From Bordetella sp. LUAb4 (lineage in GTDB: Bacteria > Pseudomonadota > Gammaproteobacteria > Burkholderiales > Burkholderiaceae_B), in NCBI RefSeq assembly GCF_021325795.1, contig NZ_JAHPZX010000001.1:558001-622000 (forward strand): a stretch of DNA of 64,000 nucleotides, written 5' to 3'. This document shows, piece after piece, positions 1 to 64,000 of this stretch (within the stretch, counting starts at the first letter, position 1; each line of letters starts with the position of its first letter). The position numbers and the translations under genes are program-made. A model generated the notes under the pieces. It did no database searches, was not told the DNA's origin, and saw only the letters and a list, made by a program, of their open reading frames with translations.

Positions 1-718
<718 letters not shown>

Positions 719-744
719 TGCTTATACCCTTGGGGTCGCCCGCC

Positions 745-1437
745 TTAGCGGATGATGGCCATGCGTTGCTGCAGGCGTCGCACCAGGCGCGACGCCACGA
801 AGCAGATTACGAAATACACCGCCGCGGCGAACAGATACATCTCCACCAGACGGCCGTCGCGCTGCGCCACTTTGGCGGCCGCGCCCATGAAGTCGGTCAA
901 GGACAACACGTACACCAGCGACGTATCCTGGAACAACACGATCGTCTGGGTCAGCAACACCGGCATCATGTTGCGGAAGGCCTGCGGCAGGATCACATTG
1001 CCCATTACCTGGAAGTAATTCAGACCCAGCGCCTGCCCGGCGGCCACCTGTCCACGCGAGATGGACTGGATACCGGCCCGCATGATCTCGCAATAGTAAG
1101 CCGCTTCAAACAAAGTAAAGGTGATCAAGGCCGACGTAAACCCGCCCACCGTCAACGGCCGGCTGGCTCCTGTCACCCAGGCACCGATATACGGCACCAG
1201 GAAGTAGAACCAGAAAATCACCAGCAGCAGCGGCAAGGCGCGCAGGCCCGTCACGTAGGCCGTGGCGATACCGTTCAACAAGCGGTTCGACGACAGGCGC
1301 ATCATCGCCAGTATCGTCCCCAGTATCAGCCCGCCCACCGCCGACAGCACCGTCAACTGCAAGGTGAACACCATGCCGTCGCGGAACAGGTAAGGCGCGG
1401 TGCGGACGATCACATCCCAATCGAATCCGTTATTCAT
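745..1437 (-). CDS. gltK: Glutamate/aspartate ABC transporter permease
   Basis: A 230-residue inner-membrane permease of the HisMQ/GltK type. It begins MNNGFDWDVIVRTAPYLF, then has about five hydrophobic helices and a cytoplasmic coupling loop with the pattern GQAxGLNYFQVMGNVILPQA (about residues 135-155), the EAA-type motif that docks on the ATPase. It pairs with GltJ to form the membrane channel. An AAGGGGCGG ribosome site precedes the ATG. It lies 9 bases after gltJ and just before gltL, the standard gltIJKL order. Length is normal for the family. Confidence 0.92.
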   Translation of the reverse strand: MNNGFDWDVIVRTAPYLFRDGMVFTLQLTVLSAVGGLILGTILAMMRLSSNRLLNGIATAYVTGLRALPLLLVIFWFYFLVPYIGAWVTGASRPLTVGGFTSALITFTLFEAAYYCEIMRAGIQSISRGQVAAGQALGLNYFQVMGNVILPQAFRNMMPVLLTQTIVLFQDTSLVYVLSLTDFMGAAAKVAQRDGRLVEMYLFAAAVYFVICFVASRLVRRLQQRMAIIR

Positions 1438-1446
1438 GGCCGCCCC

Positions 1447-2202
1447 TTAATGCCCGCCGGTGTTGACGCGGGTACCCATGAATCCGGGTACCGCCACACG
1501 GCGTTCCAGCAATCGCGCCAGTATCTGCACAATCATGTTCAAGAAGAAATACAGAATGGTCGCGCCGGCGAAGGCCTCGAACACCTGGAAGCTGAATTCC
1601 TGCATCGAACGCGCGCTACCGGTCAGTTCCAGCAACCCGATGGTGAACGCGATGGACGTGTTCTTGATCAGGTTGAGGAATTCCGACGTCAGCGGCGGCA
1701 GGATGATGCGAAACGCCATGGGCAGCAGGACATAGCGATAGACCTGCGCGGGCCGCAGTCCCAGCGCCGTACCCGCCATGCGTTGTCCGCGCGGCAATGC
1801 GCCGATGCCGGCGCGCACCTGTTCGGCCACCCGCGACGACGTGAAGAAACCCAGGCAGAACACCGCCGGCCAGAACATGGCCCAGGGCGGTGCCATCTGC
1901 TTGATCTCGTCGCCCAAGGCCTTGGGCATCAATTCCGGCAGGACGAAATACCAGAGAAACATCTGCACCAGCAGCGGGATGTTGCGGAACAACTCCACGT
2001 AGCAGGTACCGATGCGTTGCGCCAGTTTGCTCTCGGTGGTGCGCATCACACCGATGATGGCGCCCAGCGACAAAGCCAGCACCCAAGCGAGCAACGCGGT
2101 GGAGACAGTCCATCCCAGCCCGCGCCACAAAGTATCCAGATAGGAACCCGACCCGTCGGGTGCCATCTCGAAGAAGATGGACCAGTTCCAGTTGTAATGC
2201 AT
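1447..2202 (-). CDS. gltJ: Glutamate/aspartate ABC transporter permease
   Basis: A 251-residue inner-membrane permease, partner of GltK. The N-terminus MHYNWNWSIFFEMAPDG followed by a periplasmic segment is typical of GltJ. Several membrane helices follow, and a coupling loop GTALGLRPAQVYRYVLLPMA sits near residues 150-170. The ATG at 2202 has a GGAAAA motif a few bases upstream. It is separated from gltI by 242 bases that hold a strong hairpin, so its level may be set by partial termination or mRNA processing after gltI. Family call is firm. Confidence 0.92.
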   Translation of the reverse strand: MHYNWNWSIFFEMAPDGSGSYLDTLWRGLGWTVSTALLAWVLALSLGAIIGVMRTTESKLAQRIGTCYVELFRNIPLLVQMFLWYFVLPELMPKALGDEIKQMAPPWAMFWPAVFCLGFFTSSRVAEQVRAGIGALPRGQRMAGTALGLRPAQVYRYVLLPMAFRIILPPLTSEFLNLIKNTSIAFTIGLLELTGSARSMQEFSFQVFEAFAGATILYFFLNMIVQILARLLERRVAVPGFMGTRVNTGGH

Positions 2203-2249
2203 GGTTTTCCAGAAAAAACGGATATCCCCGGACGGGGTAACTCACCGAA

Positions 2250-2283
2250 AAGAAGGCCGTTCCACAGCGGAATCGGCCTTCTT
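2250..2283 (-). terminator. Intercistronic hairpin between gltI and gltJ
   Basis: A nine-base perfect stem (AAGAAGGCC at 2250-2258 with GGCCTTCTT at 2275-2283), extended inward with one bulge around the loop. On the minus strand it is followed by TTTTC, a weak T-run. Such hairpins after binding-protein genes commonly give high binding protein and lower permease expression. That role is inferred here; the structure is seen directly. Confidence 0.6.
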
Positions 2284-2444
2284 CGAGAAGAACTCAGCTT
2301 ATCAAGGACCGATTACGCGAATAGGTCCAAGCAAACCAACTCTCCCCAAGAACCCAGACATATCCAGGGCACAGCGGATCCGGGTCCCCCGGTCCGCCAG
2401 TGCCGCCCCCCCTGCGGGGGCCGCGCCACGCGCGGTAGGGAGGG

Positions 2445-3344
2445 TTACTTATACGAAGCGGGATCGCCAGAATCCGTCGGGGCAGCCAGCACCTTCTTCA
2501 GCGGCTCGCTCATCGGCAGGTTCAGGTTGACGTTCTTCGGCGGAATCGGCTTCAAGAACCACTTGTCGTAGAACTTGGCCACCGTGCCGTCCTTGATCAT
2601 CGCGACCACCGCATCATCGACCACCTTCTTGAAGGCGGGATCGTTCTTCGGCTCGATCATGGCGTAGGGTTCGACCGAGTAGGCTTCCTTGCCGATCACC
2701 CACTCGCTGGGGTTGCGCGACGTGGCCACCAGGCCGGCCAGCAGCACGTCATCCATCAGGAAGGCCGTGGCGCGGCCGCTTTCCACGGTCAGGAAGGCTT
2801 CAGCGTGATCCTTGGCCGGGATGATGTTCATGCCCAGCTTCTGTTCGGCATTGGCCTCGGTCGTCCACTTGATGTTGCTGGTGCCGGCGGTGGAGATGAC
2901 GGTCTTGCCCTTCAGGTCGGCCAGGGAATTGATGTTGGACGACTTCTTCGCCACGTAGCGGTTGGCGGTGACGAAGGTGGTGGGCGCGAAGCTGACCTGC
3001 TTCTGGCGCTCCAGGTTGTTGGTGGTGGAGCCGCACTCCAGGTCCACCGTGCCGTTGGCGACCAGCGGGATACGCGTGGACGACGTCACCGGAACCAGGT
3101 TTACCTTCAGGGTCTTGCCGACGCTCTTTTCCACGGCCTTGACGATGCCGTAGCAAATATCCATGGAGTAGCCGATCGGCTTCTGCGCGTCATCCAGATA
3201 GGAGAACGGCAGCGATGCATCGCGATAGCCGAGCGAAATGGTCCCCGAGGACTTGATCTGGTCGAGGCGGCCGTCCGCGTGGGCAGCGACCGAAGCCAGG
3301 GAGGTGGCAGCGGCGAGAGCAGCGATGAGCAACGTTTTTTTCAT
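2445..3344 (-). CDS. gltI: Glutamate/aspartate periplasmic binding protein
   Basis: A 299-residue periplasmic solute-binding protein that captures glutamate/aspartate and delivers it to GltJKL. The start at 3344 gives a clean Sec signal peptide (MKKTLLIAALAAATSLASVAAHA, cut after the last Ala). The mature protein shows the family stretches KSSGTISLGYRDASLPFSY, VDLECGSTTNN and FLMDDVLLAGL. An upstream in-frame start exists at 3473 but would add about 43 residues before the signal peptide and is unlikely. First gene of the operon; its promoter should lie in 3345-3640. Confidence 0.93.
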   Translation of the reverse strand: MKKTLLIAALAAATSLASVAAHADGRLDQIKSSGTISLGYRDASLPFSYLDDAQKPIGYSMDICYGIVKAVEKSVGKTLKVNLVPVTSSTRIPLVANGTVDLECGSTTNNLERQKQVSFAPTTFVTANRYVAKKSSNINSLADLKGKTVISTAGTSNIKWTTEANAEQKLGMNIIPAKDHAEAFLTVESGRATAFLMDDVLLAGLVATSRNPSEWVIGKEAYSVEPYAMIEPKNDPAFKKVVDDAVVAMIKDGTVAKFYDKWFLKPIPPKNVNLNLPMSEPLKKVLAAPTDSGDPASYK

Positions 3345-3411
3345 GTATGAAATCCCATGGTCTGGAAAGGCCCCTGGCTCCGCGGATAGCGGCGTGGGGG
3401 AACGGAAAGGT

Positions 3412-3440
3412 ATTGTTTCAGATCGGAGCATTAAAACAAT
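3412..3440. promoter_or_regulatory. Dyad upstream of gltI, possible operator
   Basis: Inverted repeat ATTGTTT (3412-3418) and AAACAAT (3434-3440) with a 15-base spacer, 68-96 bases upstream of the gltI start in an AT-rich stretch. It is placed where an activator or repressor of the glt operon would bind. No matching regulator was recognised, so the role is a guess. Confidence 0.3.
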
Positions 3441-3641
3441 CGGTAATAGCCCTTTAATAACTCCGGCTGCCAATACGCAAGCAGGTCTTATTCTGGCGGA
3501 AAAATGCCAGCTCCGTTTTGACGAGCATTTACGTATTTTGAACGGTTAGAAAGGCGTTAGTGCCTGCATCATTACTAGGGCAAACCCTTAAACGACGCGC
3601 ATTCCCTGATGTTTATGGCTCATCCGAGTTGAATACTTTGG

Positions 3642-4592
3642 TCAAGTATTCGAGTCACCGCCTGCTACCGCCTGCAACCAAGCCTGGAAAATCTTCAGGG
3701 TTTCCAGGCGGCTGCCGGATTCAGGGTGACTGAAGTAATAGCCATGCGGTACGCGCAGGGCGCCCGGGCAGGCTTCCGTCACGCGGCCGGCATCCAATGC
3801 ATCCTGGGCCAGGAAGCGGGGAACCAGGCCCACGCCCAAGCCGGCTTCCGCCGCGGCCAACACCATGGTGAACAATTCGTAGCGCGGCCCCCCTGCCGCA
3901 TGGGGACCGTAGGTATGCCGGTTCTGGCCGTACCAGTCGCGCCAGGCATCGGGACGCGATGAAAGATGCAGATGGGGCATTGCGCCCAGCGGCCCCCCCT
4001 CTTTCCCCGTCTGGGGCTCGCCATCCGCCTTGCCCTCTCCCCGCTTCGCGCGCGCCTGCGCGGCCGCCATCGGGGGAGCGCAGACCGGCACCAGCTCCTT
4101 TTCGCGGAACAACAACACGCCCCGCGTCCCGGGCCAGACGTGATCGCTGTGATACAGCGCGCCGTCGAAGGGCTGGTCCTTGAACTGGAAAGGCAGCGTG
4201 CGCACGGACAGGCTGACCGTGATGTCCGGATGACGCCGGGCGAAATCCGCCAGACGGGGAATCAGCCAGGTAGTGGCCAGGGTCGGCACCACGGCGATAT
4301 GCAGGCTGCGGCCCATGCCGGTGCGGCTGACCAGGCCGAACGTGTCTTTTTCGATCTGGTCCAGATGCTGGCGGATGCGGCCGGCGTATTCGGCGCCCGG
4401 CTCGGTCAGCACGATGCGCCGGCGCACCCGCGTGAACAGTTGCACGCCCAGCCGCTGCTCCAGGCTGGCCACTTGGCGGTAGACCGCGCTATGGGTCAGG
4501 GACAGCTCTTCGGCGGCGCGGGAGAACGTTCCCAGGCGGGCGGTGGCTTCGAAAGCCTGCAGGGCGGTCAGGTTGGGAATGCCGGAGCGCAT
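3642..4592 (-). CDS. LysR-family transcriptional regulator
   Basis: A 316-residue LysR-type regulator. From the chosen ATG (4592) the first 60 residues form the winged helix-turn-helix: LTALQAFEATARLGTFSRAA, then ELSLTHSAVYRQVASLEQRL. The rest is the periplasmic-binding-protein-like effector domain. A longer reading to 4856 exists but would place about 88 unrelated residues before the DNA-binding domain. Odd point: around residues 185-210 there is a polar Lys/Gly/Glu-rich insertion (ARAKRGEGKADGEPQTGKEG) between effector-domain strands. It is divergent from the ThDP enzyme gene and a dyad lies between them, so regulation of that gene, and perhaps gcdH, is likely but inferred. The effector is unknown. 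Confidence 0.88.
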   Translation of the reverse strand: MRSGIPNLTALQAFEATARLGTFSRAAEELSLTHSAVYRQVASLEQRLGVQLFTRVRRRIVLTEPGAEYAGRIRQHLDQIEKDTFGLVSRTGMGRSLHIAVVPTLATTWLIPRLADFARRHPDITVSLSVRTLPFQFKDQPFDGALYHSDHVWPGTRGVLLFREKELVPVCAPPMAAAQARAKRGEGKADGEPQTGKEGGPLGAMPHLHLSSRPDAWRDWYGQNRHTYGPHAAGGPRYELFTMVLAAAEAGLGVGLVPRFLAQDALDAGRVTEACPGALRVPHGYYFSHPESGSRLETLKIFQAWLQAVAGGDSNT

Positions 4593-4769
4593 GGTGAGGG
4601 TGACCGGTGGAGTAAAGGGAACGAATGACGGAATCAGTGGCGGGAAACGGCAAAGGCAGCTTGCCCGATCAGTAAGCCCGCCCCGCTGCGTGAATAAAGC
4701 AAAAAACGGCTCTGGCAACACCTGCTGCGCCGCAGCATTACAAACTCGTGCGCGCACCGCACTAGATTG

Positions 4770-4788
4770 TGCAATTTTATCAATTGCA
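4770..4788. promoter_or_regulatory. Candidate LysR operator between divergent genes
   Basis: The 19-base dyad TGCAATT-TTATC-AATTGCA is perfect in its seven-base arms and lies 67-85 bases upstream of the ThDP enzyme ATG, between it and the divergent LysR gene. Size, symmetry and position fit a LysR recognition site; function is inferred. Confidence 0.55.
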
Positions 4789-4854
4789 ATGTGCAGCCAA
4801 GGAACATTATCCTCGCCAGTATCCCTGACTCCGTTTAGACCTCCGCACGCAGCC

Positions 4855-6540
4855 ATGTCGAATCCGCAACAACCCCGCCTGGGCGGGCATATCCTTGTCG
4901 ATCAACTCGTCGCCCACGGCGTGAAGCACGTTTTCTGTGTGCCGGGCGAAAGCTATCTGGCCGTCCTCGATGGTCTGCACGACGCCAATATCGACGTCAC
5001 CGTGTGCCGCCAGGAAGGCGGCGCCGCCATGATGGCCGATGCGCACGGCAAGCTTACCGGCCAGCCTGGCATCTGCATGGTCACGCGTGGCCCCGGCGCG
5101 TCCAACGCGCTGGCTGGCGTGCACATCGCCTTGCAGGACTCCACGCCCATGATCCTGTTCGTCGGCCAGATCGAACGCGGCATGCGCGAACGTGAAGCCT
5201 TCCAGGAAATGGACTATCGCGCCGTATTCGGCACGCAGGCCAAGTGGGTCACGGAAATCGACCAAGTCGAACGTATTCCCGAACTGATTTCGCGCGCTTT
5301 CCATGTGGCGACTTCCGGCCGTCCCGGCCCCGTGGTCATCGCCCTGCCGGAAGACATGCTGGTGGAAACCGCCACCGTGCCGGACGCGCCGCATTACGAA
5401 GTCGTCGAAAGCGCCCCCACGCCGGCGCAACTGGCTGAACTGGAAATCCTGCTGGCATCGGCCGAATCGCCCATCGCCATCCTGGGCGGTACCCGTTGGG
5501 ACGCCAAGGCCGTGGCCGAGTTCGCCGCGTTCGCCGAACGTTTCCAGCTGCCGGTGGGCGTGTCCTTCCGCCGCCAGATGCTGTTCCCCGCCGATCACCC
5601 CTGCTTTGCCGGCGATGTCGGCATCGGCCTGAACCCGGCCCTGCTCAAGCGCGTGGCGCAAGCCGACCTGGTGCTGCTGGTGGGCGGCCGCATGTCGGAA
5701 ATGCCCAGCCAGTCCTACACCCTGTTCGACATCCCCGTGCCCAGGCAAAAGCTGGTGCACGTGCATCCGGACAGCGGCGAATTGAACCGTGTGTACCGGG
5801 CCAATGTGGCGATCAACACGTCGCCCATCGCCTTCGCGCGCACCTTGAAGGACCTGAAGGCGCCGTCGCGCACGCCCTGGGCGGTCGACACGGAAGCCAT
5901 GCACGCGTCCTACCTGAAGTGGAGCGATCCGTCAGCCATCAAGACCGCGGGCAAGCTGCAGATGGGCCAAGTCATGCAGTACCTGGAAGAACACCTGCCG
6001 GGCGACGCCGTCATGACCAACGGCGCCGGCAACTACGCCACCTGGCTGCATCGCTTCCACCGCTTCCAGCAGTACGGCACGCAGTTGGCGCCGACCTCGG
6101 GCTCGATGGGCTACGGCCTGCCGGCCGCCGTGGGCGCCAAGCGTGTGTATCCCAGCCGCACGGTGGTCTGCTTCGCCGGTGACGGCTGCTTCATGATGCA
6201 TGGCCAGGAATTCGCCACCGCCGTGCAATATGCCCTGCCCATCATCGTGCTGGTGATCGACAACGGCATGTACGGCACCATCCGCATGCACCAGGAAAAG
6301 CACTATCCTGGCCGCATCTCGGCCACGGAATTGAATAACCCGGACTTCGCCGCGTATGCGCGTGCTTTCGGCGGCCACGGCGAACGCGTGGAAAGCACCG
6401 AGGAATTCGGTCCGGCCTTCGAGCGCGCGGTGGCCAGCGGCCGGCCCGCGATCCTGCACTGCCTGATCGATCCCGAGGTGATTTCGCCGGCCACCACGCT
6501 GGAAAAGATCCGCGAAGCCGCGTTGCAGGCGAAGAAATAA
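4855..6540 (+). CDS. Thiamine diphosphate-dependent enzyme, acetolactate synthase-like
   Basis: A 561-residue enzyme of the acetolactate synthase/benzoylformate decarboxylase superfamily. Three domains are visible: an N-terminal pyrimidine-binding domain with the catalytic Glu54 in CRQEGGAAMM, a central domain (about 190-330) and a C-terminal pyrophosphate-binding domain with the GDG motif in CFAGDGCFMM near residue 442 and DNGMYGT about 30 residues later. It probably acts on a 2-oxo acid or acyl-CoA-type substrate, but the exact reaction cannot be read. No acetolactate synthase small subunit is adjacent, which argues against a biosynthetic IlvB. A longer upstream reading from 4543 overlaps the LysR gene and is rejected. 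Divergent from LysR and followed 235 bases later by gcdH. Confidence 0.85.
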   Translation: MSNPQQPRLGGHILVDQLVAHGVKHVFCVPGESYLAVLDGLHDANIDVTVCRQEGGAAMMADAHGKLTGQPGICMVTRGPGASNALAGVHIALQDSTPMILFVGQIERGMREREAFQEMDYRAVFGTQAKWVTEIDQVERIPELISRAFHVATSGRPGPVVIALPEDMLVETATVPDAPHYEVVESAPTPAQLAELEILLASAESPIAILGGTRWDAKAVAEFAAFAERFQLPVGVSFRRQMLFPADHPCFAGDVGIGLNPALLKRVAQADLVLLVGGRMSEMPSQSYTLFDIPVPRQKLVHVHPDSGELNRVYRANVAINTSPIAFARTLKDLKAPSRTPWAVDTEAMHASYLKWSDPSAIKTAGKLQMGQVMQYLEEHLPGDAVMTNGAGNYATWLHRFHRFQQYGTQLAPTSGSMGYGLPAAVGAKRVYPSRTVVCFAGDGCFMMHGQEFATAVQYALPIIVLVIDNGMYGTIRMHQEKHYPGRISATELNNPDFAAYARAFGGHGERVESTEEFGPAFERAVASGRPAILHCLIDPEVISPATTLEKIREAALQAKK

Positions 6541-6775
6541 AGGCGGCGAGGCGGGCGTTCGCCTGGATCGTCTGGCCCGGGATTGAACCGGCTGGAGATT
6601 GGACCAGTCGGGCCATTCCGGCTCAGGCCAGGCGCCCTCTTCGATGCCCGCCCAGCCGGCGACTCGTTCGCGCGGCCTTGGCGCTTATATGTTGAGGCGT
6701 TTTGCGGCACCGCGCCGACAAGCCGACACAACACCAAAGAACATTTAAAACACGACTTTTTACCGAGGTGACTCC

Positions 6776-7969
6776 ATGTCTTCGACGCCGTCTTTCAACT
6801 GGGAAGATCCCCTGTTGCTCGATTCCCAACTGACCGAGGATGAGCGCATGGTGCGCGACGCCGCTGCCGCCTATTCGCAGGACAAGCTGGCGACGCGCGT
6901 GCTCAATGCCTTCCGCAACGAGCAAACCGATGTCGCCATCTTCCGTGAGATGGGCGAGCTGGGCCTGCTGGGTCCCACCATTCCCACCGAATACGGTGGT
7001 TCCGGCCTGAACTACGTCAGCTACGGCCTGATCGCGCGTGAAGTGGAGCGTGTCGATTCCGGCTATCGCTCGATGATGAGCGTGCAGTCGTCGCTGGTGA
7101 TGGTGCCGATCAACGAATTCGGCAGCGAAGAACAGAAGCAGAAGTATCTGCCCAAGCTGGCCAGCGGCGAGTGGATCGGTTGCTTCGGCCTGACCGAACC
7201 CAATCACGGCTCCGACCCCGGCAATATGGATACGCGCGCGGTGAAGACCGCCAACGGCTACAAACTGACCGGCAACAAGATGTGGATCACCAACTCGCCC
7301 ATCGCCGATGTGTTCGTGGTGTGGGCCAAGGCTGTTGGTGGTGAATACGACGGCAAGATCCGCGGCTTCATCCTTGAGAAAGGCATGAAGGGTCTGTCGG
7401 CGCCGGCGATCCACGGCAAGGTGGGCCTGCGCGCGTCGATCACCGGCGAAATCGTCATGGACGAGGTGGAAGTGGGCGAAGAGCAGATGCTGCCCAAGGT
7501 GAGCGGCTTGAAGGGTCCCTTCACGTGCTTGAACTCGGCCCGCTACGGTATTGCCTGGGGCGCCCTGGGTGCTGCTGAGTTCTGCTGGCACACCGCGCGC
7601 CAGTACACCCTGGACCGCAAACAGTTTGGCCGTCCTTTGGCTGCCAATCAGTTGATCCAGAAGAAACTGGCCGACATGCAGACCGAGATCACGCTGGGCT
7701 TGCAAGGCTGCCTGCGCTTGGGCCGCATGAAGGATGAGGGTACGGCGGCGGTTGAAATCACGTCGATCATGAAGCGCAATTCCTGCGGCAAGTCGCTGGA
7801 TATCGCGCGCATGGCGCGGGATATGTTGGGCGGCAACGGGATTTCCGACGAATTCGGTATCGCGCGCCACTTGGTGAATCTGGAAGTGGTGAATACCTAT
7901 GAAGGTACGCACGACGTGCACGCCCTGATCCTGGGCCGTGCGCAAACGGGGATTCAGGCTTTCTCTTGA
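6776..7969 (+). CDS. gcdH: Glutaryl-CoA dehydrogenase
   Basis: A 397-residue FAD flavoprotein that oxidises and decarboxylates glutaryl-CoA to crotonyl-CoA in lysine/tryptophan/glutarate breakdown. The reading matches the family throughout: [13 protein letters not shown] with the glutarate-binding Arg, the FAD/substrate region [36 protein letters not shown], and the catalytic base Glu376 in [16 protein letters not shown]. Length is that of bacterial GcdH without a transit peptide. A GAGGTG ribosome site precedes the ATG. The partner CoA-transferase often linked to gcdH is not seen here. A strong terminator follows at 8021. Confidence 0.95.
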
Positions 7970-8020
7970 TCGACTCGTAGTCCATCAGTGGAGGAAACTC
8001 CACGCATGCATTTAATTAAA

Positions 8021-8054
8021 AGCCCTCAGGCATTCAAGGCCTGAGGGCTTTTTC
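8021..8054 (+). terminator. Rho-independent terminator after gcdH
   Basis: An 11-base perfect stem (AGCCCTCAGGC at 8021-8031 with GCCTGAGGGCT at 8039-8049), a 7-base loop, an A-run before and six Ts after. It ends the gcdH transcript and separates it from the AT-richer block that follows. Confidence 0.92.
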
Positions 8055-8253
8055 GTCGCCTATTACTTTTATTTCATACTCATCCATACATCAAAACCTT
8101 TCTCCGCCAAATACTGTCCGGACTATTTAATTCAGAGGCAATTACGCGCGATTAAATCCAGTTTCACCTTATTGCCTACTGGTAAATAACACAAGCGCCC
8201 AGACTACTCCTTGCATCACTGCGTAATCCTGCGCTTTCAAACTGGAGATAATC

Positions 8254-8694
8254 ATGGAAAAGAAAACAGGCATCCCGACGGCGGAATTGTTCACGAACAC
8301 CCCGCATATTGATGATCCTGCACTGGCACCACCGGTGTGGGAACTCAGCAAACTTTTCGGCAACACGATTACGCAAGCCATCCACGATAGCTGCCGAGAT
8401 TCCGGCTACCCCGTGTTGATCCAGCCGGTCGCAAATTCACAAGCTCACGATTTAATCATGCTTTATGCCTATGCCTTATCCGACCCCAAGCGTACGACGA
8501 AGTATCCGCTGGTAATTCACACAGTCAAGGAAGAGGAACAAGGAGAGGTACTCCAACTGTACCCGGGCGTCGATCAACCTCCGCTTGACACTGATGGGGA
8601 TTACAACCTGGCCTATGCATATATCAAGGCCGATAGCCCCGACATGGCTTTCGACTCACTGCCCACACCGATCACGGTCAAACTGAATAACTGA
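8254..8694 (+). CDS. Hypothetical protein, single Ig-like module (module cluster gene 1)
   Basis: A 146-residue protein I do not recognise, with no signal peptide or membrane segment. Residues about 35-146 align by eye with an internal module of the next gene: DSGYPVLIQPV against KDGYPIIIPVV, LYAYALSDP against LYAYDSVNDP, and QPPLDTDGDYNLAYAYIK against TPPLIVNGTYSIFYVYKK. The alternating hydrophobic pattern suggests a beta-sandwich. A CTGGAGA ribosome site sits upstream of the ATG. It is the first of three genes that are visibly AT-richer than their surroundings, on the same strand as the autotransporters downstream. Function is unknown; acquisition by transfer is possible. Confidence 0.8.
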   Translation: MEKKTGIPTAELFTNTPHIDDPALAPPVWELSKLFGNTITQAIHDSCRDSGYPVLIQPVANSQAHDLIMLYAYALSDPKRTTKYPLVIHTVKEEEQGEVLQLYPGVDQPPLDTDGDYNLAYAYIKADSPDMAFDSLPTPITVKLNN

Positions 8695-8709
8695 ATTTAT
8701 TGATCCCAC

Positions 8710-8744
8710 GGGCGTTAACCCAAGCCACAGCTTTGTTAACGCCC
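8710..8744 (+). terminator. Hairpin after module cluster gene 1
   Basis: A ten-base perfect stem (GGGCGTTAAC at 8710-8719 with GTTAACGCCC at 8735-8744) and a 15-base loop, starting 15 bases after the stop codon. There is no T-run, so it may be a Rho-associated or processing hairpin rather than an intrinsic terminator. Confidence 0.5.
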
Positions 8745-8941
8745 CAGAAATGCTTTCCGCTGCTAAAACCTGCCCCGCAAATGACAGCAATGCCCAGCAG
8801 TAACAACGGCACAGAAGGCGCAACACCTAGGGTTACCCCTTGCGGGCGAATGTTCCCCGGTAAACGCATGATCTCCTTACACGATGTTGCCTACAGAGAA
8901 AGACGGTCTTAAGCGAGACTATCGCTGCCCCGTAGCACCGC

Positions 8942-8965
8942 CGGCGCCGCAGTTTTCCGGCGCCG
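8942..8965 (+). promoter_or_regulatory. GC-rich hairpin in the 5' leader of module cluster gene 2
   Basis: An eight-base stem CGGCGCCG / CGGCGCCG with an eight-base loop, ending a few bases before the AGGAGAG ribosome site of the gene at 8987. It could be a terminator remnant or an mRNA-stability or translation element; only the structure is seen. Confidence 0.4.
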
Positions 8966-8986
8966 CCATCCTCAGGAGAGACCGCA

Positions 8987-10555
8987 ATGGCTTTTACTAT
9001 CGAGCAACAATCAACTGGTTCGACTGATGTCTATAGCGACACCGTCAACGGCAGCCAAATCCTTGTCAAGCTGGTCGGCAACGTCTCGAGCGTTAGCTCG
9101 CTGGCGAGGCTTCCAATCAGTCTGACCTCGGACGCTGCGGGGAATACGGTGATTCCCGCAGCAAAAGCGACTATTTCCCCGTCTACTTCATCCACCACGG
9201 GAAACGGATTCATCTTCGACCCGTTACGCATAACCATTCTCGACAGTACATTGTCGATGGCGTCTATTTATCTGCGTATCGAAGATCCAACGGCTGGAGA
9301 TAGCGCTACTCTGCAACTGCACCCCACGGTTTTCGCCAAGTCCGAACTGGTGGTAAAGCCCACCAAGATCACCGAAGCGGTCAAAGGAATCGCTGCTATT
9401 GCTACGCTGACGCCTCCAGCCGGCGGCACCGTAACAGGGGGTAATACCCTGACATGGAAGATCGAATCAGACAACTACTACGACCTACTGAATCCTCCGG
9501 TAAATCAACCCGCGGCAACGGTCGCCGGCCAAAACGTCTACGAATTGGATACCAAGCCGCTCACCGCCTACGATCTGGCTCAAAACGGCGATGACATGGT
9601 CAGCTTCAGCTTGATGCTCGGCGATCCTGTCCATGGCATGAAAGTAGGCGGAGATACGCCGCAAACCAGTATCGAGCTGGGCTTGCTGGCCCCATACTTT
9701 GGACTCGACAAAGATCTTATTACTAATCAAACCCAGCAGGCCTGCAAAAAAGACGGTTATCCGATCATCATCCCTGTCGTCCATGACATGCAAAAGGACG
9801 ACTACCTATATCTGTATGCGTACGATTCGGTTAACGACCCTAGCATCAACAGTCCGTACATGTTGCAGCAGCACCAAATAAAAAACAAGGACATCGGTCA
9901 ACTCCTGCAAATAATGGTGCCGGTGGAAACGCCACCTTTGATAGTCAATGGGACGTATAGCATTTTTTATGTCTATAAAAAAACGAAGGATGGCAACGAA
10001 TCGACTTCGCCCACCTTCGATTTGCAAGTCGAGTTATCTGGCCAAGACCCCTATCTGAGCAATCCGGATAAATCCCTGACCCCCCCTTATGCCCAACCGC
10101 AGCCCTATAACAGAGCGAATTTTGACAATAAAGAGGACCTGCAGATCAAGATTACTTTCGACGGCCTAAAGAAGCCGCAAGCGGGAGATACTGTCCAACC
10201 TTTATTGCACCTGATCGGTTGCACTAGCGGAAACATGAACAGGGTGTACGACCGGAGTGTTCCGACCCCGTACAAAATCAAACAGTTAGATATTCCCCCG
10301 GACGGCGTGTTGGAGCTGGTTTGGCCCGACCCCGCCAACGGGCGTCGAACCATTACTTATGATGACTTGGCGAGCATCGACGGCTCGAATGGTGTCATGG
10401 TCTATACGTATGTCACCAAATCGGGGCAGTCCTCAATGTCACCCGGCCAACCCATGTCCGTGGACACGGTCAACCCCTACTCCAACCCCGTCAACACACC
10501 GCCCAACCTCGCTGAGGTACGCAAACAGTTGTTAGAACGCAAAGGCAAAAAGTAA
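8987..10555 (+). CDS. Hypothetical multi-module beta-rich protein (module cluster gene 2)
   Basis: A 522-residue protein of unknown function with no signal peptide or membrane helix. It looks modular: residues 1-110 and 110-225 are beta-rich and Thr/Ser/Ala-rich; residues about 235-350 are homologous to the whole of the upstream 146-residue protein (shared GYP[IV]I, LYAY and PPL...Y motifs); residues about 360-500 form another module containing GDTVQPLLHLIG and ending in a Pro/Asn-rich tail and a basic C-terminus (LLERKGKK). An AGGAGAG site precedes the ATG. The pattern recalls repeated bacterial Ig-like modules, but I do not assign a family. Base composition is lower in GC than the flanking housekeeping genes. 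Confidence 0.8.
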   Translation: MAFTIEQQSTGSTDVYSDTVNGSQILVKLVGNVSSVSSLARLPISLTSDAAGNTVIPAAKATISPSTSSTTGNGFIFDPLRITILDSTLSMASIYLRIEDPTAGDSATLQLHPTVFAKSELVVKPTKITEAVKGIAAIATLTPPAGGTVTGGNTLTWKIESDNYYDLLNPPVNQPAATVAGQNVYELDTKPLTAYDLAQNGDDMVSFSLMLGDPVHGMKVGGDTPQTSIELGLLAPYFGLDKDLITNQTQQACKKDGYPIIIPVVHDMQKDDYLYLYAYDSVNDPSINSPYMLQQHQIKNKDIGQLLQIMVPVETPPLIVNGTYSIFYVYKKTKDGNESTSPTFDLQVELSGQDPYLSNPDKSLTPPYAQPQPYNRANFDNKEDLQIKITFDGLKKPQAGDTVQPLLHLIGCTSGNMNRVYDRSVPTPYKIKQLDIPPDGVLELVWPDPANGRRTITYDDLASIDGSNGVMVYTYVTKSGQSSMSPGQPMSVDTVNPYSNPVNTPPNLAEVRKQLLERKGKK

Positions 10556-10570
10556 CCTTCAACGCTCCTC

Positions 10571-10592
10571 GGACACGGCGCAAGCCGTGTCC
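10571..10592 (+). promoter_or_regulatory. Stem with GCAA tetraloop between module cluster genes 2 and 3
   Basis: A nine-base perfect stem (GGACACGGC / GCCGTGTCC) closed by GCAA, a GNRA tetraloop, 16 bases after the stop of gene 2 and 28 bases before the ATG of gene 3. No T-run follows. It is likely to protect or divide the mRNA; inferred. Confidence 0.5.
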
Positions 10593-10619
10593 GGATCTTC
10601 GTCATACAAAAGTTTAATC

Positions 10620-11399
10620 ATGACGCCGGACAATAGCCTTCCCCCAACTGCCCCGAAGATTGCCGTACAGAACTTCAATGGCTTGATCGATGATGCCTTT
10701 ATTGAAAGTTGCGGCGGAAAAATTCCTTTTAACTTCCCGACCTATTCTGATTACCAGGAGGGCGATACTCTGGAACTCTGGGGAAACGGCACGATGCTGC
10801 ACCTCGAAAAGGTGCCAAAATCCATCATCAACACGGGCACCTCCTCAACGTTCACCGTGGATTCCTCGTTCTTCAATTACACCGGGATGAGCAACCTCTG
10901 GTTCAGGCTGACCGATCCATTGAGAAACCCAACGCTCACGGATTATCAGCACTATAAAGTCCAGCGAAAAAAATACCCAGAACCCGATGATCCGTCACTA
11001 TCCGGGATCAAAGCTCCCACGCTCTCTCCGACAAAATACGGCCAGCAGCAATTTCTAAGCGACGAGCCCCTTAAGGTTACGGTTGCCTATGACAATATGG
11101 ATAAGACCGATATCGTCAATGTTCGGTTCGAGCTGCGCGCAACAACCTCCGACCGAGGTTCCATGTTTTTTTATCCAGTAATGGATATCCCCGTCAAAAT
11201 CTCCACGACCGACGCACACAACGGCTACGCCGTGTGTACTGTGCCAGCCGGTAGTTTTACCGGGGTCGATGAGAATATCGGACGAGTTTATTTCGCGATC
11301 CGCAGCCGCGATCCTCTTGATTCAGATTCCCTCTATCTGAACGACGAATCCAAGCGCGCGTTATTCCAGGTCGATGTAGTGCCCCCCCACTCCGCATGA
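10620..11399 (+). CDS. Hypothetical beta-rich protein (module cluster gene 3)
   Basis: A 259-residue protein I do not recognise. It begins MTPDNSLPPTAPKIAVQNFN and appears to hold two beta-sandwich modules: residues about 10-115 (with GLIDDAFIESCGGKIPFNFP and EGDTLELWGNG, resembling the modules of the two upstream genes) and about 130-255 (DEPLKVTVAYDNMDKTDIVN, then GRVYFAIRSRDP). No signal peptide is seen. An in-frame GTG at 10587 lies inside the upstream hairpin, so the ATG at 10620 is preferred, though its ribosome site is weak. It is followed 114 bases later by the first autotransporter. The role is unknown; location suggests a link to the surface proteins but nothing in the sequence proves it. 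Confidence 0.75.
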   Translation: MTPDNSLPPTAPKIAVQNFNGLIDDAFIESCGGKIPFNFPTYSDYQEGDTLELWGNGTMLHLEKVPKSIINTGTSSTFTVDSSFFNYTGMSNLWFRLTDPLRNPTLTDYQHYKVQRKKYPEPDDPSLSGIKAPTLSPTKYGQQQFLSDEPLKVTVAYDNMDKTDIVNVRFELRATTSDRGSMFFYPVMDIPVKISTTDAHNGYAVCTVPAGSFTGVDENIGRVYFAIRSRDPLDSDSLYLNDESKRALFQVDVVPPHSA

Positions 11400-11513
11400 C
11401 CAAGGCACGAATCGCCGTTCCGTGACATTCAGTAACTATAGATTACCCTATGCCAGGTGGTTAGTTGTTCCAGACTACCCCCACGGACGTGGCTCATGGA
11501 ACACCTGAAAAAT

Positions 11514-14500
11514 ATGCCTATCAAGCGCTTTCGCCTTAAAACCAGCGCCTACCTGCTGGCGACTTCTTCGATCATGCTTTGCGACGTGTCACACGCAGCG
11601 ACTGACCCCTGCACCCCGAAATTGAATACATCGGGTCCGCTCGGCGGTGCGAATGGCACGCCCAATTTTGCGAGCGGAGGATCAAGGGGAGTCAATACGG
11701 CGAACGAATGCGCCGTCTGGACCGTACAAAACGGCGGTTTGCTCAATGTGGCAACCAACGGCAGTATCGGCAATGCCTATATGGACACCGGGACCCTGTT
11801 GATAAGCGGGACGGTAACCGGCTTTGCCGAGGCTGGCGGATTCTATACACCCGACGATACGCGCGTACCCGCACGTCAAGGCGGGCAGGGCACCATCACC
11901 ATCAACGCGGGCGGACTGCTGGGCACGGCACTTATAGGCCCGGATTCATCCCTGACCGCGACAGGAGCCAATAGCAGCAACCGCGCTCAAATCGGCGCAA
12001 TCCAGACCGAAGGTACGGTCACGCTGGACAACGCACTGATCGATCCAGCACTGGCCACACACCAGGTACAAGCCAGTCTTTCGATGGAAGGCGGCACCGT
12101 CACCGTCAATAATTCGGAGATCAGGGGCGACGATGGCGTTCTTGGTGGACTGCTGATGGTGGCGCCGCGCGCGCAAACGAACACGACCTCGAAGATGGTA
12201 GTTACCAATAGCCAGGTAACCCATGTCAGCGATGCCCCCGCCATTACGGTCAGTGAGCTAGGATTTGGCTACCTTGACTACGACCTGACCCTGACCGATA
12301 CGACTGCCACGTCCTCGAGCTACGCGATATTCATTCGGCAACGTGCGCCCGCCGCGGGATATGCCGGCCATGGCGCCATAACGCTCACGGTCAGTGGCGG
12401 CACCTACACCGGCTCCAACGCCCTCGACGTCGAGGCCATGGGCACCCAACCGGTGCTGATCACGCTCAGTAATGGGACCCAACTGCTAGCGCCTACCCTG
12501 GGCAGCTTTGATGCCGGCACCGCCCTGCTGCTGGCGGGTGCGCCCACCGTGAACTCGACCGATAGCGTCATCCAAGGCGCCGACCACGGGCTGAAACTCA
12601 TATCAGATCCGCGCGCCCAGGGCGGCGCCACCGTCACGCTGGTAAATACACAAGTGTCAGGTGCCAATGGCTCCGCCATCGCCATCACCCGCGAGAATGG
12701 CGATGCCATCACGCATAACGCAGTGACCATCGGCGCCGGCACCACGCTCAGCGGCGGAGATGGCAATATCCTTACCATCGACAACGGCGCCCTGGCCGAT
12801 TTCCTCGTCGACTCGCGTGCGGGTGGAGGTAACGGGGCAGTCGATCTCTCCGGCAACGTCCAGGCCACGGGCAGCGGTACCAACCTGAACGTGGCGCTGC
12901 ACACCAATGCCAGCATCACCGGTAGCGTCAACGCTTCAGCGGGCAGCAGCGTCACGCTGACCGCTGACACGCTCTCATCACGGTTGAATGGCGCCGTTAC
13001 CGCGGATGCCGCAACGGCCAACGTGGACTTGAGCAACGGCGCCACGATAACCGGCGGCGTGGCATTGACGAGCCAGTCCATCGGTCGGCTCTCTCTTGCC
13101 GGCAGCGGCACAATGTTGTCCAACAGCAACAGTGCCGCGGTCACTGTCGACGATAGCAACGTAACTATTAACCTTTACGAAGGCGCCACGTTGGCGGGCC
13201 GGAATAATGTCCTGGTCGATGTCGCAAACGCCGGCCAGGCCGACGTGACGATGGACAATACCGTACAGAGCGGCGACATGACCCGGTCTGCCGACAGCAC
13301 GCTCAACGTTACGCTGCAAAACGCAACGCAATATACGGGCAATGTCACGGCCAACACCATGACCGTGAACAGCGGTGCGACATGGCTGCTGGCCAATCCG
13401 TACGCTTCGACCGTCGACACCCTGTCCATGAACAGTGGCATCGTCGACTTCAACTCGGCGACGGGGCCCTACAAGACGCTCACCGTAAACTCGCTGACCG
13501 GTGGCGGCGGCACATTCAACATGGGCGTGGATTTCAACCCCGGCGCCGGCAACGATCTGTTAGCGGTCAAAGGGCCAGTCAACAGCGCCAATCTGTTAGC
13601 CATCGGCGACGGCGATCAAGGCATTCATGATCCGCGCAACAACATCACTGTGGTGCAGACCGGCGGGGGCTCAGGTCAATTCGGGTTGGCGGGTACGGGC
13701 AAAGTGGACGCCGGGATCTATGTCTACTCCTTGAAGCCGGTCGGCAACGATTGGTTGCTGGTGCGCGATGGAACGACACCGCCTTCCAATCCCACGGATC
13801 CCACGAATCCTACCGATCCAACAAATCCCACGAACCCCACCGGCCCTGGCAATCCCAATAACGGCAACCCAACCTCTACGCCCGACCCCAAGGACTTGTC
13901 GCCGGCTGCAAAAACGGCGCTCAGCCTGTCCAGTTCCCTGCCCTATGTCTTTTACGGCGAAATGGGCACGCTGCGGCAACGCCAGGGCGACCTGCGCTTG
14001 AACAAAGCGGACAGCGGCGTGTGGGCGCGTAGCTACTACAACCGCACACAAATCGCCGAGTCCGCCGCGCCCGACTATGATCTGGACCAGTACGGCGGCG
14101 CCATTGGTGCCGACAAACGGCTGGTGCTGCAATCCGGTGACCTCTATGTCGGCGGCTTCGGCAGCTATAGCTACAACACGCTAGGCATCCAGGGCGGCTC
14201 CACGGGCCGTATCAACAGTTACGGCCTGGGCGGCTATGCCACTTGGGTGCGCACCGACGGTTGGTACCTCGATAGCGTGGTCAAGGCCAACAACTTCGAA
14301 AATGAAGCGCGCGTGATCGGCAGCAATGGCAAACCCGCCCGCGGCAAATACAGCAGACCTGGCATCGGGGCGTCGGTGGAGCTGGGCAAGCATATCGACA
14401 TCGGCAACAAAGGCTTCATCGAACCCTACGCCCAGCTGGCCGGCTTCCATGCGCGCAGTGCGAGTAAAGACCTCGACAGCGGTTTCCAGATTCGCAGCGG

Positions 14501-14807
14501 GACGACCAAATCCTTCCAGGCGCAGGTGGGCATGCTAGCCGGGAGCAATATCGAGGTCGGCAAAGGCTATGTGGTGCAGCCTTACATCAAGGGCGCTTTC
14601 ATCCGCGAATTCGTCAACGACAACAGCGTGACACTGAACGGCACGCGCATCCTCGACGACCTATCCGGTAACCGCATGCTGGTGGGCGCCGGCGTGGCCA
14701 CACAGGTCAAGCAAAACCTGCAGGTGCATCTCGACGTGGACTACACGACGGGCGGGCCGGTGAACAATTCGGTGAACCTGAACCTGGGTGTGCGTTACGC
14801 CTTCTGA
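11514..14807 (+). CDS. Autotransporter 1, pertactin-like (type Va secretion), subfamily A
   Basis: A 1097-residue autotransporter. From the ATG at 11514 it has a signal peptide (MPIKRFRLKTSAYLLATSSI, cut near residue 28), then a beta-helical passenger rich in Gly, Thr, Asn and short repeats (about 30-750) and a pertactin-like autochaperone stretch (TFNMGVDFNPGAGNDLL). An Asn/Thr-Pro repeat linker follows (about 757-787), then an alpha-helical segment and a C-terminal beta-barrel (about 830-1097) ending NLGVRYAF with the terminal Phe expected for outer-membrane assembly. The mature passenger has only two cysteines, Cys33 and Cys66. An RGD motif is at residues 204-206. Alternative starts at 11496 (ATG) and 11457 (GTG) only lengthen the leader. 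The barrel is the most divergent of the three subfamily A copies. Confidence 0.93.
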   Translation: MPIKRFRLKTSAYLLATSSIMLCDVSHAATDPCTPKLNTSGPLGGANGTPNFASGGSRGVNTANECAVWTVQNGGLLNVATNGSIGNAYMDTGTLLISGTVTGFAEAGGFYTPDDTRVPARQGGQGTITINAGGLLGTALIGPDSSLTATGANSSNRAQIGAIQTEGTVTLDNALIDPALATHQVQASLSMEGGTVTVNNSEIRGDDGVLGGLLMVAPRAQTNTTSKMVVTNSQVTHVSDAPAITVSELGFGYLDYDLTLTDTTATSSSYAIFIRQRAPAAGYAGHGAITLTVSGGTYTGSNALDVEAMGTQPVLITLSNGTQLLAPTLGSFDAGTALLLAGAPTVNSTDSVIQGADHGLKLISDPRAQGGATVTLVNTQVSGANGSAIAITRENGDAITHNAVTIGAGTTLSGGDGNILTIDNGALADFLVDSRAGGGNGAVDLSGNVQATGSGTNLNVALHTNASITGSVNASAGSSVTLTADTLSSRLNGAVTADAATANVDLSNGATITGGVALTSQSIGRLSLAGSGTMLSNSNSAAVTVDDSNVTINLYEGATLAGRNNVLVDVANAGQADVTMDNTVQSGDMTRSADSTLNVTLQNATQYTGNVTANTMTVNSGATWLLANPYASTVDTLSMNSGIVDFNSATGPYKTLTVNSLTGGGGTFNMGVDFNPGAGNDLLAVKGPVNSANLLAIGDGDQGIHDPRNNITVVQTGGGSGQFGLAGTGKVDAGIYVYSLKPVGNDWLLVRDGTTPPSNPTDPTNPTDPTNPTNPTGPGNPNNGNPTSTPDPKDLSPAAKTALSLSSSLPYVFYGEMGTLRQRQGDLRLNKADSGVWARSYYNRTQIAESAAPDYDLDQYGGAIGADKRLVLQSGDLYVGGFGSYSYNTLGIQGGSTGRINSYGLGGYATWVRTDGWYLDSVVKANNFENEARVIGSNGKPARGKYSRPGIGASVELGKHIDIGNKGFIEPYAQLAGFHARSASKDLDSGFQIRSGTTKSFQAQVGMLAGSNIEVGKGYVVQPYIKGAFIREFVNDNSVTLNGTRILDDLSGNRMLVGAGVATQVKQNLQVHLDVDYTTGGPVNNSVNLNLGVRYAF
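13788..13872 (+). repeat. 9-bp tandem repeats encoding Asn/Thr-Pro linker, autotransporter 1
   Basis: Degenerate nine-base units of the form AAT-CCC-ACG encode an NPT/NPTDPT tract joining passenger and barrel. Length changes in units of nine would stay in frame. Confidence 0.8.
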
Positions 14808-14823
14808 TCGCTTCCAGCGATCA
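14805..14823 (+). terminator. Hairpin at the stop codon of autotransporter 1
   Basis: A seven-base stem TGATCGC / GCGATCA with a five-base loop; the stop codon is part of the left arm. There is no T-run. A second GC-rich hairpin follows near 14840-14865. Possible Rho-independent function is weak. Confidence 0.4.
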
Positions 14824-14888
14824 ACATCCGGGCGATCCGCCGCGCGCTTATCCAGGCGCGCGACGGTCGCGAGCTATATCCAGGATCA

Positions 14889-14950
14889 GATACTTCCGAT
14901 ATGAGGGCGAGTACACAGCGATGAAAATCCGCGTTTCACCTCACATCCAC
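14889..14950 (+). repeat. Autotransporter upstream element, copy 1 (degenerate)
   Basis: The stretch with TTCCGATATGAG and ATGAAAATCC...GTTTCACCTCA aligns with the elements at 15138-15200 and 18664-18715 that precede autotransporters 2 and 3. Here it precedes only a short barrel remnant, as if the gene it once served was deleted. Confidence 0.55.
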
Positions 14951-14995
14951 GTCCTGGCCCACCAAGAGTCTTGAGCACGGTCAAGTCAATGGACG

Positions 14996-15118
14996 ACCGC
15001 GGTCATGCGCAAGTTCGTCAACGAGAACACCGTCGCACTCAACGGCACCCGCATCAAGAACGACATGTCGGGCAACCACAGGCTGGTCGGCACCGGCGTG
15101 CGCTACCTATTCTGGTAG
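14996..15118 (+). pseudogene. Remnant of a deleted sixth autotransporter (barrel C-terminus)
   Basis: Forty codons read TAVMRKFVNENTVALNGTRI, then KNDMSGNHRLVGTGVRYLFW and a stop. This matches the last barrel strands of autotransporters 2 and 3 (NGTRIKNDMSGNH, LVGTGV), but an internal deletion joins GTGV directly to RYLF, removing about 30 residues, and the ancestral TGA has become TGG before a TAG. No start or passenger is present. With the degenerate upstream element at 14889 it marks a former gene between autotransporters 1 and 2. The KNDM sequence places it with copies 2 and 3, not copy 1 (which has LDDL). Confidence 0.85.
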
Positions 15119-15137
15119 CCGCCAGGCAGGTCAGATT

Positions 15138-15200
15138 TTTCCGATATGTCCTAGGGTAAATACCAATGAGAATTCGGTTTTCACCTACCGATCACCGTCT
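15138..15200 (+). promoter_or_regulatory. Autotransporter upstream element, copy 2
   Basis: Contains TTTCCGATATG, AGGGTAAATACC and ATGAGAATTCGGTTTTCACC, close to the element before autotransporter 3. The GGTAAA/TTCACC ends form an imperfect dyad. It lies 80-140 bases before the start of autotransporter 2, so it probably carries the promoter or an operator. Role inferred from position and conservation. Confidence 0.5.
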
Positions 15201-15279
15201 CACCCGCCGACAATTAAAATACGACCCGGTCATTTGACGACCAGTCGTAGCGGCGCATGGGGCCGTGTCCAATCTCCCC

Positions 15280-18200
15280 ATGCCTATGACATCCTTCCGT
15301 CTAAAAGCCACCGCCTGCCTGCTTGGCACCTCGTCCCTGTTGCTCTGTGGCACGTCTTACGCGGCGACAGATCCCTGCACTGGCGCGCCTTTAGACCGAC
15401 AGGCGCAGATGAACGGCTCGACGACCACTTTCGCGAACGGCACACCAAAGACCGTGCCGGGTCCTACCAACTGTGCAGTCTGGTCTGTCACCAATGGCGG
15501 TTCGCTGGCCATCCAATCCGGTGGCGGCATCGGCAATGCTTTCATGGACATAGGAACCTTGAGCGTGCAGGACGGCGGAGTCGTCACGGGTTTCGCGGAA
15601 GCGGGGGGCTACTACCGTCCGTCAGACAGCACAGTCGATGGTCCCAGCGCGCAAGGGGTAATTGGCACAATCAACATCTATGGGGGAGGCCAGCTCGGAA
15701 CAGCGCTAATCGGACCGCAGTCGACCCTGAATTCGCTAGGTACCGATGACAATAATCGTGCTCGTGTTGGCAGCATAGAAACCGATGGAACAGTCACATT
15801 GAGCCATACGTTGGTGGACCCCAACCTTGCCGTTTATACAGCTGGCGCCGCCCTGGCCATCGACGGCGGACAAGTCACCATCAACGACTCGGAAATCAGA
15901 GGCGGCAACGGCGCTGGCAACGCGATCCGAATAATGGGACAACGCACCGAAGCGAACACTACCGCTACGGTGAACATCACGAATAGCAAGATTGACCAGG
16001 TCCCGGATGCGGACGCGATCGCGCTACTCGACCGGGGCGGTTACCTGGATTACAACCTGACCCTTACGAATACAGACGTCACATCCGCCCCGAGCAACGC
16101 GCTTTACATTGGACAAACCGCCCCGCCTGTCACGAATGACGGCCATGGCGCAATAAATGTCTCCATCAGCGGCGGCACCTACACGGGTGGCAATGCGGGA
16201 ATCGCGGCGGACGTGTGGGGCACTAAACCGGTCGATATTACGCTTACGAATGGCGTACATGTGCTCGCTCCCAACACCGGCGCAGGCGATATCGGCAATG
16301 CCATGCTGCTCACGGGCACCGCGAACGTGACGGCCACCGACAGCGTCCTGGAAGGTGCGAGCCATGGCTTGAAAATCGGCTCCGCTCGCAATGCCCTGGG
16401 CGGCCCGACCGTGGCGCTGGCGGACACACAAGTCACCGGCACCAACGGGTCCGCTATCTACATCACCCGCGGCAACCAGGATGCCGTCACGCATTCCACC
16501 ATCACCATCGGCGCCGGTACGACGCTCAGCGGCGGCGACGGCAATATTCTTACCACCGACAACGGTGCCCTCGCCGACTTTACCGTCGACGGTAACGCGG
16601 GCACGCGCAATGGCGCAGTCAATCTCGTCGGCAACATCGCGGCCAGCGGCGCCGGCACCGGTCTGAACGTTCAATTGAAGACGAATGCCACCATCAATGG
16701 CAACATCGTCGCATCGGCGGGTAGCGGCGTCACTTTGGTGGGGGATACGGCGTCCTCCCATTTGAATGGGGCAGTAACGGCGGCCGCCTCGACGGCCAAT
16801 GTGAACCTGAGCAACGGCGCCAAGGTCACCGGCGGCGTTGCCCTGAGCGACCGATCGACCGGGCAGATCGCGCTTACCGGAAACGGTTCGGCGCTGAGCA
16901 ATGGCAATGGTGCCGCGATCAGCGTCAATGACAGCACCGCAACGATCGCGCTGAACAGTGGCGCAACGCTGGCAGGCAAGGACAATCTGCTGGTCGACGT
17001 CAGGAATGCCGGTCAGGCGGACGTCACGCTGGACAACACGGTGCAGACCGGCGACATGATGCGTGCGGCCGACAGCACCTTGAACGTGAAGTTGCAAAAC
17101 AACACGCAGTACACCGGCAACGTCAAAGCCAACAGCATGACGGTGAGCAGCGGCTCCTCGTGGCTGATGGACAATCCGCAAGCCACGGATATCGGCGGCT
17201 TGACGCTCAATACCGGCCTGGTGGATTTCAATGCCGGCAACGGTCCCTTCAAGACGCTCAAGACCTCGAGCCTGGACGGGTCGGGCGGCCGCTTCAATAT
17301 GGGCGTGGACTTCAACCCCGGTGCCGGCAATGACCTGCTGCAGGTCGCCGGCAAGGTGGACAACGACAACCGCCTGCACGTCGACGCCAAGGACCAGAGC
17401 GTGGCGGATCCCCGCAATCACATCACCCTGGTGCAAACAGGCGGCGGTAATGGCCAGTTCGGATTGGTGGAAGGTGAAAAAGTCGACGCCGGCATCTACG
17501 TCTACAACTTGCAGCGCACGGGTGACGATTGGGAATTGGTGCAGAGCGGGACACGCCCTGACAATCCCAAGAATCCGAACCATCCGGACGATCCGGATCA
17601 CCCTGATGATCCCAATCACCCCAACAATCCCGACAACCCCGACAATCCCAACAACCCGGATAACCCCGGCAATCCGGACAAGAACCCGCCCAAGAACATT
17701 CCCGACGCCCAGCACCTGTCGCCCGCGGCCAAGACGGCACTCAACGTCGCCAGCGCTCTGCCCTTCGAGTTCTATGGCGAAATGGACACCCTGCGCAAAC
17801 GCCAGGGCGACCTGCGCCTGAACAAGACCGACAACGGCGCATGGGTGCGCAGCTTCAGCAACTTCAACGAAATCCGCGAAGCGGCCGCGCCCGGCTACAG
17901 CCTGAATCAATACGGCGGCGCCTTCGGTGCGGACAAGCGCTTTGAATTGTCTTCCGGCGATATGTACGTCGGTGGCTTCGGCTCCTATAGCTACAACACC
18001 GTGGGCGTGGATGGCGGTTCGTCGGGACGCACCAACAGCTACGGCCTGGGTGGCTACGCCACCTGGTTGCGCAGCGACGGCTGGTATGTGGACAGCATCC
18101 TCAAGGCCAACAGCTTCGAGAACGATTTGCGCGTGGTCGGCAGCAACGGCACGCCCGCTCATGGCCACTACAACACACCGGGCTACGGCGGGTCGGTGGA

Positions 18201-18627
18201 AGTGGGCAAGCACATCAACGTGGGCAAGAAGAGCTTCGTCGAACCTTATGGCGAGCTGCAAGGCTTCGCCGCGCACAACGCCAACGAGAAACTGGACAGC
18301 GGCTTCCGCATCCACAACGGCGCAACCAAATCCACGCAAGGCGAGATCGGCGTGCTGGGCGGCACCAACTTCGAATTGGGCAAGGGCTACGAAGTACAGC
18401 CTTATCTCAAGACCGCGGTCGTGCGCGAGTTCGTCGACGACAACAGCGTGACGCTCAACGGCACCCGCATCAAGAACGACATGTCGGGCAACCACATGCT
18501 GGTCGGCACCGGCGTGGTCGTGCAGTTGAAGCAGGACCTGCAAGCGCACGTCGATGTGGACTACACCGCCGGCGGCCCCATCAAGCACACCACCGACGTC
18601 AATATCGGCGTGCGCTACGTGTTCTGA
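15280..18627 (+). CDS. Autotransporter 2, pertactin-like, subfamily A
   Basis: A 1115-residue autotransporter, paralogue of its neighbours. Signal peptide at residues 1-28 (MPMTSFRLKATACLLGTSSL...), beta-helix passenger about 30-750, Asn/Asp/His-Pro repeat linker about 760-805, and barrel about 853-1115 ending NIGVRYVF. The mature passenger has two cysteines, Cys33 and Cys65. From about residue 565 onward (GKDNLLVDVRNAGQADVTL) it is nearly identical to autotransporter 3, at DNA level too, while the N-terminal passenger is clearly different. An upstream GTG at 15265 and a downstream ATG at 15286 are alternative starts; 15280 best matches the MPIK/MPMT start of the paralogues. The leader shares GCGCATGGGGCCGTGTC with autotransporter 3. 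Confidence 0.93.
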   Translation: MPMTSFRLKATACLLGTSSLLLCGTSYAATDPCTGAPLDRQAQMNGSTTTFANGTPKTVPGPTNCAVWSVTNGGSLAIQSGGGIGNAFMDIGTLSVQDGGVVTGFAEAGGYYRPSDSTVDGPSAQGVIGTINIYGGGQLGTALIGPQSTLNSLGTDDNNRARVGSIETDGTVTLSHTLVDPNLAVYTAGAALAIDGGQVTINDSEIRGGNGAGNAIRIMGQRTEANTTATVNITNSKIDQVPDADAIALLDRGGYLDYNLTLTNTDVTSAPSNALYIGQTAPPVTNDGHGAINVSISGGTYTGGNAGIAADVWGTKPVDITLTNGVHVLAPNTGAGDIGNAMLLTGTANVTATDSVLEGASHGLKIGSARNALGGPTVALADTQVTGTNGSAIYITRGNQDAVTHSTITIGAGTTLSGGDGNILTTDNGALADFTVDGNAGTRNGAVNLVGNIAASGAGTGLNVQLKTNATINGNIVASAGSGVTLVGDTASSHLNGAVTAAASTANVNLSNGAKVTGGVALSDRSTGQIALTGNGSALSNGNGAAISVNDSTATIALNSGATLAGKDNLLVDVRNAGQADVTLDNTVQTGDMMRAADSTLNVKLQNNTQYTGNVKANSMTVSSGSSWLMDNPQATDIGGLTLNTGLVDFNAGNGPFKTLKTSSLDGSGGRFNMGVDFNPGAGNDLLQVAGKVDNDNRLHVDAKDQSVADPRNHITLVQTGGGNGQFGLVEGEKVDAGIYVYNLQRTGDDWELVQSGTRPDNPKNPNHPDDPDHPDDPNHPNNPDNPDNPNNPDNPGNPDKNPPKNIPDAQHLSPAAKTALNVASALPFEFYGEMDTLRKRQGDLRLNKTDNGAWVRSFSNFNEIREAAAPGYSLNQYGGAFGADKRFELSSGDMYVGGFGSYSYNTVGVDGGSSGRTNSYGLGGYATWLRSDGWYVDSILKANSFENDLRVVGSNGTPAHGHYNTPGYGGSVEVGKHINVGKKSFVEPYGELQGFAAHNANEKLDSGFRIHNGATKSTQGEIGVLGGTNFELGKGYEVQPYLKTAVVREFVDDNSVTLNGTRIKNDMSGNHMLVGTGVVVQLKQDLQAHVDVDYTAGGPIKHTTDVNIGVRYVF
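17557..17692 (+). repeat. 9-bp tandem repeats encoding Asn-Pro-Asp linker, autotransporter 2
   Basis: Nine-base units such as AAT-CCC-GAC and CAC-CCC-AAC encode repeated NPD, HPD and NPN triplets. The tract is shorter than the matching one in autotransporter 3 although the flanking DNA is nearly identical, so unit number has changed. Confidence 0.8.
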
Positions 18628-18663
18628 GAGCCGTCAGATCAAGTTGCGAGGGCGAGTCAGAAA

Positions 18664-18715
18664 TTTCCGATGGGTATCAGGGTAAATACCGATGAGAATT
18701 CGGTCTTTACCTAAC
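18664..18715 (+). promoter_or_regulatory. Autotransporter upstream element, copy 3, with hairpin/operator dyad
   Basis: Contains TTTCCGATGGG, then a dyad with arms GGTAAA-TA-CCGA (18681-18692) and TCGG-TC-TTTACC (18700-18711), ten matched pairs with one internal 2-base mismatch. It lies about 95 bases before the start of autotransporter 3 and is conserved before autotransporter 2. It could be an operator or a transcript hairpin; no regulator is identified. Confidence 0.5.
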
Positions 18716-18805
18716 CCGCACCCTCGCCCATCGTAAAGAGTAGGCGCGAAGCAGTCATTCACCGACTGCTCGCGCTGGCGCATGGGGCCGTGTCACTCCC
18801 CCCTT

Positions 18806-21800
18806 ATGCCTATCAAATCCTTTCGCCTCAAAGCCACCGTCCTCCTGTTGGGAACCTCTTCTCTGGTGCTATGTGCCGCCGCTCACGCAGCGGCCGATAC
18901 CTGCTCGCCGCGTCTGAACACCGAGAAAAAAATGGACGAGCACGACAATCTTGTTTCGAACACCAACGGCTTGGTGACGATGAACAAGAGTTGTGAAAGC
19001 TGGGAGGCCAACGCAAATTCCACCATCACCGTTCTCGACAACGGCGGCCAGATCGGCAATGTGCAATTGACGGGAAATGCCAGCCTGCTGGTCAAAGGCG
19101 CCGCCACCCCCGCCGATCAGGGGGGCGTAGTCGCGGGATTCGTCGAGGCCGGCGGAACCTATGGGTCCCTTAGCGGGGGGACGACCGGGCCTAAGGGCGG
19201 CCAGGGAACCATAGGCGTCGAATCGGGAGGGCAGATCGGCTACGCGCTCATCGGCGCCGACTCGGCGTTGAATACCGTGCAGACCAGCGATCAACAAGCC
19301 AGGATCGGCGCAATCAGGACCGAAGGCACCGTCAGGTTGGACAATGCCGAGCTGGATTACGCCTTTGCGCCCCAATATCAAAACGACCCTCAAACCACTG
19401 CTGTCGTCGACCAGCGAGGGGGCACCGTCACCATCACCAACTCGTCGATCTCCGGCGATAACAACAGCAGGTTGTTGGGCGTCGAAATGGCTGTAACGGC
19501 CGCTGAGCCTAAACCAATCGCGACGCTGAACCTCACCAACACCACTATCGATCACGTCGCCAACTCGGGAATATTCGTCAGCGAAGGTGCCGGACTCTCC
19601 GACTACAAGTTGAATCTCACCGGCGATACGGTCACTGCCGGCAACACCGGCGCCGCACTCGATATACATCAAGCAAGTTCCGGCCGATACGGCAATATCA
19701 CAACGCTGGTCAGCGGCGGCACGTACACCGGCCCGATCGGCGCGTCATTGGACGTGGATGGCGGCCATCCAGTCAACCTCAGTGTGCAAAACAACGCCAC
19801 GCTGCGTGGCGTCGCGGGACAGGTCACCGATAGCGGGACCGCCTTGTGGATCGGCGGCGAGGCTTATGTGAATATCACCGACAGCAACTTGATCGGCGAT
19901 ACCAACGGGATCAAGGTGACGTCCAATTCCAACGCAAATTCGGGTCCGACCATCACCTTGTCCAACTCAACGGTGACCGGCGGCAGCGACGCCGCCATAC
20001 ATCTCACCCACGAAGATGGCGACACCGATCAACGCTCCGGCATCCAGATCGGCGCGGGATCGACGCTGACCGGCGGTGACGGCAACATCCTCAAGATGGA
20101 CAAAGGCGCCGTGTCCTCGGTGTACGTTGACGGCCACGCTGGCGGCGACGCTAATAGCACCGTCAACCTGGCGGGCAATATTTCCGTGTCCGGTGCACGC
20201 ACCGACTTGTGGTTGACGCTGAGAAATCACGCCACCATCGCAGGCGGCCTGACTGTCGGCGATACGGCTACGACTATTGCCACGATCGACGGTGCGGCTT
20301 CCTCGCTTGCCAACAAAGATGGCGCCGCCGTTACGATAGACAGCGGCAAGGGCACGATAAATCTGACCAACGGCGGCACGCTGGCAGGCAAGGACAATCT
20401 GTTGGTCGATGTCAGGAATGGCGGCCAAGCGGATGTTACGCTGGACAACACCGTGCAGACCGGCGACATGATGCGTGGCGCCGACAGCAACTTGAACGTG
20501 AAGTTGCAAAACAACACGCAGTACACCGGCAACGTCAAAGCCAACAGCATGACGGTGAGCAGCGGATCCTCTTGGCTGCTGGACAATCCTCAAGCCACGG
20601 ATATCGGCGGCTTGACGCTCAATACCGGCTTGGTCGATTTCAATGCCGGCAACGGCCCCTTCAAGACGCTCAAGACCTCGAGCCTGGCTGGGTCGGGCGG
20701 CCGCTTCAATATGGGCGTGGACTTCAACCCCGGCGCAGGCAATGACCTACTGCAGGTCGCCGGCAAGGTAGAGAACGACAACCGGCTGCATGTTGACGCC
20801 AAGGACCAGAGCGTGGCGGATCCCCGCAATCACATCACCCTGGTGCAAACAGGCGGCGGCAATGGCCAGTTCGGATTGGTGGAAGGTGAAAAAGTCGACG
20901 CCGGCATCTACGTCTATGACTTGCAGCGCACGGGTGACAATTGGGAATTGGTGCAAAGCGGGACACTCCCTGACAACAACAATCCCAAGAATCCGAACCA
21001 CCCGGACGATCCGGATCACCCCGATGATCCTGACCACCCCAACAACCCCAATAACCCCGACAATCCCGACAACCCTGCTAATCCCAACAACCCTGCTAAT
21101 CCCAACAACCCTGATAATCCCAACAACCCGGATAACCCAGGCAATCCGGACAAGGACCCGCCCAAGGTCCCCGACGCCCAGCACCTGTCGCCCGCTGCCA
21201 AGACGGCACTCAACGTCGCCAGCGCCCTGCCCTTCGAGTTCTATGGCGAAATGGATACCCTGCGCAAACGCCAGGGCGACCTGCGCCTGAACAAGACCGA
21301 CAACGGCGCATGGGTGCGCAGCTTCAGCAACTTCAACGAGATCCGCGAAGCGGCCGCGCCCGGCTACAGCTTGAATCAATACGGCGGCGCTTTCGGTGCG
21401 GACAAGCGCTTTGAATTGTCTTCCGGCGATCTCTACGTCGGCGGCTTCGGCTCCTACAGCTACAACACCGTGGGCGTGGATGGCGGCTCGTCGGGACGTA
21501 CCAACAGCTATGGCCTGGGTGGCTACGCCACCTGGCTGCGCAGCGATGGCTGGTATGTGGACAGCATCCTCAAGGCCAACAGCTTCGAGAACGATCTGCG
21601 CGTGGTCGGCAGCAACGGCACGCCCGCTCATGGCCACTACAACACGCCCGGCTATGGCGGCTCGGTGGAAGTGGGCAAGCACATCAACGTGGGCAAGAAG
21701 AGCTTCGTCGAACCTTATGGTGAACTGCAAGGCTTCGCCGCGCACAACGCCAACGAGAAACTGGACAGCGGCTTCCGCATCCACAACGGCGCAACCAAAT

Positions 21801-22096
21801 CCACGCAAGGCGAGATCGGCGTGCTGGGCGGCACCAACTTCGAATTGGGCAAGGGCTACGAAGTACAGCCTTATCTCAAGACCGCGGTCGTGCGCGAGTT
21901 CGTCGACGACAACAGCGTGACGCTCAACGGCACCCGCATCAAGAACGACATGTCGGGCAACCACATGCTGGTCGGCACCGGCGTGGTCGTGCAATTGAAG
22001 CAGGACCTGCAAGCCCACGTCGATGTGGACTACACCGCCGGCGGCCCCATCAAGCACACCACCGACGTCAATATCGGCGTGCGCTACGTATTCTGA
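18806..22096 (+). CDS. Autotransporter 3, pertactin-like, subfamily A
   Basis: A 1096-residue autotransporter with signal peptide (MPIKSFRLKATVLLLGTSSL, cut near 28), beta-helix passenger about 30-715, the longest Asn-Pro-rich linker of subfamily A (about 721-787) and barrel about 832-1096 ending NIGVRYVF. The only mature cysteines are Cys33 and Cys63. Its 3' half is almost the same as that of autotransporter 2, whereas residues about 30-520 differ throughout. This suggests passenger exchange or gene conversion of the barrel end. An in-frame ATG at 18782 would add eight residues. The surface role (adhesion or immune interaction) is inferred from the family. Confidence 0.93.
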   Translation: MPIKSFRLKATVLLLGTSSLVLCAAAHAAADTCSPRLNTEKKMDEHDNLVSNTNGLVTMNKSCESWEANANSTITVLDNGGQIGNVQLTGNASLLVKGAATPADQGGVVAGFVEAGGTYGSLSGGTTGPKGGQGTIGVESGGQIGYALIGADSALNTVQTSDQQARIGAIRTEGTVRLDNAELDYAFAPQYQNDPQTTAVVDQRGGTVTITNSSISGDNNSRLLGVEMAVTAAEPKPIATLNLTNTTIDHVANSGIFVSEGAGLSDYKLNLTGDTVTAGNTGAALDIHQASSGRYGNITTLVSGGTYTGPIGASLDVDGGHPVNLSVQNNATLRGVAGQVTDSGTALWIGGEAYVNITDSNLIGDTNGIKVTSNSNANSGPTITLSNSTVTGGSDAAIHLTHEDGDTDQRSGIQIGAGSTLTGGDGNILKMDKGAVSSVYVDGHAGGDANSTVNLAGNISVSGARTDLWLTLRNHATIAGGLTVGDTATTIATIDGAASSLANKDGAAVTIDSGKGTINLTNGGTLAGKDNLLVDVRNGGQADVTLDNTVQTGDMMRGADSNLNVKLQNNTQYTGNVKANSMTVSSGSSWLLDNPQATDIGGLTLNTGLVDFNAGNGPFKTLKTSSLAGSGGRFNMGVDFNPGAGNDLLQVAGKVENDNRLHVDAKDQSVADPRNHITLVQTGGGNGQFGLVEGEKVDAGIYVYDLQRTGDNWELVQSGTLPDNNNPKNPNHPDDPDHPDDPDHPNNPNNPDNPDNPANPNNPANPNNPDNPNNPDNPGNPDKDPPKVPDAQHLSPAAKTALNVASALPFEFYGEMDTLRKRQGDLRLNKTDNGAWVRSFSNFNEIREAAAPGYSLNQYGGAFGADKRFELSSGDLYVGGFGSYSYNTVGVDGGSSGRTNSYGLGGYATWLRSDGWYVDSILKANSFENDLRVVGSNGTPAHGHYNTPGYGGSVEVGKHINVGKKSFVEPYGELQGFAAHNANEKLDSGFRIHNGATKSTQGEIGVLGGTNFELGKGYEVQPYLKTAVVREFVDDNSVTLNGTRIKNDMSGNHMLVGTGVVVQLKQDLQAHVDVDYTAGGPIKHTTDVNIGVRYVF
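20969..21167 (+). repeat. 9-bp tandem repeats encoding Asn-Pro linker, autotransporter 3
   Basis: About 200 bases of nine-base units (AAC-CCC-GAC, AAC-CCT-GCT and similar) encode NPD, NPN and NPA triplets. A duplicated pair of units (CCTGCTAATCCCAACAAC twice) is seen near 21073-21108, direct evidence of unit duplication. Confidence 0.82.
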
Positions 22097-22127
22097 ACGC
22101 CGCCTGACATCGCGTTATCCACCGCAT

Positions 22128-22154
22128 ATCGGCCGCCCTCATGAGGCGGCCGAT
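22128..22154 (+). terminator. Hairpin after autotransporter 3
   Basis: A ten-base perfect stem ATCGGCCGCC / GGCGGCCGAT with a seven-base loop, 32 bases after the stop. No T-run follows. It separates the subfamily A genes from the subfamily B genes. Confidence 0.6.
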
Positions 22155-22228
22155 CCTTGATCGCCTCGTGATCTTGCAATCGTCATGTTTTCAAAACGCC
22201 GCTTGGGACTTTTCCCATATTAACGGCT

Positions 22229-22245
22229 CTTTAGGAATCCTAAAG
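22229..22245. promoter_or_regulatory. 17-bp perfect palindrome upstream of autotransporter 4
   Basis: CTTTAGGAATCCTAAAG is a perfect 17-base palindrome around a central A, 85-101 bases before the autotransporter 4 start. Its TTTAGGA/TCCTAAA half-sites resemble, with differences, the TTTCCTA heptads bound by the Bordetella regulator BvgA. It is a good operator candidate; the regulator is unproven. Confidence 0.55.
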
Positions 22246-22329
22246 TGAGACCCATGCTTTTGCGGCCTCTCCAACAACGCCATCGTTGGTCACACCGCGT
22301 CCTCAATCCACATATAAAAGGCGCTAGAA

Positions 22330-25300
22330 ATGAAGCTCTTCAAGAGAACGAATATCTCGCTGTTGATCACCCTGTTGGGAACCGGTTTTGTCCTCGCGGC
22401 TCCTGTGGCCCACGCATCGACAGTCATGGAATGTCCTGGGGTGAACGATCAGCTTTCTCCTGATTCCCTGGACCCGACCAAGGTCGACAACGGCAAGACG
22501 ACCACCCAACTGAAGCCCACCAAGAACGTCAGCACTAACGACGAGTGCGCGACGTATATGGCGACCAACGGCACGGTCAACGTGCAGAATGGTGGCAGCA
22601 CGGGTAATGTCATCGTCCAGAACAGCGGCGTGGTGAATGTGCAAACCGGCGGCACCGTCAACGGCGTCATCACCGCCGGCAACTATATGGAAGCGAAGGA
22701 CGGCACGTCGAGTCAGTATGGCGGCGTCGGCACCGTCAGCCTGTCATCCGGCTCGACCACCGGTGGCGTCCTGATCGGCGACGGTTCGACCCTCATCGCG
22801 AACGGCGCCGACATCGGCTGGGTCAAATCCGCGGGGACCACCAACATCACCGGCGGCACGATCAACCCCAAGGGTTATGGCCTGGGCACGCCGGACCAGG
22901 AGTACGATGCCGCCGTCGAGATCAATGGCGGCAGCGCCACCTTGAGCAAGGTCACCATCAACGCTTCCGATAGCGACATGGTGCAAGCCGGCGTTGCGGG
23001 GATCAAGATCAACGGCGACAGCAATTTCGATGGCCCCGCCGCCAACCTCGACATCACCATCAACGATCACACCGTGGTCACGGCCATCGACCCGCTGAAC
23101 ATCACGCGCAACGCCAGCGCGCCAGACGGCGACTACACCATCAATATCGCGGATTCATCATTCACGGCCCTGCAGAACACCAACACGGTGAGCGGCGCGG
23201 GCATGCGGGTGGAGGTCGCCGGCGGCACGCACCCGGTCGCCATTACCACGTCGGGCAGCACCTTCACCGGTTCGACCGGCCTGGAGTTCTCCACCCAGGA
23301 CGCGGGCACCAGCCTGACCGACACAGGCAGCACCTTCAAGTCCGACAACACCATGACGACCGGCACCCCGACCGCCGCGGGCGTGGGCATCTTCGCCAGC
23401 GGCAACGGCAGCGTGGCGCTGAATAAATCGACGGTCATAGGCCTGGAAGATGGCATCACGCTGGACACGCAAGCCACCGGCGACGGCACCACGCTGACCC
23501 TGGCCAATGGCACGAATGTCAGCGCCGGCAGCGGCAGCGCCCTGCACATCGTCAACCGCCAAAACAATGCCAACGCCGTCGCGCATGTCTCGATTGAATC
23601 GGGATCGACGCTGGCTGCCGATCAAAGCGGCACCATCATCCAGGCCGACGGCGGCGCCAAGGCGCAAGTCAAGGCCGATAACGTCGCCTTGACCGGCAAC
23701 ATCGCGGCCACCGGCAAGGACACGAAGCTCGACGTCTATGCGCAGAACCAGGCGTCCATCACCGGTGCCTTCAACGCCACCACCGGCGCCAACCTGGGTG
23801 TAGGCGCCACCAATGCGAGCCTGACGGGCGACCTTGGCGCCGACGGCGCGGGCACGCAGGCAACCCTCCAACTCGATCAAAACGGCGTGTTCACCGGCAA
23901 GGCCCAGGCCATCAACGGCGCCACGTTGTATGTCAACGGCACGGCAAGCGGCGCCCAGTTGCATGGCGCGATCAGCGCCGATGCCAGCACCGCCAACGTG
24001 CAGCTGCAAAACGGCGCCCAGGCGGACGGCGGCGTGGCCCTGAGCAACGGAGCCACCGGTACGGTGACCGTCAGCGGCGCGGGTTCGCTGCTGTCGCGTG
24101 CCGACGGCGCCGCGGTAGACGTGGACAAGGGCACTGCCACCATCAACGTGCTCGATGGCGGCCACCTCCAAGGCCAGGACGGCACGCTCGTCAACGTCAG
24201 CCACGGCAGCGCCAAGGTGCTGCTGTCCAATACCGTGCAGGCCGGCAATATGACGGCGACGGATGGCACCTTGGATCTGACGCTGGCAGGCAGTGCACAA
24301 CTCGACGGCAATGTGTCCGAGAAGAATGGCAGCGTGGTCCTCGCCGACAATGCGGTACTCAACGGCAATGTGGTCGGCCCCAACGTGACCGTGGGCGGCG
24401 CCGCCACCCTCAACGGCAATCTGGATGCCGACTCGCTGACCATGGCGGACAGCGGCACCTGGAAGCTGGGCAATGCCGCTTCGCAATCAATCGACACGCT
24501 GGCCATGAACGGCGGTAACGTCGATTTCAATTCCGGCAACGGTAATTTCAAGACGCTGAGTGCGAGTTCGCTGAGTGGGTCCGGTGGCACCTTGTCGATG
24601 AATGTGGACTTCAATCCGGGCGGCGGCAACGACCAATTGCAAGTCAGTACGGTCGACGGCACCCATGGCCTGCATGTCACCTCGGTCAATCAGGGCGTGG
24701 AGAATCCGCGTAACGACATCACCCTGGTTCAGAGCAACGGCGGCGATGGCAGTTTCAACCTGGTCGGCGACGGCAAGACCGATGCCGGTATCTACGTGTA
24801 CGACGTGAAGCAGGACGGCAATCGATGGGAGCTGGTGCAATCGGGAACGCTGCCTCCGACCGACCCCACGGATCCGACCAATCCCACGAACCCGGATAAC
24901 GGCAATCCGGCGAATCCCAACGGCCCGACCAATAATCCCATTCCCAAGCCCAAGGATCTGTCGCCCGCCGCCAAGACGGCATTGAGCGTGGCCTCGTCCC
25001 TGCCCTACGCCTTCTACGGTGAACTCGATACCTTGCGCCAGCGCGAAGGCGACCTGCGCATGAACAAGGCCGGCAGCGGTTTGTGGGTGCGCAGCTTCGC
25101 CAGCACCAACAAGATGGCGCAGTCGGCGGCACCCGCCTACGACCTGGACCAGTACGGCGGCGCCTTCGGTGCGGATAAACGCTTCCTGCTGTCCTCCGGT
25201 GGCGATATCTATGTCGGTGGTTTCGGCAGCTATAGCTACAACACCTCCGATATCGATGGCGGGTCCTCCGGCCGCACCAATAGTGCCGGCACTGGCGCCT

Positions 25301-25872
25301 ATGTCACCTGGATGTCCCAGGGCGGCTGGTATGCCGATGGCACCATCAAGGCCAACAGCTTCGGCAATGAATTGCGTGTTGTGGGCAGCGATGGCAACCG
25401 TACCCGCGGCAAGTACGACAATTCGGGCTTTGGTGGTTCGATCGAAGTGGGCAAGCACTTCAACCTGCCCAACAAGGGCTACATCGAACCTTATTCGCAG
25501 GTCGCCGCCTTCCAGGGCAGCAGCGTCAACAAGACCCTGGATAACGGCTTCCGCATCCATGACGATCCCACCCGCTCCGTGCGTGGCCAGTTGGGTTTCC
25601 AGGCCGGCACCACCTTCGAGGCCGGCAAGGGTTATATGGTCCAGCCTTATGTGAAGGCCGCCGTGCTGCGCGAGTTCGTCAACAGCAACCACGTTGCGCT
25701 CAACGGCACCACCATTTCAGACAACCTGAACGGCAACCGTGCGTTGGTGGGGCTGGGCATGCAGGCGCAGTTGAAGCAGAGCCTGCAAGTCTACGCCGAC
25801 GTTGATTACACCAGCGGTGGACCGGTGGACCACAGCGTTTCCGGCGATGTCGGCGTGCGCTACGCCTTCTAA
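22330..25872 (+). CDS. Autotransporter 4, pertactin-like, subfamily B
   Basis: A 1180-residue autotransporter. Signal peptide MKLFKRTNISLLITLLGTGF..., cut near residue 29; beta-helix passenger about 30-840, with repeated GNV/GTL/NGG turns; a TLSMNVDFNPGGGNDQLQV autochaperone stretch; an Asp/Thr/Asn-Pro linker about 842-874; barrel about 917-1180 ending DVGVRYAF. Mature cysteines are only Cys35 and Cys73. The ATG follows an AAAAGG site ten bases upstream. The barrel half is nearly identical in DNA to that of autotransporter 5, while the passengers differ more. It is distinct in signal peptide, linker and barrel from subfamily A. Confidence 0.93.
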   Translation: MKLFKRTNISLLITLLGTGFVLAAPVAHASTVMECPGVNDQLSPDSLDPTKVDNGKTTTQLKPTKNVSTNDECATYMATNGTVNVQNGGSTGNVIVQNSGVVNVQTGGTVNGVITAGNYMEAKDGTSSQYGGVGTVSLSSGSTTGGVLIGDGSTLIANGADIGWVKSAGTTNITGGTINPKGYGLGTPDQEYDAAVEINGGSATLSKVTINASDSDMVQAGVAGIKINGDSNFDGPAANLDITINDHTVVTAIDPLNITRNASAPDGDYTINIADSSFTALQNTNTVSGAGMRVEVAGGTHPVAITTSGSTFTGSTGLEFSTQDAGTSLTDTGSTFKSDNTMTTGTPTAAGVGIFASGNGSVALNKSTVIGLEDGITLDTQATGDGTTLTLANGTNVSAGSGSALHIVNRQNNANAVAHVSIESGSTLAADQSGTIIQADGGAKAQVKADNVALTGNIAATGKDTKLDVYAQNQASITGAFNATTGANLGVGATNASLTGDLGADGAGTQATLQLDQNGVFTGKAQAINGATLYVNGTASGAQLHGAISADASTANVQLQNGAQADGGVALSNGATGTVTVSGAGSLLSRADGAAVDVDKGTATINVLDGGHLQGQDGTLVNVSHGSAKVLLSNTVQAGNMTATDGTLDLTLAGSAQLDGNVSEKNGSVVLADNAVLNGNVVGPNVTVGGAATLNGNLDADSLTMADSGTWKLGNAASQSIDTLAMNGGNVDFNSGNGNFKTLSASSLSGSGGTLSMNVDFNPGGGNDQLQVSTVDGTHGLHVTSVNQGVENPRNDITLVQSNGGDGSFNLVGDGKTDAGIYVYDVKQDGNRWELVQSGTLPPTDPTDPTNPTNPDNGNPANPNGPTNNPIPKPKDLSPAAKTALSVASSLPYAFYGELDTLRQREGDLRMNKAGSGLWVRSFASTNKMAQSAAPAYDLDQYGGAFGADKRFLLSSGGDIYVGGFGSYSYNTSDIDGGSSGRTNSAGTGAYVTWMSQGGWYADGTIKANSFGNELRVVGSDGNRTRGKYDNSGFGGSIEVGKHFNLPNKGYIEPYSQVAAFQGSSVNKTLDNGFRIHDDPTRSVRGQLGFQAGTTFEAGKGYMVQPYVKAAVLREFVNSNHVALNGTTISDNLNGNRALVGLGMQAQLKQSLQVYADVDYTSGGPVDHSVSGDVGVRYAF
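24853..24950 (+). repeat. Tandem repeats encoding Thr/Asp/Asn-Pro linker, autotransporter 4
   Basis: Nine-base units of the form ACG-AAC-CCG and GAT-CCG-ACC encode DPT/NPT triplets. The tract is visibly shorter than that of autotransporter 5. Confidence 0.75.
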
Positions 25873-25929
25873 GGCGACCGGTAGCGGCCTCGCGCCGCGG
25901 CCTTGTTTACCTCCCGCTCCTTCATCTTT

Positions 25930-26100
25930 TTCCATCCTTCTTCTCTCCTGAGGAGAGAAGAAGAGAAGAACGAAGAAGGGCCTTTATCTCCTTCGTCTCT
26001 TCGCGGTCTTCTTTTCTCTTGAAGAGAGAAGGGAAAGAGGGAGGATCTTTCTCCTTCCTCTCCTTTCTTCTCCCCTGAGGAGAAAAAAGGAGCAAAAAGG
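25930..26100. repeat. Purine/pyrimidine-rich region with three palindromes before autotransporter 5
   Basis: This leader consists mostly of CT/TC runs alternating with GA/AG runs. It holds a 13-base-arm perfect palindrome (CTTCTTCTCTCCT at 25937-25949 with AGGAGAGAAGAAG at 25951-25963), a smaller one (TCTCTT/AAGAGA near 26015-26027) and a third (TTCTCC/GGAGAA, about 26068-26084). Nothing else in the window has this composition. It lies just before the ribosome site of autotransporter 5. It may act in transcription, mRNA structure or slippage; the function is unknown. Confidence 0.7.
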
Positions 26101-26116
26101 AACGTCAGGAACAACC

Positions 26117-29100
26117 ATGTCGAACCGATTCAAACAGCGCGAACTCGCGCTCATGATTTCCTTGCTGGGCACAGGCCTGGCGTTCACACCGGGCGCGCAT
26201 GCCGCGACCGAATGCAGCGGCGGCCAGAACCAGTTCTCCGCCGACGCCCTGGATGCGTCGAAGGTGCCGGCAGGCCAGCAAGCGGGCTCGGGCAAGACGC
26301 TGAACGTAAGCGGCTCGCACGACTGCGACACCTACCTGTCCAACAAAGGCCAGTTGACGGTGCAAACGGGCGCGTCGACCGGAAACATCCTGACCCAGCA
26401 AGGCGGTAAGGTCGTCGTGCAAACCGATAGCTCGGTCAATGGCATCATCGCGGCCGGCGGCGGCATGCAGCGTCAGGCGGGACAGGCGTCAGCCACCTAC
26501 GGCACCACGGGTAACGTCACACTGCAAAGCCGCTCCCAGACGGCGGGCGTGCTGATCGGATCAGGTTCGACGCTGACCGCGAACGATGCCGACATTGGTT
26601 GGGTCAAAACCGCCGGCACCACCACGCTCACCGGAACGCACATCAGTCCCGCCGACTATGGCCTGGGCGACCCCGGGGTGCAATACCATGCCGGTCTGGA
26701 AATCAATGGCGGCACCACCACCATACAAGGCAACAGCGTCATCAATATGTTCAGCACGGTCGCCGTCGACCCGCACGCCGTGGGCATCGATGTGCATAGT
26801 GATAAGACTTACTCCGCCGGCAAGCCTATCGAGGTGCATGTCCTGGATACGTCCGTCAACTCGGGCACCGGCTTGAGCATCACTCGCGACAGCAGCGAAC
26901 CCGACGTTGCGTACAACGTCGAGCTGAAGAATTCGACCTTCCTGGCCGACAGCGCCTCTGGCGGCAACGCACCCACCGGGACCGGCGCCTACGTATCCGT
27001 GACCAGCGGAGCGAAAGCGGTCAACATCACTTCCGAAAACAACCACTTCGAGGGGTCGAGCGGCCTGCAGTTCATTTCGCAGGGCACGTCCACCACGTTC
27101 AAGGATACGGGCAGCACCTTTTCGGCCGACAACAGCCAGACCACGCAGAATCCCAACGGCGCCGGCGCCGGCATCTATGCGGCCGGCCAGGGTCAGATGA
27201 CGTTGAGCGGTTCAACCGTCAAGGGCCGTGGCGATGGCATCGAGATGGACACCCTGAGCAGTGGCCATGGCGGCAGCCTGGATCTGACCGACAACACGAC
27301 CGTCACCGCCAGCGGCGACGGCGCGGCTTTGCATTTCGTCAATCATGGCAAAAATATGCGAGGCGAAAATTCGGTCGTGATCGAGTCCGGCGCGACGCTG
27401 GATGCAAGCCATGGTAACGGCAACATCATCCAGGCCGACGCCGGTGTTGACGGTGAAGTTCAGGCCAAGGGCGTCACATTGACCGGCAATATCCAAGCCC
27501 ACGACAAGGGCACGTACCTGTTTGTCGGCGCGGCGGACCAGGCGGTCATCACCGGCACATTCAGCGCCTCTGGCGGTGCGAACTTGGGTCTCGATGCTGA
27601 CAACTCAACCTTCAACGGTGACCTTATTGCCGATGGAGCCGGCACCCTTACGCAGATCAATATGAGCAATGCTGCCGTGCTGAACGGGGGAGCCCACGCC
27701 ACGAATGGCGGGAAGGTCCAGGTCCAGGCCTTGGCAGAAGGCGTTATCCAGCACGGCGCGATAACCGCCGACGCCAGTACCGCAACCCTGCATTTGAGTG
27801 GCAGCGACCGGGTCGATGGCGGCATGATCCTGAGCAATGGCTCCGATGGTGCGGTGACCCTTGACCAAGGCTCACAGCTTTCGCGCGCCGACGGCGCCGC
27901 CTTGAGTGTCGACAACAGCACTGTCAGGTTGCAACTGATGAATGGCAGCCACCTGCAAGGCCAGGACGGTGCGCTTCTCAATGTCACCAACAATGGCAGC
28001 GCTCAGGTGTCCCTGGAAAAAACCGTGCAGGCCGGCAATATGACGGCCACCGACAGCACCTTGAATCTCACGCTCGAAGCCAACGCACAGCTCGACGGCG
28101 ACGTGTCCGCGACCAAGGGTAGTGTGGTCCTCACCAAGAATTCGGTGCTCAACGGCAATGTGATCGCCCCTACCGTGACCGTGGGCGACACCGCCACCTT
28201 GAACGGTAATCTGGACGCCGATGCATTGACCGTGGCCGACAGCGGCACCTGGAAACTAGGTAGCGCTGCCACGCAATCGCTGGGCACGCTGACCATGGAC
28301 GGCGGTACCATCGATTTCAATTCCGCCAACGGCAATTACAAGACGCTGAGCGCGAATTCGCTGAGCGGGTCCGGCGGTACCTTGGCGATGAACGTGGACT
28401 TCAACCCCGGCGGCAAGAATGACCAATTGCAGGTCACGACGGTCGACGGCACGCATGACTTGAAGGTGAATTCCGATCAGAGCGTGGCGCATCCCCGTAA
28501 TGACATCACCTTGGTGCAGACCGGAGGCGGTGGCAACGGCAGCTTCAACCTGGTGGGTGATGGCAAGACCGATGCCGGTATCTACGTCTATAACGTGGAG
28601 CAGGAAGGAAACCGCTGGGAGCTGGTGCAGACGGGGACGCTGCCGCCTGATCCCACGAACCCCACGGATCCTACGAATCCTACCAACCCCGACAACCCGA
28701 CGAATCCTACCAATCCGACCAATCCTACCAATCCCACGAATCCGGATAACGGCAATCCGGCCAATCCCAACGGCCCGACCAATAATCCCATTCCCAAGCC
28801 CAAGGACTTGTCGCCGGCCGCCAAGACGGCATTGAGCGTGGCCTCGTCCCTGCCCTACGCCTTCTACGGTGAACTCGATACCTTGCGCCAGCGCGAAGGC
28901 GACCTGCGCATGAACAAGGCCGGCAGCGGTTTGTGGGTGCGCAGCTTCGCCAGCACCAACAAGATGGCGCAGTCGGCGGCACCCGCCTACGACCTGGACC
29001 AGTACGGCGGCGCCTTCGGTGCGGATAAGCGCTTCCTGCTGTCCTCCGGCGGGGATATCTATGTCGGTGGTTTCGGCAGCTATAGCTACAACACCTCCGA

Positions 29101-29722
29101 TATCGATGGCGGGTCCAGCGGACGCACCAACAGTGCCGGCACTGGCGCCTATGTCACCTGGATGTCCCAGGGCGGCTGGTATGCCGATGGCACCATCAAG
29201 GCCAACAGCTTCGGCAATGAATTGCGTGTTGTGGGCAGCGATGGCAACCGTACCCGCGGCAAGTACGACAATTCGGGCTTCGGCGGTTCGATCGAAGTGG
29301 GCAAGCACTTCAATCTGCCCAACAACGGTTACGTCGAACCCTATTCGCAGGTCGCCGCCTTCCAGGGCACCAGCGCCAACAAGACCTTGGACAACGGCTT
29401 CCGCATTCACGATGCGCCCACCCGCTCCGTGCGTGGCCAACTGGGCTTCCAGGCCGGCACCACCTTCGAGGCTGGCAAGGGCTATATGGTCCAGCCTTAT
29501 GTGAAGGCGGCCGTGTTGCGCGAGTTCGTCAACACCAATCACGTAGCGCTCAATGGGACCACGATCTCGGACAACCTGAACGGCAACCGTGCGTTGGTGG
29601 GGCTGGGTATGCAGGCGCAGTTGAAGCAGAACCTGCAGGTCTATGCCGATGTTGACTACACCAGCGGTGGACCGGTGAATCACAGCGTTTCGGGCGACGT
29701 CGGCCTGCGTTACGCGTTCTAG
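26117..29722 (+). CDS. Autotransporter 5, pertactin-like, subfamily B
   Basis: A 1201-residue autotransporter, the longest of the five. Signal peptide MSNRFKQRELALMISLLGTG..., cut near residue 29; beta-helix passenger about 30-840; autochaperone stretch TLAMNVDFNPGGKNDQLQV; a long Thr/Asn-Pro linker about 842-895; barrel about 936-1201 ending DVGLRYAF. The only mature cysteines are Cys33 and Cys70. An RGD motif lies at residues 371-373 (KGRGDGIEM). The barrel half is nearly the same as autotransporter 4. GGAAC sequences before the ATG can serve as ribosome site. Its unusual purine/pyrimidine leader suggests separate regulation. Confidence 0.93.
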   Translation: MSNRFKQRELALMISLLGTGLAFTPGAHAATECSGGQNQFSADALDASKVPAGQQAGSGKTLNVSGSHDCDTYLSNKGQLTVQTGASTGNILTQQGGKVVVQTDSSVNGIIAAGGGMQRQAGQASATYGTTGNVTLQSRSQTAGVLIGSGSTLTANDADIGWVKTAGTTTLTGTHISPADYGLGDPGVQYHAGLEINGGTTTIQGNSVINMFSTVAVDPHAVGIDVHSDKTYSAGKPIEVHVLDTSVNSGTGLSITRDSSEPDVAYNVELKNSTFLADSASGGNAPTGTGAYVSVTSGAKAVNITSENNHFEGSSGLQFISQGTSTTFKDTGSTFSADNSQTTQNPNGAGAGIYAAGQGQMTLSGSTVKGRGDGIEMDTLSSGHGGSLDLTDNTTVTASGDGAALHFVNHGKNMRGENSVVIESGATLDASHGNGNIIQADAGVDGEVQAKGVTLTGNIQAHDKGTYLFVGAADQAVITGTFSASGGANLGLDADNSTFNGDLIADGAGTLTQINMSNAAVLNGGAHATNGGKVQVQALAEGVIQHGAITADASTATLHLSGSDRVDGGMILSNGSDGAVTLDQGSQLSRADGAALSVDNSTVRLQLMNGSHLQGQDGALLNVTNNGSAQVSLEKTVQAGNMTATDSTLNLTLEANAQLDGDVSATKGSVVLTKNSVLNGNVIAPTVTVGDTATLNGNLDADALTVADSGTWKLGSAATQSLGTLTMDGGTIDFNSANGNYKTLSANSLSGSGGTLAMNVDFNPGGKNDQLQVTTVDGTHDLKVNSDQSVAHPRNDITLVQTGGGGNGSFNLVGDGKTDAGIYVYNVEQEGNRWELVQTGTLPPDPTNPTDPTNPTNPDNPTNPTNPTNPTNPTNPDNGNPANPNGPTNNPIPKPKDLSPAAKTALSVASSLPYAFYGELDTLRQREGDLRMNKAGSGLWVRSFASTNKMAQSAAPAYDLDQYGGAFGADKRFLLSSGGDIYVGGFGSYSYNTSDIDGGSSGRTNSAGTGAYVTWMSQGGWYADGTIKANSFGNELRVVGSDGNRTRGKYDNSGFGGSIEVGKHFNLPNNGYVEPYSQVAAFQGTSANKTLDNGFRIHDAPTRSVRGQLGFQAGTTFEAGKGYMVQPYVKAAVLREFVNTNHVALNGTTISDNLNGNRALVGLGMQAQLKQNLQVYADVDYTSGGPVNHSVSGDVGLRYAF
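28645..28800 (+). repeat. 9-bp tandem repeats encoding Thr-Asn-Pro linker, autotransporter 5
   Basis: About ten nine-base units (ACC-AAT-CCG, ACG-AAT-CCT and similar) encode TNP repeats. Compared with autotransporter 4, whose flanks are nearly the same, this tract has extra units, consistent with slipped-strand or recombinational expansion. Confidence 0.82.
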
Positions 29723-29770
29723 GAGCGCCCGCCCTGGGCGTTGCCATCGCGAATGGCCGAAACTTGGTTA

Positions 29771-30640
29771 TTAACCTGGGGGCCGGGCAGAGGATTTTTG
29801 TACGGGGGCCGGTCCTACACCGCGTAGCAGGAAGCGGCGGTAGACCGGCCCCTTGCCATGATCGACGACGATGGCGCCACCGACATTCATGCGTGGCTCG
29901 GACTTGCAGGAGGGATCCAGCAGCCATAAGGCGGGTACGCTGCCACGCGGCGGCACATCAGCCCATTGCGCCGGCAGGAAGCCCGCCGCCATGGGAACAT
30001 TCAGCGCGTCGATGCGCGTGCACAGCCCCGCGAAGGACTGCGCCGCCAGGAAGGCCGCGCGTACCGGCGTGTTGCCCTCATTGCTCACCAGCACCTGGAC
30101 AGCGATACGGTCCAGATTCACTTGCCACCCCAAGACTGTGATGCGCAAGGGATGTTCCAAAGCCGCCTGGCGCGGCCAGGTCAAGTCGGCGCGCGCCTCG
30201 CCCGCCAGCACCTGGGCGGAAGTATCGGCCAACCACATGGCGCCCGCGCGCCATTGCGCCAGCGCCGGGCTCTCGCAGCCGCCGGCATTGGTGACCACAC
30301 GCCGCGCCTGGGTTGGCGTCATGAAGACCGGCGGCTGCTGTTGCGCCTGCGCCCGCCAGATGGCCCGCGCCGACACCTTAAGCCGCGCTCGCGCGACAGT
30401 TTCCAACTGAGTTGCCCGCGCGTCTTCGCGGCCAAAACGCGGGCACACGTCCGCCACCTTCTCCAACATATCCAGGCCGGTGATGGCCTGGTTCAATACA
30501 TAGTTGTTGGTCGAGCCCGTCGATGTCACCGGACCGGCCACGGCGGTAGCTTTAGCCGCAACGGCGACGGGCGCGGCGGGCGCATCGAACGCGACAGCCG
30601 CCACACCGAAGGCGATGAGCACGGCGCGGGCCGGGCGCAT
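29771..30640 (-). CDS. Exported protein of unknown function
   Basis: A 289-residue protein that I do not recognise. From the ATG at 30640 it has an Ala-rich signal sequence (MRPARAVLIAFGVAAVAFDA), and an AAGGAT site lies 12 bases upstream. A longer reading from 30703 adds 21 residues before the signal and is less likely. Two cysteines in the first half (CPRFG, GGCESP) and two in the second (AGLCTRID, DPSCKSEP) could form disulfides in the periplasm. It lies convergent to autotransporter 5 and downstream of the MaoC dehydratase. It has no visible enzyme motif. Confidence 0.75.
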   Translation of the reverse strand: MRPARAVLIAFGVAAVAFDAPAAPVAVAAKATAVAGPVTSTGSTNNYVLNQAITGLDMLEKVADVCPRFGREDARATQLETVARARLKVSARAIWRAQAQQQPPVFMTPTQARRVVTNAGGCESPALAQWRAGAMWLADTSAQVLAGEARADLTWPRQAALEHPLRITVLGWQVNLDRIAVQVLVSNEGNTPVRAAFLAAQSFAGLCTRIDALNVPMAAGFLPAQWADVPPRGSVPALWLLDPSCKSEPRMNVGGAIVVDHGKGPVYRRFLLRGVGPAPVQKSSARPPG

Positions 30641-30717
30641 GCTGGCAATCCTTGCCGCGGCGACAGGCTGCGCGGGTCCCCGAGTCGTGACACGGAAAGG
30701 CATGGCCTCGGCGTCCT

Positions 30718-31167
30718 TCAGCCCGATTTATCCACGCTGAGATCGAACAGGATGGTTGCATCCAGTTCCAGCACACCCTCGTCGTGCTGGTTCAGCACCA
30801 CCCAGCTCCACGAAGTGATACCCAGATCCGGCCGTGATGACGACGTGCGCGCCGCCTGCACGCGGGCTTCCAGGCGTAACTCATCGCCGGGCCGCACGGG
30901 AACGCGCCAGCGCACTTCGCCCAGGCCGGGCGAGCCGAAGGACTCCGAATCGTGCAGCGCCGCGTCCACCGCCATGCGCATGGCCAGCGCGCAGGTATGC
31001 CAGCCGCTGGCGATCAGGCCACCCCACCGCCCTTGCGCCGCGCGCATCGGATCGGTATGAAACCATTGCGGATCGAACTGACGGGCGTAGGCCAGAATCT
31101 CGTCTTCCGTGACGGTTACCGGACCACCCTTGATCACCATGCCCTGCTTGAACTCGGCGAATTTCAT
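30718..31167 (-). CDS. MaoC-family dehydratase (hotdog fold)
   Basis: A 149-residue single hotdog-fold protein of the MaoC/R-specific enoyl-CoA hydratase family. Visible motifs: VTVTEDEILAYARQFDPQWF (the D..H dyad region, PQWFHTDP), then GGLIASGWHTCALAMRM, and the strand VRWRVPVRPGDELRLEARV. It would hydrate an enoyl thioester in the cytoplasm; the substrate is unknown. The ATG at 31167 follows an AGGGGA site; the longer reading to 31203 has no such support. It may be co-transcribed with the exported protein just downstream. Confidence 0.88.
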   Translation of the reverse strand: MKFAEFKQGMVIKGGPVTVTEDEILAYARQFDPQWFHTDPMRAAQGRWGGLIASGWHTCALAMRMAVDAALHDSESFGSPGLGEVRWRVPVRPGDELRLEARVQAARTSSSRPDLGITSWSWVVLNQHDEGVLELDATILFDLSVDKSG

Positions 31168-31398
31168 ATCGCGACATCCCCTAGGTCCACTGGCGGCAAG
31201 CATGCCGCTCCCGCATCACGGCGTCCCAGTGCAGGACGCCATGGCGCGGTAGGCCTTTAGGATAGTTCAAACTGGGCGGATGGGTCTCGCCGTGAAGGAT
31301 GAGCCGAGCAGATCACCTAGCGTGGCCCTTGAAATGAAAGCTGCCGCATGCCGGCCGCCCGCAAAGCGGCCATGCATGCGGCACCAGCCCCGGGACGA

Positions 31399-32421
31399 TT
31401 ACCGGATTGGCCAGGGATACATCGCACCGCCCTGGTTCCACAGGGCATTGGTGCCACGCGCCAGGCCCAGCTTGCTTTGCTTGCCCACGTTGCGTTCGAA
31501 GATCTCGCCGTAATTGCCCACGGCCTTGATCGCGTTATAGGCCCACTTCTCATCCACGCCCATGTTCTTGCCGGCGCCCGGAGTGACGCCCAGGATGCGC
31601 TGGATGTTGGGATTGGGACTCTTCAGCATTTCATCGACGTTCTTCTGCGTGATGCCGTATTCCTCGGCTTCCATCAGCGCGAACAAGGTCCAGCGCACCA
31701 CCCCCAGCCATTGGTCGTCGCCCTGCCGCACCATCAGCCCCAGCGGTTCCTTGGAAAAACGCTCCGGCAGGATTTCATAGTCGTCGGGCTTGGCCAGTTG
31801 CGTCGCCCGCACGGCGGCCAGCTGCGAGGCGTCGTCGGTGAAGGCATCGCAGCGGCCCGATTCGAACGCGCGCACGACTTCGGTCACCTTGTCGATCACC
31901 ACCGGCGTGAACTTGATGCCATTGGTGCGGAACCAGTCGGCCAGATTCAATTCCGTCGTGGTGCCCGGCTGCACGCATACCGTGGCGCCGTCCAGCTCCT
32001 TGGCGCTCTTCACATTCGACGACTTGCGTACCAGGATGCCCTGGCCGTCGTAGAAGCTGGCCGCCACGGCCGCCAGGCCCAGAGACGTATCGCGCGTTTG
32101 CGTCAGCGTGACCGTGCGCATCAGCACGTCGACCTCGCCGGATTGCAGCGCGGTAAAGCGTTGCTGGGTCGACAGCGCGGTGCCTTTGTACTTGGACGCA
32201 TCGCCGAACATCGACGCGGCGACCGCGCGGCAGATGTCGACGTCCATGCCTTCCCACTCGCCTTTGCTATTGGTGGCGCTGAAGCCGGACACGCCGTCGC
32301 TCAGGCCGCATTGCACATACCCTTTCTTCTTGACCGCGTCGAATACGGTACCGGCGGTAGCGCCGGCGCTGGCGCAGGCCAGCGCCACGGCGGCGGCCAG
32401 AACGGACAAGTGCTTTTTCAT
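31399..32421 (-). CDS. aapJ: General L-amino-acid ABC transporter binding protein (AapJ-like), orphan
   Basis: A 340-residue periplasmic binding protein of the AapJ/YhdW type. Signal peptide MKKHLSVLAAAVALACASAG..., mature start near TVFDAVKKKGYVQCGLSDGV. Family-specific stretches include WEGMDVDICRAVAASMFGD, VDVLMRTVTLTQTRDTSLG and the C-terminal ARGTNALWNQGG. It should bind polar and other L-amino acids for an ABC importer. No AapQ, AapM or AapP gene is adjacent, so it is either an orphan partner of a transporter elsewhere or expressed alone. The ATG at 32421 has a GGGAGA site. Confidence 0.9.
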   Translation of the reverse strand: MKKHLSVLAAAVALACASAGATAGTVFDAVKKKGYVQCGLSDGVSGFSATNSKGEWEGMDVDICRAVAASMFGDASKYKGTALSTQQRFTALQSGEVDVLMRTVTLTQTRDTSLGLAAVAASFYDGQGILVRKSSNVKSAKELDGATVCVQPGTTTELNLADWFRTNGIKFTPVVIDKVTEVVRAFESGRCDAFTDDASQLAAVRATQLAKPDDYEILPERFSKEPLGLMVRQGDDQWLGVVRWTLFALMEAEEYGITQKNVDEMLKSPNPNIQRILGVTPGAGKNMGVDEKWAYNAIKAVGNYGEIFERNVGKQSKLGLARGTNALWNQGGAMYPWPIR

Positions 32422-32613
32422 GATGGGTCTCCCGGGTTGGCGTGCATTGTTCAAACGGATGGTTCAAACAGACAGTCTCGAGCGGATGGCTCGGACGATG
32501 GCGGCAAGCGCGGCGGCGACTTGATCCGCGCCGGCCAACAGAAGAACTTATGCCGCCCGCGCTTCCGGGGCAATTAGGTAGAACACTAGGCGGATGACAT
32601 CCGCCGGCGCGCG

Positions 32614-33666
32614 TCAGTGGTCCTGGCCGCCAGGCTGGAAGGCGGCGGCGGCGCGGCCGATGCGGTCGTTGACGGCATCCCATTCCGGCGTGCGGGGCGG
32701 GGCCTCGACCAGGATCTTGGCGTAGCCACGGCCATCGAGCTCGCGCATCAGCGAGTAGATCGCATGCGCGTATTGGGACGGATCGGCCGAAACCGGCTGC
32801 CAGGTCAACGCCGCATCCATTTCCAAGGGCCGCGGCGTGTAGCCGATGATGACGCAACGGCCAGCGGGCAGCCCGACGCCCACGACCAGGGCTTCCAGAG
32901 TGGGTCTGTCCACCAGCACCAAAGGCGTCCGCGGCGCGTAGTGGGCCTTCAGCGTACCGGAGGCGCGCGGCGCGGCGGCATCGGGCGCGGCGGGCAGCTC
33001 GCCCAGCACGCGGGCGATGTCTTGCGGCCGGATATGCCCGGGCCGCAACAGTACCGGGCCTATGCCTTCGTCAAGGCGCGACAGGTCCACGATCGTCGAC
33101 TCGATGCCGACATCAGCCGGACCGCCCTGCAACACCGGCATGCCGGCCGCCACCTGTTCGGGAAATTCCGCCACCACATGTTCGGCACGCGTCGGCGACA
33201 CATGGCCGAAGCGGTTGGCCGAAGGGCCCGCCACGCCGCCGTGTCCGCCTTTGAGCGCGGCAAACGCGCGCAGCAGGCGCTGCGCCACGGGATGCGAGGG
33301 GCAACGCACGCCTACGCTGTCCTGGCCGCCGCTGACCGCCGCATGGATATGCGGCGCGCGCTTGAGGATCAGCGTCAGGGGGCCGGGCCAGAAGGCATCG
33401 ATCAAGGCCCGGGCCTGCTCGGGGATATCGCGCGCCCAGTAGCTCAGGTCGGCGTCCGGCGCGACATGCACGATGACGGGATGATTGGACGGCCGGCCCT
33501 TGGCGGCATAGATACGCGCCACTGCCGCCGCGTCTTCCGCATCGGCGCCCAGGCCGTAGACGGTCTCGGTCGGAAAGGCGACCAGCCCCCCGCCCAGCAG
33601 GACGCGGGCAGCGTGGTCGATGTCCTGTTCGCCGGCAGCGCTGGCGGCGTTACTAGCCTGGCTCAT
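32614..33666 (-). CDS. tsaC: L-threonylcarbamoyladenylate synthase (Sua5 type)
   Basis: A 350-residue enzyme that makes threonylcarbamoyl-AMP from threonine, bicarbonate and ATP for the t6A modification of tRNA. The N-terminal YrdC domain (about 15-205) shows LGGGLVAFPTETVYGLGADA and the substrate-binding KGRPSNHPVIVH; a C-terminal Sua5 domain (about 235-340) makes it the long Sua5 form rather than short TsaC. The ATG at 33666 has a GGTGGGG site; a TTG at 33687 that overlaps purK is possible. It follows purK on the same strand and is probably in the purE-purK transcript. Confidence 0.92.
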   Translation of the reverse strand: MSQASNAASAAGEQDIDHAARVLLGGGLVAFPTETVYGLGADAEDAAAVARIYAAKGRPSNHPVIVHVAPDADLSYWARDIPEQARALIDAFWPGPLTLILKRAPHIHAAVSGGQDSVGVRCPSHPVAQRLLRAFAALKGGHGGVAGPSANRFGHVSPTRAEHVVAEFPEQVAAGMPVLQGGPADVGIESTIVDLSRLDEGIGPVLLRPGHIRPQDIARVLGELPAAPDAAAPRASGTLKAHYAPRTPLVLVDRPTLEALVVGVGLPAGRCVIIGYTPRPLEMDAALTWQPVSADPSQYAHAIYSLMRELDGRGYAKILVEAPPRTPEWDAVNDRIGRAAAAFQPGGQDH

Positions 33667-33683
33667 ATCTGCATCCCCACCGC

Positions 33684-34973
33684 TCAATGCGGCGCCGGCA
33701 AACCCAAGGCCGCGGCCACCCGCGTGGCGTCGGCACGTGCCTGCCCCATGGTGGCGGCGATGATGGTCACATGGCCCATCTTGCGGCCACGCCGCGCTTC
33801 GCGCTTGCCATAGAGATGCAGCTTGGCGCTGGGCACGGCCAAAGCGGCGGCCCAGTCCGGCTCGCGTTGCGTATCACTGTCATCCGGATACCAGATGTCG
33901 CCCAGGATGTTCAGCATGATGGCCGGTGCCAGCAGATTGGTGCTGCCCAGCGGCAGGCCGGCCATCGCACGCGCCTGCTGTTCGAACTGGCTGGTGACAC
34001 AGGCATCCATGCTGTAGTGGCCGCTATTGTGCGGCCGCGGCGCGATTTCATTGACCAGCAGACGGCCGTCGCGCAGAACGAAGAACTCCACACACAGCAC
34101 GCCGTGGTAATCCAGGCCCTGGGCAATGGCCATCGCCGCAGCGCCCGCCTGCTGCTCCAACTGCGCATCGGGACCGGACAAGGCCGCCAGGGCCACGGTC
34201 GAAACCGCCAGGATGCCGTCGCGATGCACGTTGCGCGACACCGGGAACATGACGGTGGCGCCATCGAAGCCGCGGGCGATGACCACCGAGATTTCGTGGT
34301 CCAGCGCCAACAGCGCTTCCAACACGCAGGGCACGCCACCGAAATCGTCGAAGGCGGCCAGGGCTTGCTCACGGGTGGCGACACGGGCCTGGCCCTTGCC
34401 GTCGTAACCCAGCCGAGCCACTTTCAGAATGCCGGGGAATAGCGCCTCGTCGACCTGTTCCAGGTCCGCGCGCGTGCGCACGGCAGCATGCGGCGCTACC
34501 GCGATGCCTTGCCCGGCGATAAAGGCTTTCTCGGCGATGCGGTCCTGCACCACGGCCACGGCATCGGCGGCAGGGCTGACGCGGCAATGGGCAGCCAGGC
34601 TGCGCAGGCTCTGCGCCGGCACGTTCTCGAACTCAGTGGTGACGGCGCGGCACAGGCCGGCCAGTTCGGCCAGGCCTTGCTCGTCGTCGTAGGCGGCGTG
34701 GATGTGCTTGTCGGCCACCATGGCGGCGGGGCCATCGACGGCGGGATCCAGCACGGCCACCTTATAGCCCAGGCTTTGCGCGGCGTGGCAGAACATGCGG
34801 CCCAACTGGCCGCCGCCCAGCAGGCCCAGCCAGTCGCCCGGCGCGATGGTCTTGAACGGCGTGGCGGGGGCAGATGCGGCAACAGGCGCGCCACCGGAGC
34901 CCGTGGCCCCATCGGCGCCCGGCGCGGTTGCCGTGGACTTGCTATCGAGGTTGCTCGTTTCCGGGCGGCTCAT
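33684..34973 (-). CDS. purK: N5-carboxyaminoimidazole ribonucleotide synthase
   Basis: A 429-residue ATP-grasp enzyme that carboxylates AIR with bicarbonate and ATP in purine synthesis. Motifs: the Gly-rich [20 protein letters not shown] near residue 50, TEFENVP, a lysine in [16 protein letters not shown], and [20 protein letters not shown] in the metal/ATP site. The first 40 residues are a low-complexity Ala/Thr/Gly tail not found in typical PurK. It overlaps the end of purE by four bases (ATGA), so translation is coupled. Confidence 0.95.
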
Positions 34974-35500
34974 GCCGATGCTCCCTCGGGCGGCACTTTC
35001 ATATTGCGTGCCACTTCGGTCTGGCGCGCGCGGAACCCGACCAGCTTGGCGTGCAAGGCATCGTCGGTGGTGGCCAGGTTGGCGATGGCATGCAGCGCGG
35101 CGTTGGCGGCGCCGGCTTCGCCAATGGCGAAAGTGGCGACCGGCACCCCTTTGGGCATCTGCACGATGGACAGCAGCGAGTCTTCGCCGCGCAGATATTT
35201 GGACGGCACCGGCACGCCGAAGACCGGCACTTCCGTCAGCGCGGCCATCATGCCAGGCAGATGCGCCGCCCCGCCGGCACCGGCGATGATGGCGCGCAGG
35301 CCACGTGCGCGCGCCTGCGCGCCGTACTCGGCCATGTCTTGCGGCATGCGATGGGCGGAGATCACCTGCGTCTCGCAGGGCACGCCGAAGTCTTCCAGCA
35401 TGGCGACGGCATGCTTCATGACGTCCCAGTCGCTGGAAGAACCCATGATGACGCCCACCCGCGGCGCGGTCGGGGACGAGATGGTCTTGGAGGCAGTCAT
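34970..35500 (-). CDS. purE: N5-carboxyaminoimidazole ribonucleotide mutase
   Basis: A 176-residue class I PurE that converts N5-CAIR, the PurK product, to CAIR. It shows the phosphate-binding [13 protein letters not shown] at residues about 16-28, the catalytic histidine in [11 protein letters not shown] and the [11 protein letters not shown] loop. It has a short N-terminal extension. The next gene upstream belongs to an unrelated membrane-protein pair. The four-base overlap with purK shows a purE-purK operon. Confidence 0.96.
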
Positions 35501-35543
35501 AAGCCGGAGCGCAGTCGTATAAAACCTGGCATTTTACCGCGAC

Positions 35544-36197
35544 CTACCGCGGGCTATCGGCGAGGGGTGTCGGCGTGGCGGGCGGCGCGGGCTGCAGGTC
35601 GGGCACGGTCGGCATGGGTTGCCATTCGTCAGGCAGCCAGGCGTAGCCTTGCCCGGGCGCCGGGCAGGCGGCCACGCCGCATTGCAGGCCGGCGGCCGTG
35701 GCCGCGGCCAGCACGGTGAAAAAAAACAGCCACATGGGCAAGGCCGTGAACAGGCCGACGCGGCGCGGCATGTCGTTATCGGTGGCCCTGCGGTCGAACA
35801 TCAGCATGAACGTGCAGTAGACCAGCAGCACGCCATACCCCGCCAGGGACCAGGTGGCAGGGTGCAGGCCCAGCAGCGCTGGCGCGCCGGCGCCCTCGGG
35901 AACGGTGGCGACCAGGCGCGGAAGCACGTGCAGACCGCTGGCGGCGATACCGCCCAGCGCCGCGGCGAGCGTCATGGCGTAGTGCGCCGGCGACGGACCA
36001 AAACGCAGATTCAGCAGCAGCCCGGCGCCGGCCATCATATAAGCCAGGCGCTGCAGGTGCACGGCGGCATCCGGCGCATAGCCATGGCCGAACTCCCACG
36101 CGAGCGTGCTGCAAAGCACGGCGCAGATAGCCAGCAAGGCCAGCGCATTGAACGTAATCGAACCCGGCCGCGGCGGCCGCATGGCAAAGTTCATCAT
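35544..36197 (-). CDS. DsbB-like multi-pass membrane protein
   Basis: A membrane protein of about 217 residues with four or five hydrophobic helices, for example ITFNALALLAICAVLCSTLA and GLFTALPMWLFFFTVLAAAT. Cysteines occur in the first helix (ICAVLC) and in a late periplasmic-like loop (LQCGVAACPAPG). The helix count and the CxxxxC pair suggest a relative of the DsbB disulfide-forming proteins, but the canonical DsbB first motif (CxxC after helix one) is not present, so function is tentative. Adjacent ATG codons at 36197 and 36194 are possible starts. It lies two bases after the DUF5993 gene; these two families are often neighbours. Confidence 0.65.
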   Translation of the reverse strand: MMNFAMRPPRPGSITFNALALLAICAVLCSTLAWEFGHGYAPDAAVHLQRLAYMMAGAGLLLNLRFGPSPAHYAMTLAAALGGIAASGLHVLPRLVATVPEGAGAPALLGLHPATWSLAGYGVLLVYCTFMLMFDRRATDNDMPRRVGLFTALPMWLFFFTVLAAATAAGLQCGVAACPAPGQGYAWLPDEWQPMPTVPDLQPAPPATPTPLADSPR

Positions 36198-36199
36198 GA

Positions 36200-36364
36200 T
36201 CAAAGCCGCAAGCCCGTCAGGGGCGCCAGATTCCACTGGCCGGCGACGGCCATCGCGAAAAGGATCAGCGTCAATGTCCAGAACGCGAAACTCGCGCCGC
36301 GGCGCCCACGCAATCCGAGCCAAATCGCCAGCGTGCCGAGCAGGAACGGCAGCAGCATGATCAT
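36200..36364 (-). CDS. DUF5993-family small membrane protein
   Basis: A 54-residue protein with two hydrophobic helices, MIMLLPFLLGTLAIWLGLRG and then FAFWTLTLILFAMAVAGQW. The pattern of a short first helix, a basic GRRG turn and a second helix matches my memory of DUF5993 proteins that accompany DsbB-like proteins. An excellent AGGGGAGA ribosome site precedes the ATG at 36364. It is immediately upstream of the DsbB-like gene, so it probably forms an operon and perhaps a complex with it. Confidence 0.7.
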   Translation of the reverse strand: MIMLLPFLLGTLAIWLGLRGRRGASFAFWTLTLILFAMAVAGQWNLAPLTGLRL

Positions 36365-36453
36365 GTGTCTATCTCCCCTTTGCGCCCCCCATGCGAGCGA
36401 ATGCGCCGCACTATAAATGATGCCCGGGCAAAAGACGACTTCAGGCGTTAAAT

Positions 36454-36487
36454 CGATAAAACAAACGGCCGCCCAAGGGCGGCCGTC
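36454..36487 (-). terminator. Rho-independent terminator of purC
   Basis: A ten-base perfect stem ACGGCCGCCC / GGGCGGCCGT (36466-36487) with a minimal loop. On the minus strand it is followed by TTTGTTTTATCG. It lies just after the purC stop. Confidence 0.85.
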
Positions 36488-36507
36488 ATACCTTCGCTCA
36501 GCGACGA

Positions 36508-37389
36508 CTACGCCATCAAGCGATCCAAGGCCTCGCGATACTTCGCGCCGGTCTTGGCCAACACGTCGGCGGGCAGGCGCGGCGCGGGCGGCGTCTTGTC
36601 CCACGGCTGCGTTTCAAGATAGTCACGCACGAACTGCTTGTCGAAGGACGGTGGGCTGGTACCGACCTTGTAGCCGTCGGCAGGCCAGAACCGCGAGGAA
36701 TCCGGCGTCAGCACTTCGTCCATCAAGTGCAAGGTGCCCTCGTCGTCCAGGCCGAACTCGAACTTGGTATCGGCGATGATGATGCCCTTGGTCAGGGCGA
36801 AGCTGGCCGCCTCGGCGTACAGCTTGAGGGTCACGTCGCGGATGCGCTCGGCCATCTCCTGGCCCACTTCCTTGACCACATGGGCGAAATCGACGTTCTC
36901 GTCATGCGTGCCGAACTCGGCCTTGGCGGCCGGGGTGAAGATGGGCTGGGGCAGCTGGCTGGCCTGCTGCAGGCCAGGCGGCAGCGCGATGCCGCACACC
37001 GCGCCGGTAGCCTGGTAGTCCTTCCAGCCGGAACCGATCAGATACCCGCGTGCCACCGCTTCGACCAGGATGGGCTTCAGGCGCTTGACGACGACGGCGC
37101 GCCCGCGCACCTGGTCGACTTCGTCAGGCGCAACCACGTCCTCCGGCTGCACGCCGGTGGAGTGCGTGGGCAGGATATGGCCCAGCTTGCCGAGCCAGAA
37201 CTCGGTCAGCTCGGTCAATACCTGACCCTTGCCGGGAACGGGGTCATCCAGGATGACGTCGAACGCGGAGATGCGGTCGGTGGCCACGATGAGCAACTTG
37301 TCGTCGCCCACCGCGTACATGTCGCGCACCTTGCCGCGTCCCAACAAGGGCAAGGACTTGATGCTGGATTGATGCAAGGCGGTAGTCAC
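36508..37389 (-). CDS. purC: Phosphoribosylaminoimidazole-succinocarboxamide synthase
   Basis: A 293-residue SAICAR synthetase joining CAIR and aspartate with ATP in purine synthesis. Motifs: [20 protein letters not shown] at the N-terminus, [20 protein letters not shown], and the C-terminal [20 protein letters not shown] with the LTPDSSRFW substrate loop. The start is GTG at 37389 behind an AAGGAAAC site. It lies 13 bases after fba, so the two are probably co-transcribed; purE-purK lies about 1 kb further on in the same direction. Confidence 0.96.
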
Positions 37390-37402
37390 GGGCTTTGTTT
37401 CC

Positions 37403-38467
37403 TTACTTCACGACCTGGGTCAGCTTACCGCTGGCATAGGCCTGGGCGATGACGGTCAGCGGCGACGCCTTGATCTTGCTGGCGTTGCCGGCGGTGCCGA
37501 ATTCCGTATAACGTTTGACACAGATAGCCTTGGCCGCGGCGCGCGCCGGCTTCAGGTATTCGCGCGGGTCGAACTTGGTCGGGTTTTCGGCGAAGAAGCG
37601 TCGCACGGCGCCGGTCATGGCCAGGCGGATGTCGGTATCGATGTTGATCTTGCGCACGCCGAACTTGATGGCTTCCTGGATTTCCTCGACCGGCACGCCG
37701 TAGGTTTCCTTCATGTCGCCACCGAATTCGCGGATCTCGGCCAGCAGTTCCTGCGGCACGCTGGAGCTGCCGTGCATCACCAGATGGGTATTGGGCAGGC
37801 GGTTGTGGATTTCCTTGATGCGGGAAATCGACAGGATGTCGCCGGTGGGCTTGCGCGTGAACTTGTAGGCGCCGTGGCTGGTACCGATGGCGATGGCCAG
37901 TGCGTCCAGATCCGTCTTGCGCACGAATTCGGCGGCTTGCTCGGGGTCGGTCAACAACTGGTCCAGGCTCAGCTTGCCGTCAGCACCGTGGCCGTCTTCC
38001 TTGTCGCCCTGCATGGTTTCCAGCGAACCCAGACAGCCCAGTTCGCCTTCCACCGTCACGCCAACCTTGTGCGCCATTTCCACGACCTTGCGGGTGACTT
38101 CGACGTTGTAGTCGAAGTCGGCGATGGTCTTGCCGTCTTCCTTCAGCGAACCGTCCATCATCACGCTGGAAAAGCCCAGGTCGATGGCGCCCTGGCATAC
38201 GGCCGGCGATTGGCCGTGATCCTGGTGCATCACGACGGGAATGTGGAGATAGGACTCGACGGCGGCCTGGATCAGGTACTTCAGGAAGCCTTCGCCGGCG
38301 TATTTGCGCGCGCCGGCCGACGCCTGCATGATGACCGGGCTGTCGGTTTCGGCAGCCGCTTCCATGATGGCCTGGACCTGTTCCAGATTATTGACGTTGA
38401 AAGCAGGGATGCCGTAACCATGCTCGGCGGCGTGATCGAGCAATTGGCGCATCGAAACTAGGGCCAT
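37403..38467 (-). CDS. fba: Class II fructose-bisphosphate aldolase
   Basis: A 354-residue zinc-dependent aldolase that splits or forms fructose 1,6-bisphosphate in glycolysis and gluconeogenesis. It shows [20 protein letters not shown] at the N-terminus, zinc-binding histidines in [11 protein letters not shown] and [11 protein letters not shown], the GELGCLG strand and the phosphate-binding [17 protein letters not shown]. Size and motifs match the Calvin-cycle-type (CbbA) subgroup common in betaproteobacteria. A GGAGAA site precedes the ATG. It is upstream of purC in an apparent transcript. Confidence 0.96.
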
Positions 38468-38744
38468 GACTAAAAGTTCTCCAGGGGTTTTATTGAGAAA
38501 TTGGTGGGAAACGACGGATGCGGCGATTTTACCGGGGACGGCGGGAAAGTTCTTGCAACCATGGATTTACCTCTTCCAAGGGGCAGCTTCGGCGTATATC
38601 GGGGGGTCTGGATGTTACGCTGAACCTCGCGCCCATCCTGGCGGTCTGTAGCCTGGCGGCCCGCGGTCCGGTGCCCGTCGTCCCTGGCAGGCCCCCCTAG
38701 GCGGGCTCCCTGGGCGACCTCCCGCTTTTTCTCAAGGAAAGCTT

Positions 38745-39107
38745 ATGAAAATCACGATCTCCACTGCGTTGCTCCTTCTGGCCATCGGCACCAGCGCCCA
38801 GGCCCAGGTACCGATATCGGCCCAGAACGCGCCGCCGGCGGCGGGCACGGGCGCAGGCGGCGTGCAGGAACTGAGCTTCCCCTCGCAGCCCGGCAGCTAT
38901 TCGCCCCCTTCCACGCTGCGCATGACCGTCACGCCGCAGGCCACCCAGGTGCAGCCGCCGCCCGTACGCGATACCCCCGACAGCCTGCGCCGCTATACCG
39001 AATGCCGGGATGAAGCGGATCGGGCCTCGACGTCGTCGGCCAAGATGCGCGAGGCAGTGGGCCAGTGCTTGCAGGATCTCAACGCACGGCGAGCCCGGGG
39101 CGAGTAA
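38745..39107 (+). CDS. Exported small protein of unknown function
   Basis: A 120-residue protein with a clear signal peptide (MKITISTALLLLAIGTSAQA, cut before QVP), then a Pro/Gln-rich low-complexity region (about 21-75) and a charged helical C-terminus with two cysteines (YTECRDEAD, VGQCLQDLN). An AAGGAAAG ribosome site sits just upstream. I do not recognise a family. Likely periplasmic. Confidence 0.75.
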   Translation: MKITISTALLLLAIGTSAQAQVPISAQNAPPAAGTGAGGVQELSFPSQPGSYSPPSTLRMTVTPQATQVQPPPVRDTPDSLRRYTECRDEADRASTSSAKMREAVGQCLQDLNARRARGE

Positions 39108-39163
39108 ACTTCGCCCCCGACGCATCAAGTTACTTTTTCGCGTAAGCCGCGCCCGCCTTCGTC

Positions 39164-39691
39164 ATGACTGAGAATTCCAGCTCCGCCCCGCCGACCATCT
39201 TCCTGTACACCGAGGAAAAACGCGGCAATCAACTGGTCGAATCCGTGGTCATCGGCCAGTTTTCCGATTTCTCCGGTTCGGAAAAGCTGCTCGTGGTGCA
39301 GGACCCGCACACCCGCATCAATTTCGTCTACCGCATCGATGCGTTCAGCAATAACCTGGACGCCGTCTCCATTACGCATTACACGGAGGCGGATTTCGCC
39401 GCGCGCAAAAGCATCACGATCAACGGTGCCACCTTCAAGCTGGGGCCGCCGGCGGAGGCCGTGAAGCTGCTGCGCGGGAAGAACCAGTGGATCCAGGACA
39501 AGGGCGCGATTCTTTCCGTCCTGCTGCAAGGCGCGGCCACGAATACGAAGAGCGTCGGCTTCGTGCGCTCCAAGATCCAGCGCGATCGCATCGAAAAGAT
39601 CCCGCCGGGGGTCAATGTCGAATATCTGCGAGACCGCACGCCGACGGCGACAGCGCCGGCGGCGGATGCGCAGGATCCGGCAACGCCCTGA
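39164..39691 (+). CDS. Hypothetical protein
   Basis: A 175-residue soluble protein without a signal peptide. It has an ordered core (about 12-145; IFLYTEEKRGNQLVESVVIG, INFVYRIDAFSNNLDAVSIT, SITINGATFKLGPPAEAVKL) and an Ala/Pro/Thr tail. It is 56 bases after the exported small protein on the same strand and may share its transcript. No function can be read. Confidence 0.7.
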   Translation: MTENSSSAPPTIFLYTEEKRGNQLVESVVIGQFSDFSGSEKLLVVQDPHTRINFVYRIDAFSNNLDAVSITHYTEADFAARKSITINGATFKLGPPAEAVKLLRGKNQWIQDKGAILSVLLQGAATNTKSVGFVRSKIQRDRIEKIPPGVNVEYLRDRTPTATAPAADAQDPATP

Positions 39692-39708
39692 GAAGCCGGA
39701 TCGGAAGC

Positions 39709-40143
39709 TTAGTCGTTCACCGTGCAGGTGATCGGCTGGCCGCCCTCGAACTCCACGTCGTACGTGTGCTCGTCATCCCAAGGCAGGGTGAACCACAGCT
39801 CGTAGTCCTCGGCATCTTCGTCGAACAGCCAGACGGCACGCAGCGTGGCCTTGCTGACCATGGCGGACACGGAGTCGCCAGGCGGTAGTTGCTCGGGCGC
39901 AACACCCTGTTCCAGCCAGTCTTCGCGGGAGTAGTTTTCCAGCAGGAGCTCGGCAGCCGCCTCTATGCGCTGGTCCAGTACGCCCAGCAGCGTCTTCAAA
40001 TTACGCAGGCCGTACGCGGTAGGCGCTTCGCCAGCGGTTTGCATCATGACGTGGATAGGCGGCCGCCCGGAGGCAAAGGACACCTGCTCGGCAGCCCATA
40101 ACTCCGGTTCTTCATGATCCTGGACAAAATGGGGATCAACCAT
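39709..40143 (-). CDS. Hypothetical acidic protein
   Basis: A 144-residue acidic cytoplasmic protein with an ideal AGGAGG ribosome site before the ATG at 40143. It begins MVDPHFVQDHEEPELWAAEQ and ends in a beta-rich stretch ATLRAVWLFDEDAEDYELWF, then FTLPWDDEHTYDVEFEGG. The pattern recalls small immunity- or DUF2262-like proteins, but I cannot assign a family. It is convergent with the 39164 gene and divergent from yfiR. Confidence 0.72.
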   Translation of the reverse strand: MVDPHFVQDHEEPELWAAEQVSFASGRPPIHVMMQTAGEAPTAYGLRNLKTLLGVLDQRIEAAAELLLENYSREDWLEQGVAPEQLPPGDSVSAMVSKATLRAVWLFDEDAEDYELWFTLPWDDEHTYDVEFEGGQPITCTVND

Positions 40144-40378
40144 GGCAAGCCTCCTAAAGACAAAAATATATTCCGCATGCTCATTTTGGAAAATTTCAAA
40201 ACGAAACGGTACATGCGGCGTTACAGCCTACATCGTAGCGTGTAATCTTTGTCGCCAAACAGGCCGTCACGCGTAACTATATTCCTATTTTCCGCGGGAT
40301 TTCTGGCACGCACGTGCGAAATTTGAGCCGATAATAGATACATCTGAACAACAAAAAATAACCAATTCCAACACTCAA

Positions 40379-40969
40379 TTGTCACAGGTAGCAGTCAAAC
40401 ACCCTCGCGTCTTGTCGCGTGTCGCGTGCTGCGGGTTGAGCCTGGGCCTGTTTTTCGGCTGGCCGGCGACCCGCGCGGCCGACGCGCCGGGCCAGGAAGA
40501 TCCGACGTCGTCCAGCGTTGCATCCGCCGAGGCGCGCGCCGTCGCACAGGTGGTGACCGGCATTCTCGGCTATGCGCGCTGGCCCACGCCACCGCAGCCT
40601 CAACCGCCGCTGTTGTGCGTAACAGGTAGTTCGCCCTACTCCGCCGCCCTGCTGGCCGGCGACGAGTCGGTGGCCACCGTGCGCGCGCGCCGGGTAGCGC
40701 CTGAAGACGCCCGCCTGGCACAGATGTGCGAAGCGCTGTATGTGGGTGATCTGCCCCCTGCCCTGGCGGCGCACCTGCTGCAAGGCGTCATCGGCAGGCC
40801 GGTCGTCACCATTCTGGAACACGATCTCGATTGCGGCCGCGGCATGTTCTGCCTGGACATCCAGAACGGGCAGGTCGGCTTCCAGATCAACCTGGACATC
40901 ATCGCCCGTAGCGGCGTGCGTATCCACCCGAGCGTGCTGCAACTGGCACGCCGCAAGCCTCAGTCATGA
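40379..40969 (+). CDS. yfiR: YfiR-family periplasmic regulator of a diguanylate cyclase
   Basis: A 196-residue periplasmic protein that in Pseudomonas represses the YfiN cyclase and responds to redox. It has an N-terminal signal (CCGLSLGLFFGWPATRAADA), then LGYARWPTPPQPQPPLLCVT typical of the YfiR fold, and the C-terminal LDCGRGMFCLDIQNGQVGFQ with the disulfide pair. The start is uncertain: a TTG at 40379 fits the length and no ATG is available. It overlaps yfiN by four bases (ATGA), so the module is translationally coupled. Confidence 0.88.
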   Translation: MSQVAVKHPRVLSRVACCGLSLGLFFGWPATRAADAPGQEDPTSSSVASAEARAVAQVVTGILGYARWPTPPQPQPPLLCVTGSSPYSAALLAGDESVATVRARRVAPEDARLAQMCEALYVGDLPPALAAHLLQGVIGRPVVTILEHDLDCGRGMFCLDIQNGQVGFQINLDIIARSGVRIHPSVLQLARRKPQS

Positions 40970-42258
40970 CATCCAAGCCGACTTCCTCCGGTTCCCGCCT
41001 GCCCACGCTGCGCGACGCCCTGCACCGCGCCCAGGTGTCCGTCACCGTCCTTGCGGTCGGGCTGGTCGGCCTGGTGCTGACCGTCATGGGCCTGGTGGCC
41101 CTGCGCGCCTATGCCGAACACAACACCGGGCTGATCGCGCGGTCCATGCTCTATACCGTGGAAGCCTCGGTCGTATTCCATGACGGGCCGGCGGCGCGCG
41201 ACGCCCTGGCCCTGATCGCCACCACGGAAGGCGTGGGTACAGCCGTCGTGTTCGACACCGATGGCCTGGTGCTGGCCCAATGGAGCCGCCCGCCCGACAC
41301 CAGCCTGGCCTGGATACAGCAGCCTTTCGAGCGGATCTTCACACCGCCGCCCATCGTCACGCCCATCGTGCATCGCGGCCATACGGTCGGCACGCTGCTG
41401 CTGACCAGCCATCCCGGCAGCATGCTGGCCTTCCTGCTCAAGGGCGTGGCCGGCGTGCTGGCCTGCCTGCTCGCCAGCGCCATGCTGGCGCGCGCCATCG
41501 CGCGGCGGACCTTCGAGGATATCGTCGAGCCCTTGCGCAACCTGGCTCACGTCGCGCACGCCGTGCGCAATGAACGGGCCTTCGGCGTGCGGCTGCCGCC
41601 GGCGGAAATCGCCGAACTGAATGCGCTGGGCGAGGACTTCAATGCCTTGCTGGACGAGCTGCAGGCCTGGCAGAGCCAGTTGCAGCACGAAAACGCCAAG
41701 CTGGCGCATAAGGCGGCGCATGACAGCCTGACCGGCCTGCCCAACCGCGCCCATTTCGAGGAAAGGCTGGAGCAGGCCATCCGCGACGCCACGGTGCTGC
41801 ACCAGCGCGTCGCCGTGCTGTTCATCGACAGTGACCGATTCAAGGAAATCAACGACCAGCAGGGGCATGCGTCGGGCGACGCGGTGTTGATCCATACCGC
41901 CGCGCGCGTGCGCAATCTGCTGCGCGAAAGCGATCTGGTGGCGCGGCTGGGCGGCGATGAATTCGCCGTCATGCTGGCGCCGGTACGCGACACCGACACG
42001 GCGCGCCGGTTGGCCGAGGCCATCCTGGAAAGCATGCGCAAGCCCATCCGTTTGCCGGGCGGCACCGAAGCCGTGAGTTCATTGAGCATAGGCATTGCCG
42101 TCTACCCCGACCATGCCACGAACGTACGCGACCTGTTCGATGCCGCCGACGCCGCCATGTATGGCGCCAAGCGGCTGGGCGGCGACAGCCAGGCGTCGGC
42201 TCAGGCCACGCCCGCTGCGCCCACCCTCCCCCCTTACTCCAAGGAGATGTCCTCGTGA
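40966..42258 (+). CDS. yfiN: YfiN/TpbB-type membrane diguanylate cyclase
   Basis: A 430-residue inner-membrane enzyme making c-di-GMP. Domains: membrane helix near 25-48, periplasmic PAS-like sensor (about 49-155, CHASE8 region), second helix near 155-180, HAMP (about 180-235) and GGDEF (about 255-415) with the catalytic GGDEF at residues 329-333. The inhibitory I-site RESD lies five residues before it (320-323), so product inhibition is expected. It is the output of the YfiR-YfiN-YfiB module, controlling biofilm and adhesion. Confidence 0.93.
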   Translation: MTSKPTSSGSRLPTLRDALHRAQVSVTVLAVGLVGLVLTVMGLVALRAYAEHNTGLIARSMLYTVEASVVFHDGPAARDALALIATTEGVGTAVVFDTDGLVLAQWSRPPDTSLAWIQQPFERIFTPPPIVTPIVHRGHTVGTLLLTSHPGSMLAFLLKGVAGVLACLLASAMLARAIARRTFEDIVEPLRNLAHVAHAVRNERAFGVRLPPAEIAELNALGEDFNALLDELQAWQSQLQHENAKLAHKAAHDSLTGLPNRAHFEERLEQAIRDATVLHQRVAVLFIDSDRFKEINDQQGHASGDAVLIHTAARVRNLLRESDLVARLGGDEFAVMLAPVRDTDTARRLAEAILESMRKPIRLPGGTEAVSSLSIGIAVYPDHATNVRDLFDAADAAMYGAKRLGGDSQASAQATPAAPTLPPYSKEMSS

Positions 42259-42758
42259 ACGTTATGCCCCCCTTCCTCGCCCGCATGGCCGGCACCGTGC
42301 TCGTTGCGATGAGCGTCCTGCTGCTGACCGCGTGCCAGACGGTACCGCAAGGATTGACGCCGGCGCAGATCGCGGTGTTGAAGGAAGAAGGTTTCAACCA
42401 GACCGATGAGGGCTGGGAATTCGGCATCTCGGACAAAGTGCTGTTCGACACCGACAAGGCCGTGGTGAAACCGGCCAGCGTGGCGAACATCCAGCGCCTG
42501 GCGGGCCGCCTGCTGGGCGTGGGCCTGAACCGCATGCGGCTGGACGGACATACCGACAACCGCGGCAGCGACGCCCATAACCAGCAATTGTCCTTGCGCC
42601 GCGCGCAGGCGGTAGCGGACGTCGTCGTCGCCGCCGGCATGCCAGCGGCGAATGTCGAGGTGCGCGGCCAGGGCGCCACACACCCCGTTGCCGACAACGG
42701 CACCGCGGCGGGCAGGGCGGAAAACCGGCGCGTGGCGGTGGTTATTGTGACAAGTTAG
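42255..42758 (+). CDS. yfiB: YfiB, OmpA-family outer-membrane lipoprotein
   Basis: A 167-residue lipoprotein that in Pseudomonas sequesters YfiR and so activates YfiN. It has a lipobox LLLTAC (Cys27) and a C-terminal OmpA peptidoglycan-binding domain (about 55-165; LDGHTDNRGSDAHNQQLSLR, NRRVAVVIV). The GTG at 42255 is supported by AAGGAG nine bases upstream and overlaps the yfiN stop; an ATG at 42264 is possible. The yfiR-yfiN-yfiB order is complete. Confidence 0.9.
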   Translation: MNVMPPFLARMAGTVLVAMSVLLLTACQTVPQGLTPAQIAVLKEEGFNQTDEGWEFGISDKVLFDTDKAVVKPASVANIQRLAGRLLGVGLNRMRLDGHTDNRGSDAHNQQLSLRRAQAVADVVVAAGMPAANVEVRGQGATHPVADNGTAAGRAENRRVAVVIVTS

Positions 42759-42775
42759 GCCGGCGCTTACCGGCC
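42756..42775. terminator. Bidirectional hairpin between yfiB and phnM
   Basis: A six-base stem GGCCGG / CCGGCC (42758-42763, 42770-42775) with a CGCTTA loop, between the convergent stops of yfiB and phnM. It overlaps the yfiB stop. The T-run is weak on both strands. Confidence 0.5.
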
Positions 42776-42784
42776 CTTTGTCCA

Positions 42785-43987
42785 TCAAGCCGCCACTGCC
42801 TGCGTGCGCGGCGCGGGGGCGCGCGCGGCGGCCGCCACCATCGGGTACTGCGCGGCAAAGGCCAGCCGGCCGCCACTCCACGTATGACTGACCAGCGGTT
42901 GGCTTTGCACCAGGTTGACAGCGATCAGGTCGGCCCGCAAACCCACGCGTATATGGCCGCGATCGCGCAACCCGCAGGCCTGCGCCGGATTGCCCGCCAC
43001 CAGCGCGCTGGCCTGGGACAGCGTCAACCCGGCCTGATCCACGGCAGCGAAGGTTGCCGCGATCAGGGTGGACGGCTGGTAGTCCGAGCACAGGCAACTG
43101 GCGACACCGGCACGTATCGCGTCGATGGCGCGCATCGAGCCGCTCTGGCTTTGGCCACGCAGCACGTTGGGCGCCCCCAGGATGGTGGGCAGGCCGCAGG
43201 ACACCGCCGCCTTTGCCGTGTCCAGATTGATGGGAAACTCGCTCATCGACACCCCCAGATTGCGCATGGCGGCGATGCGATGTACCGAATCGTCATCATG
43301 GCTGGCGGTGGGCACGCCGGCGGCGCGCGCCTGTTCCAGCAGCAGTTCGACCCGCTGCGCGGAACCTTCCATGCCGGCCAGTTTCGAGCGCGCGGCTTCC
43401 TCGGCCTGCTCGCGGCTGAAGCCATGATTGCCCATGACGTAATCGAGATACGCTTCCAGCGTCTTGAACTGGCCCTGCCCCGGTGAATGATCCATGACGG
43501 ACAGCAAGTCCACCATGCCCTCCGCGATCAGGTCCTGCAGATAGGGCAGCGCCGTCTCATCGCTGATTTCGTAGCGGCAGTGAATGCGGTTGTCGACCAG
43601 GCCATGCTGGCGGAAAGCATGCACCGCGCGGATCAGTTCACCGGCCGTCTCGTTATTGCGCACGCCCCATTCGCGATTGGCGAAGGACAGCGCGTGATAA
43701 GGGGTGCTGATGCCGGCCGCGGCATTGCGGCGATCCACCTGCGCCACCGCGAAGTCGAAGGGGAACAGCACGCGCGAACGGGGCTCGGCTTCTTTCTCGA
43801 TGGCGTCGCAATGCAGGTCGATCAGACCCGGCATGAGGATCTGCCCTTGCAGGTTCACTTCCTGCGCGGCGCGTGCGCCAACGGGATCGATGGCGGCGAT
43901 GTGGCCGTCCTCGATCAGCACGGCGCTGTTTTCCAGCACGGCGTCGGGCAGCACGACGCGGGCGTGCGTCAATAACGTGGCGGTCAT
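42785..43987 (-). CDS. phnM: Alpha-D-ribose 1-methylphosphonate 5-triphosphate diphosphatase
   Basis: A 400-residue amidohydrolase-fold enzyme that removes pyrophosphate from ribose 1-phosphonate 5-triphosphate, giving the substrate of PhnJ. Metal-binding motif MPGLIDLHCD (His59, Asp61), NRIHCRYEISDE, the SHDDDSVHR loop and the LCSDYQPSTL motif are all present. It is the last gene of the phnG-H-I-J-K-L-M run, three bases after phnL. A second PhnM-like gene lies at 49739. The Ala-rich C-terminus is a small local extension. Confidence 0.93.
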   Translation of the reverse strand: MTATLLTHARVVLPDAVLENSAVLIEDGHIAAIDPVGARAAQEVNLQGQILMPGLIDLHCDAIEKEAEPRSRVLFPFDFAVAQVDRRNAAAGISTPYHALSFANREWGVRNNETAGELIRAVHAFRQHGLVDNRIHCRYEISDETALPYLQDLIAEGMVDLLSVMDHSPGQGQFKTLEAYLDYVMGNHGFSREQAEEAARSKLAGMEGSAQRVELLLEQARAAGVPTASHDDDSVHRIAAMRNLGVSMSEFPINLDTAKAAVSCGLPTILGAPNVLRGQSQSGSMRAIDAIRAGVASCLCSDYQPSTLIAATFAAVDQAGLTLSQASALVAGNPAQACGLRDRGHIRVGLRADLIAVNLVQSQPLVSHTWSGGRLAFAAQYPMVAAAARAPAPRTQAVAA

Positions 43988-43990
43988 GAT

Positions 43991-44716
43991 CTACTCCGTC
44001 AAGGCGGCCGGGCTGGCCAGGGTGGCGGGGTTCAAGCCTATCACTCGGGTGGCGACGGCGTCACGCACCGCTTCGTCGTGGAAGATGCCGACCAGGCAGC
44101 GGCCCTCGGCCATCGCCTCGCGGATCAGTTCGACCACCACGGCGCGATTCTCCGCATCGAGCGACGCGGTGGGTTCGTCCAGCAGCAGCACCGGATGGCC
44201 GCCGATCAAGCCGCGCGCGATGTTCACGCGTTGCTGTTCGCCGCCCGAGAACGTGGCCGGCGGCAAACGCCACAGGCGCTCCGGCAAACGCAGGCGCGCC
44301 AGCAGCACGGCCGCGCGCGCGCGGGACTCCTCGATGGCGATGCCTCGTTGGCGCAGCGGTTCAGCCACGACATCCAAGGCGCCTACTCGCGGAATCGCGC
44401 GCAGGAACTGGCTGACGTAGCCGATGACCTCGCGGCGCAGGCGCAGGATGCGCTGCTCCGGCGCGCCGGTCAGGGTCACCCACTGTTCGCCGTCGCGCAC
44501 GCGGATGGTGCCGGCGGTGGTCAGGTAATTGCCGTAGAGGCAGCGCAGCAGCGTGCTCTTGCCGGTGCCCGACGGCCCCGACAGCACCAGGCATTCCCCG
44601 CGCGCCGCCTCGAAATCGACATTGTCGAAGACGGGCAGGCGCACGCCCCCCTGGTTGTGCAGGGTGAACATCTTGCCGACCCCGCGGACTTCTATCATCG
44701 TCTGTGCTTGTGTCAT
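43991..44716 (-). CDS. phnL: C-P lyase system ATP-binding protein PhnL
   Basis: A 241-residue ABC-type ATPase without a permease; it associates with the C-P lyase core. Walker A is GPSGTGKSTLLRCLYGNYL, the signature FSGGEQQRVNIARGLI, Walker B LLLDEPTASLD and the switch His in GIFHDEAVR. The RCLYGNYL stretch after Walker A and the LxxLRLPERLW region fit PhnL rather than PhnK. It sits two bases after phnK. Confidence 0.93.
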   Translation of the reverse strand: MTQAQTMIEVRGVGKMFTLHNQGGVRLPVFDNVDFEAARGECLVLSGPSGTGKSTLLRCLYGNYLTTAGTIRVRDGEQWVTLTGAPEQRILRLRREVIGYVSQFLRAIPRVGALDVVAEPLRQRGIAIEESRARAAVLLARLRLPERLWRLPPATFSGGEQQRVNIARGLIGGHPVLLLDEPTASLDAENRAVVVELIREAMAEGRCLVGIFHDEAVRDAVATRVIGLNPATLASPAALTE

Positions 44717-44718
44717 GG

Positions 44719-45501
44719 TCAGCTCTGCAAGATGGAGGAAACGAGCAGTTGGGTATAGGGATGCTGCGGATCGTCCAGGATCTGGTCGGTCAAGCCGCTT
44801 TCCACCACGTACCCCCCACGCATCACCAGCGTGCGGTGCGCCAGCAGGCGCGCCACGGCCAGATCGTGCGTCACGACGATGGCGGCCAAACCCAGATCGG
44901 CCACCAATTGGCGTAGCAGGTCCAGCAGGCGCGCTTGCACCGATACATCCAGGGATGCGGTCGGCTCGTCCATGAAGACCAGGCGCGGATGCGTCACCAG
45001 GTTGCGGGCGATCTGCAAACGCTGCTGCATGCCGCCCGAGAACGAGGCGGGCGCGTCGTCCAGGCGGCCGACGTCGATTTCCATCTTGTGCAGCCAGTTG
45101 CCGGCCACTTCGCGCAGGTCGCCATAATGGCGCTCGCCGATGGCCATCAGGCGCTCGGCGATATTGGCGCCGGCGCTGACCTGCATGCGCAGGCCGTCGC
45201 GTGCATGCTGGCGCACGTAGCCCCAGTCGGTGCGGGCCAGCAGGCGGCGCTGCGCGCCCGACAGGCTCGCCAGATCGGTGGGCCCTTGTTCGCGCAGGTC
45301 ATAGCGCACGCTGCCATGCTGGGCGGCGACTTGGCAGGACACCGCCTGCAGCAGCGTGCTCTTGCCCGAACCGGATTCGCCGACGATGCACAGCACTTCA
45401 CCCGGATAGAGGTCGAAATTGATTTCGCGGCAACCGTGCACGCCGTCCCACGTGTGGGTCAGGTCGCGCACCGACAGCAGCGCTTGTTCGGTTCCGTTCA
45501 T
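44719..45501 (-). CDS. phnK: C-P lyase system ATP-binding protein PhnK
   Basis: A 260-residue ABC-type ATPase that docks on the PhnGHIJ core. Walker [16 protein letters not shown], the PhnK-typical TDWGYVRQHARDGLRMQVSA segment, signature FSGGMQQRLQIARNL, Walker B FMDEPTASLDVSVQAR and H-loop VTHDLAVAR are present. The ATG at 45501 overlaps the phnJ stop by four bases. A longer reading to 45633 runs into phnJ and is rejected. Confidence 0.94.
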   Translation of the reverse strand: MNGTEQALLSVRDLTHTWDGVHGCREINFDLYPGEVLCIVGESGSGKSTLLQAVSCQVAAQHGSVRYDLREQGPTDLASLSGAQRRLLARTDWGYVRQHARDGLRMQVSAGANIAERLMAIGERHYGDLREVAGNWLHKMEIDVGRLDDAPASFSGGMQQRLQIARNLVTHPRLVFMDEPTASLDVSVQARLLDLLRQLVADLGLAAIVVTHDLAVARLLAHRTLVMRGGYVVESGLTDQILDDPQHPYTQLLVSSILQS

Positions 45502-46373
45502 GCCTGTTCCTCGCGTCGCGTGGCGCAATATTCCGTGTCGGAGCAGACGAAGCTGCGGCTGCCTTCGTCGTCCAGGATGATTTCGTCGAGAAAGCTTTCG
45601 TGCGAACCGCACAGGCTGCAGTGCTGCGACCAACGCTCGATGGTGAAAGGATGGTCGTCGAAGTCCAGGCTCTTCACCTTGGTGTAGGGCGGGACGGCGT
45701 ATACGCGCTTCTCGCGGCCCGCGCCGAACAGCATCAGCGCCGGGCTGTAGTTCATCTTGGGATTGTCGAACTTGGGGATGGGCGACGGCCGCATCATGTA
45801 GCGGTCGTTCACCAGCACCGGGTAATCGTAGGTGGTGGCGATGTGGCCGTGGTGCGCGATGTCTTCGTACAGCTTGACGTGCATGCCGCCGTACTCGGCC
45901 AGGGCATGCATGGTGCGGGTCTCGACTTCGCTCGGCTCCAGCCAGCGCAGCGGCTCAGGGATGGGCACCTGGAACACGATGATCTGGCCGGCGCGCAGCG
46001 GCGTTTCCGGAATGCGGTGCCGTGTCTGGATGATGGTCGCGGCGGTGGTCGTGTCGGTGGTGCGCACGCCCGACACCCGGCCGAAGAAGCGGCGGATGTT
46101 GACGGCGTTGGTGGTGTCGTCCGACCCCTGGTCGATGACCTTGAGCGTGTCGTCGGCACCGATGATGGCGGCGGTCACCTGGATGCCGCCGGTGCCCCAG
46201 CCATAGGGCAAGGGCATTTCACGGCTGCCGAAGGGCACTTGATAGCCGGGAATGGCGACGGCCTTGAGCAGGGCGCGGCGCAGCATGCGCTTGGTCGATT
46301 CGTCCAGGTAGGCGAAGTTATAGTGCGGATCGCGCGCGACAGTGGCGGCGTCCTGGGGAGCGGGAGTGTCCAT
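45498..46373 (-). CDS. phnJ: C-P lyase, radical SAM subunit
   Basis: A 291-residue radical S-adenosylmethionine enzyme that breaks the carbon-phosphorus bond, releasing the hydrocarbon and ribose cyclic phosphate. Four C-terminal cysteines, Cys252, Cys255, Cys277 and Cys283 (pattern CSLC, 21 residues, C, five residues, C), match the [4Fe-4S] and catalytic cysteines of E. coli PhnJ. The middle shows NYSPALMLFGAGREKRVYAV. The start at ATG 46373 gives MDTPAPQDAATVARDPHYNF, normal length. It is coupled to phnK and follows phnI by 32 bases. Confidence 0.96.
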   Translation of the reverse strand: MDTPAPQDAATVARDPHYNFAYLDESTKRMLRRALLKAVAIPGYQVPFGSREMPLPYGWGTGGIQVTAAIIGADDTLKVIDQGSDDTTNAVNIRRFFGRVSGVRTTDTTTAATIIQTRHRIPETPLRAGQIIVFQVPIPEPLRWLEPSEVETRTMHALAEYGGMHVKLYEDIAHHGHIATTYDYPVLVNDRYMMRPSPIPKFDNPKMNYSPALMLFGAGREKRVYAVPPYTKVKSLDFDDHPFTIERWSQHCSLCGSHESFLDEIILDDEGSRSFVCSDTEYCATRREEQA

Positions 46374-46405
46374 GGGAATCCTGCGAGCCTCGTGTTCGTT
46401 GAAGG

Positions 46406-47530
46406 TCAAGCCTGCTGCGTTTCGGCGGCCGCGATGGTGGGGGCTTGCGCTGCGTTCTCGGCCCGGTCCGCCTGGATACGGCGCAACAGCGACAGGCTGG
46501 ACTGGAAATCGACGTAATGCGGCAGTTTCAAATGCTGCGTGAAACCGGATGCCTCGACGTTGTCGCTGTGGTACAGCACGAACTCGTGATCGTTGGCGGG
46601 CGACGTGGCCGCTTCGCCCAACTCTCCCGCGCGCAGCGACCGGTCCATCAAGGACATCGACATGGCCTTGCGTTCCCCGTAGCCGAACACCAGGCCATAA
46701 CCGCGGGTGAAGGTCGGCACCTGGTGTGCCTTGCCGGCGAACTGGCTGACCATCTGGCATTCGGTGACGTCGATCTGGCCTATGGTCACGGCGAAACCGA
46801 GTTCCTCCACGTACAGCTCGACATCCACCGAGCCATAGCGGATTTCCGCCACGAAGGGGTGGGTGTTGCCATAACCACGCTGAGTTGAATATCCCATCGA
46901 CAGCAGGAAGCCTTCGTCGGCGCGCGCCAGGTTCTGCAGGCGCGCGGCGCGGGTGGCGGGAAAGGCCATGGGCTCGCGCGTCAGGTCGAAGGGCGCGGGG
47001 TCGCCCACGGGTATCGTCTCCGCTTCCATCAAGGACTCGCGCTCCAGCAGATCGGTGACGCGCGGCATGGTGACGGCCAAGGGCTCGGCCGCCGGCGGCA
47101 ACGGCGCGGGCACGGGCGCCGCGTCGTCTTCCAGCGAGAAGTCCAGCAGACGCTGCGTGTAGTCATACGTGGGGCCCAGCACCTGCCCGCCCGGCAAATC
47201 CTTGAACGTCGCGGAAATGCGCCGCTGCAGGCTCATGCGGGTGGTTTCCAGCGGTACGCTGTAGCCAAAGCGCGGCAGCGTGGTGCGATAGGCGCGCAGC
47301 AGGAAGACCGCTTCGACGACGTCGCCCGCCGCCTGCTTCAAGGCCAACGCCGCCAAGTGCGGGTCGTATAGCGAGCCTTCGGCCATCACGCGATCCACGG
47401 CCAAAGGCATTTGCGTGCGGATCTGCGCCAGGGTCAGGGCCGGCACGGCAGGATCACCTCGCCGGTAGCTGTCCAGCATGCGGTAGGAATTGAGGATGGC
47501 GCGTTCGCCTCCCTTCACGGCAACGTACAT
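46406..47530 (-). CDS. phnI: C-P lyase core subunit PhnI
   Basis: A 374-residue subunit that attaches ATP to the phosphonate, displacing adenine, with PhnG and PhnH. It begins MYVAVKGGERAILNSYRMLD as expected and shows YSVPLETTRMSLQRRISATF and GYGLVFGYGERKAMSMSLMD. The C-terminal SDNVEASGFTQHLKLPHYVD is family-typical. It starts one base after the phnH stop. Confidence 0.95.
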   Translation of the reverse strand: MYVAVKGGERAILNSYRMLDSYRRGDPAVPALTLAQIRTQMPLAVDRVMAEGSLYDPHLAALALKQAAGDVVEAVFLLRAYRTTLPRFGYSVPLETTRMSLQRRISATFKDLPGGQVLGPTYDYTQRLLDFSLEDDAAPVPAPLPPAAEPLAVTMPRVTDLLERESLMEAETIPVGDPAPFDLTREPMAFPATRAARLQNLARADEGFLLSMGYSTQRGYGNTHPFVAEIRYGSVDVELYVEELGFAVTIGQIDVTECQMVSQFAGKAHQVPTFTRGYGLVFGYGERKAMSMSLMDRSLRAGELGEAATSPANDHEFVLYHSDNVEASGFTQHLKLPHYVDFQSSLSLLRRIQADRAENAAQAPTIAAAETQQA

Positions 47531-47531
47531 G

Positions 47532-48224
47532 TCAGGCCTCCACCCGCGTCGTGCGCGGCAGACCGCAAACCGCGCGGTCGTGCGTCAGCAGCACGTCCAC
47601 GCCTTGCGGGAAACGACGGTGATTGACGGCCCATTGCCGCCAGAAGTCAGCTGGCAACCCGGCGGGCGCCAGCATGCGTTCATCGGCGATGCCGGGGCCC
47701 GTCAGCCGCAGCGTGGCGCCGCCCTGCCAACCCGCCACCTCGATCAGCAAGGTGGTGGAGCGATCAGGGTAGGCCGGGTCGCCGCCATTGCAATCGGCCA
47801 GGTCGGGTGCGGCATGGCCGGCGGGCACCACCACGAAGGTTGCCTGCGCCGGTGTGTCCACCAAAGGGCAACCGCAGTGAAAGCGCAGGAAAGCAGCGGC
47901 CGCGCCATCCATGCCGGCCGGCAGCCAGACCGGCGTATCGACATCGGCCAGGGTCAGCAACAGTGCGGCCAGGGCGGGCGACAGGCCCTTGGGTACGCCG
48001 CAGTCGGCCGCCAGGGCTTGCGGCTGGCCCGGCTCCGCCATGGCTTGCAACGCGACGCGGAACACGGCCTGGGCCTGTACGCCTGGATCGGCGAAACCCG
48101 GCAGCAGGTTGGTCACCGGCGCGGCGGCGCGCGCGGTTCGCGCTAGTGGCTGGGCCTGCGCACTGGGCTGCGGGTTGGACTCCAGATAGCGCTGCGAAGT
48201 CGTTTGCGTAACAGCAGGGTTCAT
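47532..48224 (-). CDS. phnH: C-P lyase core subunit PhnH
   Basis: A 230-residue subunit of the C-P lyase core complex. From the ATG at 48224 it begins MNPAVTQTTSQRYLES and then a short Ala/Pro linker; the conserved part begins LLPGFADPGVQAQAVFRVAL and includes ALAALLLTLADVDTPVWL, FHCGCPLVDTP and WRQWAVNHRRFPQGVDVLLT. The N-terminal 35 residues are longer than in E. coli. A reading back to 48461 lies within phnG and is rejected. Confidence 0.93.
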   Translation of the reverse strand: MNPAVTQTTSQRYLESNPQPSAQAQPLARTARAAAPVTNLLPGFADPGVQAQAVFRVALQAMAEPGQPQALAADCGVPKGLSPALAALLLTLADVDTPVWLPAGMDGAAAAFLRFHCGCPLVDTPAQATFVVVPAGHAAPDLADCNGGDPAYPDRSTTLLIEVAGWQGGATLRLTGPGIADERMLAPAGLPADFWRQWAVNHRRFPQGVDVLLTHDRAVCGLPRTTRVEA

Positions 48225-48225
48225 C

Positions 48226-48693
48226 TCAATTTTCTCCACGCACCATGGTGAAAAATTCGACGCGGGTCTGGGCCGCCTCGGCGGCGCGGCGCGCGCGGCG
48301 TTCCTCGTGGACCCGGGCCAAAGGGGCGACGACGATGGTCTGCACCGCCTCGTACCAGTCGTCCATCTGCAACAGGCCGTCCAGAACGGCGGCCTGTTCG
48401 GCATGGCGCAGGGAGCGGCCTTGCACATAGGCGGTACCGACCACGCCCTGCTCGAAAGCAACAGCGCAACGAGTCACGGACATTTCGCCCAGATTGAACT
48501 GTTCGCCGGTGCCGCCGGCGCGGCCGCGCACCATCGTCATGCCGACTTCGGGAGCGCGCAGCGGGCGGAAGGCGGGCAAGGGTCCCAGGGACTGATAAGC
48601 CTGGTCCAGCGCGGCGCCATCGGCAAGGGCCAGGACGCGCATCCATGCGGCGCGGGCAGTCTGCGACCCGGTTTCGGGCGTATGCGTAGTCAT
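48226..48693 (-). CDS. phnG: C-P lyase core subunit PhnG
   Basis: A 155-residue subunit, first gene of the phnGHIJKLM operon. It shows the family stretches RPLRAPEVGMTMVRGRAGGT, FNLGEMSVTRCAVAF and VGTAYVQGRSLRHAEQAAVL. A GAGGAAAC ribosome site precedes the ATG at 48693. A PhnF-type operator candidate lies 16 bases upstream of the start. The gene is divergent from phnF. Confidence 0.94.
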   Translation of the reverse strand: MTTHTPETGSQTARAAWMRVLALADGAALDQAYQSLGPLPAFRPLRAPEVGMTMVRGRAGGTGEQFNLGEMSVTRCAVAFEQGVVGTAYVQGRSLRHAEQAAVLDGLLQMDDWYEAVQTIVVAPLARVHEERRARRAAEAAQTRVEFFTMVRGEN

Positions 48694-48708
48694 CCGTTTC
48701 CTCTAAAC

Positions 48709-48724
48709 GTCTATACGAATAGAT
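48709..48724. promoter_or_regulatory. Candidate PhnF operator upstream of phnG
   Basis: GTCTAT-ACGA-ATAGAT, a near-perfect dyad within AAACGTCTATAC, placed between phnG and phnF. The AAACGTCTA(T/G)AC core recurs at 49651 before the second PhnM-like gene. Repression by PhnF is inferred. Confidence 0.6.
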
Positions 48725-48884
48725 GCTAGTATGGACCCAGGCGCCAGGCAGTTCAACACAGCCGCGATGAATTTTTGATGACAGTCGCGATTCGCGGGGA
48801 GCGCCCGGCTGGGGCAAAATCCCGCATTCCATATCCACATTCAAGCGGCGCGCGCTGCGACGCGCGCCCAACAGGAAGTCAATA

Positions 48885-49607
48885 ATGTTCGAACGACGAT
48901 CGGGGATCGCGGTCTGGCGGCAGATCGGTGAAGCGCTGGCGATGGATATTCGCAACAAGCTTTACAACCCGGGCGAACAGTTGCCGCCCGAGCCTGAACT
49001 GGCGGCCAAGTTCTCCGTCAACCGCCACACCATCCGGCGCGCCATGGGCGAGCTGGAGCAGATCGGCCTGGTGCGGATCGAACAGGGGCGCGGCACGTTC
49101 GTGCAGGAACATGCCATCGACTACGCCATCGGCAAGCGCACGCGGTTTTCCGAGAACCTGCGCAGCCAGGGCTTGCTGGGCCACGTCGAGGTGCTGGGCA
49201 GCCAGGCCGAGCGGGCTTCCGAAATCGCCGTGCAACTGGGGTTGCCGCGCTCCACGACGCTATTGCGCGTGCAGCTGATCGGCAAGGCCGAGAACCGCAG
49301 CATCAATGTGTCGGATCATTATTTCGAAGAGAAGCGCTTTCCAGGCTTCGCCGACAAGTTGAAAGAAGCCAAGTCGATCTCCAAGGTATATAAGCAGTTC
49401 GGCATCCAGGACTACACCCGCAAATGGTCACGCATCACCGCGGCCCTGCCGGACGAGAACATTGCGCGCCTGCTGAATCAACCGAAGACGCGCCCCATCA
49501 TCCAGATCGAAGCACTCAACGTCGACGCCGAAGGACGCCCCCTGCAATACGGCATCACACGGTTCGCCGGGGACTGGGTGCAATTGATGATCACAGGGGA
49601 CGATTAG
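48885..49607 (+). CDS. phnF: GntR/HutC-family phosphonate regulator
   Basis: A 240-residue transcriptional regulator. N-terminal winged helix (about 5-75; GIAVWRQIGEALAMDIRNKL, then LAAKFSVNRHTIRRAMGELE) and a C-terminal UTRA ligand-binding domain (about 95-235). It begins MFERRSG and has AGGAAG upstream. It is divergent from phnG and probably represses both phn arms through the shared operator motif; the ligand is unknown. Confidence 0.92.
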   Translation: MFERRSGIAVWRQIGEALAMDIRNKLYNPGEQLPPEPELAAKFSVNRHTIRRAMGELEQIGLVRIEQGRGTFVQEHAIDYAIGKRTRFSENLRSQGLLGHVEVLGSQAERASEIAVQLGLPRSTTLLRVQLIGKAENRSINVSDHYFEEKRFPGFADKLKEAKSISKVYKQFGIQDYTRKWSRITAALPDENIARLLNQPKTRPIIQIEALNVDAEGRPLQYGITRFAGDWVQLMITGDD

Positions 49608-49650
49608 CCAGCCCGCCACGCCCTGGCAGGCCTCAAGAAATAATCCCGTC

Positions 49651-49671
49651 AAACGTCTAGACATCTGTTCG
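49651..49671. promoter_or_regulatory. Second copy of the phn operator core
   Basis: AAACGTCTAGAC followed by ATCTGTTCG, 68-88 bases before the ATG of the second PhnM-like gene. It shares AAACGTCTA(T/G)AC with the site before phnG. Symmetry is limited to GTCTAGAC. Confidence 0.5.
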
Positions 49672-49738
49672 TAATCAAACGAGCATATAGTTTCCGTTCC
49701 ACGCCACCTGACCGGTTCTTCCGGCGCCGCTGCCGCCT

Positions 49739-50929
49739 ATGAAAACGTCCGTATCTCCCCAATCCGCCCTGCCCGGCATCGCCGGCCGCCGCGTACTGAC
49801 TTCCGACGGTTTGCGCGCCGCGCGCCTGGGTTTCAACGGCGACCGCGTCGCCCCCGGCGCGGGCGCCACGCCCCTGCTGGATGCCGGTGACCTGCTGGTA
49901 CTACCCGGCATCATCGACCTGCATGGCGACGCCTTCGAACGCGCCATCATGCCGCGCCCGGGGGTGACGTTTCCCTATGACAGCGCCTTGCACGACGTAG
50001 ACCGCCAATTGCTGGCCAACGGCATCACCACCGAATTCCACGGTGTCACCCTGTCCTGGGAAGGCGGCCTGCGCGGCGAGCCTTATGCGATGCGCATGTT
50101 CGACGCGCTCGACCGCATGCGCACGACCCTGGGGGCGCGCCACAACGTGCACCTGCGCTTCGAGACCCACCATGTCGGCGGTGTCGATGTCGCCCGCGAA
50201 TGGATACAGTCAGGCAGGGTGCAGTTCCTGGCCTTGAACGACCACCTGCCCAGCATGGCCAAGCGCCTGGGTAACGACCGCAAGCTGCTGCAGTACGCGG
50301 AACGCGCGGAGTGCGACCTGGATACGTTCCAGGACCGCATCCGTGCCGCCATGGCCTGCGCCGACGAAGTGGCCAACGCCATGCGCGAATTGACCGAGTG
50401 CGCCAAGCAGGCAGGGCTGGAAGTGGCTTCGCATGACGATCCCGATCCCGCCACTCGCCGCTACTATCACCAGTTGGGTTGCCGCATCGCCGAATTTCCG
50501 CTGACCACCGAAGTGGCTCACGTCGCGCGCGAGCTGGGCGACTTCACCGTGTTCGGCGGACCCAATGTCGTGCGCGGGCGCAGCCATACCAATGCGCCCA
50601 ACGCCACCGAGATGATCCGGGCCGGCCTGTGCGACATCCTGACGTCCGACTACTACTATCCCGCGCCGCTGGCCGCCGTGATGAAGCTGGTCGCTGACGA
50701 CGTGCTGCCGCTGCCCCAGGCCTGGGCGCTGGTGTCGCGCAACCCGGCCCGCGCGGCCGGCCTGCGCGACCAGGGCGCGCTGGACGCCGGCATGCTGGCC
50801 GATGCCATCATCGTCGACGACAGCATTCCCGGCGTGCCGCGCGTCTGCGCCGCCATCGTTGGTGGCCGCCTGCGCTATGCCACGCAGCAGTTCGACACGG
50901 AACTGCTGCAACAGGCCCAGGCCGCCTGA
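49739..50929 (+). CDS. Second PhnM-like amidohydrolase
   Basis: A 396-residue amidohydrolase of the PhnM family. The metal motif LPGIIDLHGD (His62, Asp64), MPRPGVTFPYDSALHDVDRQ, HNVHLRFETHHVGG, ASHDDPDPATRR and ILTSDYYYPAPLAA follow the same order as in PhnM at 42785 but are clearly diverged. The PRPGV segment is closer to the E. coli PhnM consensus than the equivalent PRSRV of the operon copy. It precedes the DUF1045 and phnN genes on the plus strand. It may act on a different ribose phosphonate or serve as the plus-arm PhnM. Confidence 0.85.
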   Translation: MKTSVSPQSALPGIAGRRVLTSDGLRAARLGFNGDRVAPGAGATPLLDAGDLLVLPGIIDLHGDAFERAIMPRPGVTFPYDSALHDVDRQLLANGITTEFHGVTLSWEGGLRGEPYAMRMFDALDRMRTTLGARHNVHLRFETHHVGGVDVAREWIQSGRVQFLALNDHLPSMAKRLGNDRKLLQYAERAECDLDTFQDRIRAAMACADEVANAMRELTECAKQAGLEVASHDDPDPATRRYYHQLGCRIAEFPLTTEVAHVARELGDFTVFGGPNVVRGRSHTNAPNATEMIRAGLCDILTSDYYYPAPLAAVMKLVADDVLPLPQAWALVSRNPARAAGLRDQGALDAGMLADAIIVDDSIPGVPRVCAAIVGGRLRYATQQFDTELLQQAQAA

Positions 50930-50946
50930 GTCCCGCAGGCATCGCC

Positions 50947-51732
50947 ATGAACCAGGACCAGGAAGCCTATCGCTACGCCATATACCTTGCCCCCGTGGGC
51001 CATTGGCGCGATATCGGCAAGCGCTGGCTGGGCCGCGACGAAGACAGCGGCGCGGCGATAGCGCGCGCATCCGCCGACGATGCGCGGCTGGATGCGTGGA
51101 CCGAGGCGCCGCGCCACTATGGTCTGCATGCCACGCTGAAGCCGCCGTTCCGGCTGGCGCCCGGCACCGATGCCGCCGGCCTGGACCAGGCCATGCGCGC
51201 ACTGGCGCGAGCTCACCAGCCCTTCGGCATCGCGCTGGAACTGCGTTCGCTGCGCGGTTTCCTGGCGTGGTGCCTGGTGGAGAACGAGTCGGCCTGGACG
51301 CTGGACCAGGGCGACGTCGCCACCGGCCGTGCCGCCCTGCACGCCCTGGCCGATGACGCGGTACGGCGCCTGGACCCGTGGCGCGCGCCGCCCGCCCCGG
51401 ACGAACTGGCGCGCCGCCTGCGTGCCGATCTGGACCCGGCGCAGCGCGCCATGCTGCAAGCCTGGGGCTACCCTTATGTGCTGGACACTTTCAAGTTCCA
51501 CATCACGTTGACGGGCAATCTGGCTGGCGATGATCTGGCCGCGGCACACGCGCAGCTGGAGTCGCAGAGCGCGGGCAAGCTGGACCGTCCCATGCCCGTG
51601 GACGCCGTGACCGTCTATGTACAGCCCACCGCCGACGCCCCCTTCGTCGTGGCGCGCCACTATGGCTTCGACGGCGCCACGCGCGACGGCGCCGGCGCGA
51701 ACTACCTGCCAGTGGCGCAAGGCAAGCCATGA
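50947..51732 (+). CDS. DUF1045 phosphonate-associated 2H phosphoesterase
   Basis: A 261-residue protein of the DUF1045 family found in phn operons. Two HxT motifs, HATLKPPF (His61, Thr63) and HITLTG (His185, Thr187), define a 2H phosphoesterase. This suggests that it opens a cyclic phosphate such as the ribose cyclic phosphate left by C-P lyase; no PhnP gene is visible here, so it could take that role. That is an inference. It overlaps phnN by four bases. Confidence 0.88.
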   Translation: MNQDQEAYRYAIYLAPVGHWRDIGKRWLGRDEDSGAAIARASADDARLDAWTEAPRHYGLHATLKPPFRLAPGTDAAGLDQAMRALARAHQPFGIALELRSLRGFLAWCLVENESAWTLDQGDVATGRAALHALADDAVRRLDPWRAPPAPDELARRLRADLDPAQRAMLQAWGYPYVLDTFKFHITLTGNLAGDDLAAAHAQLESQSAGKLDRPMPVDAVTVYVQPTADAPFVVARHYGFDGATRDGAGANYLPVAQGKP

Positions 51733-52412
51733 CCGCACCCGCTTCCGACATCGGATGGGATGGACAGCCGCGGGGCCGGTGTCACGTAGACGACCAGGAT
51801 GTACCAGCTCACAGCCAGCACCGCGGCGAAGACCGGCAGGCGGGGCCCCCCCACGACGGCAGCCGCCTGATCTACATCATGGGTGCCTCGGGCAGCGGCA
51901 AGGACACGTTGCTGCGGCTGGCGCGCGCTCAGCTCGATAACGCGGACCGTGTCCTGATCGCGCACCGCTACATCACTCGTCCCGCCGGCGCGGACGAAGC
52001 CTCCATCTATCTGGATCCCGCCGAGCATGCCCGCCGCGCCGCCATGGGCTGCTTCGCCCTGCACTGGGCCAGCCACGGCCTGGCTTATGGCATAGGCGTG
52101 GAAATCGACGCCTGGATGGCCGCCGGCATCACCGTGCTGGTGAACGGCTCGCGCGCCTATCTGCCGCAAGCCTGCGTTCGCTATCCCGGCCTGTGCGCCG
52201 TCACCATCCGGGTGGACGCCGGCACGCTGCGCAGCCGCCTGGCTGGCCGCGGCCGCGAAAGCGCCGAAGACATCGCCGCCCGCCTGGCGCGCGCCGAAGC
52301 CGCCTTCGACGTCCCGCCGGACTGCGAAATGATCGCCTTGGACAACAACGGCGCCGCCGACGACGCGGCCACTGCGCTGCTAACCATCGCTCGCCGCCGC
52401 TGCCACGCCTGA
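51729..52412 (+). CDS. phnN: Ribose 1,5-bisphosphate phosphokinase
   Basis: A 227-residue kinase turning ribose 1,5-bisphosphate into PRPP at the end of the C-P lyase pathway. Walker A is MGASGSGKDTLL (residues 52-60) and the substrate loop AHRYITRPAGADEAS is present. Odd point: about 42 extra residues precede the P-loop, compared with about 8 in E. coli PhnN. They are Gln/Asp/Arg-rich, and no in-frame ATG or GTG lies between Met1 and the P-loop, so they are probably translated. The ATG overlaps the DUF1045 stop (ATGA). Confidence 0.9.
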   Translation: MTAPASDIGWDGQPRGRCHVDDQDVPAHSQHRGEDRQAGPPHDGSRLIYIMGASGSGKDTLLRLARAQLDNADRVLIAHRYITRPAGADEASIYLDPAEHARRAAMGCFALHWASHGLAYGIGVEIDAWMAAGITVLVNGSRAYLPQACVRYPGLCAVTIRVDAGTLRSRLAGRGRESAEDIAARLARAEAAFDVPPDCEMIALDNNGAADDAATALLTIARRRCHA

Positions 52413-52500
52413 GCCGCTGCGATAAGCCGTTGCAATAAGCCGCTGCGATAAGCCGTTGCGATGAGCCGTTGCGATGAGCCGGTGGTACGAGCCGGCGCGG
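52412..52500. repeat. 13-bp tandem repeat array after phnN
   Basis: Six head-to-tail 13-base units of consensus AGCCGYTGCRATR at 52412, 52425, 52438, 52451, 52464 and 52477, plus a partial unit at 52490. The first four are nearly perfect; the last two are diverged. The array starts at the last base of the phnN stop codon. Thirteen is not a multiple of three, so it is not a coding repeat. Confidence 0.9.
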
Positions 52501-52689
52501 GCGGGATAGCAGCATCTCGCACAGCTATTCAAAACGTTCGTGACCTTACCGAAAAGGCGTGTCCGGACCATATCCCTAGAATCATCGGACATTCATTCTG
52601 ACGCGCCCGCGAGCGAATCCGCTGACCTGTTCGGCATCCTCGCAACGACGCGAAGACCGACCGCCCATGTTTCAAACAGAGGAGAAGCC

Positions 52690-53721
52690 ATGCGCAAGCA
52701 CCGGATTTCTCGCACGCCGTTGGAGGCTTCCAACGGCGCCTTTCTGAAAAAGAATGTCTTCACGCATTCGATCTTCGTTCTCGAGGGGGCGGATGCCGTT
52801 TCCGCGGGCCAGCCCATGAAACTCCAGCGCCTGGTGATCGACGGTGAAGGCGCCGTGCTGGACACCAAGGTCACTTCACTCACGAATCCGCCAAAGTACT
52901 TCTGCGTCGACAGGAGAGACTGGCTTTATCTTCTCAATTTTCCTTCGATCGAGAACAACGAGCTCGTGGACAAGCTCCTTATCCTCGACACCTCCTTCAA
53001 GACGCAAGAAACCATCAAACTCGTCCCCGGTAACGGCGCCAATTCCATAAGTTGCAACCCCCTTGCGGAACGTGTGTATGTTCCCCAAGCCGCGCAGGAC
53101 ACGCCCACCGGCACGGTCACGAATGTATTGAACCTGATCGATGCCAACACCCACAAGCTCCTGCCGCGGCAACCCCCGCTGGACACGCCCAATGCGGCTG
53201 ATGGGGGATATATGGCCTTCGGATTGCAGGCGATGAATTACGCCACGAGCGTTCTTTACCTGTGCGACGCCATTTCGGGAACCATCGTCCGGTTCGACAC
53301 GAATGCGGAACAGCAGATCACGCCGCCCATGTATTCCACGCCGGGAGGCATCTCGTCGATCGCCATTCAAGAGGCCGGCGAGATCTATTTATCACGCACA
53401 CTAGACCTCGGCGTCGAGCACTTCATCGAGCGTTGGCAATCGGTACCGCCCTACGCGATGAAGCAAAGCGTCATGATCGAGGCCCATGTGCAACAAGTGC
53501 TGGTCGATGACCGCTATGTCTACGGCATCACCCCCGAGCGGATCCTGCTCTACACGCTTGGCAAGCTGGAGTTCGCGGGTGAAATCCTGCTTGAGAACGG
53601 TACCCCCCTGCTTTCCAACACCAAGGTGTGTGCCATCCATGACCCGGTTGCCAAGCAGGCACACCTTCTGAACACGAAGAACGAAGGTTCGGAGCTGGTG
53701 ACCGTGCAGCTCTACGATTGA
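52690..53721 (+). CDS. Hypothetical beta-propeller-like protein, paralogue A
   Basis: A 343-residue protein with no signal peptide. It begins MRKHRISRTPLEASNGAFLK and is about 45-50 percent alike by eye to the next gene along its whole length. Repeated blade-like stretches (CVDRRDWLYLLNFPS, NPLAERVYVPQ, GEIYLSRTLDL, VDDRYVYGITPERILLYTLG) suggest a seven-bladed propeller similar to lactonase or NHL folds; the family is not recognised. An AGAGGAGAAGCC leader precedes the ATG at 52690; an upstream reading from 52540 lacks support. The pair is located between the two arms of the phosphonate locus. Confidence 0.82.
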   Translation: MRKHRISRTPLEASNGAFLKKNVFTHSIFVLEGADAVSAGQPMKLQRLVIDGEGAVLDTKVTSLTNPPKYFCVDRRDWLYLLNFPSIENNELVDKLLILDTSFKTQETIKLVPGNGANSISCNPLAERVYVPQAAQDTPTGTVTNVLNLIDANTHKLLPRQPPLDTPNAADGGYMAFGLQAMNYATSVLYLCDAISGTIVRFDTNAEQQITPPMYSTPGGISSIAIQEAGEIYLSRTLDLGVEHFIERWQSVPPYAMKQSVMIEAHVQQVLVDDRYVYGITPERILLYTLGKLEFAGEILLENGTPLLSNTKVCAIHDPVAKQAHLLNTKNEGSELVTVQLYD

Positions 53722-53792
53722 GATGCCAACCCGACCACCATCCATGCGGCGGCACGAAGCGTAGCCGCCATATTTCGAACAAAGAGGAAACC

Positions 53793-54830
53793 ATGCGGAA
53801 ATACGAGATTTTGCACACGGGATTAGAGGCTTCCTTCGGTGCCGTTCTGAAGAAGAATGTCTTTACCGGCCTGATCTACGTCCTTGAAAAACAGAGCACG
53901 ATCGCCGGCCCCACGAAATTCGAGCGTCTTGTAATCAATGAAAAGGGACGTAAGATTTACGCCAAGACCACGTCGTTCTCGGATCCACCGATGGATTTCT
54001 GCATCGACGACAGAGATTGGCTCTATCTTCTCAACTTTCCCGCCATGGACACGAACCAGCTCCGCATCCTGACTCCAGACCTGAAATGGGACTCGACCAT
54101 CACGTTCTCCCCTGGTCTGGGCACGGTTTCCATGAGCTATGACCCCAGATCGAAGCGAGTGTATGTCCCTGGCTACTCGGCCGATACGCCTCCGGGCGTG
54201 CCTCCCGGTACGGCGAAGAACGTTCTGAACATTATCGATACGCTAAGCCACGAGCAGTTGCCTGAGCAACCGCCGCTGAACGCCCCAAACGCGCTGGACA
54301 AGGGAAGCATGGCGTTCGACTATCAAGTGATGGATTCCGCGAAAGAGATACTTTACTTGTGCGATCGCGATGGCACGGTGCTGCGGTTCGATACCAAAGC
54401 CCTAAAGCAGATCGATCCGCCTATGTACGTCGTCCCGCCGTTCGCCGACTCGCTCGTCGTCCATGAACTGACCCAGGAACTCTATTTGTTAAATAAACTG
54501 GCCGGGGCAAACCCAACCGCTTTCATCAGGCGACTGGACGCGCAACCGCCGTTCATGTCCAAGGCATTCGTCGAGGTCCCGCCCGAAATACAACTATTGC
54601 TCATCGACGACCGTTACGTCTACGGTGTTTCGCCCGAAGGGATCATGCTCTATACGCTCGGCAACCTGGAGCTCGCAGGCATCATCCCGGTCGTCAACGG
54701 CACACCGCTCGGTGAACCCCCCCGCAATCCCGTCGTGGAAGCCATCCACGACAAGGTCGGAAAGCAGATACATCTTCTGCTCACGTATTTTGACAACGCG
54801 ATACTGCAGACTGTCCGGTTCCTCGATTGA
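53793..54830 (+). CDS. Hypothetical beta-propeller-like protein, paralogue B
   Basis: A 345-residue paralogue of the preceding gene: MRKYEILHTGLEASFGAVLK against MRKHRISRTPLEASNGAFLK, FCIDDRDWLYLLNFPA against FCVDRRDWLYLLNFPS, and LLIDDRYVYGVSPEGIMLYT against VLVDDRYVYGITPERILLYT. No signal peptide. The leader TTTCGAACAAAGAGGAAACC nearly repeats that of paralogue A, so the duplicated unit included the ribosome site. Function is unknown. Confidence 0.82.
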   Translation: MRKYEILHTGLEASFGAVLKKNVFTGLIYVLEKQSTIAGPTKFERLVINEKGRKIYAKTTSFSDPPMDFCIDDRDWLYLLNFPAMDTNQLRILTPDLKWDSTITFSPGLGTVSMSYDPRSKRVYVPGYSADTPPGVPPGTAKNVLNIIDTLSHEQLPEQPPLNAPNALDKGSMAFDYQVMDSAKEILYLCDRDGTVLRFDTKALKQIDPPMYVVPPFADSLVVHELTQELYLLNKLAGANPTAFIRRLDAQPPFMSKAFVEVPPEIQLLLIDDRYVYGVSPEGIMLYTLGNLELAGIIPVVNGTPLGEPPRNPVVEAIHDKVGKQIHLLLTYFDNAILQTVRFLD

Positions 54831-54859
54831 TAGGCCCGCGGCCCCGGCTCCGCGCGGAA

Positions 54860-55429
54860 TCAGCCCTGCGTATGCATGACGCGCGCGCACAGTTGCAGAT
54901 AGTGCGATAGGTCGGGCGTGCGGGCGTCGACCACCTTGGCCAGGTCGTCATACCGGCGCAGGCGCACGGCCGCATCGAAATGCGGCAGCCTTTCAAATTC
55001 GGCCACCTCGTCCGGGGTGAACGGACCGCCCTGCAGCGCCAGGCTGTCGCGCGAGGCCTGCGACAAGGTGTCGTAATACGCTGCGTCGACGGCACACAGA
55101 TAACGCTTGGCCGGGACGTGCAGGCGTATCGGCGCCAGCACGTCCTCGCCGAAAACACCCGCCAACGCACGGGCGCCCACGTCCTGGTGGCGGCGGTCCT
55201 CGCTGGCACTCTCGGCCATCACCAGATGGCCCACGTCGTGCAGCAGGCTGGCGACGATGACGGCCGGCGTCTCGCCCGCCGCTTCCGCCAGCGCGGCGCA
55301 TTGCAGCGCGTGTTCGGTCTGGGTGATGGCCTCGCCGCCATAAAAGTCCGAACCGTAGCCGGAAAACAGCGCTTGAAGGCGCGCCGCGTCCAGCACCGGC
55401 GTCTCATTGCTAAAAGATAATTCGCTCAT
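54860..55429 (-). CDS. PhnZ-like HD-domain oxygenase, phosphonate-associated
   Basis: A 189-residue HD-domain protein of the phosphonate-associated HDIG family. Iron-binding residues are suggested by His40, His64-Asp65 (LLHDVGH) and a downstream RRHQD histidine. Tyr30 and Glu33 (FYGGE) resemble the Tyr/Glu pair of PhnZ-type di-iron oxygenases that cleave 2-hydroxy phosphonates. It follows phnE directly (TAA then ATG). A PhnY-type hydroxylase partner is not in the window. Family good, substrate unknown. Confidence 0.83.
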   Translation of the reverse strand: MSELSFSNETPVLDAARLQALFSGYGSDFYGGEAITQTEHALQCAALAEAAGETPAVIVASLLHDVGHLVMAESASEDRRHQDVGARALAGVFGEDVLAPIRLHVPAKRYLCAVDAAYYDTLSQASRDSLALQGGPFTPDEVAEFERLPHFDAAVRLRRYDDLAKVVDARTPDLSHYLQLCARVMHTQG

Positions 55430-56227
55430 TTATATCAACACCCGGCGCACACGCGCCGACAACATATCGATGGCGACGACGAACAGGACGATGATGATCA
55501 TCACCGCGCAAGTCTGCGCATATTGGAAGCTGCGGATGATGTCCCACAGCACCATGCCGATGCCACCCGCGCCCACGATGCCCACCACCGAAGCGGAACG
55601 CACGTTGGACTCGAAGCGGTACAGCGAATAAGAGATCCACAGCGGCAACACCTGCGGAATGACACCGAAGACGATTTCCTCGATGGCATTGGCGCCCGTG
55701 GCGCGCACACCTTCCACCGGCCGCGGATCGATGGCCTCGACGGCCTCCGAGAACAGCTTGGCCAGCACACCCAGCGTATGCACCCACAGGGCCAGCACGC
55801 CGGCGAAGGGCCCCAGCCCCACCGCCACGATGAACAACATGGCAAACACCATCTCGTTGATCGCGCGGCAGGCATCCATCAGGCGCCGCACCGGCTGGTA
55901 AACCCAGGCCGGTACGATGTTCGACGAGCACAGCAGGCTGAAGGGCACGGCCAGGACGATGGCCAGGAACGTGCCCCAGATGGCGATCTGAACCGTGACC
56001 AGCATCTCGTCCAGGTACATGCGCCAGTCGCGGAAGTTCGGCGGAAAGAAATCTTTCGCGAACTCGGCCATGTTGCCGGAATCCCGCAGCAGATCCATGG
56101 GGCGCATGTCGGCGCCCTTCCAGGATGCAACCAGCAAGGCCAGGATCACTGCCCACATGATCATCATGGGCAGCGAGGTCCGCGGCGGACGCACGGTGGC
56201 GGGAGAGGTCGAGAGGGTCACGCTCAT
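55430..56227 (-). CDS. phnE: Phosphonate ABC transporter permease
   Basis: A 265-residue inner-membrane permease with about six helices. It has the PhnE stretches [40 protein letters not shown] and the coupling loop [20 protein letters not shown]. It works with PhnC and PhnD to import phosphonates. The start at 56227 ([15 protein letters not shown]) adds a short cytoplasmic tail. It follows phnD by 13 bases. Confidence 0.94.
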
Positions 56228-56240
56228 GATGCCGTCCTGC

Positions 56241-57215
56241 TTACTTGGCCGTGGCCACTTGCTTGGCCAGGTCGGCCAGCTTGGCGTCGATCTCGGCGGC
56301 CTTCTGCTGCTTTTCCGCGGCGCTCAGCGTGGTGTCGGTTTCAACCTTGGCACGTTGGCCGGCCAGATTGATCTGGCGGATCGGGATCAGCTGGCCGTTG
56401 TCGGACTGCGTGAAGCCCTTGTACTGCAGCACTGCCAGCTTCTTGGCCTGATCGTCGGTCTTGCCATAGTTCAGGAAGAAGTTCTGGATCTTGGCCTTCA
56501 GATCGGCGGGCAGGTCCTTGCGATAGACCATGGGATCGGCCGGGATCAGCGGCGACTTCCACAGGACGCGGATCTGGTCTTCCGGGTTCTTGCCGGTGTT
56601 CTGGCGGTAACGGTCAATCGCTTCGGTGTTGGTGATCGCGACGTCGACCTGCTTGTTCATGGCCGACATCAGATTGGTTTCGTGATTCGAAACGCGGAAA
56701 TTCTTGAAGAAGGTCTTGGGATCGACCTTGTTGGCGCCCCACAGGTAATAGCCCGGCACGGCGGTGCCCGAGGTGGAGTTGGGATCACCGGCGCCGTAGC
56801 TCATGGTCTTGCCGTTCTTCAGCACGTCGTCCACCGACTTCACCGGACCGTCCTTGGCGGTGACCAGCACCGACCAGTAGCCGGGGCTGCCGTCCTTGGC
56901 GATCACGTGGGCGAACACTTCACCCTGGGCGCGGTCCACGGCTTCGATGGCCGACAGGTTGCCATACCAGGCCACCTGCACTTTGTTGAAGCGCATGCCT
57001 TCGATGATGCCGGCATAGTCCGAGGCGAAGAAAGGCTTCACTTCGACGCCCAGCGCCTTGCTCATGTCGTCGATGACGGGCTGCCAGCCGGACTTCAGGT
57101 TGGTCGAGGACTCGGTCGAGATGATGCCGAAATTCAAGGTCTTTCCGTCCTGCGCGTGGGCCGTGGTGGACAGGGCCGCGGTGGCGATCAGGGCGAGAAA
57201 CGTTCTGCGTAGCAT
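56241..57215 (-). CDS. phnD: Phosphonate ABC transporter periplasmic binding protein
   Basis: A 324-residue periplasmic binding protein. Signal peptide [20 protein letters not shown], mature start near [15 protein letters not shown]. Conserved stretches [33 protein letters not shown] and [20 protein letters not shown] match PhnD, with the Ser/Thr phosphonate-binding loop. The C-terminus is Lys/Ala-rich and helical. A longer reading to 57338 is unlikely. Confidence 0.94.
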
Positions 57216-57258
57216 GGTAGCTCCGGGAGCAAACAGGTAAAGGAGAACAGCAGGGAAA

Positions 57259-58107
57259 TCAGGCGGCAGCCAGTTGCGGGGCAACGGCGGCGCGGCCGCC
57301 CAGAGGAATGGTGTCGACGTCATCCGAGACGCCGGCACCGGGCATCAATTCATTCAGTTCGGCGCCATACAAATCGCGCAACATGGTGGCGCTGAGCTGG
57401 GCGGACGGACCGTCGTAGACCACCTTGCCGCGCCGCAGGGCCACGACACGGGGGCAATAACGCATGGCCACGTCGACCTGATGCAGCGACACCACCACCG
57501 CCACGCCGCGGCTGCGGTTGATCTGCGCCAACGTGTCCATCACGCGGCGCGAGGACTCGGGATCGAGCGAGGCGATGGGCTCATCGGCCAGGATGGTGCG
57601 CGCGTTCTGCACCAGCGTACGGGCGATGGCCGCGCGCTGCTGCTGGCCGCCGGACAGCGTGGAGGCGCGTTGAAACGCGTAGCCGTCTATACCAACTTGG
57701 GCCAAGGCCCGCAGGCCGACTTCAACCTCGTCGCGGCGGAACCAGCGCAGCAGGCTGCGGTACATGGGCACCCGCGGCAGCATGCCGGCCAGCACATTGG
57801 TGATGACGGGCAGGCGTCCCACCAGATTGAATTGCTGGAACACGAAGCCGATGCCGGCACGGGCGCCGCGCACACGCTTGCTGATGCGGCCCTGGCGCTG
57901 GATCACCTGGCCGTTGACCAGGATTTCGCCGCAGTCGCCTGCCACGAAACCGGCCATATGACGCAGCAGCGTCGACTTGCCGGAACCCGATGCGCCCAGC
58001 AACGCCACCATTTCTCCGGGCGCGACTTGCAGACTGACATCGTCCAGCGCCTTGTCGGCGGCACGGAAGGACTTGCTGAGCCCTTTGACTTCGATCGCGT
58101 AGGTCAT
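57259..58107 (-). CDS. phnC: Phosphonate ABC transporter ATP-binding protein
   Basis: A 282-residue ATPase of the phosphonate importer. Walker [21 protein letters not shown], the PhnC-typical [20 protein letters not shown], signature [15 protein letters not shown], Walker [15 protein letters not shown] and the H-loop [18 protein letters not shown] are present. The tail after about residue 255 is longer than usual. The ATG at 58107 is preferred to the upstream 58149. First gene of phnC-phnD-phnE-HD. Confidence 0.95.
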
Positions 58108-58459
58108 GCGCGTTCCCTGTTCATTCAAACTGGGCGGTAGTGTGTGCAAGCGCGATGACAGCCTGATGACGCGGAAATGGGCACCCGAGCGACTTTTACG
58201 CGCAGAAACACGCCGATGTCATGCCACTGCAATATTTTGCGTTGCGGCAAAAATGCGTTCCTTACACAAACCTGGCGAACGTTGGACTTTCCCGGGTTTG
58301 TGAATGCCGCGGCGAAAGCATTGATTTTCCACCGCCGTCACTCTCAACCATAGGGATATCGGGCCGTCTGGGCGACGCGCCAAGCACCGCGGACGCGCAA
58401 AATGCCTGCAGCCCTAGACCGTTTCTAGCGCCAGGGCTGCATAAGAGGAGATAGAACCC
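58108..58459. other. Divergent intergenic region phnC / acyltransferase
   Basis: This 352-base region has no supported gene. It should hold the phnC operon promoter on the minus strand and the acyltransferase promoter on the plus strand. The only clear structure is the hairpin at 58408-58440. Confidence 0.6.
58408..58440 (+). promoter_or_regulatory. Nested hairpin in the acyltransferase leader
   Basis: Outer arms GCAGCCCT (58408-58415) and AGGGCTGC (58433-58440) enclose a second possible pairing CTAGA / TCTAG. It ends two bases before the AGAGGAG ribosome site of the gene at 58460, so it may be a terminator, an attenuator or a translation element. Confidence 0.5.
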
Positions 58460-59560
58460 ATGGGCCTGCTCAGAACCCTGTTCGCGCTTTCCGTCGTGCT
58501 CGATCACTCGCCCTACAACCAAGGCAACGTACTGGTCGGCGGACGCCTGGCCGTGCAACTCTTCTATGTGATTTCGGGCTTCTTGATCTCCTACATCCTC
58601 ACCGTCAACGACACGTATCGCAGCACGCCACGCTTCTATATGAACCGCGCGCTGCGCATCTACCCGGCGTATCTGGCGGTAGCGGCCATCGCCCTGGTGG
58701 TGAACCTGGTAGCCAACCCCGCCTTCGCTGACGTCTACGACCGCGTGCCGCCCCTGGCCGACCTCTGTCTGCTGCTGGCCAACATGTTCATCTTCGGCCA
58801 GGACTGGATTTTGTTCGCGGGAATCAAGAACGGGCTGCTGACCTGGACCGGCTCGTACATGAACAGCGAAGTCCCGCTGTACGACGGCCTGCTGGTGCCA
58901 CAGGCATGGACCCTGGGCGTGGAACTCAGCTTCTATCTGATCGCGCCCTTCATCCTGCGCTCCCTGCGCGCGGTGGTGATCCTGTTCGTCGCGTCGATAG
59001 GCTTGCGCGTGGTGCTGCTGCAGATGGGCCTGGCGCAGAGCGACCCGTGGTCGTATCGATTCTTCCCGCTGGAGCTGGCGCTATTCCTGGCTGGCGCGCT
59101 GTCGCATCGGCTGCTGCTGCCCTTCTTCGAAAGGCTGAGCCAACGTGTCCACTACCTGCCGGAAGCCGTGACAGGCACATTCGTCCTGTACACCATGTTC
59201 CACTTCTCGGTGACGCTGAACCATAACGTCCGCGATGCCCTGGTGCTGATGGCCTTCGCCGCCTTTCTGCCGCTGACCTTCATCTTCCAGTCGCGTTATC
59301 GACTGGACAAAAAAATCGGGCAGCTGAGCTACCCGATCTATATCTCTCATGCGGTGGTGATGCTGCTGGTGGGCCATATGGCCAGCACCCTCGGCATCAC
59401 CGACGCGCTGGCGATCTCCAGTCTGAACGCTTTGTTCTCGATCGCGGCGGCGTGGCTCTTGTATCAGGCCATCGACCGCCGCATCGAACGCCTGCGGGTC
59501 CGCGTCAAGACGGAATCGCCGGCGGCGTCAGGCTCGGCTGGCGACGCCCTGCGCGCCTGA
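58460..59560 (+). CDS. Membrane acyltransferase (OafA/acyltransferase-3 family)
   Basis: A 366-residue integral membrane protein with about ten helices. The N-terminus MGLLRTLFALSVVLDHSPYN carries the catalytic-type His16, then LAVQLFYVISGFLISYIL and the RALRIYPAYLAV motif, all typical of acyltransferase-3 enzymes that acetylate polysaccharides or lipids. The acceptor is unknown. A good AGAGGAG site precedes the ATG. Its 3' end overlaps the mctP gene, on the other strand, by 33 bases. Confidence 0.88.
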   Translation: MGLLRTLFALSVVLDHSPYNQGNVLVGGRLAVQLFYVISGFLISYILTVNDTYRSTPRFYMNRALRIYPAYLAVAAIALVVNLVANPAFADVYDRVPPLADLCLLLANMFIFGQDWILFAGIKNGLLTWTGSYMNSEVPLYDGLLVPQAWTLGVELSFYLIAPFILRSLRAVVILFVASIGLRVVLLQMGLAQSDPWSYRFFPLELALFLAGALSHRLLLPFFERLSQRVHYLPEAVTGTFVLYTMFHFSVTLNHNVRDALVLMAFAAFLPLTFIFQSRYRLDKKIGQLSYPIYISHAVVMLLVGHMASTLGITDALAISSLNALFSIAAAWLLYQAIDRRIERLRVRVKTESPAASGSAGDALRA

Positions 59561-61033
59561 GGGCTTGAACATGCTCAGGACCAGTTGCACCACGACAGCC
59601 ACCACGATGTTCACGCCGAGCGCGAACAAGCCGGTGTACATGGCATAGGGATCGCCGCCGATCATGAAGGTGTGCACCGGCTTGACGCCGTCGGAGATCG
59701 CCATCCACGAACCGATGCCCAGACCGGCCATCCAACCGATCAGCAGCGACGGGCCGCGGAACCAGTTGAAGAACAGGCCGAAGACCACCGACGGGAAGGT
59801 CTGCAGAATCCACAGGCCGCCCAGCAGTTGAAGATCCAGCGCGTATTGAGTCGGAACGAAGATGATGAACACCAGCGCGCCGAACTTCACCACCAGCGAC
59901 ACGATCTTGGCGACCTTGGCTTCGCCTTGCGGCGACACCTGGGGATTGACGTAGGCCTTCCAGAAGTTGCGCGTGAACAGGTTGGCGGCACCGATCGACA
60001 TCACCGCCGCGGGCACGAGCGCGCCGATGGCGATAGCCGAGAACGCGAAGCCCGTGAACCAGCTGGGGAACAATGCGTTGAACAGGGCCGGCACGGTGTC
60101 GTTGGGCGTTGCCGGATGGATATCCGCGGCCCAGGCCATATACCCCAGCAAGGCGATCAGGCCCAGCAGCAGCGTGTAGGCCGGCAGGTAGATGGCGTTC
60201 TTGCGTATGGTATTTTCGCCGTTGGCGGCGAAAATACCGGTCAGCGTGTGCGGATACATGAACGCGGCCAGGGCCGAACCCAGCGCCAGCGTCGCATAGG
60301 GCAGATACTGCGAAGGCTTGAGCAGCAGCCCCGTGGCACCACCCTTGGCATCGAACGCCGCGCCCGCCTTGGCGAACACCATGCCGTAGCCGCCCAGCTT
60401 CATGGGCACCAGCACCACCGCCACCAGCACCACGATGTAGATCATCAGGTCCTTGACGAAAGCAATCAGCGCCGGCGCGCGCAGACCCGCCGAATAGGTG
60501 TAGAGCGCCAGGATGACGAAGGCGGCCGTCAGCGGCAGTTCACCGGTCAGGCCCAAGGCCTTGATCACCACTTCCATACCCACCAGTTGCAGGGCAATGT
60601 AAGGCATGGTGGCCAGCACGCCGGTGGCGGCAATGGCCAATTCCAGGGGGCGCGATTTGAAACGCGCGTAAACCACATCGGCGGCGGTCACGTGTCCGGC
60701 CTTGTGGGCCACACGCCACAGTCGCGGCATGATGCAGAAAACGATCGGGTAGACCAGGATGGTGTAGGGCAGCGCGAAGAAGCCATAGGCGCCCACGGCG
60801 TAGACCAGGGCCGGCACGGCGATCACGGTGTAGGCGGTATAGAAATCGCCACCCACCAGGAACCAGGTGATCCAGGTACCGAAACGGCGGCCGCCCAGGC
60901 CCCATTCATCCAGATGGGCTTCGCCCGAACCACGCTGCCAGCGCGATGCGAGAAAGCCCATGACGGTTACCAGGGCGAAGAAGAAGATGAAGACGCTGAG
61001 CGCGGTCCAGTTGATATGCGGAGCGGTACCCAT
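59528..61033 (-). CDS. mctP: Sodium:solute symporter, monocarboxylate (MctP) type
   Basis: A 501-residue SSS-family symporter with about 13 helices. The motifs LGGRRFGTWITWFLVGGDFY, DVVYARFKSRPLELAIAATG and FSAIAIGALVPAAVMSIGAA are those of the MctP/PanF-like group that takes up lactate, pyruvate, propionate or similar monocarboxylates. The start at 61033 shares a base with the stop of the DUF3311 gene (TAATG). It is convergent with and overlaps the acyltransferase gene end. Confidence 0.87.
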   Translation of the reverse strand: MGTAPHINWTALSVFIFFFALVTVMGFLASRWQRGSGEAHLDEWGLGGRRFGTWITWFLVGGDFYTAYTVIAVPALVYAVGAYGFFALPYTILVYPIVFCIMPRLWRVAHKAGHVTAADVVYARFKSRPLELAIAATGVLATMPYIALQLVGMEVVIKALGLTGELPLTAAFVILALYTYSAGLRAPALIAFVKDLMIYIVVLVAVVLVPMKLGGYGMVFAKAGAAFDAKGGATGLLLKPSQYLPYATLALGSALAAFMYPHTLTGIFAANGENTIRKNAIYLPAYTLLLGLIALLGYMAWAADIHPATPNDTVPALFNALFPSWFTGFAFSAIAIGALVPAAVMSIGAANLFTRNFWKAYVNPQVSPQGEAKVAKIVSLVVKFGALVFIIFVPTQYALDLQLLGGLWILQTFPSVVFGLFFNWFRGPSLLIGWMAGLGIGSWMAISDGVKPVHTFMIGGDPYAMYTGLFALGVNIVVAVVVQLVLSMFKPSGAQGVASRA

Positions 61034-61212
61034 TACTCGTCTCCCTCGTTGCGCGTGGCGCGGAAGGCGATCCAGGTCAGCGCGGCGGTCACCGGCACCC
61101 AGAGCAATTGATACCAATAAAAGAAGGGGAAGCCGAACAGCTCAGGCGTTGCCTGGTTGTAGAACGGTACCCACAGCAAGCCGAAAAACGGCAGTAGCAG
61201 GAGGATCCTCAT
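61033..61212 (-). CDS. DUF3311 small membrane subunit of the symporter
   Basis: A 59-residue protein with two helices: MRILLLLPFFGLLWVPFYNQ and FFYWYQLLWVPVTAALTWIA. DUF3311 proteins commonly precede MctP-type symporters. The ATG at 61212 gives the correct length; longer readings to 61341 are not supported. Stop and next start overlap (TAATG), so translation is coupled. Confidence 0.85.
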   Translation of the reverse strand: MRILLLLPFFGLLWVPFYNQATPELFGFPFFYWYQLLWVPVTAALTWIAFRATRNEGDE

Positions 61213-61813
61213 GGGGCCATGACTCTTATAAGAAGGGATTGTGTCTCGAATTGTCAGGTCGCTCTTGCAGCGGTTTTGTAGACCGGTGAACGAGCGACCG
61301 GCGGAGAATACTCGCCCATGGCGCGCCCCGCAAATAGGCAATGCTGCAACATTAGGGGTTTTCCATTAACACATGCGCTGTTAAACTATCATTCGTAAAA
61401 GCTTGATAGACACTCGGTACACGGGTAACTTACGCAGTGCTGAACCAGGGCACGCCATCAAGCTCAGCAAATACCACGCACCTCATTCCCGCCCGCGATG
61501 CTTAGTTCCGGGCGAGTCCATGCCGCAGGGCGGTTCGCCGTCGCGCGGTATCTTGGGAACCGGTTATCCGGCCCCGTCCGTCTGGACGCCGCCGCTCCCC
61601 TCGCTCCCTCTCACCGCCTCGGCGACCGTACGCCGCCTTGGTCATTAGTTACCGGCGGCACCGGCACTGCCGTGTTTGGTTCACGCGTCGCTTGCGCTAG
61701 TCTGGCTGCCTGCGCCGCCCCGCATTCTGTTTTGCCCGCCTCGATTTTGCGGGCGCGCCCTGCCACCGCGTGTCGCCACGTGCTGGAATCAGGGCCTATT
61801 AGGAGATATACGC
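61213..61813. other. 601-base intergenic region between DUF3311 and infA
   Basis: No gene, tRNA or repeat is seen here; short open readings in it lack ribosome sites and familiar sequence. It must contain the symporter promoter (minus strand) and the infA promoter plus a long infA leader (plus strand). The last 250 bases are C/T-rich without obvious hairpins that I can call. Confidence 0.6.
61403..61431 (+). promoter_or_regulatory. Candidate sigma70 promoter for infA
   Basis: TTGATA (61403-61408), a 17-base spacer, then TAACTT (61426-61431). The -35 is a good match and the -10 a weak one. If used, the infA leader would be about 375 bases. Speculative. Confidence 0.3.
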
Positions 61814-62086
61814 ATGGCTAAAGAAGAACTCATCGAGCTGGATGGCATCGTCGACGAAGTGCTGCCCGACAGCCGCTATCGCGTCAAACTCGACAATGGC
61901 ATCGAAGTTGGCGCCTACGCCTCCGGCCGTATCCGCAAGAACCGCATTCGTATCCTGGCTGGCGATCGCGTCACGCTGGAAATGTCGCCCTACGATCTGA
62001 CCAAGGGCCGCATCAATTTCCGTCACAAGGACGAGCGCCCGCAAGCGCCGCGTCCCCAACGGCAGCAGTACGGCGCCCGTCGCTGA
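61814..62086 (+). CDS. infA: Translation initiation factor IF-1
   Basis: A 90-residue OB-fold protein that binds the ribosomal A site at initiation. It begins [20 protein letters not shown] and includes [20 protein letters not shown] and [20 protein letters not shown]. The first 72 residues match canonical IF-1; the basic/Pro/Gln-rich tail of about 18 residues is characteristic of a second IF-1 form in betaproteobacteria. A near-ideal AGGAGATATACGC leader suggests strong translation. Confidence 0.95.
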
Positions 62087-62165
62087 ACCCGTCGTCATCG
62101 AAGTGTGGCGAGTGAACCCACGGGCTGCGGAAACGCAGCGCGCGGGCGCAAACCCGCCGTTAATT

Positions 62166-62228
62166 CCGCCGTTTGAAAAACGTAAAATTAATGTTTAATT
62201 TACGTTTCTCATAGGCGGTTTTTTTTTT
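62166..62228 (+). terminator. Long hairpin terminator after infA
   Basis: Outer arms CCGCC (62166-62170) and GGCGG (62214-62218) enclose a near-palindromic AT-rich core (AACGTAAAATTAA against TTTAATTTACGTTT), followed by ten Ts (62219-62228). The core alone spans about 36 bases. Confidence 0.85.
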
Positions 62229-62258
62229 GGCCGCCGCGCTTTTTTCTATCTGTACGCG

Positions 62259-62552
62259 ATGTCGACGGACGATCAACTACGCAAGGCGATGGATCGGATC
62301 TCACGGTCCGAGAAAATGCAGGCACGGGCCGAGAAGGTCTGGAAGAGCCTGGATGCGTCGCGCGCCACCTTCATCAACAGCCTGTGCCGCACCGGGCTGT
62401 CCTATGCGCACGCCCAAAGCAAATTCGACGATTTCGTCGAAGAACAGCAGCGCCTGCGCATCCGCCTGGCGCACGAGGTCGAGGCCGCTCAGCGCGACTA
62501 TCTGGACCTGGCGCATCGCGCCAGCGGCGACGCCGAGGCCCGCGCCGCCTGA
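62259..62552 (+). CDS. Hypothetical small helical protein
   Basis: A 97-residue, highly charged helical protein (MSTDDQLRKAMDRISRSEKM..., then FDDFVEEQQRLRIRLAHEVE), probably coiled coil. It starts only 30 bases after the T-run of the infA terminator and has no clear ribosome site, so expression is uncertain. No family is recognised. Confidence 0.55.
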   Translation: MSTDDQLRKAMDRISRSEKMQARAEKVWKSLDASRATFINSLCRTGLSYAHAQSKFDDFVEEQQRLRIRLAHEVEAAQRDYLDLAHRASGDAEARAA

Positions 62553-62663
62553 GCCGTGGGGAGGTGCCGCCTGCGCCAGGGTGTGCCGCCTGCGCCAGGG
62601 GCTCCTACGCAGTGGGGGGCATGCCACCTGAGCGGTGGGCAGGCGCGCCGCCCCCAGCCCGAT

Positions 62664-63002
62664 TTACATGCAGAGATTCGCGGCCTGCACCTGCTCCTGG
62701 GATCCCCAGGACGAGCGGGCCGACATGCGGATCTGCACGCTGCCATTGGCCCACTGCTGCACGCGCAGGGCCGAAGTGATGCCGGTGACGCTGCTGGTTG
62801 TCACGTCCGCACCGCCATCGATATTCGACACCTTCACGTCCAGGCCCTGCCGGCGCCAGGCATCGGCCACGCACGCTGCATAGGTTTCCGGCGAGTGCAT
62901 GGTATGGCCGAAGAAGACCGGATCTTTTTTCAGCATGTCGGTGGACGTCGTGCAACCCGCCAGGACAGTCAGGGCGGCGATGGCCAGATAGCGCTGTTTC
63001 AT
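62664..63002 (-). CDS. Putative lipoprotein of unknown function
   Basis: A 112-residue lipoprotein precursor. MKQRYLAIAALTVLAGC has a clear lipobox (LAGC, Cys17). The mature part is small and mixed (VFFGHTMHSPETYAACVADA, then VSNIDGGADVTTSSVTGITS). The ATG at 63002 is preferred over a start at 63053 that precedes the signal. No function can be read. Confidence 0.78.
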   Translation of the reverse strand: MKQRYLAIAALTVLAGCTTSTDMLKKDPVFFGHTMHSPETYAACVADAWRRQGLDVKVSNIDGGADVTTSSVTGITSALRVQQWANGSVQIRMSARSSWGSQEQVQAANLCM

Positions 63003-63138
63003 TTTTCTGCTCGAACGATAAGATGAAGCAGGACTATAGCGCCCTGCCACCAAAGCGCGGCTGATGGGGGGTTCCTGACCCAGGACACCTGATCCAGGAC
63101 GCCCGATCCCGGGACGCCTGATCGCAGGGCGCCGCCGC

Positions 63139-63855
63139 TTACGCTTTGGGCGCCCGTAGGGCCGATTTCGGCCGGAAAGCCTTGACCACCTCGGGCCGGG
63201 TCTCCGTGTAAGGACCGCCGATCAGGTCGATGCAGTAAGGCACCGCCGCGAATATCCCCGGCACCAGCACCGCGCCGTCGGCGTCACGCAAACCTTCCAG
63301 GGTCTCGCGAATGGCCTTGGGCTGGCCCGGCAGATTGATGATCAGTGCAGCATGGTCCGGCGTTTCGCGGATGACCGCCACCTGGCGTGACAGGATCGCC
63401 GTGGGCACGAACCTCAGGCTGATCTGCCGCATCTGCTCGCCGAAACCAGGCATCTCGCGAGTGGCTACGGCCAGGGTCGCTTCCGGCGTGACATCGCGCC
63501 GCGCGGGACCGGTGCCGCCAGTGGTCAGGATCAGGTCGCAGCCCACCGTGTCGACCAATTCGACCAGCGTGGCCGAAATGCCGGCCGCCTCGTCGGGAAT
63601 CAGCCTTTGCGCGCCTTGCCAGGGGGTGCTCAGCGCGCTGTCCAGCCATTCGCACAGGGAGGGCAGGCCCTGGTCCTGGTAGGCGCCGGACGACGCCCGG
63701 TCGGAAATGGAAACCAGGCCGACGATCAACTCGTCGGCCTGGCGCCGTATCAAACGGGCGGCCGGGGTTGCGGCGGCTTTCGTGGCAGCATTCACGGCGG
63801 CATTCGTGGCGGCGTCTGCGGCGGGAACGGGGGTGGAATCAGTAGCGGCTGTCAT
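63139..63855 (-). CDS. mogA: Molybdopterin adenylyltransferase
   Basis: A 238-residue MogA/MoaB-fold enzyme that adenylates molybdopterin before Mo insertion. Core motifs: LIVGLVSISDRASSGAYQDQ, DLILTTGGTGPARRDVTPEA and IINLPGQPKAIRETLEGL. The first 40 residues are an Ala/Thr-rich tail absent from typical MogA (about 195 residues), so translation may instead begin further in; no better start is evident. Confidence 0.92.
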   Translation of the reverse strand: MTAATDSTPVPAADAATNAAVNAATKAAATPAARLIRRQADELIVGLVSISDRASSGAYQDQGLPSLCEWLDSALSTPWQGAQRLIPDEAAGISATLVELVDTVGCDLILTTGGTGPARRDVTPEATLAVATREMPGFGEQMRQISLRFVPTAILSRQVAVIRETPDHAALIINLPGQPKAIRETLEGLRDADGAVLVPGIFAAVPYCIDLIGGPYTETRPEVVKAFRPKSALRAPKA

Positions 63856-63880
63856 CCCGCCACTATACCCAAGCGGGCCT

Positions 63881-64000
63881 TCACTGCCCCAGACCCGCGC
63901 GTGGATTGAAAGTGATGTCGCGGGCCATCCTGCGATACGCCTCGCGGGCGGCTTCGGTGTCCGCCGGCGGCCAGACCACCTCCAGGATCAGGTAGAGATC
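63881..64000 (-). CDS. C-terminus of a DnaJ/CbpA-like co-chaperone (5' end beyond window)
   Basis: The last 39 residues of a gene entering from the right edge: DLYLILEVVWPPADTEAARE, then AYRRMARDITFNPRAGLGQ and a stop. DLYLxLEVxxPPADTExAR and a closing FNPRxxLG are typical of the C-terminal end of DnaJ-class curved-DNA-binding co-chaperones. The J domain itself is not in the window. Confidence 0.7.
   Translation of the reverse strand, partial: DLYLILEVVWPPADTEAAREAYRRMARDITFNPRAGLGQ

Follow-up and report, generated by a model that had tools for sequence, protein, structure and literature searches.

In the window analysed here, a stretch of 64,000 nucleotides from Bordetella sp. LUAb4, positions 11514-29722 hold a tandem array of five intact autotransporter genes of the pertactin/BrkA type (type Va), arranged head to tail on the plus strand (Table 1). 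Their open frames, AT1 to AT5, comprise 1,097-1,201 codons, with the start of AT1 taken as the ATG at 11514, and the spacers between them (457, 154, 233, and 244 nt) contain no intact gene, as had already been reported in a preliminary description of this DNA. The membership in the pertactin-like family claimed there is corroborated by Pfam, in which the barrel PF03797 matches all five proteins (E 2e-45 to 2e-43, profile positions 1-255 of 255), and PF03212 ("Pertactin") matches four of them, with no match in AT4 at E 0.01. All five translations end in F, and putative N-terminal signal peptides were judged by eye from the translations only. The clustering had also been regarded as unusually dense. 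The five-gene array is real, but tandem autotransporters are not unique to it, since a second tandem triple is found in the same genome at C10:89.7-96.9 kb. A related-loci scan of genome_contigs returned two loci, both of which entered the analysis, and the array accounts for 5 of the 23 barrels above the Pfam cut-off in the genome.

Table 1. Features of the autotransporter array and its surroundings (positions in the window).
Feature	Positions	Strand	Remarks
o8254, 146-aa fragment-like relative of o8987	8254..8694	+	35% match to o8987 residues 243-335
o8987, 522-aa companion protein	8987..10555	+	family match not found
o10587, 270-aa companion protein	10587..11399	+	family match not found
AT1 autotransporter	11514..14807	+	passenger type a, barrel lineage A; PF03797 + PF03212
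Stretch matching HZ34 spacer of genes 1/2	14879..14990	+	82% over 112 nt
Spacer motif TCAGATTTTTCCGATATG, 2 mismatches	14886..14903	+	0 expected by chance
Scar, B-type barrel 3' end scrap (106 nt + overlapping 19-nt piece)	14995..15112	+	106 nt at 91.5% identity to both AT2 and AT3; family D7
Stretch matching HZ34 spacer of genes 2/3	15130..15256	+	83% over 127 nt
Spacer motif TCAGATTTTTCCGATATG, exact	15131..15148	+	motif search
AT2 autotransporter	15265..18627	+	passenger type b, barrel lineage B; PF03797 + PF03212
AT2 stem, linker, barrel (half common to AT3)	16993..18627	+	protein identity with AT3: stem/linker 91%, barrel 100% (rounded), upstream part 40%
AT3 autotransporter	18782..22096	+	passenger nearest to genes 1-3 of A. 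aloeverae (49-50%), lineage B barrel; PF03797 + PF03212
AT3 stem, linker, barrel (half common to AT2)	20405..22096	+	best joint AT3 residues 532-533, about 20375-20380
AT4 autotransporter	22330..25872	+	barrel lineage C; PF03797
AT4-AT5 spacer, nested purine/pyrimidine inverted repeats	25873..26116	.	fold z-score -3.3
AT5 autotransporter	26117..29722	+	barrel lineage C; PF03797 + PF03212

The passengers of the array are homologous and form two sets, copies 1-2-3 (40-56% identity) and copies 4-5 (47%), with 24-30% identity between sets. The division into two subfamilies proposed at first (1-3 and 4-5) thus holds for the passengers but not for the barrels, which form three classes: copy 1, copies 2 and 3 (100% identical to the nearest percent), and copies 4 and 5 (97%), the barrel of copy 1 being 66% identical to those of copies 2/3 and 62% to those of copies 4/5. 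In the three multi-copy genomes, the barrel lineage is bound to the position, with A first, B in the middle, and C last, and orthologous passengers at three positions are conserved across species (79-81% identical). Other genes combine these modules differently. In Achromobacter sp. HZ34, gene 2 couples a B barrel with a passenger of the gene-1 type. In A. aloeverae, genes 1, 2, and 3 share a single passenger type, and their barrels are A, B, and B, respectively. AT3 joins an aloeverae-like passenger to a barrel almost identical to that of AT2. This exchange of passengers between barrels had been overlooked in the preliminary description.

Across six genomes of the genus, with one genome compared per species, the copies of array-type genes number 5, 4, 4, 1, 1, and 0. 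The arrangement is therefore not single-copy in all relatives, and the expansion suspected earlier is borne out, together with loss. What had been described as a decaying sixth gene is no gene: all that is left there is about 118 nt from the 3' end of a barrel. Since the DNA flanking this scrap matches both spacers around HZ34 gene 2, it is the scar of a lost gene, and the lineage of the window has lost one array gene. These comparisons of sequence support an array that has probably been both expanding and contracting. A plasmid search returned only distant matches, mostly barrel-only, none of which spans 80% of the query.

Evidence for recombination comes from the disagreement between gene halves. 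The passenger tree conflicts with the barrel tree, and AU tests rejected 10 of 11 groupings, which had been picked after the trees had been seen (nine with p <= 2.5e-5, one with p = 0.019). Silent sites change abruptly as well: from passenger to barrel, dS falls from 1.42 to 0.12 in AT2/AT3, from 0.89 to 0.13 in HZ2/HZ3, and from 0.96 to 0.23 in AT4/AT5, while it moves in the opposite direction, from 0.10 to 0.56, in Alo1/Alo2 (A. aloeverae genes 1/2). Four-fold sites agree with these steps. As they occur in both directions and are far above those of the same-position orthologues used as controls (0.59 to 0.52, 0.55 to 0.53, and 0.37 to 0.55), they argue for recombination between paralogues. 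Most joints fall a short way upstream of the conserved stem domain, at positions that vary by case, and the chi-square values of the joints are 117-480 in eight mosaic triples vs 6.5-68.7 in four control triples. Three of these four controls also gave low permutation counts (0, 5, and 0 of 2000), which indicates that rate variation too produces small steps. The best barrel tree groups AT4 with HZ4 (support 66/94) although the AT4/AT5 barrels have the lower dS, a mismatch suggesting that perhaps only part of the barrel was converted. At a second locus, the barrels of an HZ34 pair are likewise homogenised. Against recombination counts the other tandem triple of the window genome, in which no exchange was detected. 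No exchange has been caught within a species, because each species is represented by one genome.

According to these data, the locus is probably a tandem type Va array of the Bordetella pertactin/BrkA/Vag8 kind that grows and shrinks and whose paralogues swap halves by recombination. As expected from family membership, each protein would cross the inner membrane by means of its N-terminal signal, insert its C-terminal barrel, and display its passenger. In the exchange itself, neighbouring genes would undergo gene conversion and unequal crossing-over, with the conserved 3' half providing the homology, a process that would also explain the changes in copy number and the lost-gene scar. The outcome would be a variety of exposed surfaces carried by an unchanging export module, with adhesion or some other kind of surface contact as the most likely use.

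The origin of the incoming modules can be viewed differently: most of the exchange might have come from outside, through autotransporter genes that were acquired from other strains or species and entered the array by recombination in the conserved barrel half, rather than through conversion between neighbours. The distance of the AT3 passenger from its nearest relatives in A. aloeverae (49-50% identity), which leaves this passenger without a donor among the genomes compared, and the atypical GC content (51-54%) of the companion genes beside the array fit such an import. However, barrels within a genome are closer (dS 0.01-0.23) than those of the same lineage across species (0.52-0.55 in the three pairs of window and HZ34 barrels), and the passengers of A. 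aloeverae differ little from each other (dS 0.10-0.15), which makes this origin unlikely, albeit the most serious of the alternatives.

The companion genes have also been considered in a broader proposal, in which the locus is an island for passenger diversification: the position-bound barrels would be fixed export slots between which ongoing recombination copies passengers, and o8987-type proteins would be functional partners of those passengers. The o8987-type family has no significant Pfam match and, among the candidates scored, was found in this genus only; in the genomes searched, it is present only where array-type autotransporters are. These searches scored no more than two or five candidates per genome, and no more than three in the order-level sample, so that absences of the family are not proofs. 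Comparison of o8987 with solved structures yielded nothing significant (best E 0.064). As a whole, this proposal is considered rather doubtful.

The preliminary description had seen in the array an expanding surface-antigen repertoire. Its expansion stands, while the antigenic role is at most a possible one: orthologous passengers are under purifying selection (dN/dS 0.22-0.35), and in alignment columns 150-350 none of five passenger pairs showed a significant excess of pN over pS (pN > pS in 1153, 2472, 405, 0, and 0 of 5000 bootstraps). Active antigenic variation, in which passengers would be switched between expressed and silent positions during growth, could account for re-paired modules and for joints that vary by case. 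Nevertheless, the five genes are intact and have their own spacers, which is not a silent-cassette layout, and three positions keep their passenger across species, so exchange must be slow. A script scan of 7970-29770 for switching repeats detected no homopolymer of at least 8 nt and no 2-5-nt unit repeated at least five times, ruling out slipped-strand on/off switching there. Active variation is consequently very improbable.

Still less credit is given to a history without recombination, in which the genes were duplicated in tandem and their barrels then evolved slowly and their passengers fast. Barrels are indeed more constrained than passengers (orthologue dN/dS 0.06-0.09 vs 0.22-0.35), but differing selection is contradicted by the silent sites, which step too and do so in opposite directions in different pairs, and by the conflicting trees. 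Equally hard to believe is an assembly artefact joining near-identical barrels to wrong passengers: although AT2 and AT3 have almost the same barrel and three of the genomes (G000, G001, and G005) are drafts of 20, 10, and 20 contigs, no re-pairing explains the module counts by assigning a single passenger type to each barrel lineage (in HZ34, two type-a passengers stand against one A barrel), the single A. aloeverae passenger type sits on both A and B barrels, and the spacers match between species.

Precedents exist in the Bartonella autotransporter clusters and in the domain shuffling of Lav. The latter is claimed, for Lav and AutB of Haemophilus and Neisseria, in the title of a 2001 paper by Davis et al. 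(cited in PMC5118866); there, single genes reportedly moved between genera, whereas here the partners are paralogues inside one array. The Pmp genes of Chlamydia are partly clustered, and their passenger type differs from that of the array. They constitute a paralogous family of autotransporter-type surface proteins (PMC5025070). In Bartonella, two clusters of 5-7 autotransporter genes have, according to the authors, been expanded and contracted via tandem duplication and deletion, and the tree in the part of that paper used here was built from the barrel alone, which leaves the re-pairing of passengers and barrels outside its scope (PMC2697382). The array proteins resemble Bordetella group 9 (Prn, BrkA, Vag8, and BapC; PMC9289746) in the proline-rich linker and in the Pertactin stem domain of four of the five; the tandem layout with exchanged modules is a feature of the array. 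A profile of the array barrels, compared with solved chains only, matched BrkA (E 4e-37) and Vag8 (6e-31) best, in agreement with group 9. Assignment to the BafA family was rejected, as the NCBIfam model gives AT1 218 and AT4 190 bits (the two proteins scanned) vs a cut-off of 700. Within open-licence PMC text, no title about this locus was found.

The barrel alone often serves to classify autotransporters, and the conflicting trees obtained here imply that a barrel-based class misassigns the exposed part. Together with its positional orthologue controls, the locus offers a natural set for measuring the re-pairing of exposed and export domains, and it also points to a companion protein family that has no name.

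Regarding smaller elements, consensus scans for promoters and terminators in 8000-27000 gave numbers near chance (5 found vs 7.6 expected, and 23 vs 20.2), and a search of the genome for the AT4-AT5 spacer found no further full copy. An RGD motif, looked for as a possible mark of group 9, occurs in only 3 of 15 array-type proteins, namely AT1, AT5, and HZ34 gene 2. Genome-wide, the spacer motif TCAGATTTTTCCGATATG occurs once exactly and five times with one mismatch, vs three sites for a reversed control, and a shorter form of it lies upstream of 5 of 15 autotransporter genes and of 0 of 3 companion genes.

The preliminary description of this stretch had claimed five intact pertactin-like autotransporter genes in tandem, and this holds, as five plus-strand frames are present, all of them encoding a Pfam autotransporter barrel and four of them a Pertactin stem domain. 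A profile built from 12 array proteins (five from the window, three from Achromobacter sp. HZ34 and four from Achromobacter aloeverae) has BrkA (E 4e-37) and Vag8 (6e-31) as its best solved-chain matches. The array contributes five of the 23 barrels above the Pfam cut-off in its own genome. The NPx linker ahead of the barrel is encoded by 9-nt repeats, whose number varies between copies and species, in frame every time.

Features of the autotransporter array and its surroundings (window positions)
Feature	Position	Strand	Remark
Three companion frames (o8254, o8987, o10587)	8254-11399		Upstream of array
AT1 (Win1)	11514-14807	+	Intact frame
AT2 (Win2)	15265-18627	+	Intact frame
AT3 (Win3)	18782-22096	+	Intact frame
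AT4 (Win4)	22330-25872	+	Intact frame
AT5 (Win5)	26117-29722	+	Intact frame
First stretch of AT1-AT2 spacer	14879-14990		82% match to HZ1-HZ2 spacer
Second stretch of AT1-AT2 spacer	15130-15256		83% match to HZ2-HZ3 spacer
AT4-AT5 spacer	25873-26116		Inverted repeats
NPx-linker repeats	13788-13840, 17609-17681, 20991-21139, 28650-28744		9-nt units

Copy number in relatives, a comparison proposed in the same description, differs over the six genomes sampled in the genus. Counted as open frames in the retrieved loci, array-type copies number five in the window's own genome, four in HZ34 (HZ1-HZ4, contig NZ_NJIX01000003.1), four in A. aloeverae (Alo1-Alo4, contig NZ_PYAL01000010.1), one each in G002 (G2a) and G004 (G4a), and none in G003, which has no array-type match at E 1e-60. 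Family-wide, with at most two candidates scored per genome, 5 of 268 genomes match at this threshold, every one in this genus. The array-flanking acyl-CoA dehydrogenase gene and the gene at 29771-30703 adjoin in G004, where the insertion site is empty (L087, about 4181-4227) and the single copy sits elsewhere. In G003, these two neighbours are separated by an unrelated autotransporter and a further long frame (L086, about 4200-16800).

A sixth copy in decay had also been described. A former gene did leave a trace, although nearly all of it is gone. The AT1-AT2 spacer (457 nt) is a composite of two HZ34-like spacer stretches with a 106-nt scrap of barrel between them (91.5% identical to AT2 and AT3, 81% to HZ2), overlapped by a 19-nt piece of gene end. 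This composite structure indicates that the window lineage formerly had a gene at the place of HZ34 gene 2. It is the spacers, and not the scrap, that point to an orthologue of HZ2.

The two halves of these proteins have been re-paired. When the 15 genes were aligned and cut ahead of the stem and ahead of the barrel, the barrels fell into lineages A (Win1, HZ1, Alo1), B (Win2, Win3, HZ2, HZ3, Alo2, Alo3) and C (Win4, Win5, HZ4, Alo4), with G2a and G4a outside them; in the three multi-copy genomes their order is A, then B, then C. The passengers disagree with these lineages. HZ2 joins a B barrel to a passenger of the Win1/HZ1 type (74 and 77%), one passenger (83-92%) is common to Alo1, which has an A barrel, and to Alo2 and Alo3, which have B barrels, and the Win3 passenger is closest to those of Alo (49-50%) while its barrel rounds to 100% identity with that of Win2. 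The trees of the gene parts conflict, and the AU test rejected 10 of 11 groupings, nine at p <= 2.5e-5 and Alo2+Alo3 on the passenger at 0.019, values which are optimistic because the groups were picked with the trees already known. The remaining grouping, Win4+HZ4 on the barrel, is already part of the best tree (support 66/94). Despite this grouping, the Win4 and Win5 barrels are 97% identical and have the lower dS of the two pairs. Their identity is close to 100% over the first half of the barrel and drops to 90-97% over the second. Conversion in this lineage may have been partial.

Silent sites change abruptly between the halves. The dS values (passenger/barrel) fall in Win2/Win3 (1.42/0.12), Win4/Win5 (0.96/0.23), HZ2/HZ3 (0.89/0.13) and Alo2/Alo3 (0.13/0.01), and rise in HZ1/HZ2 (0.48/0.77), Alo1/Alo2 (0.10/0.56), Alo1/Alo3 (0.15/0.54) and Win1/HZ2 (0.58/0.91). 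Same-position orthologues give 0.59/0.52 (Win1/HZ1), 0.55/0.53 (Win2/HZ3) and 0.37/0.55 (Win4/HZ4), with a more variable stem-linker (0.45, 0.90 and 0.71). Four-fold sites are consistent with these steps, and differing selection on the two protein halves would not predict silent steps in opposite directions. Maximum chi-square placed the joints of HZ2 at residues 449-453 and 515 (two parent pairs), and those of Win3 at 532-533, Alo1 at 595-607, Win4 at 564 and Win5 at 411-412. The joint chi-square reached 117-480 in eight triples versus 23.4, 6.5, 16.8 and 68.7 in four control triples; since permutation counts were low in three of the controls too (0, 5 and 0 of 2000; the fourth, 480), the argument rests on step size. 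Within both HZ34 and A. aloeverae, passenger types and barrel types occur in unequal numbers, which excludes misassembly as the source of the pairings.

At the level of sequence, the array differs in copy number between genomes, bears the scar of a deletion, and has re-paired modules and homogenised barrels; it is proposed that gene conversion and unequal crossing-over would have acted between neighbouring genes. In Bartonella, two clusters of 5-7 autotransporter genes have reportedly grown and shrunk via tandem duplication and deletion (PMC2697382). Domain shuffling of an autotransporter between Haemophilus and Neisseria is the subject of a published title (cited in the reference list of PMC5118866), and roles in adhesion and immune evasion are described for the Bordetella relatives (PMC9289746).

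In orthologues, dN/dS is 0.22-0.35 for passengers and 0.06-0.09 for barrels, reaching 0.41-0.71 in the younger A. aloeverae passenger copies, and in the region tested pN did not significantly exceed pS for any pair. This pattern is compatible with a relaxation of constraint following copying and is no demonstration of positive selection.

Among the loci compared, passengers re-paired with other barrel lineages occur in the AT1-AT5-type array only. A tandem triple elsewhere in the window's own genome (L073) pairs position by position with its HZ34 counterpart (L074), in the barrels (81, 90 and 85%) as well as in the passengers (58, 39 and 71%), passengers of unlike positions sharing 14-22%. Barrel homogenisation is present at a second locus, the HZ34 pair L075 (G005:C13:126000-140000), whose barrels round to 100% identity. 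The share of equal four-fold sites there is 86-98% in four 100-column blocks (columns 1200-1600), versus 46-69% in the divergent passengers (columns 0-600).

Neither Pfam (at E 0.01) nor NCBIfam (at 0.1) gives a match for the three companion frames; the best Pfam match of their family, Big_1 (E 0.043, in 2 of 10 members), is not significant, and no signal peptide was seen by eye. Relatives of this fast-diverging family adjoin autotransporter genes in all five genomes with this autotransporter type (loci L026, L057, L058, L060, L061 and L065), one frame lying within the array in A. aloeverae. The search of the other 263 of the 268 family genomes, which scored no more than five candidates in each, found none, and of 399 genomes sampled across the order only the window's own and G004 gave a match. 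GC content is 51% in 8001-10000 and 54% in 10001-12000, whereas the array has 59-62%, and 1-8000 and 30001-40000 have 60-69%.

As for the spacers, that between AT4 and AT5 is a nested set of inverted repeats of purine/pyrimidine type (fold z-score -3.3), and its full sequence recurs nowhere else in the genome. The motif TCAGATTTTTCCGATATG, with 0 occurrences expected by chance in the window, is found at 14886-14903 with two mismatches and at 15131-15148 exactly, and also in HZ34 and A. aloeverae spacers. A one-mismatch version lies at G000:C4:6340-6352 in the window's own genome, some tens of bases ahead of the expected frame start of another autotransporter, and the motif is a possible candidate for a regulator site.
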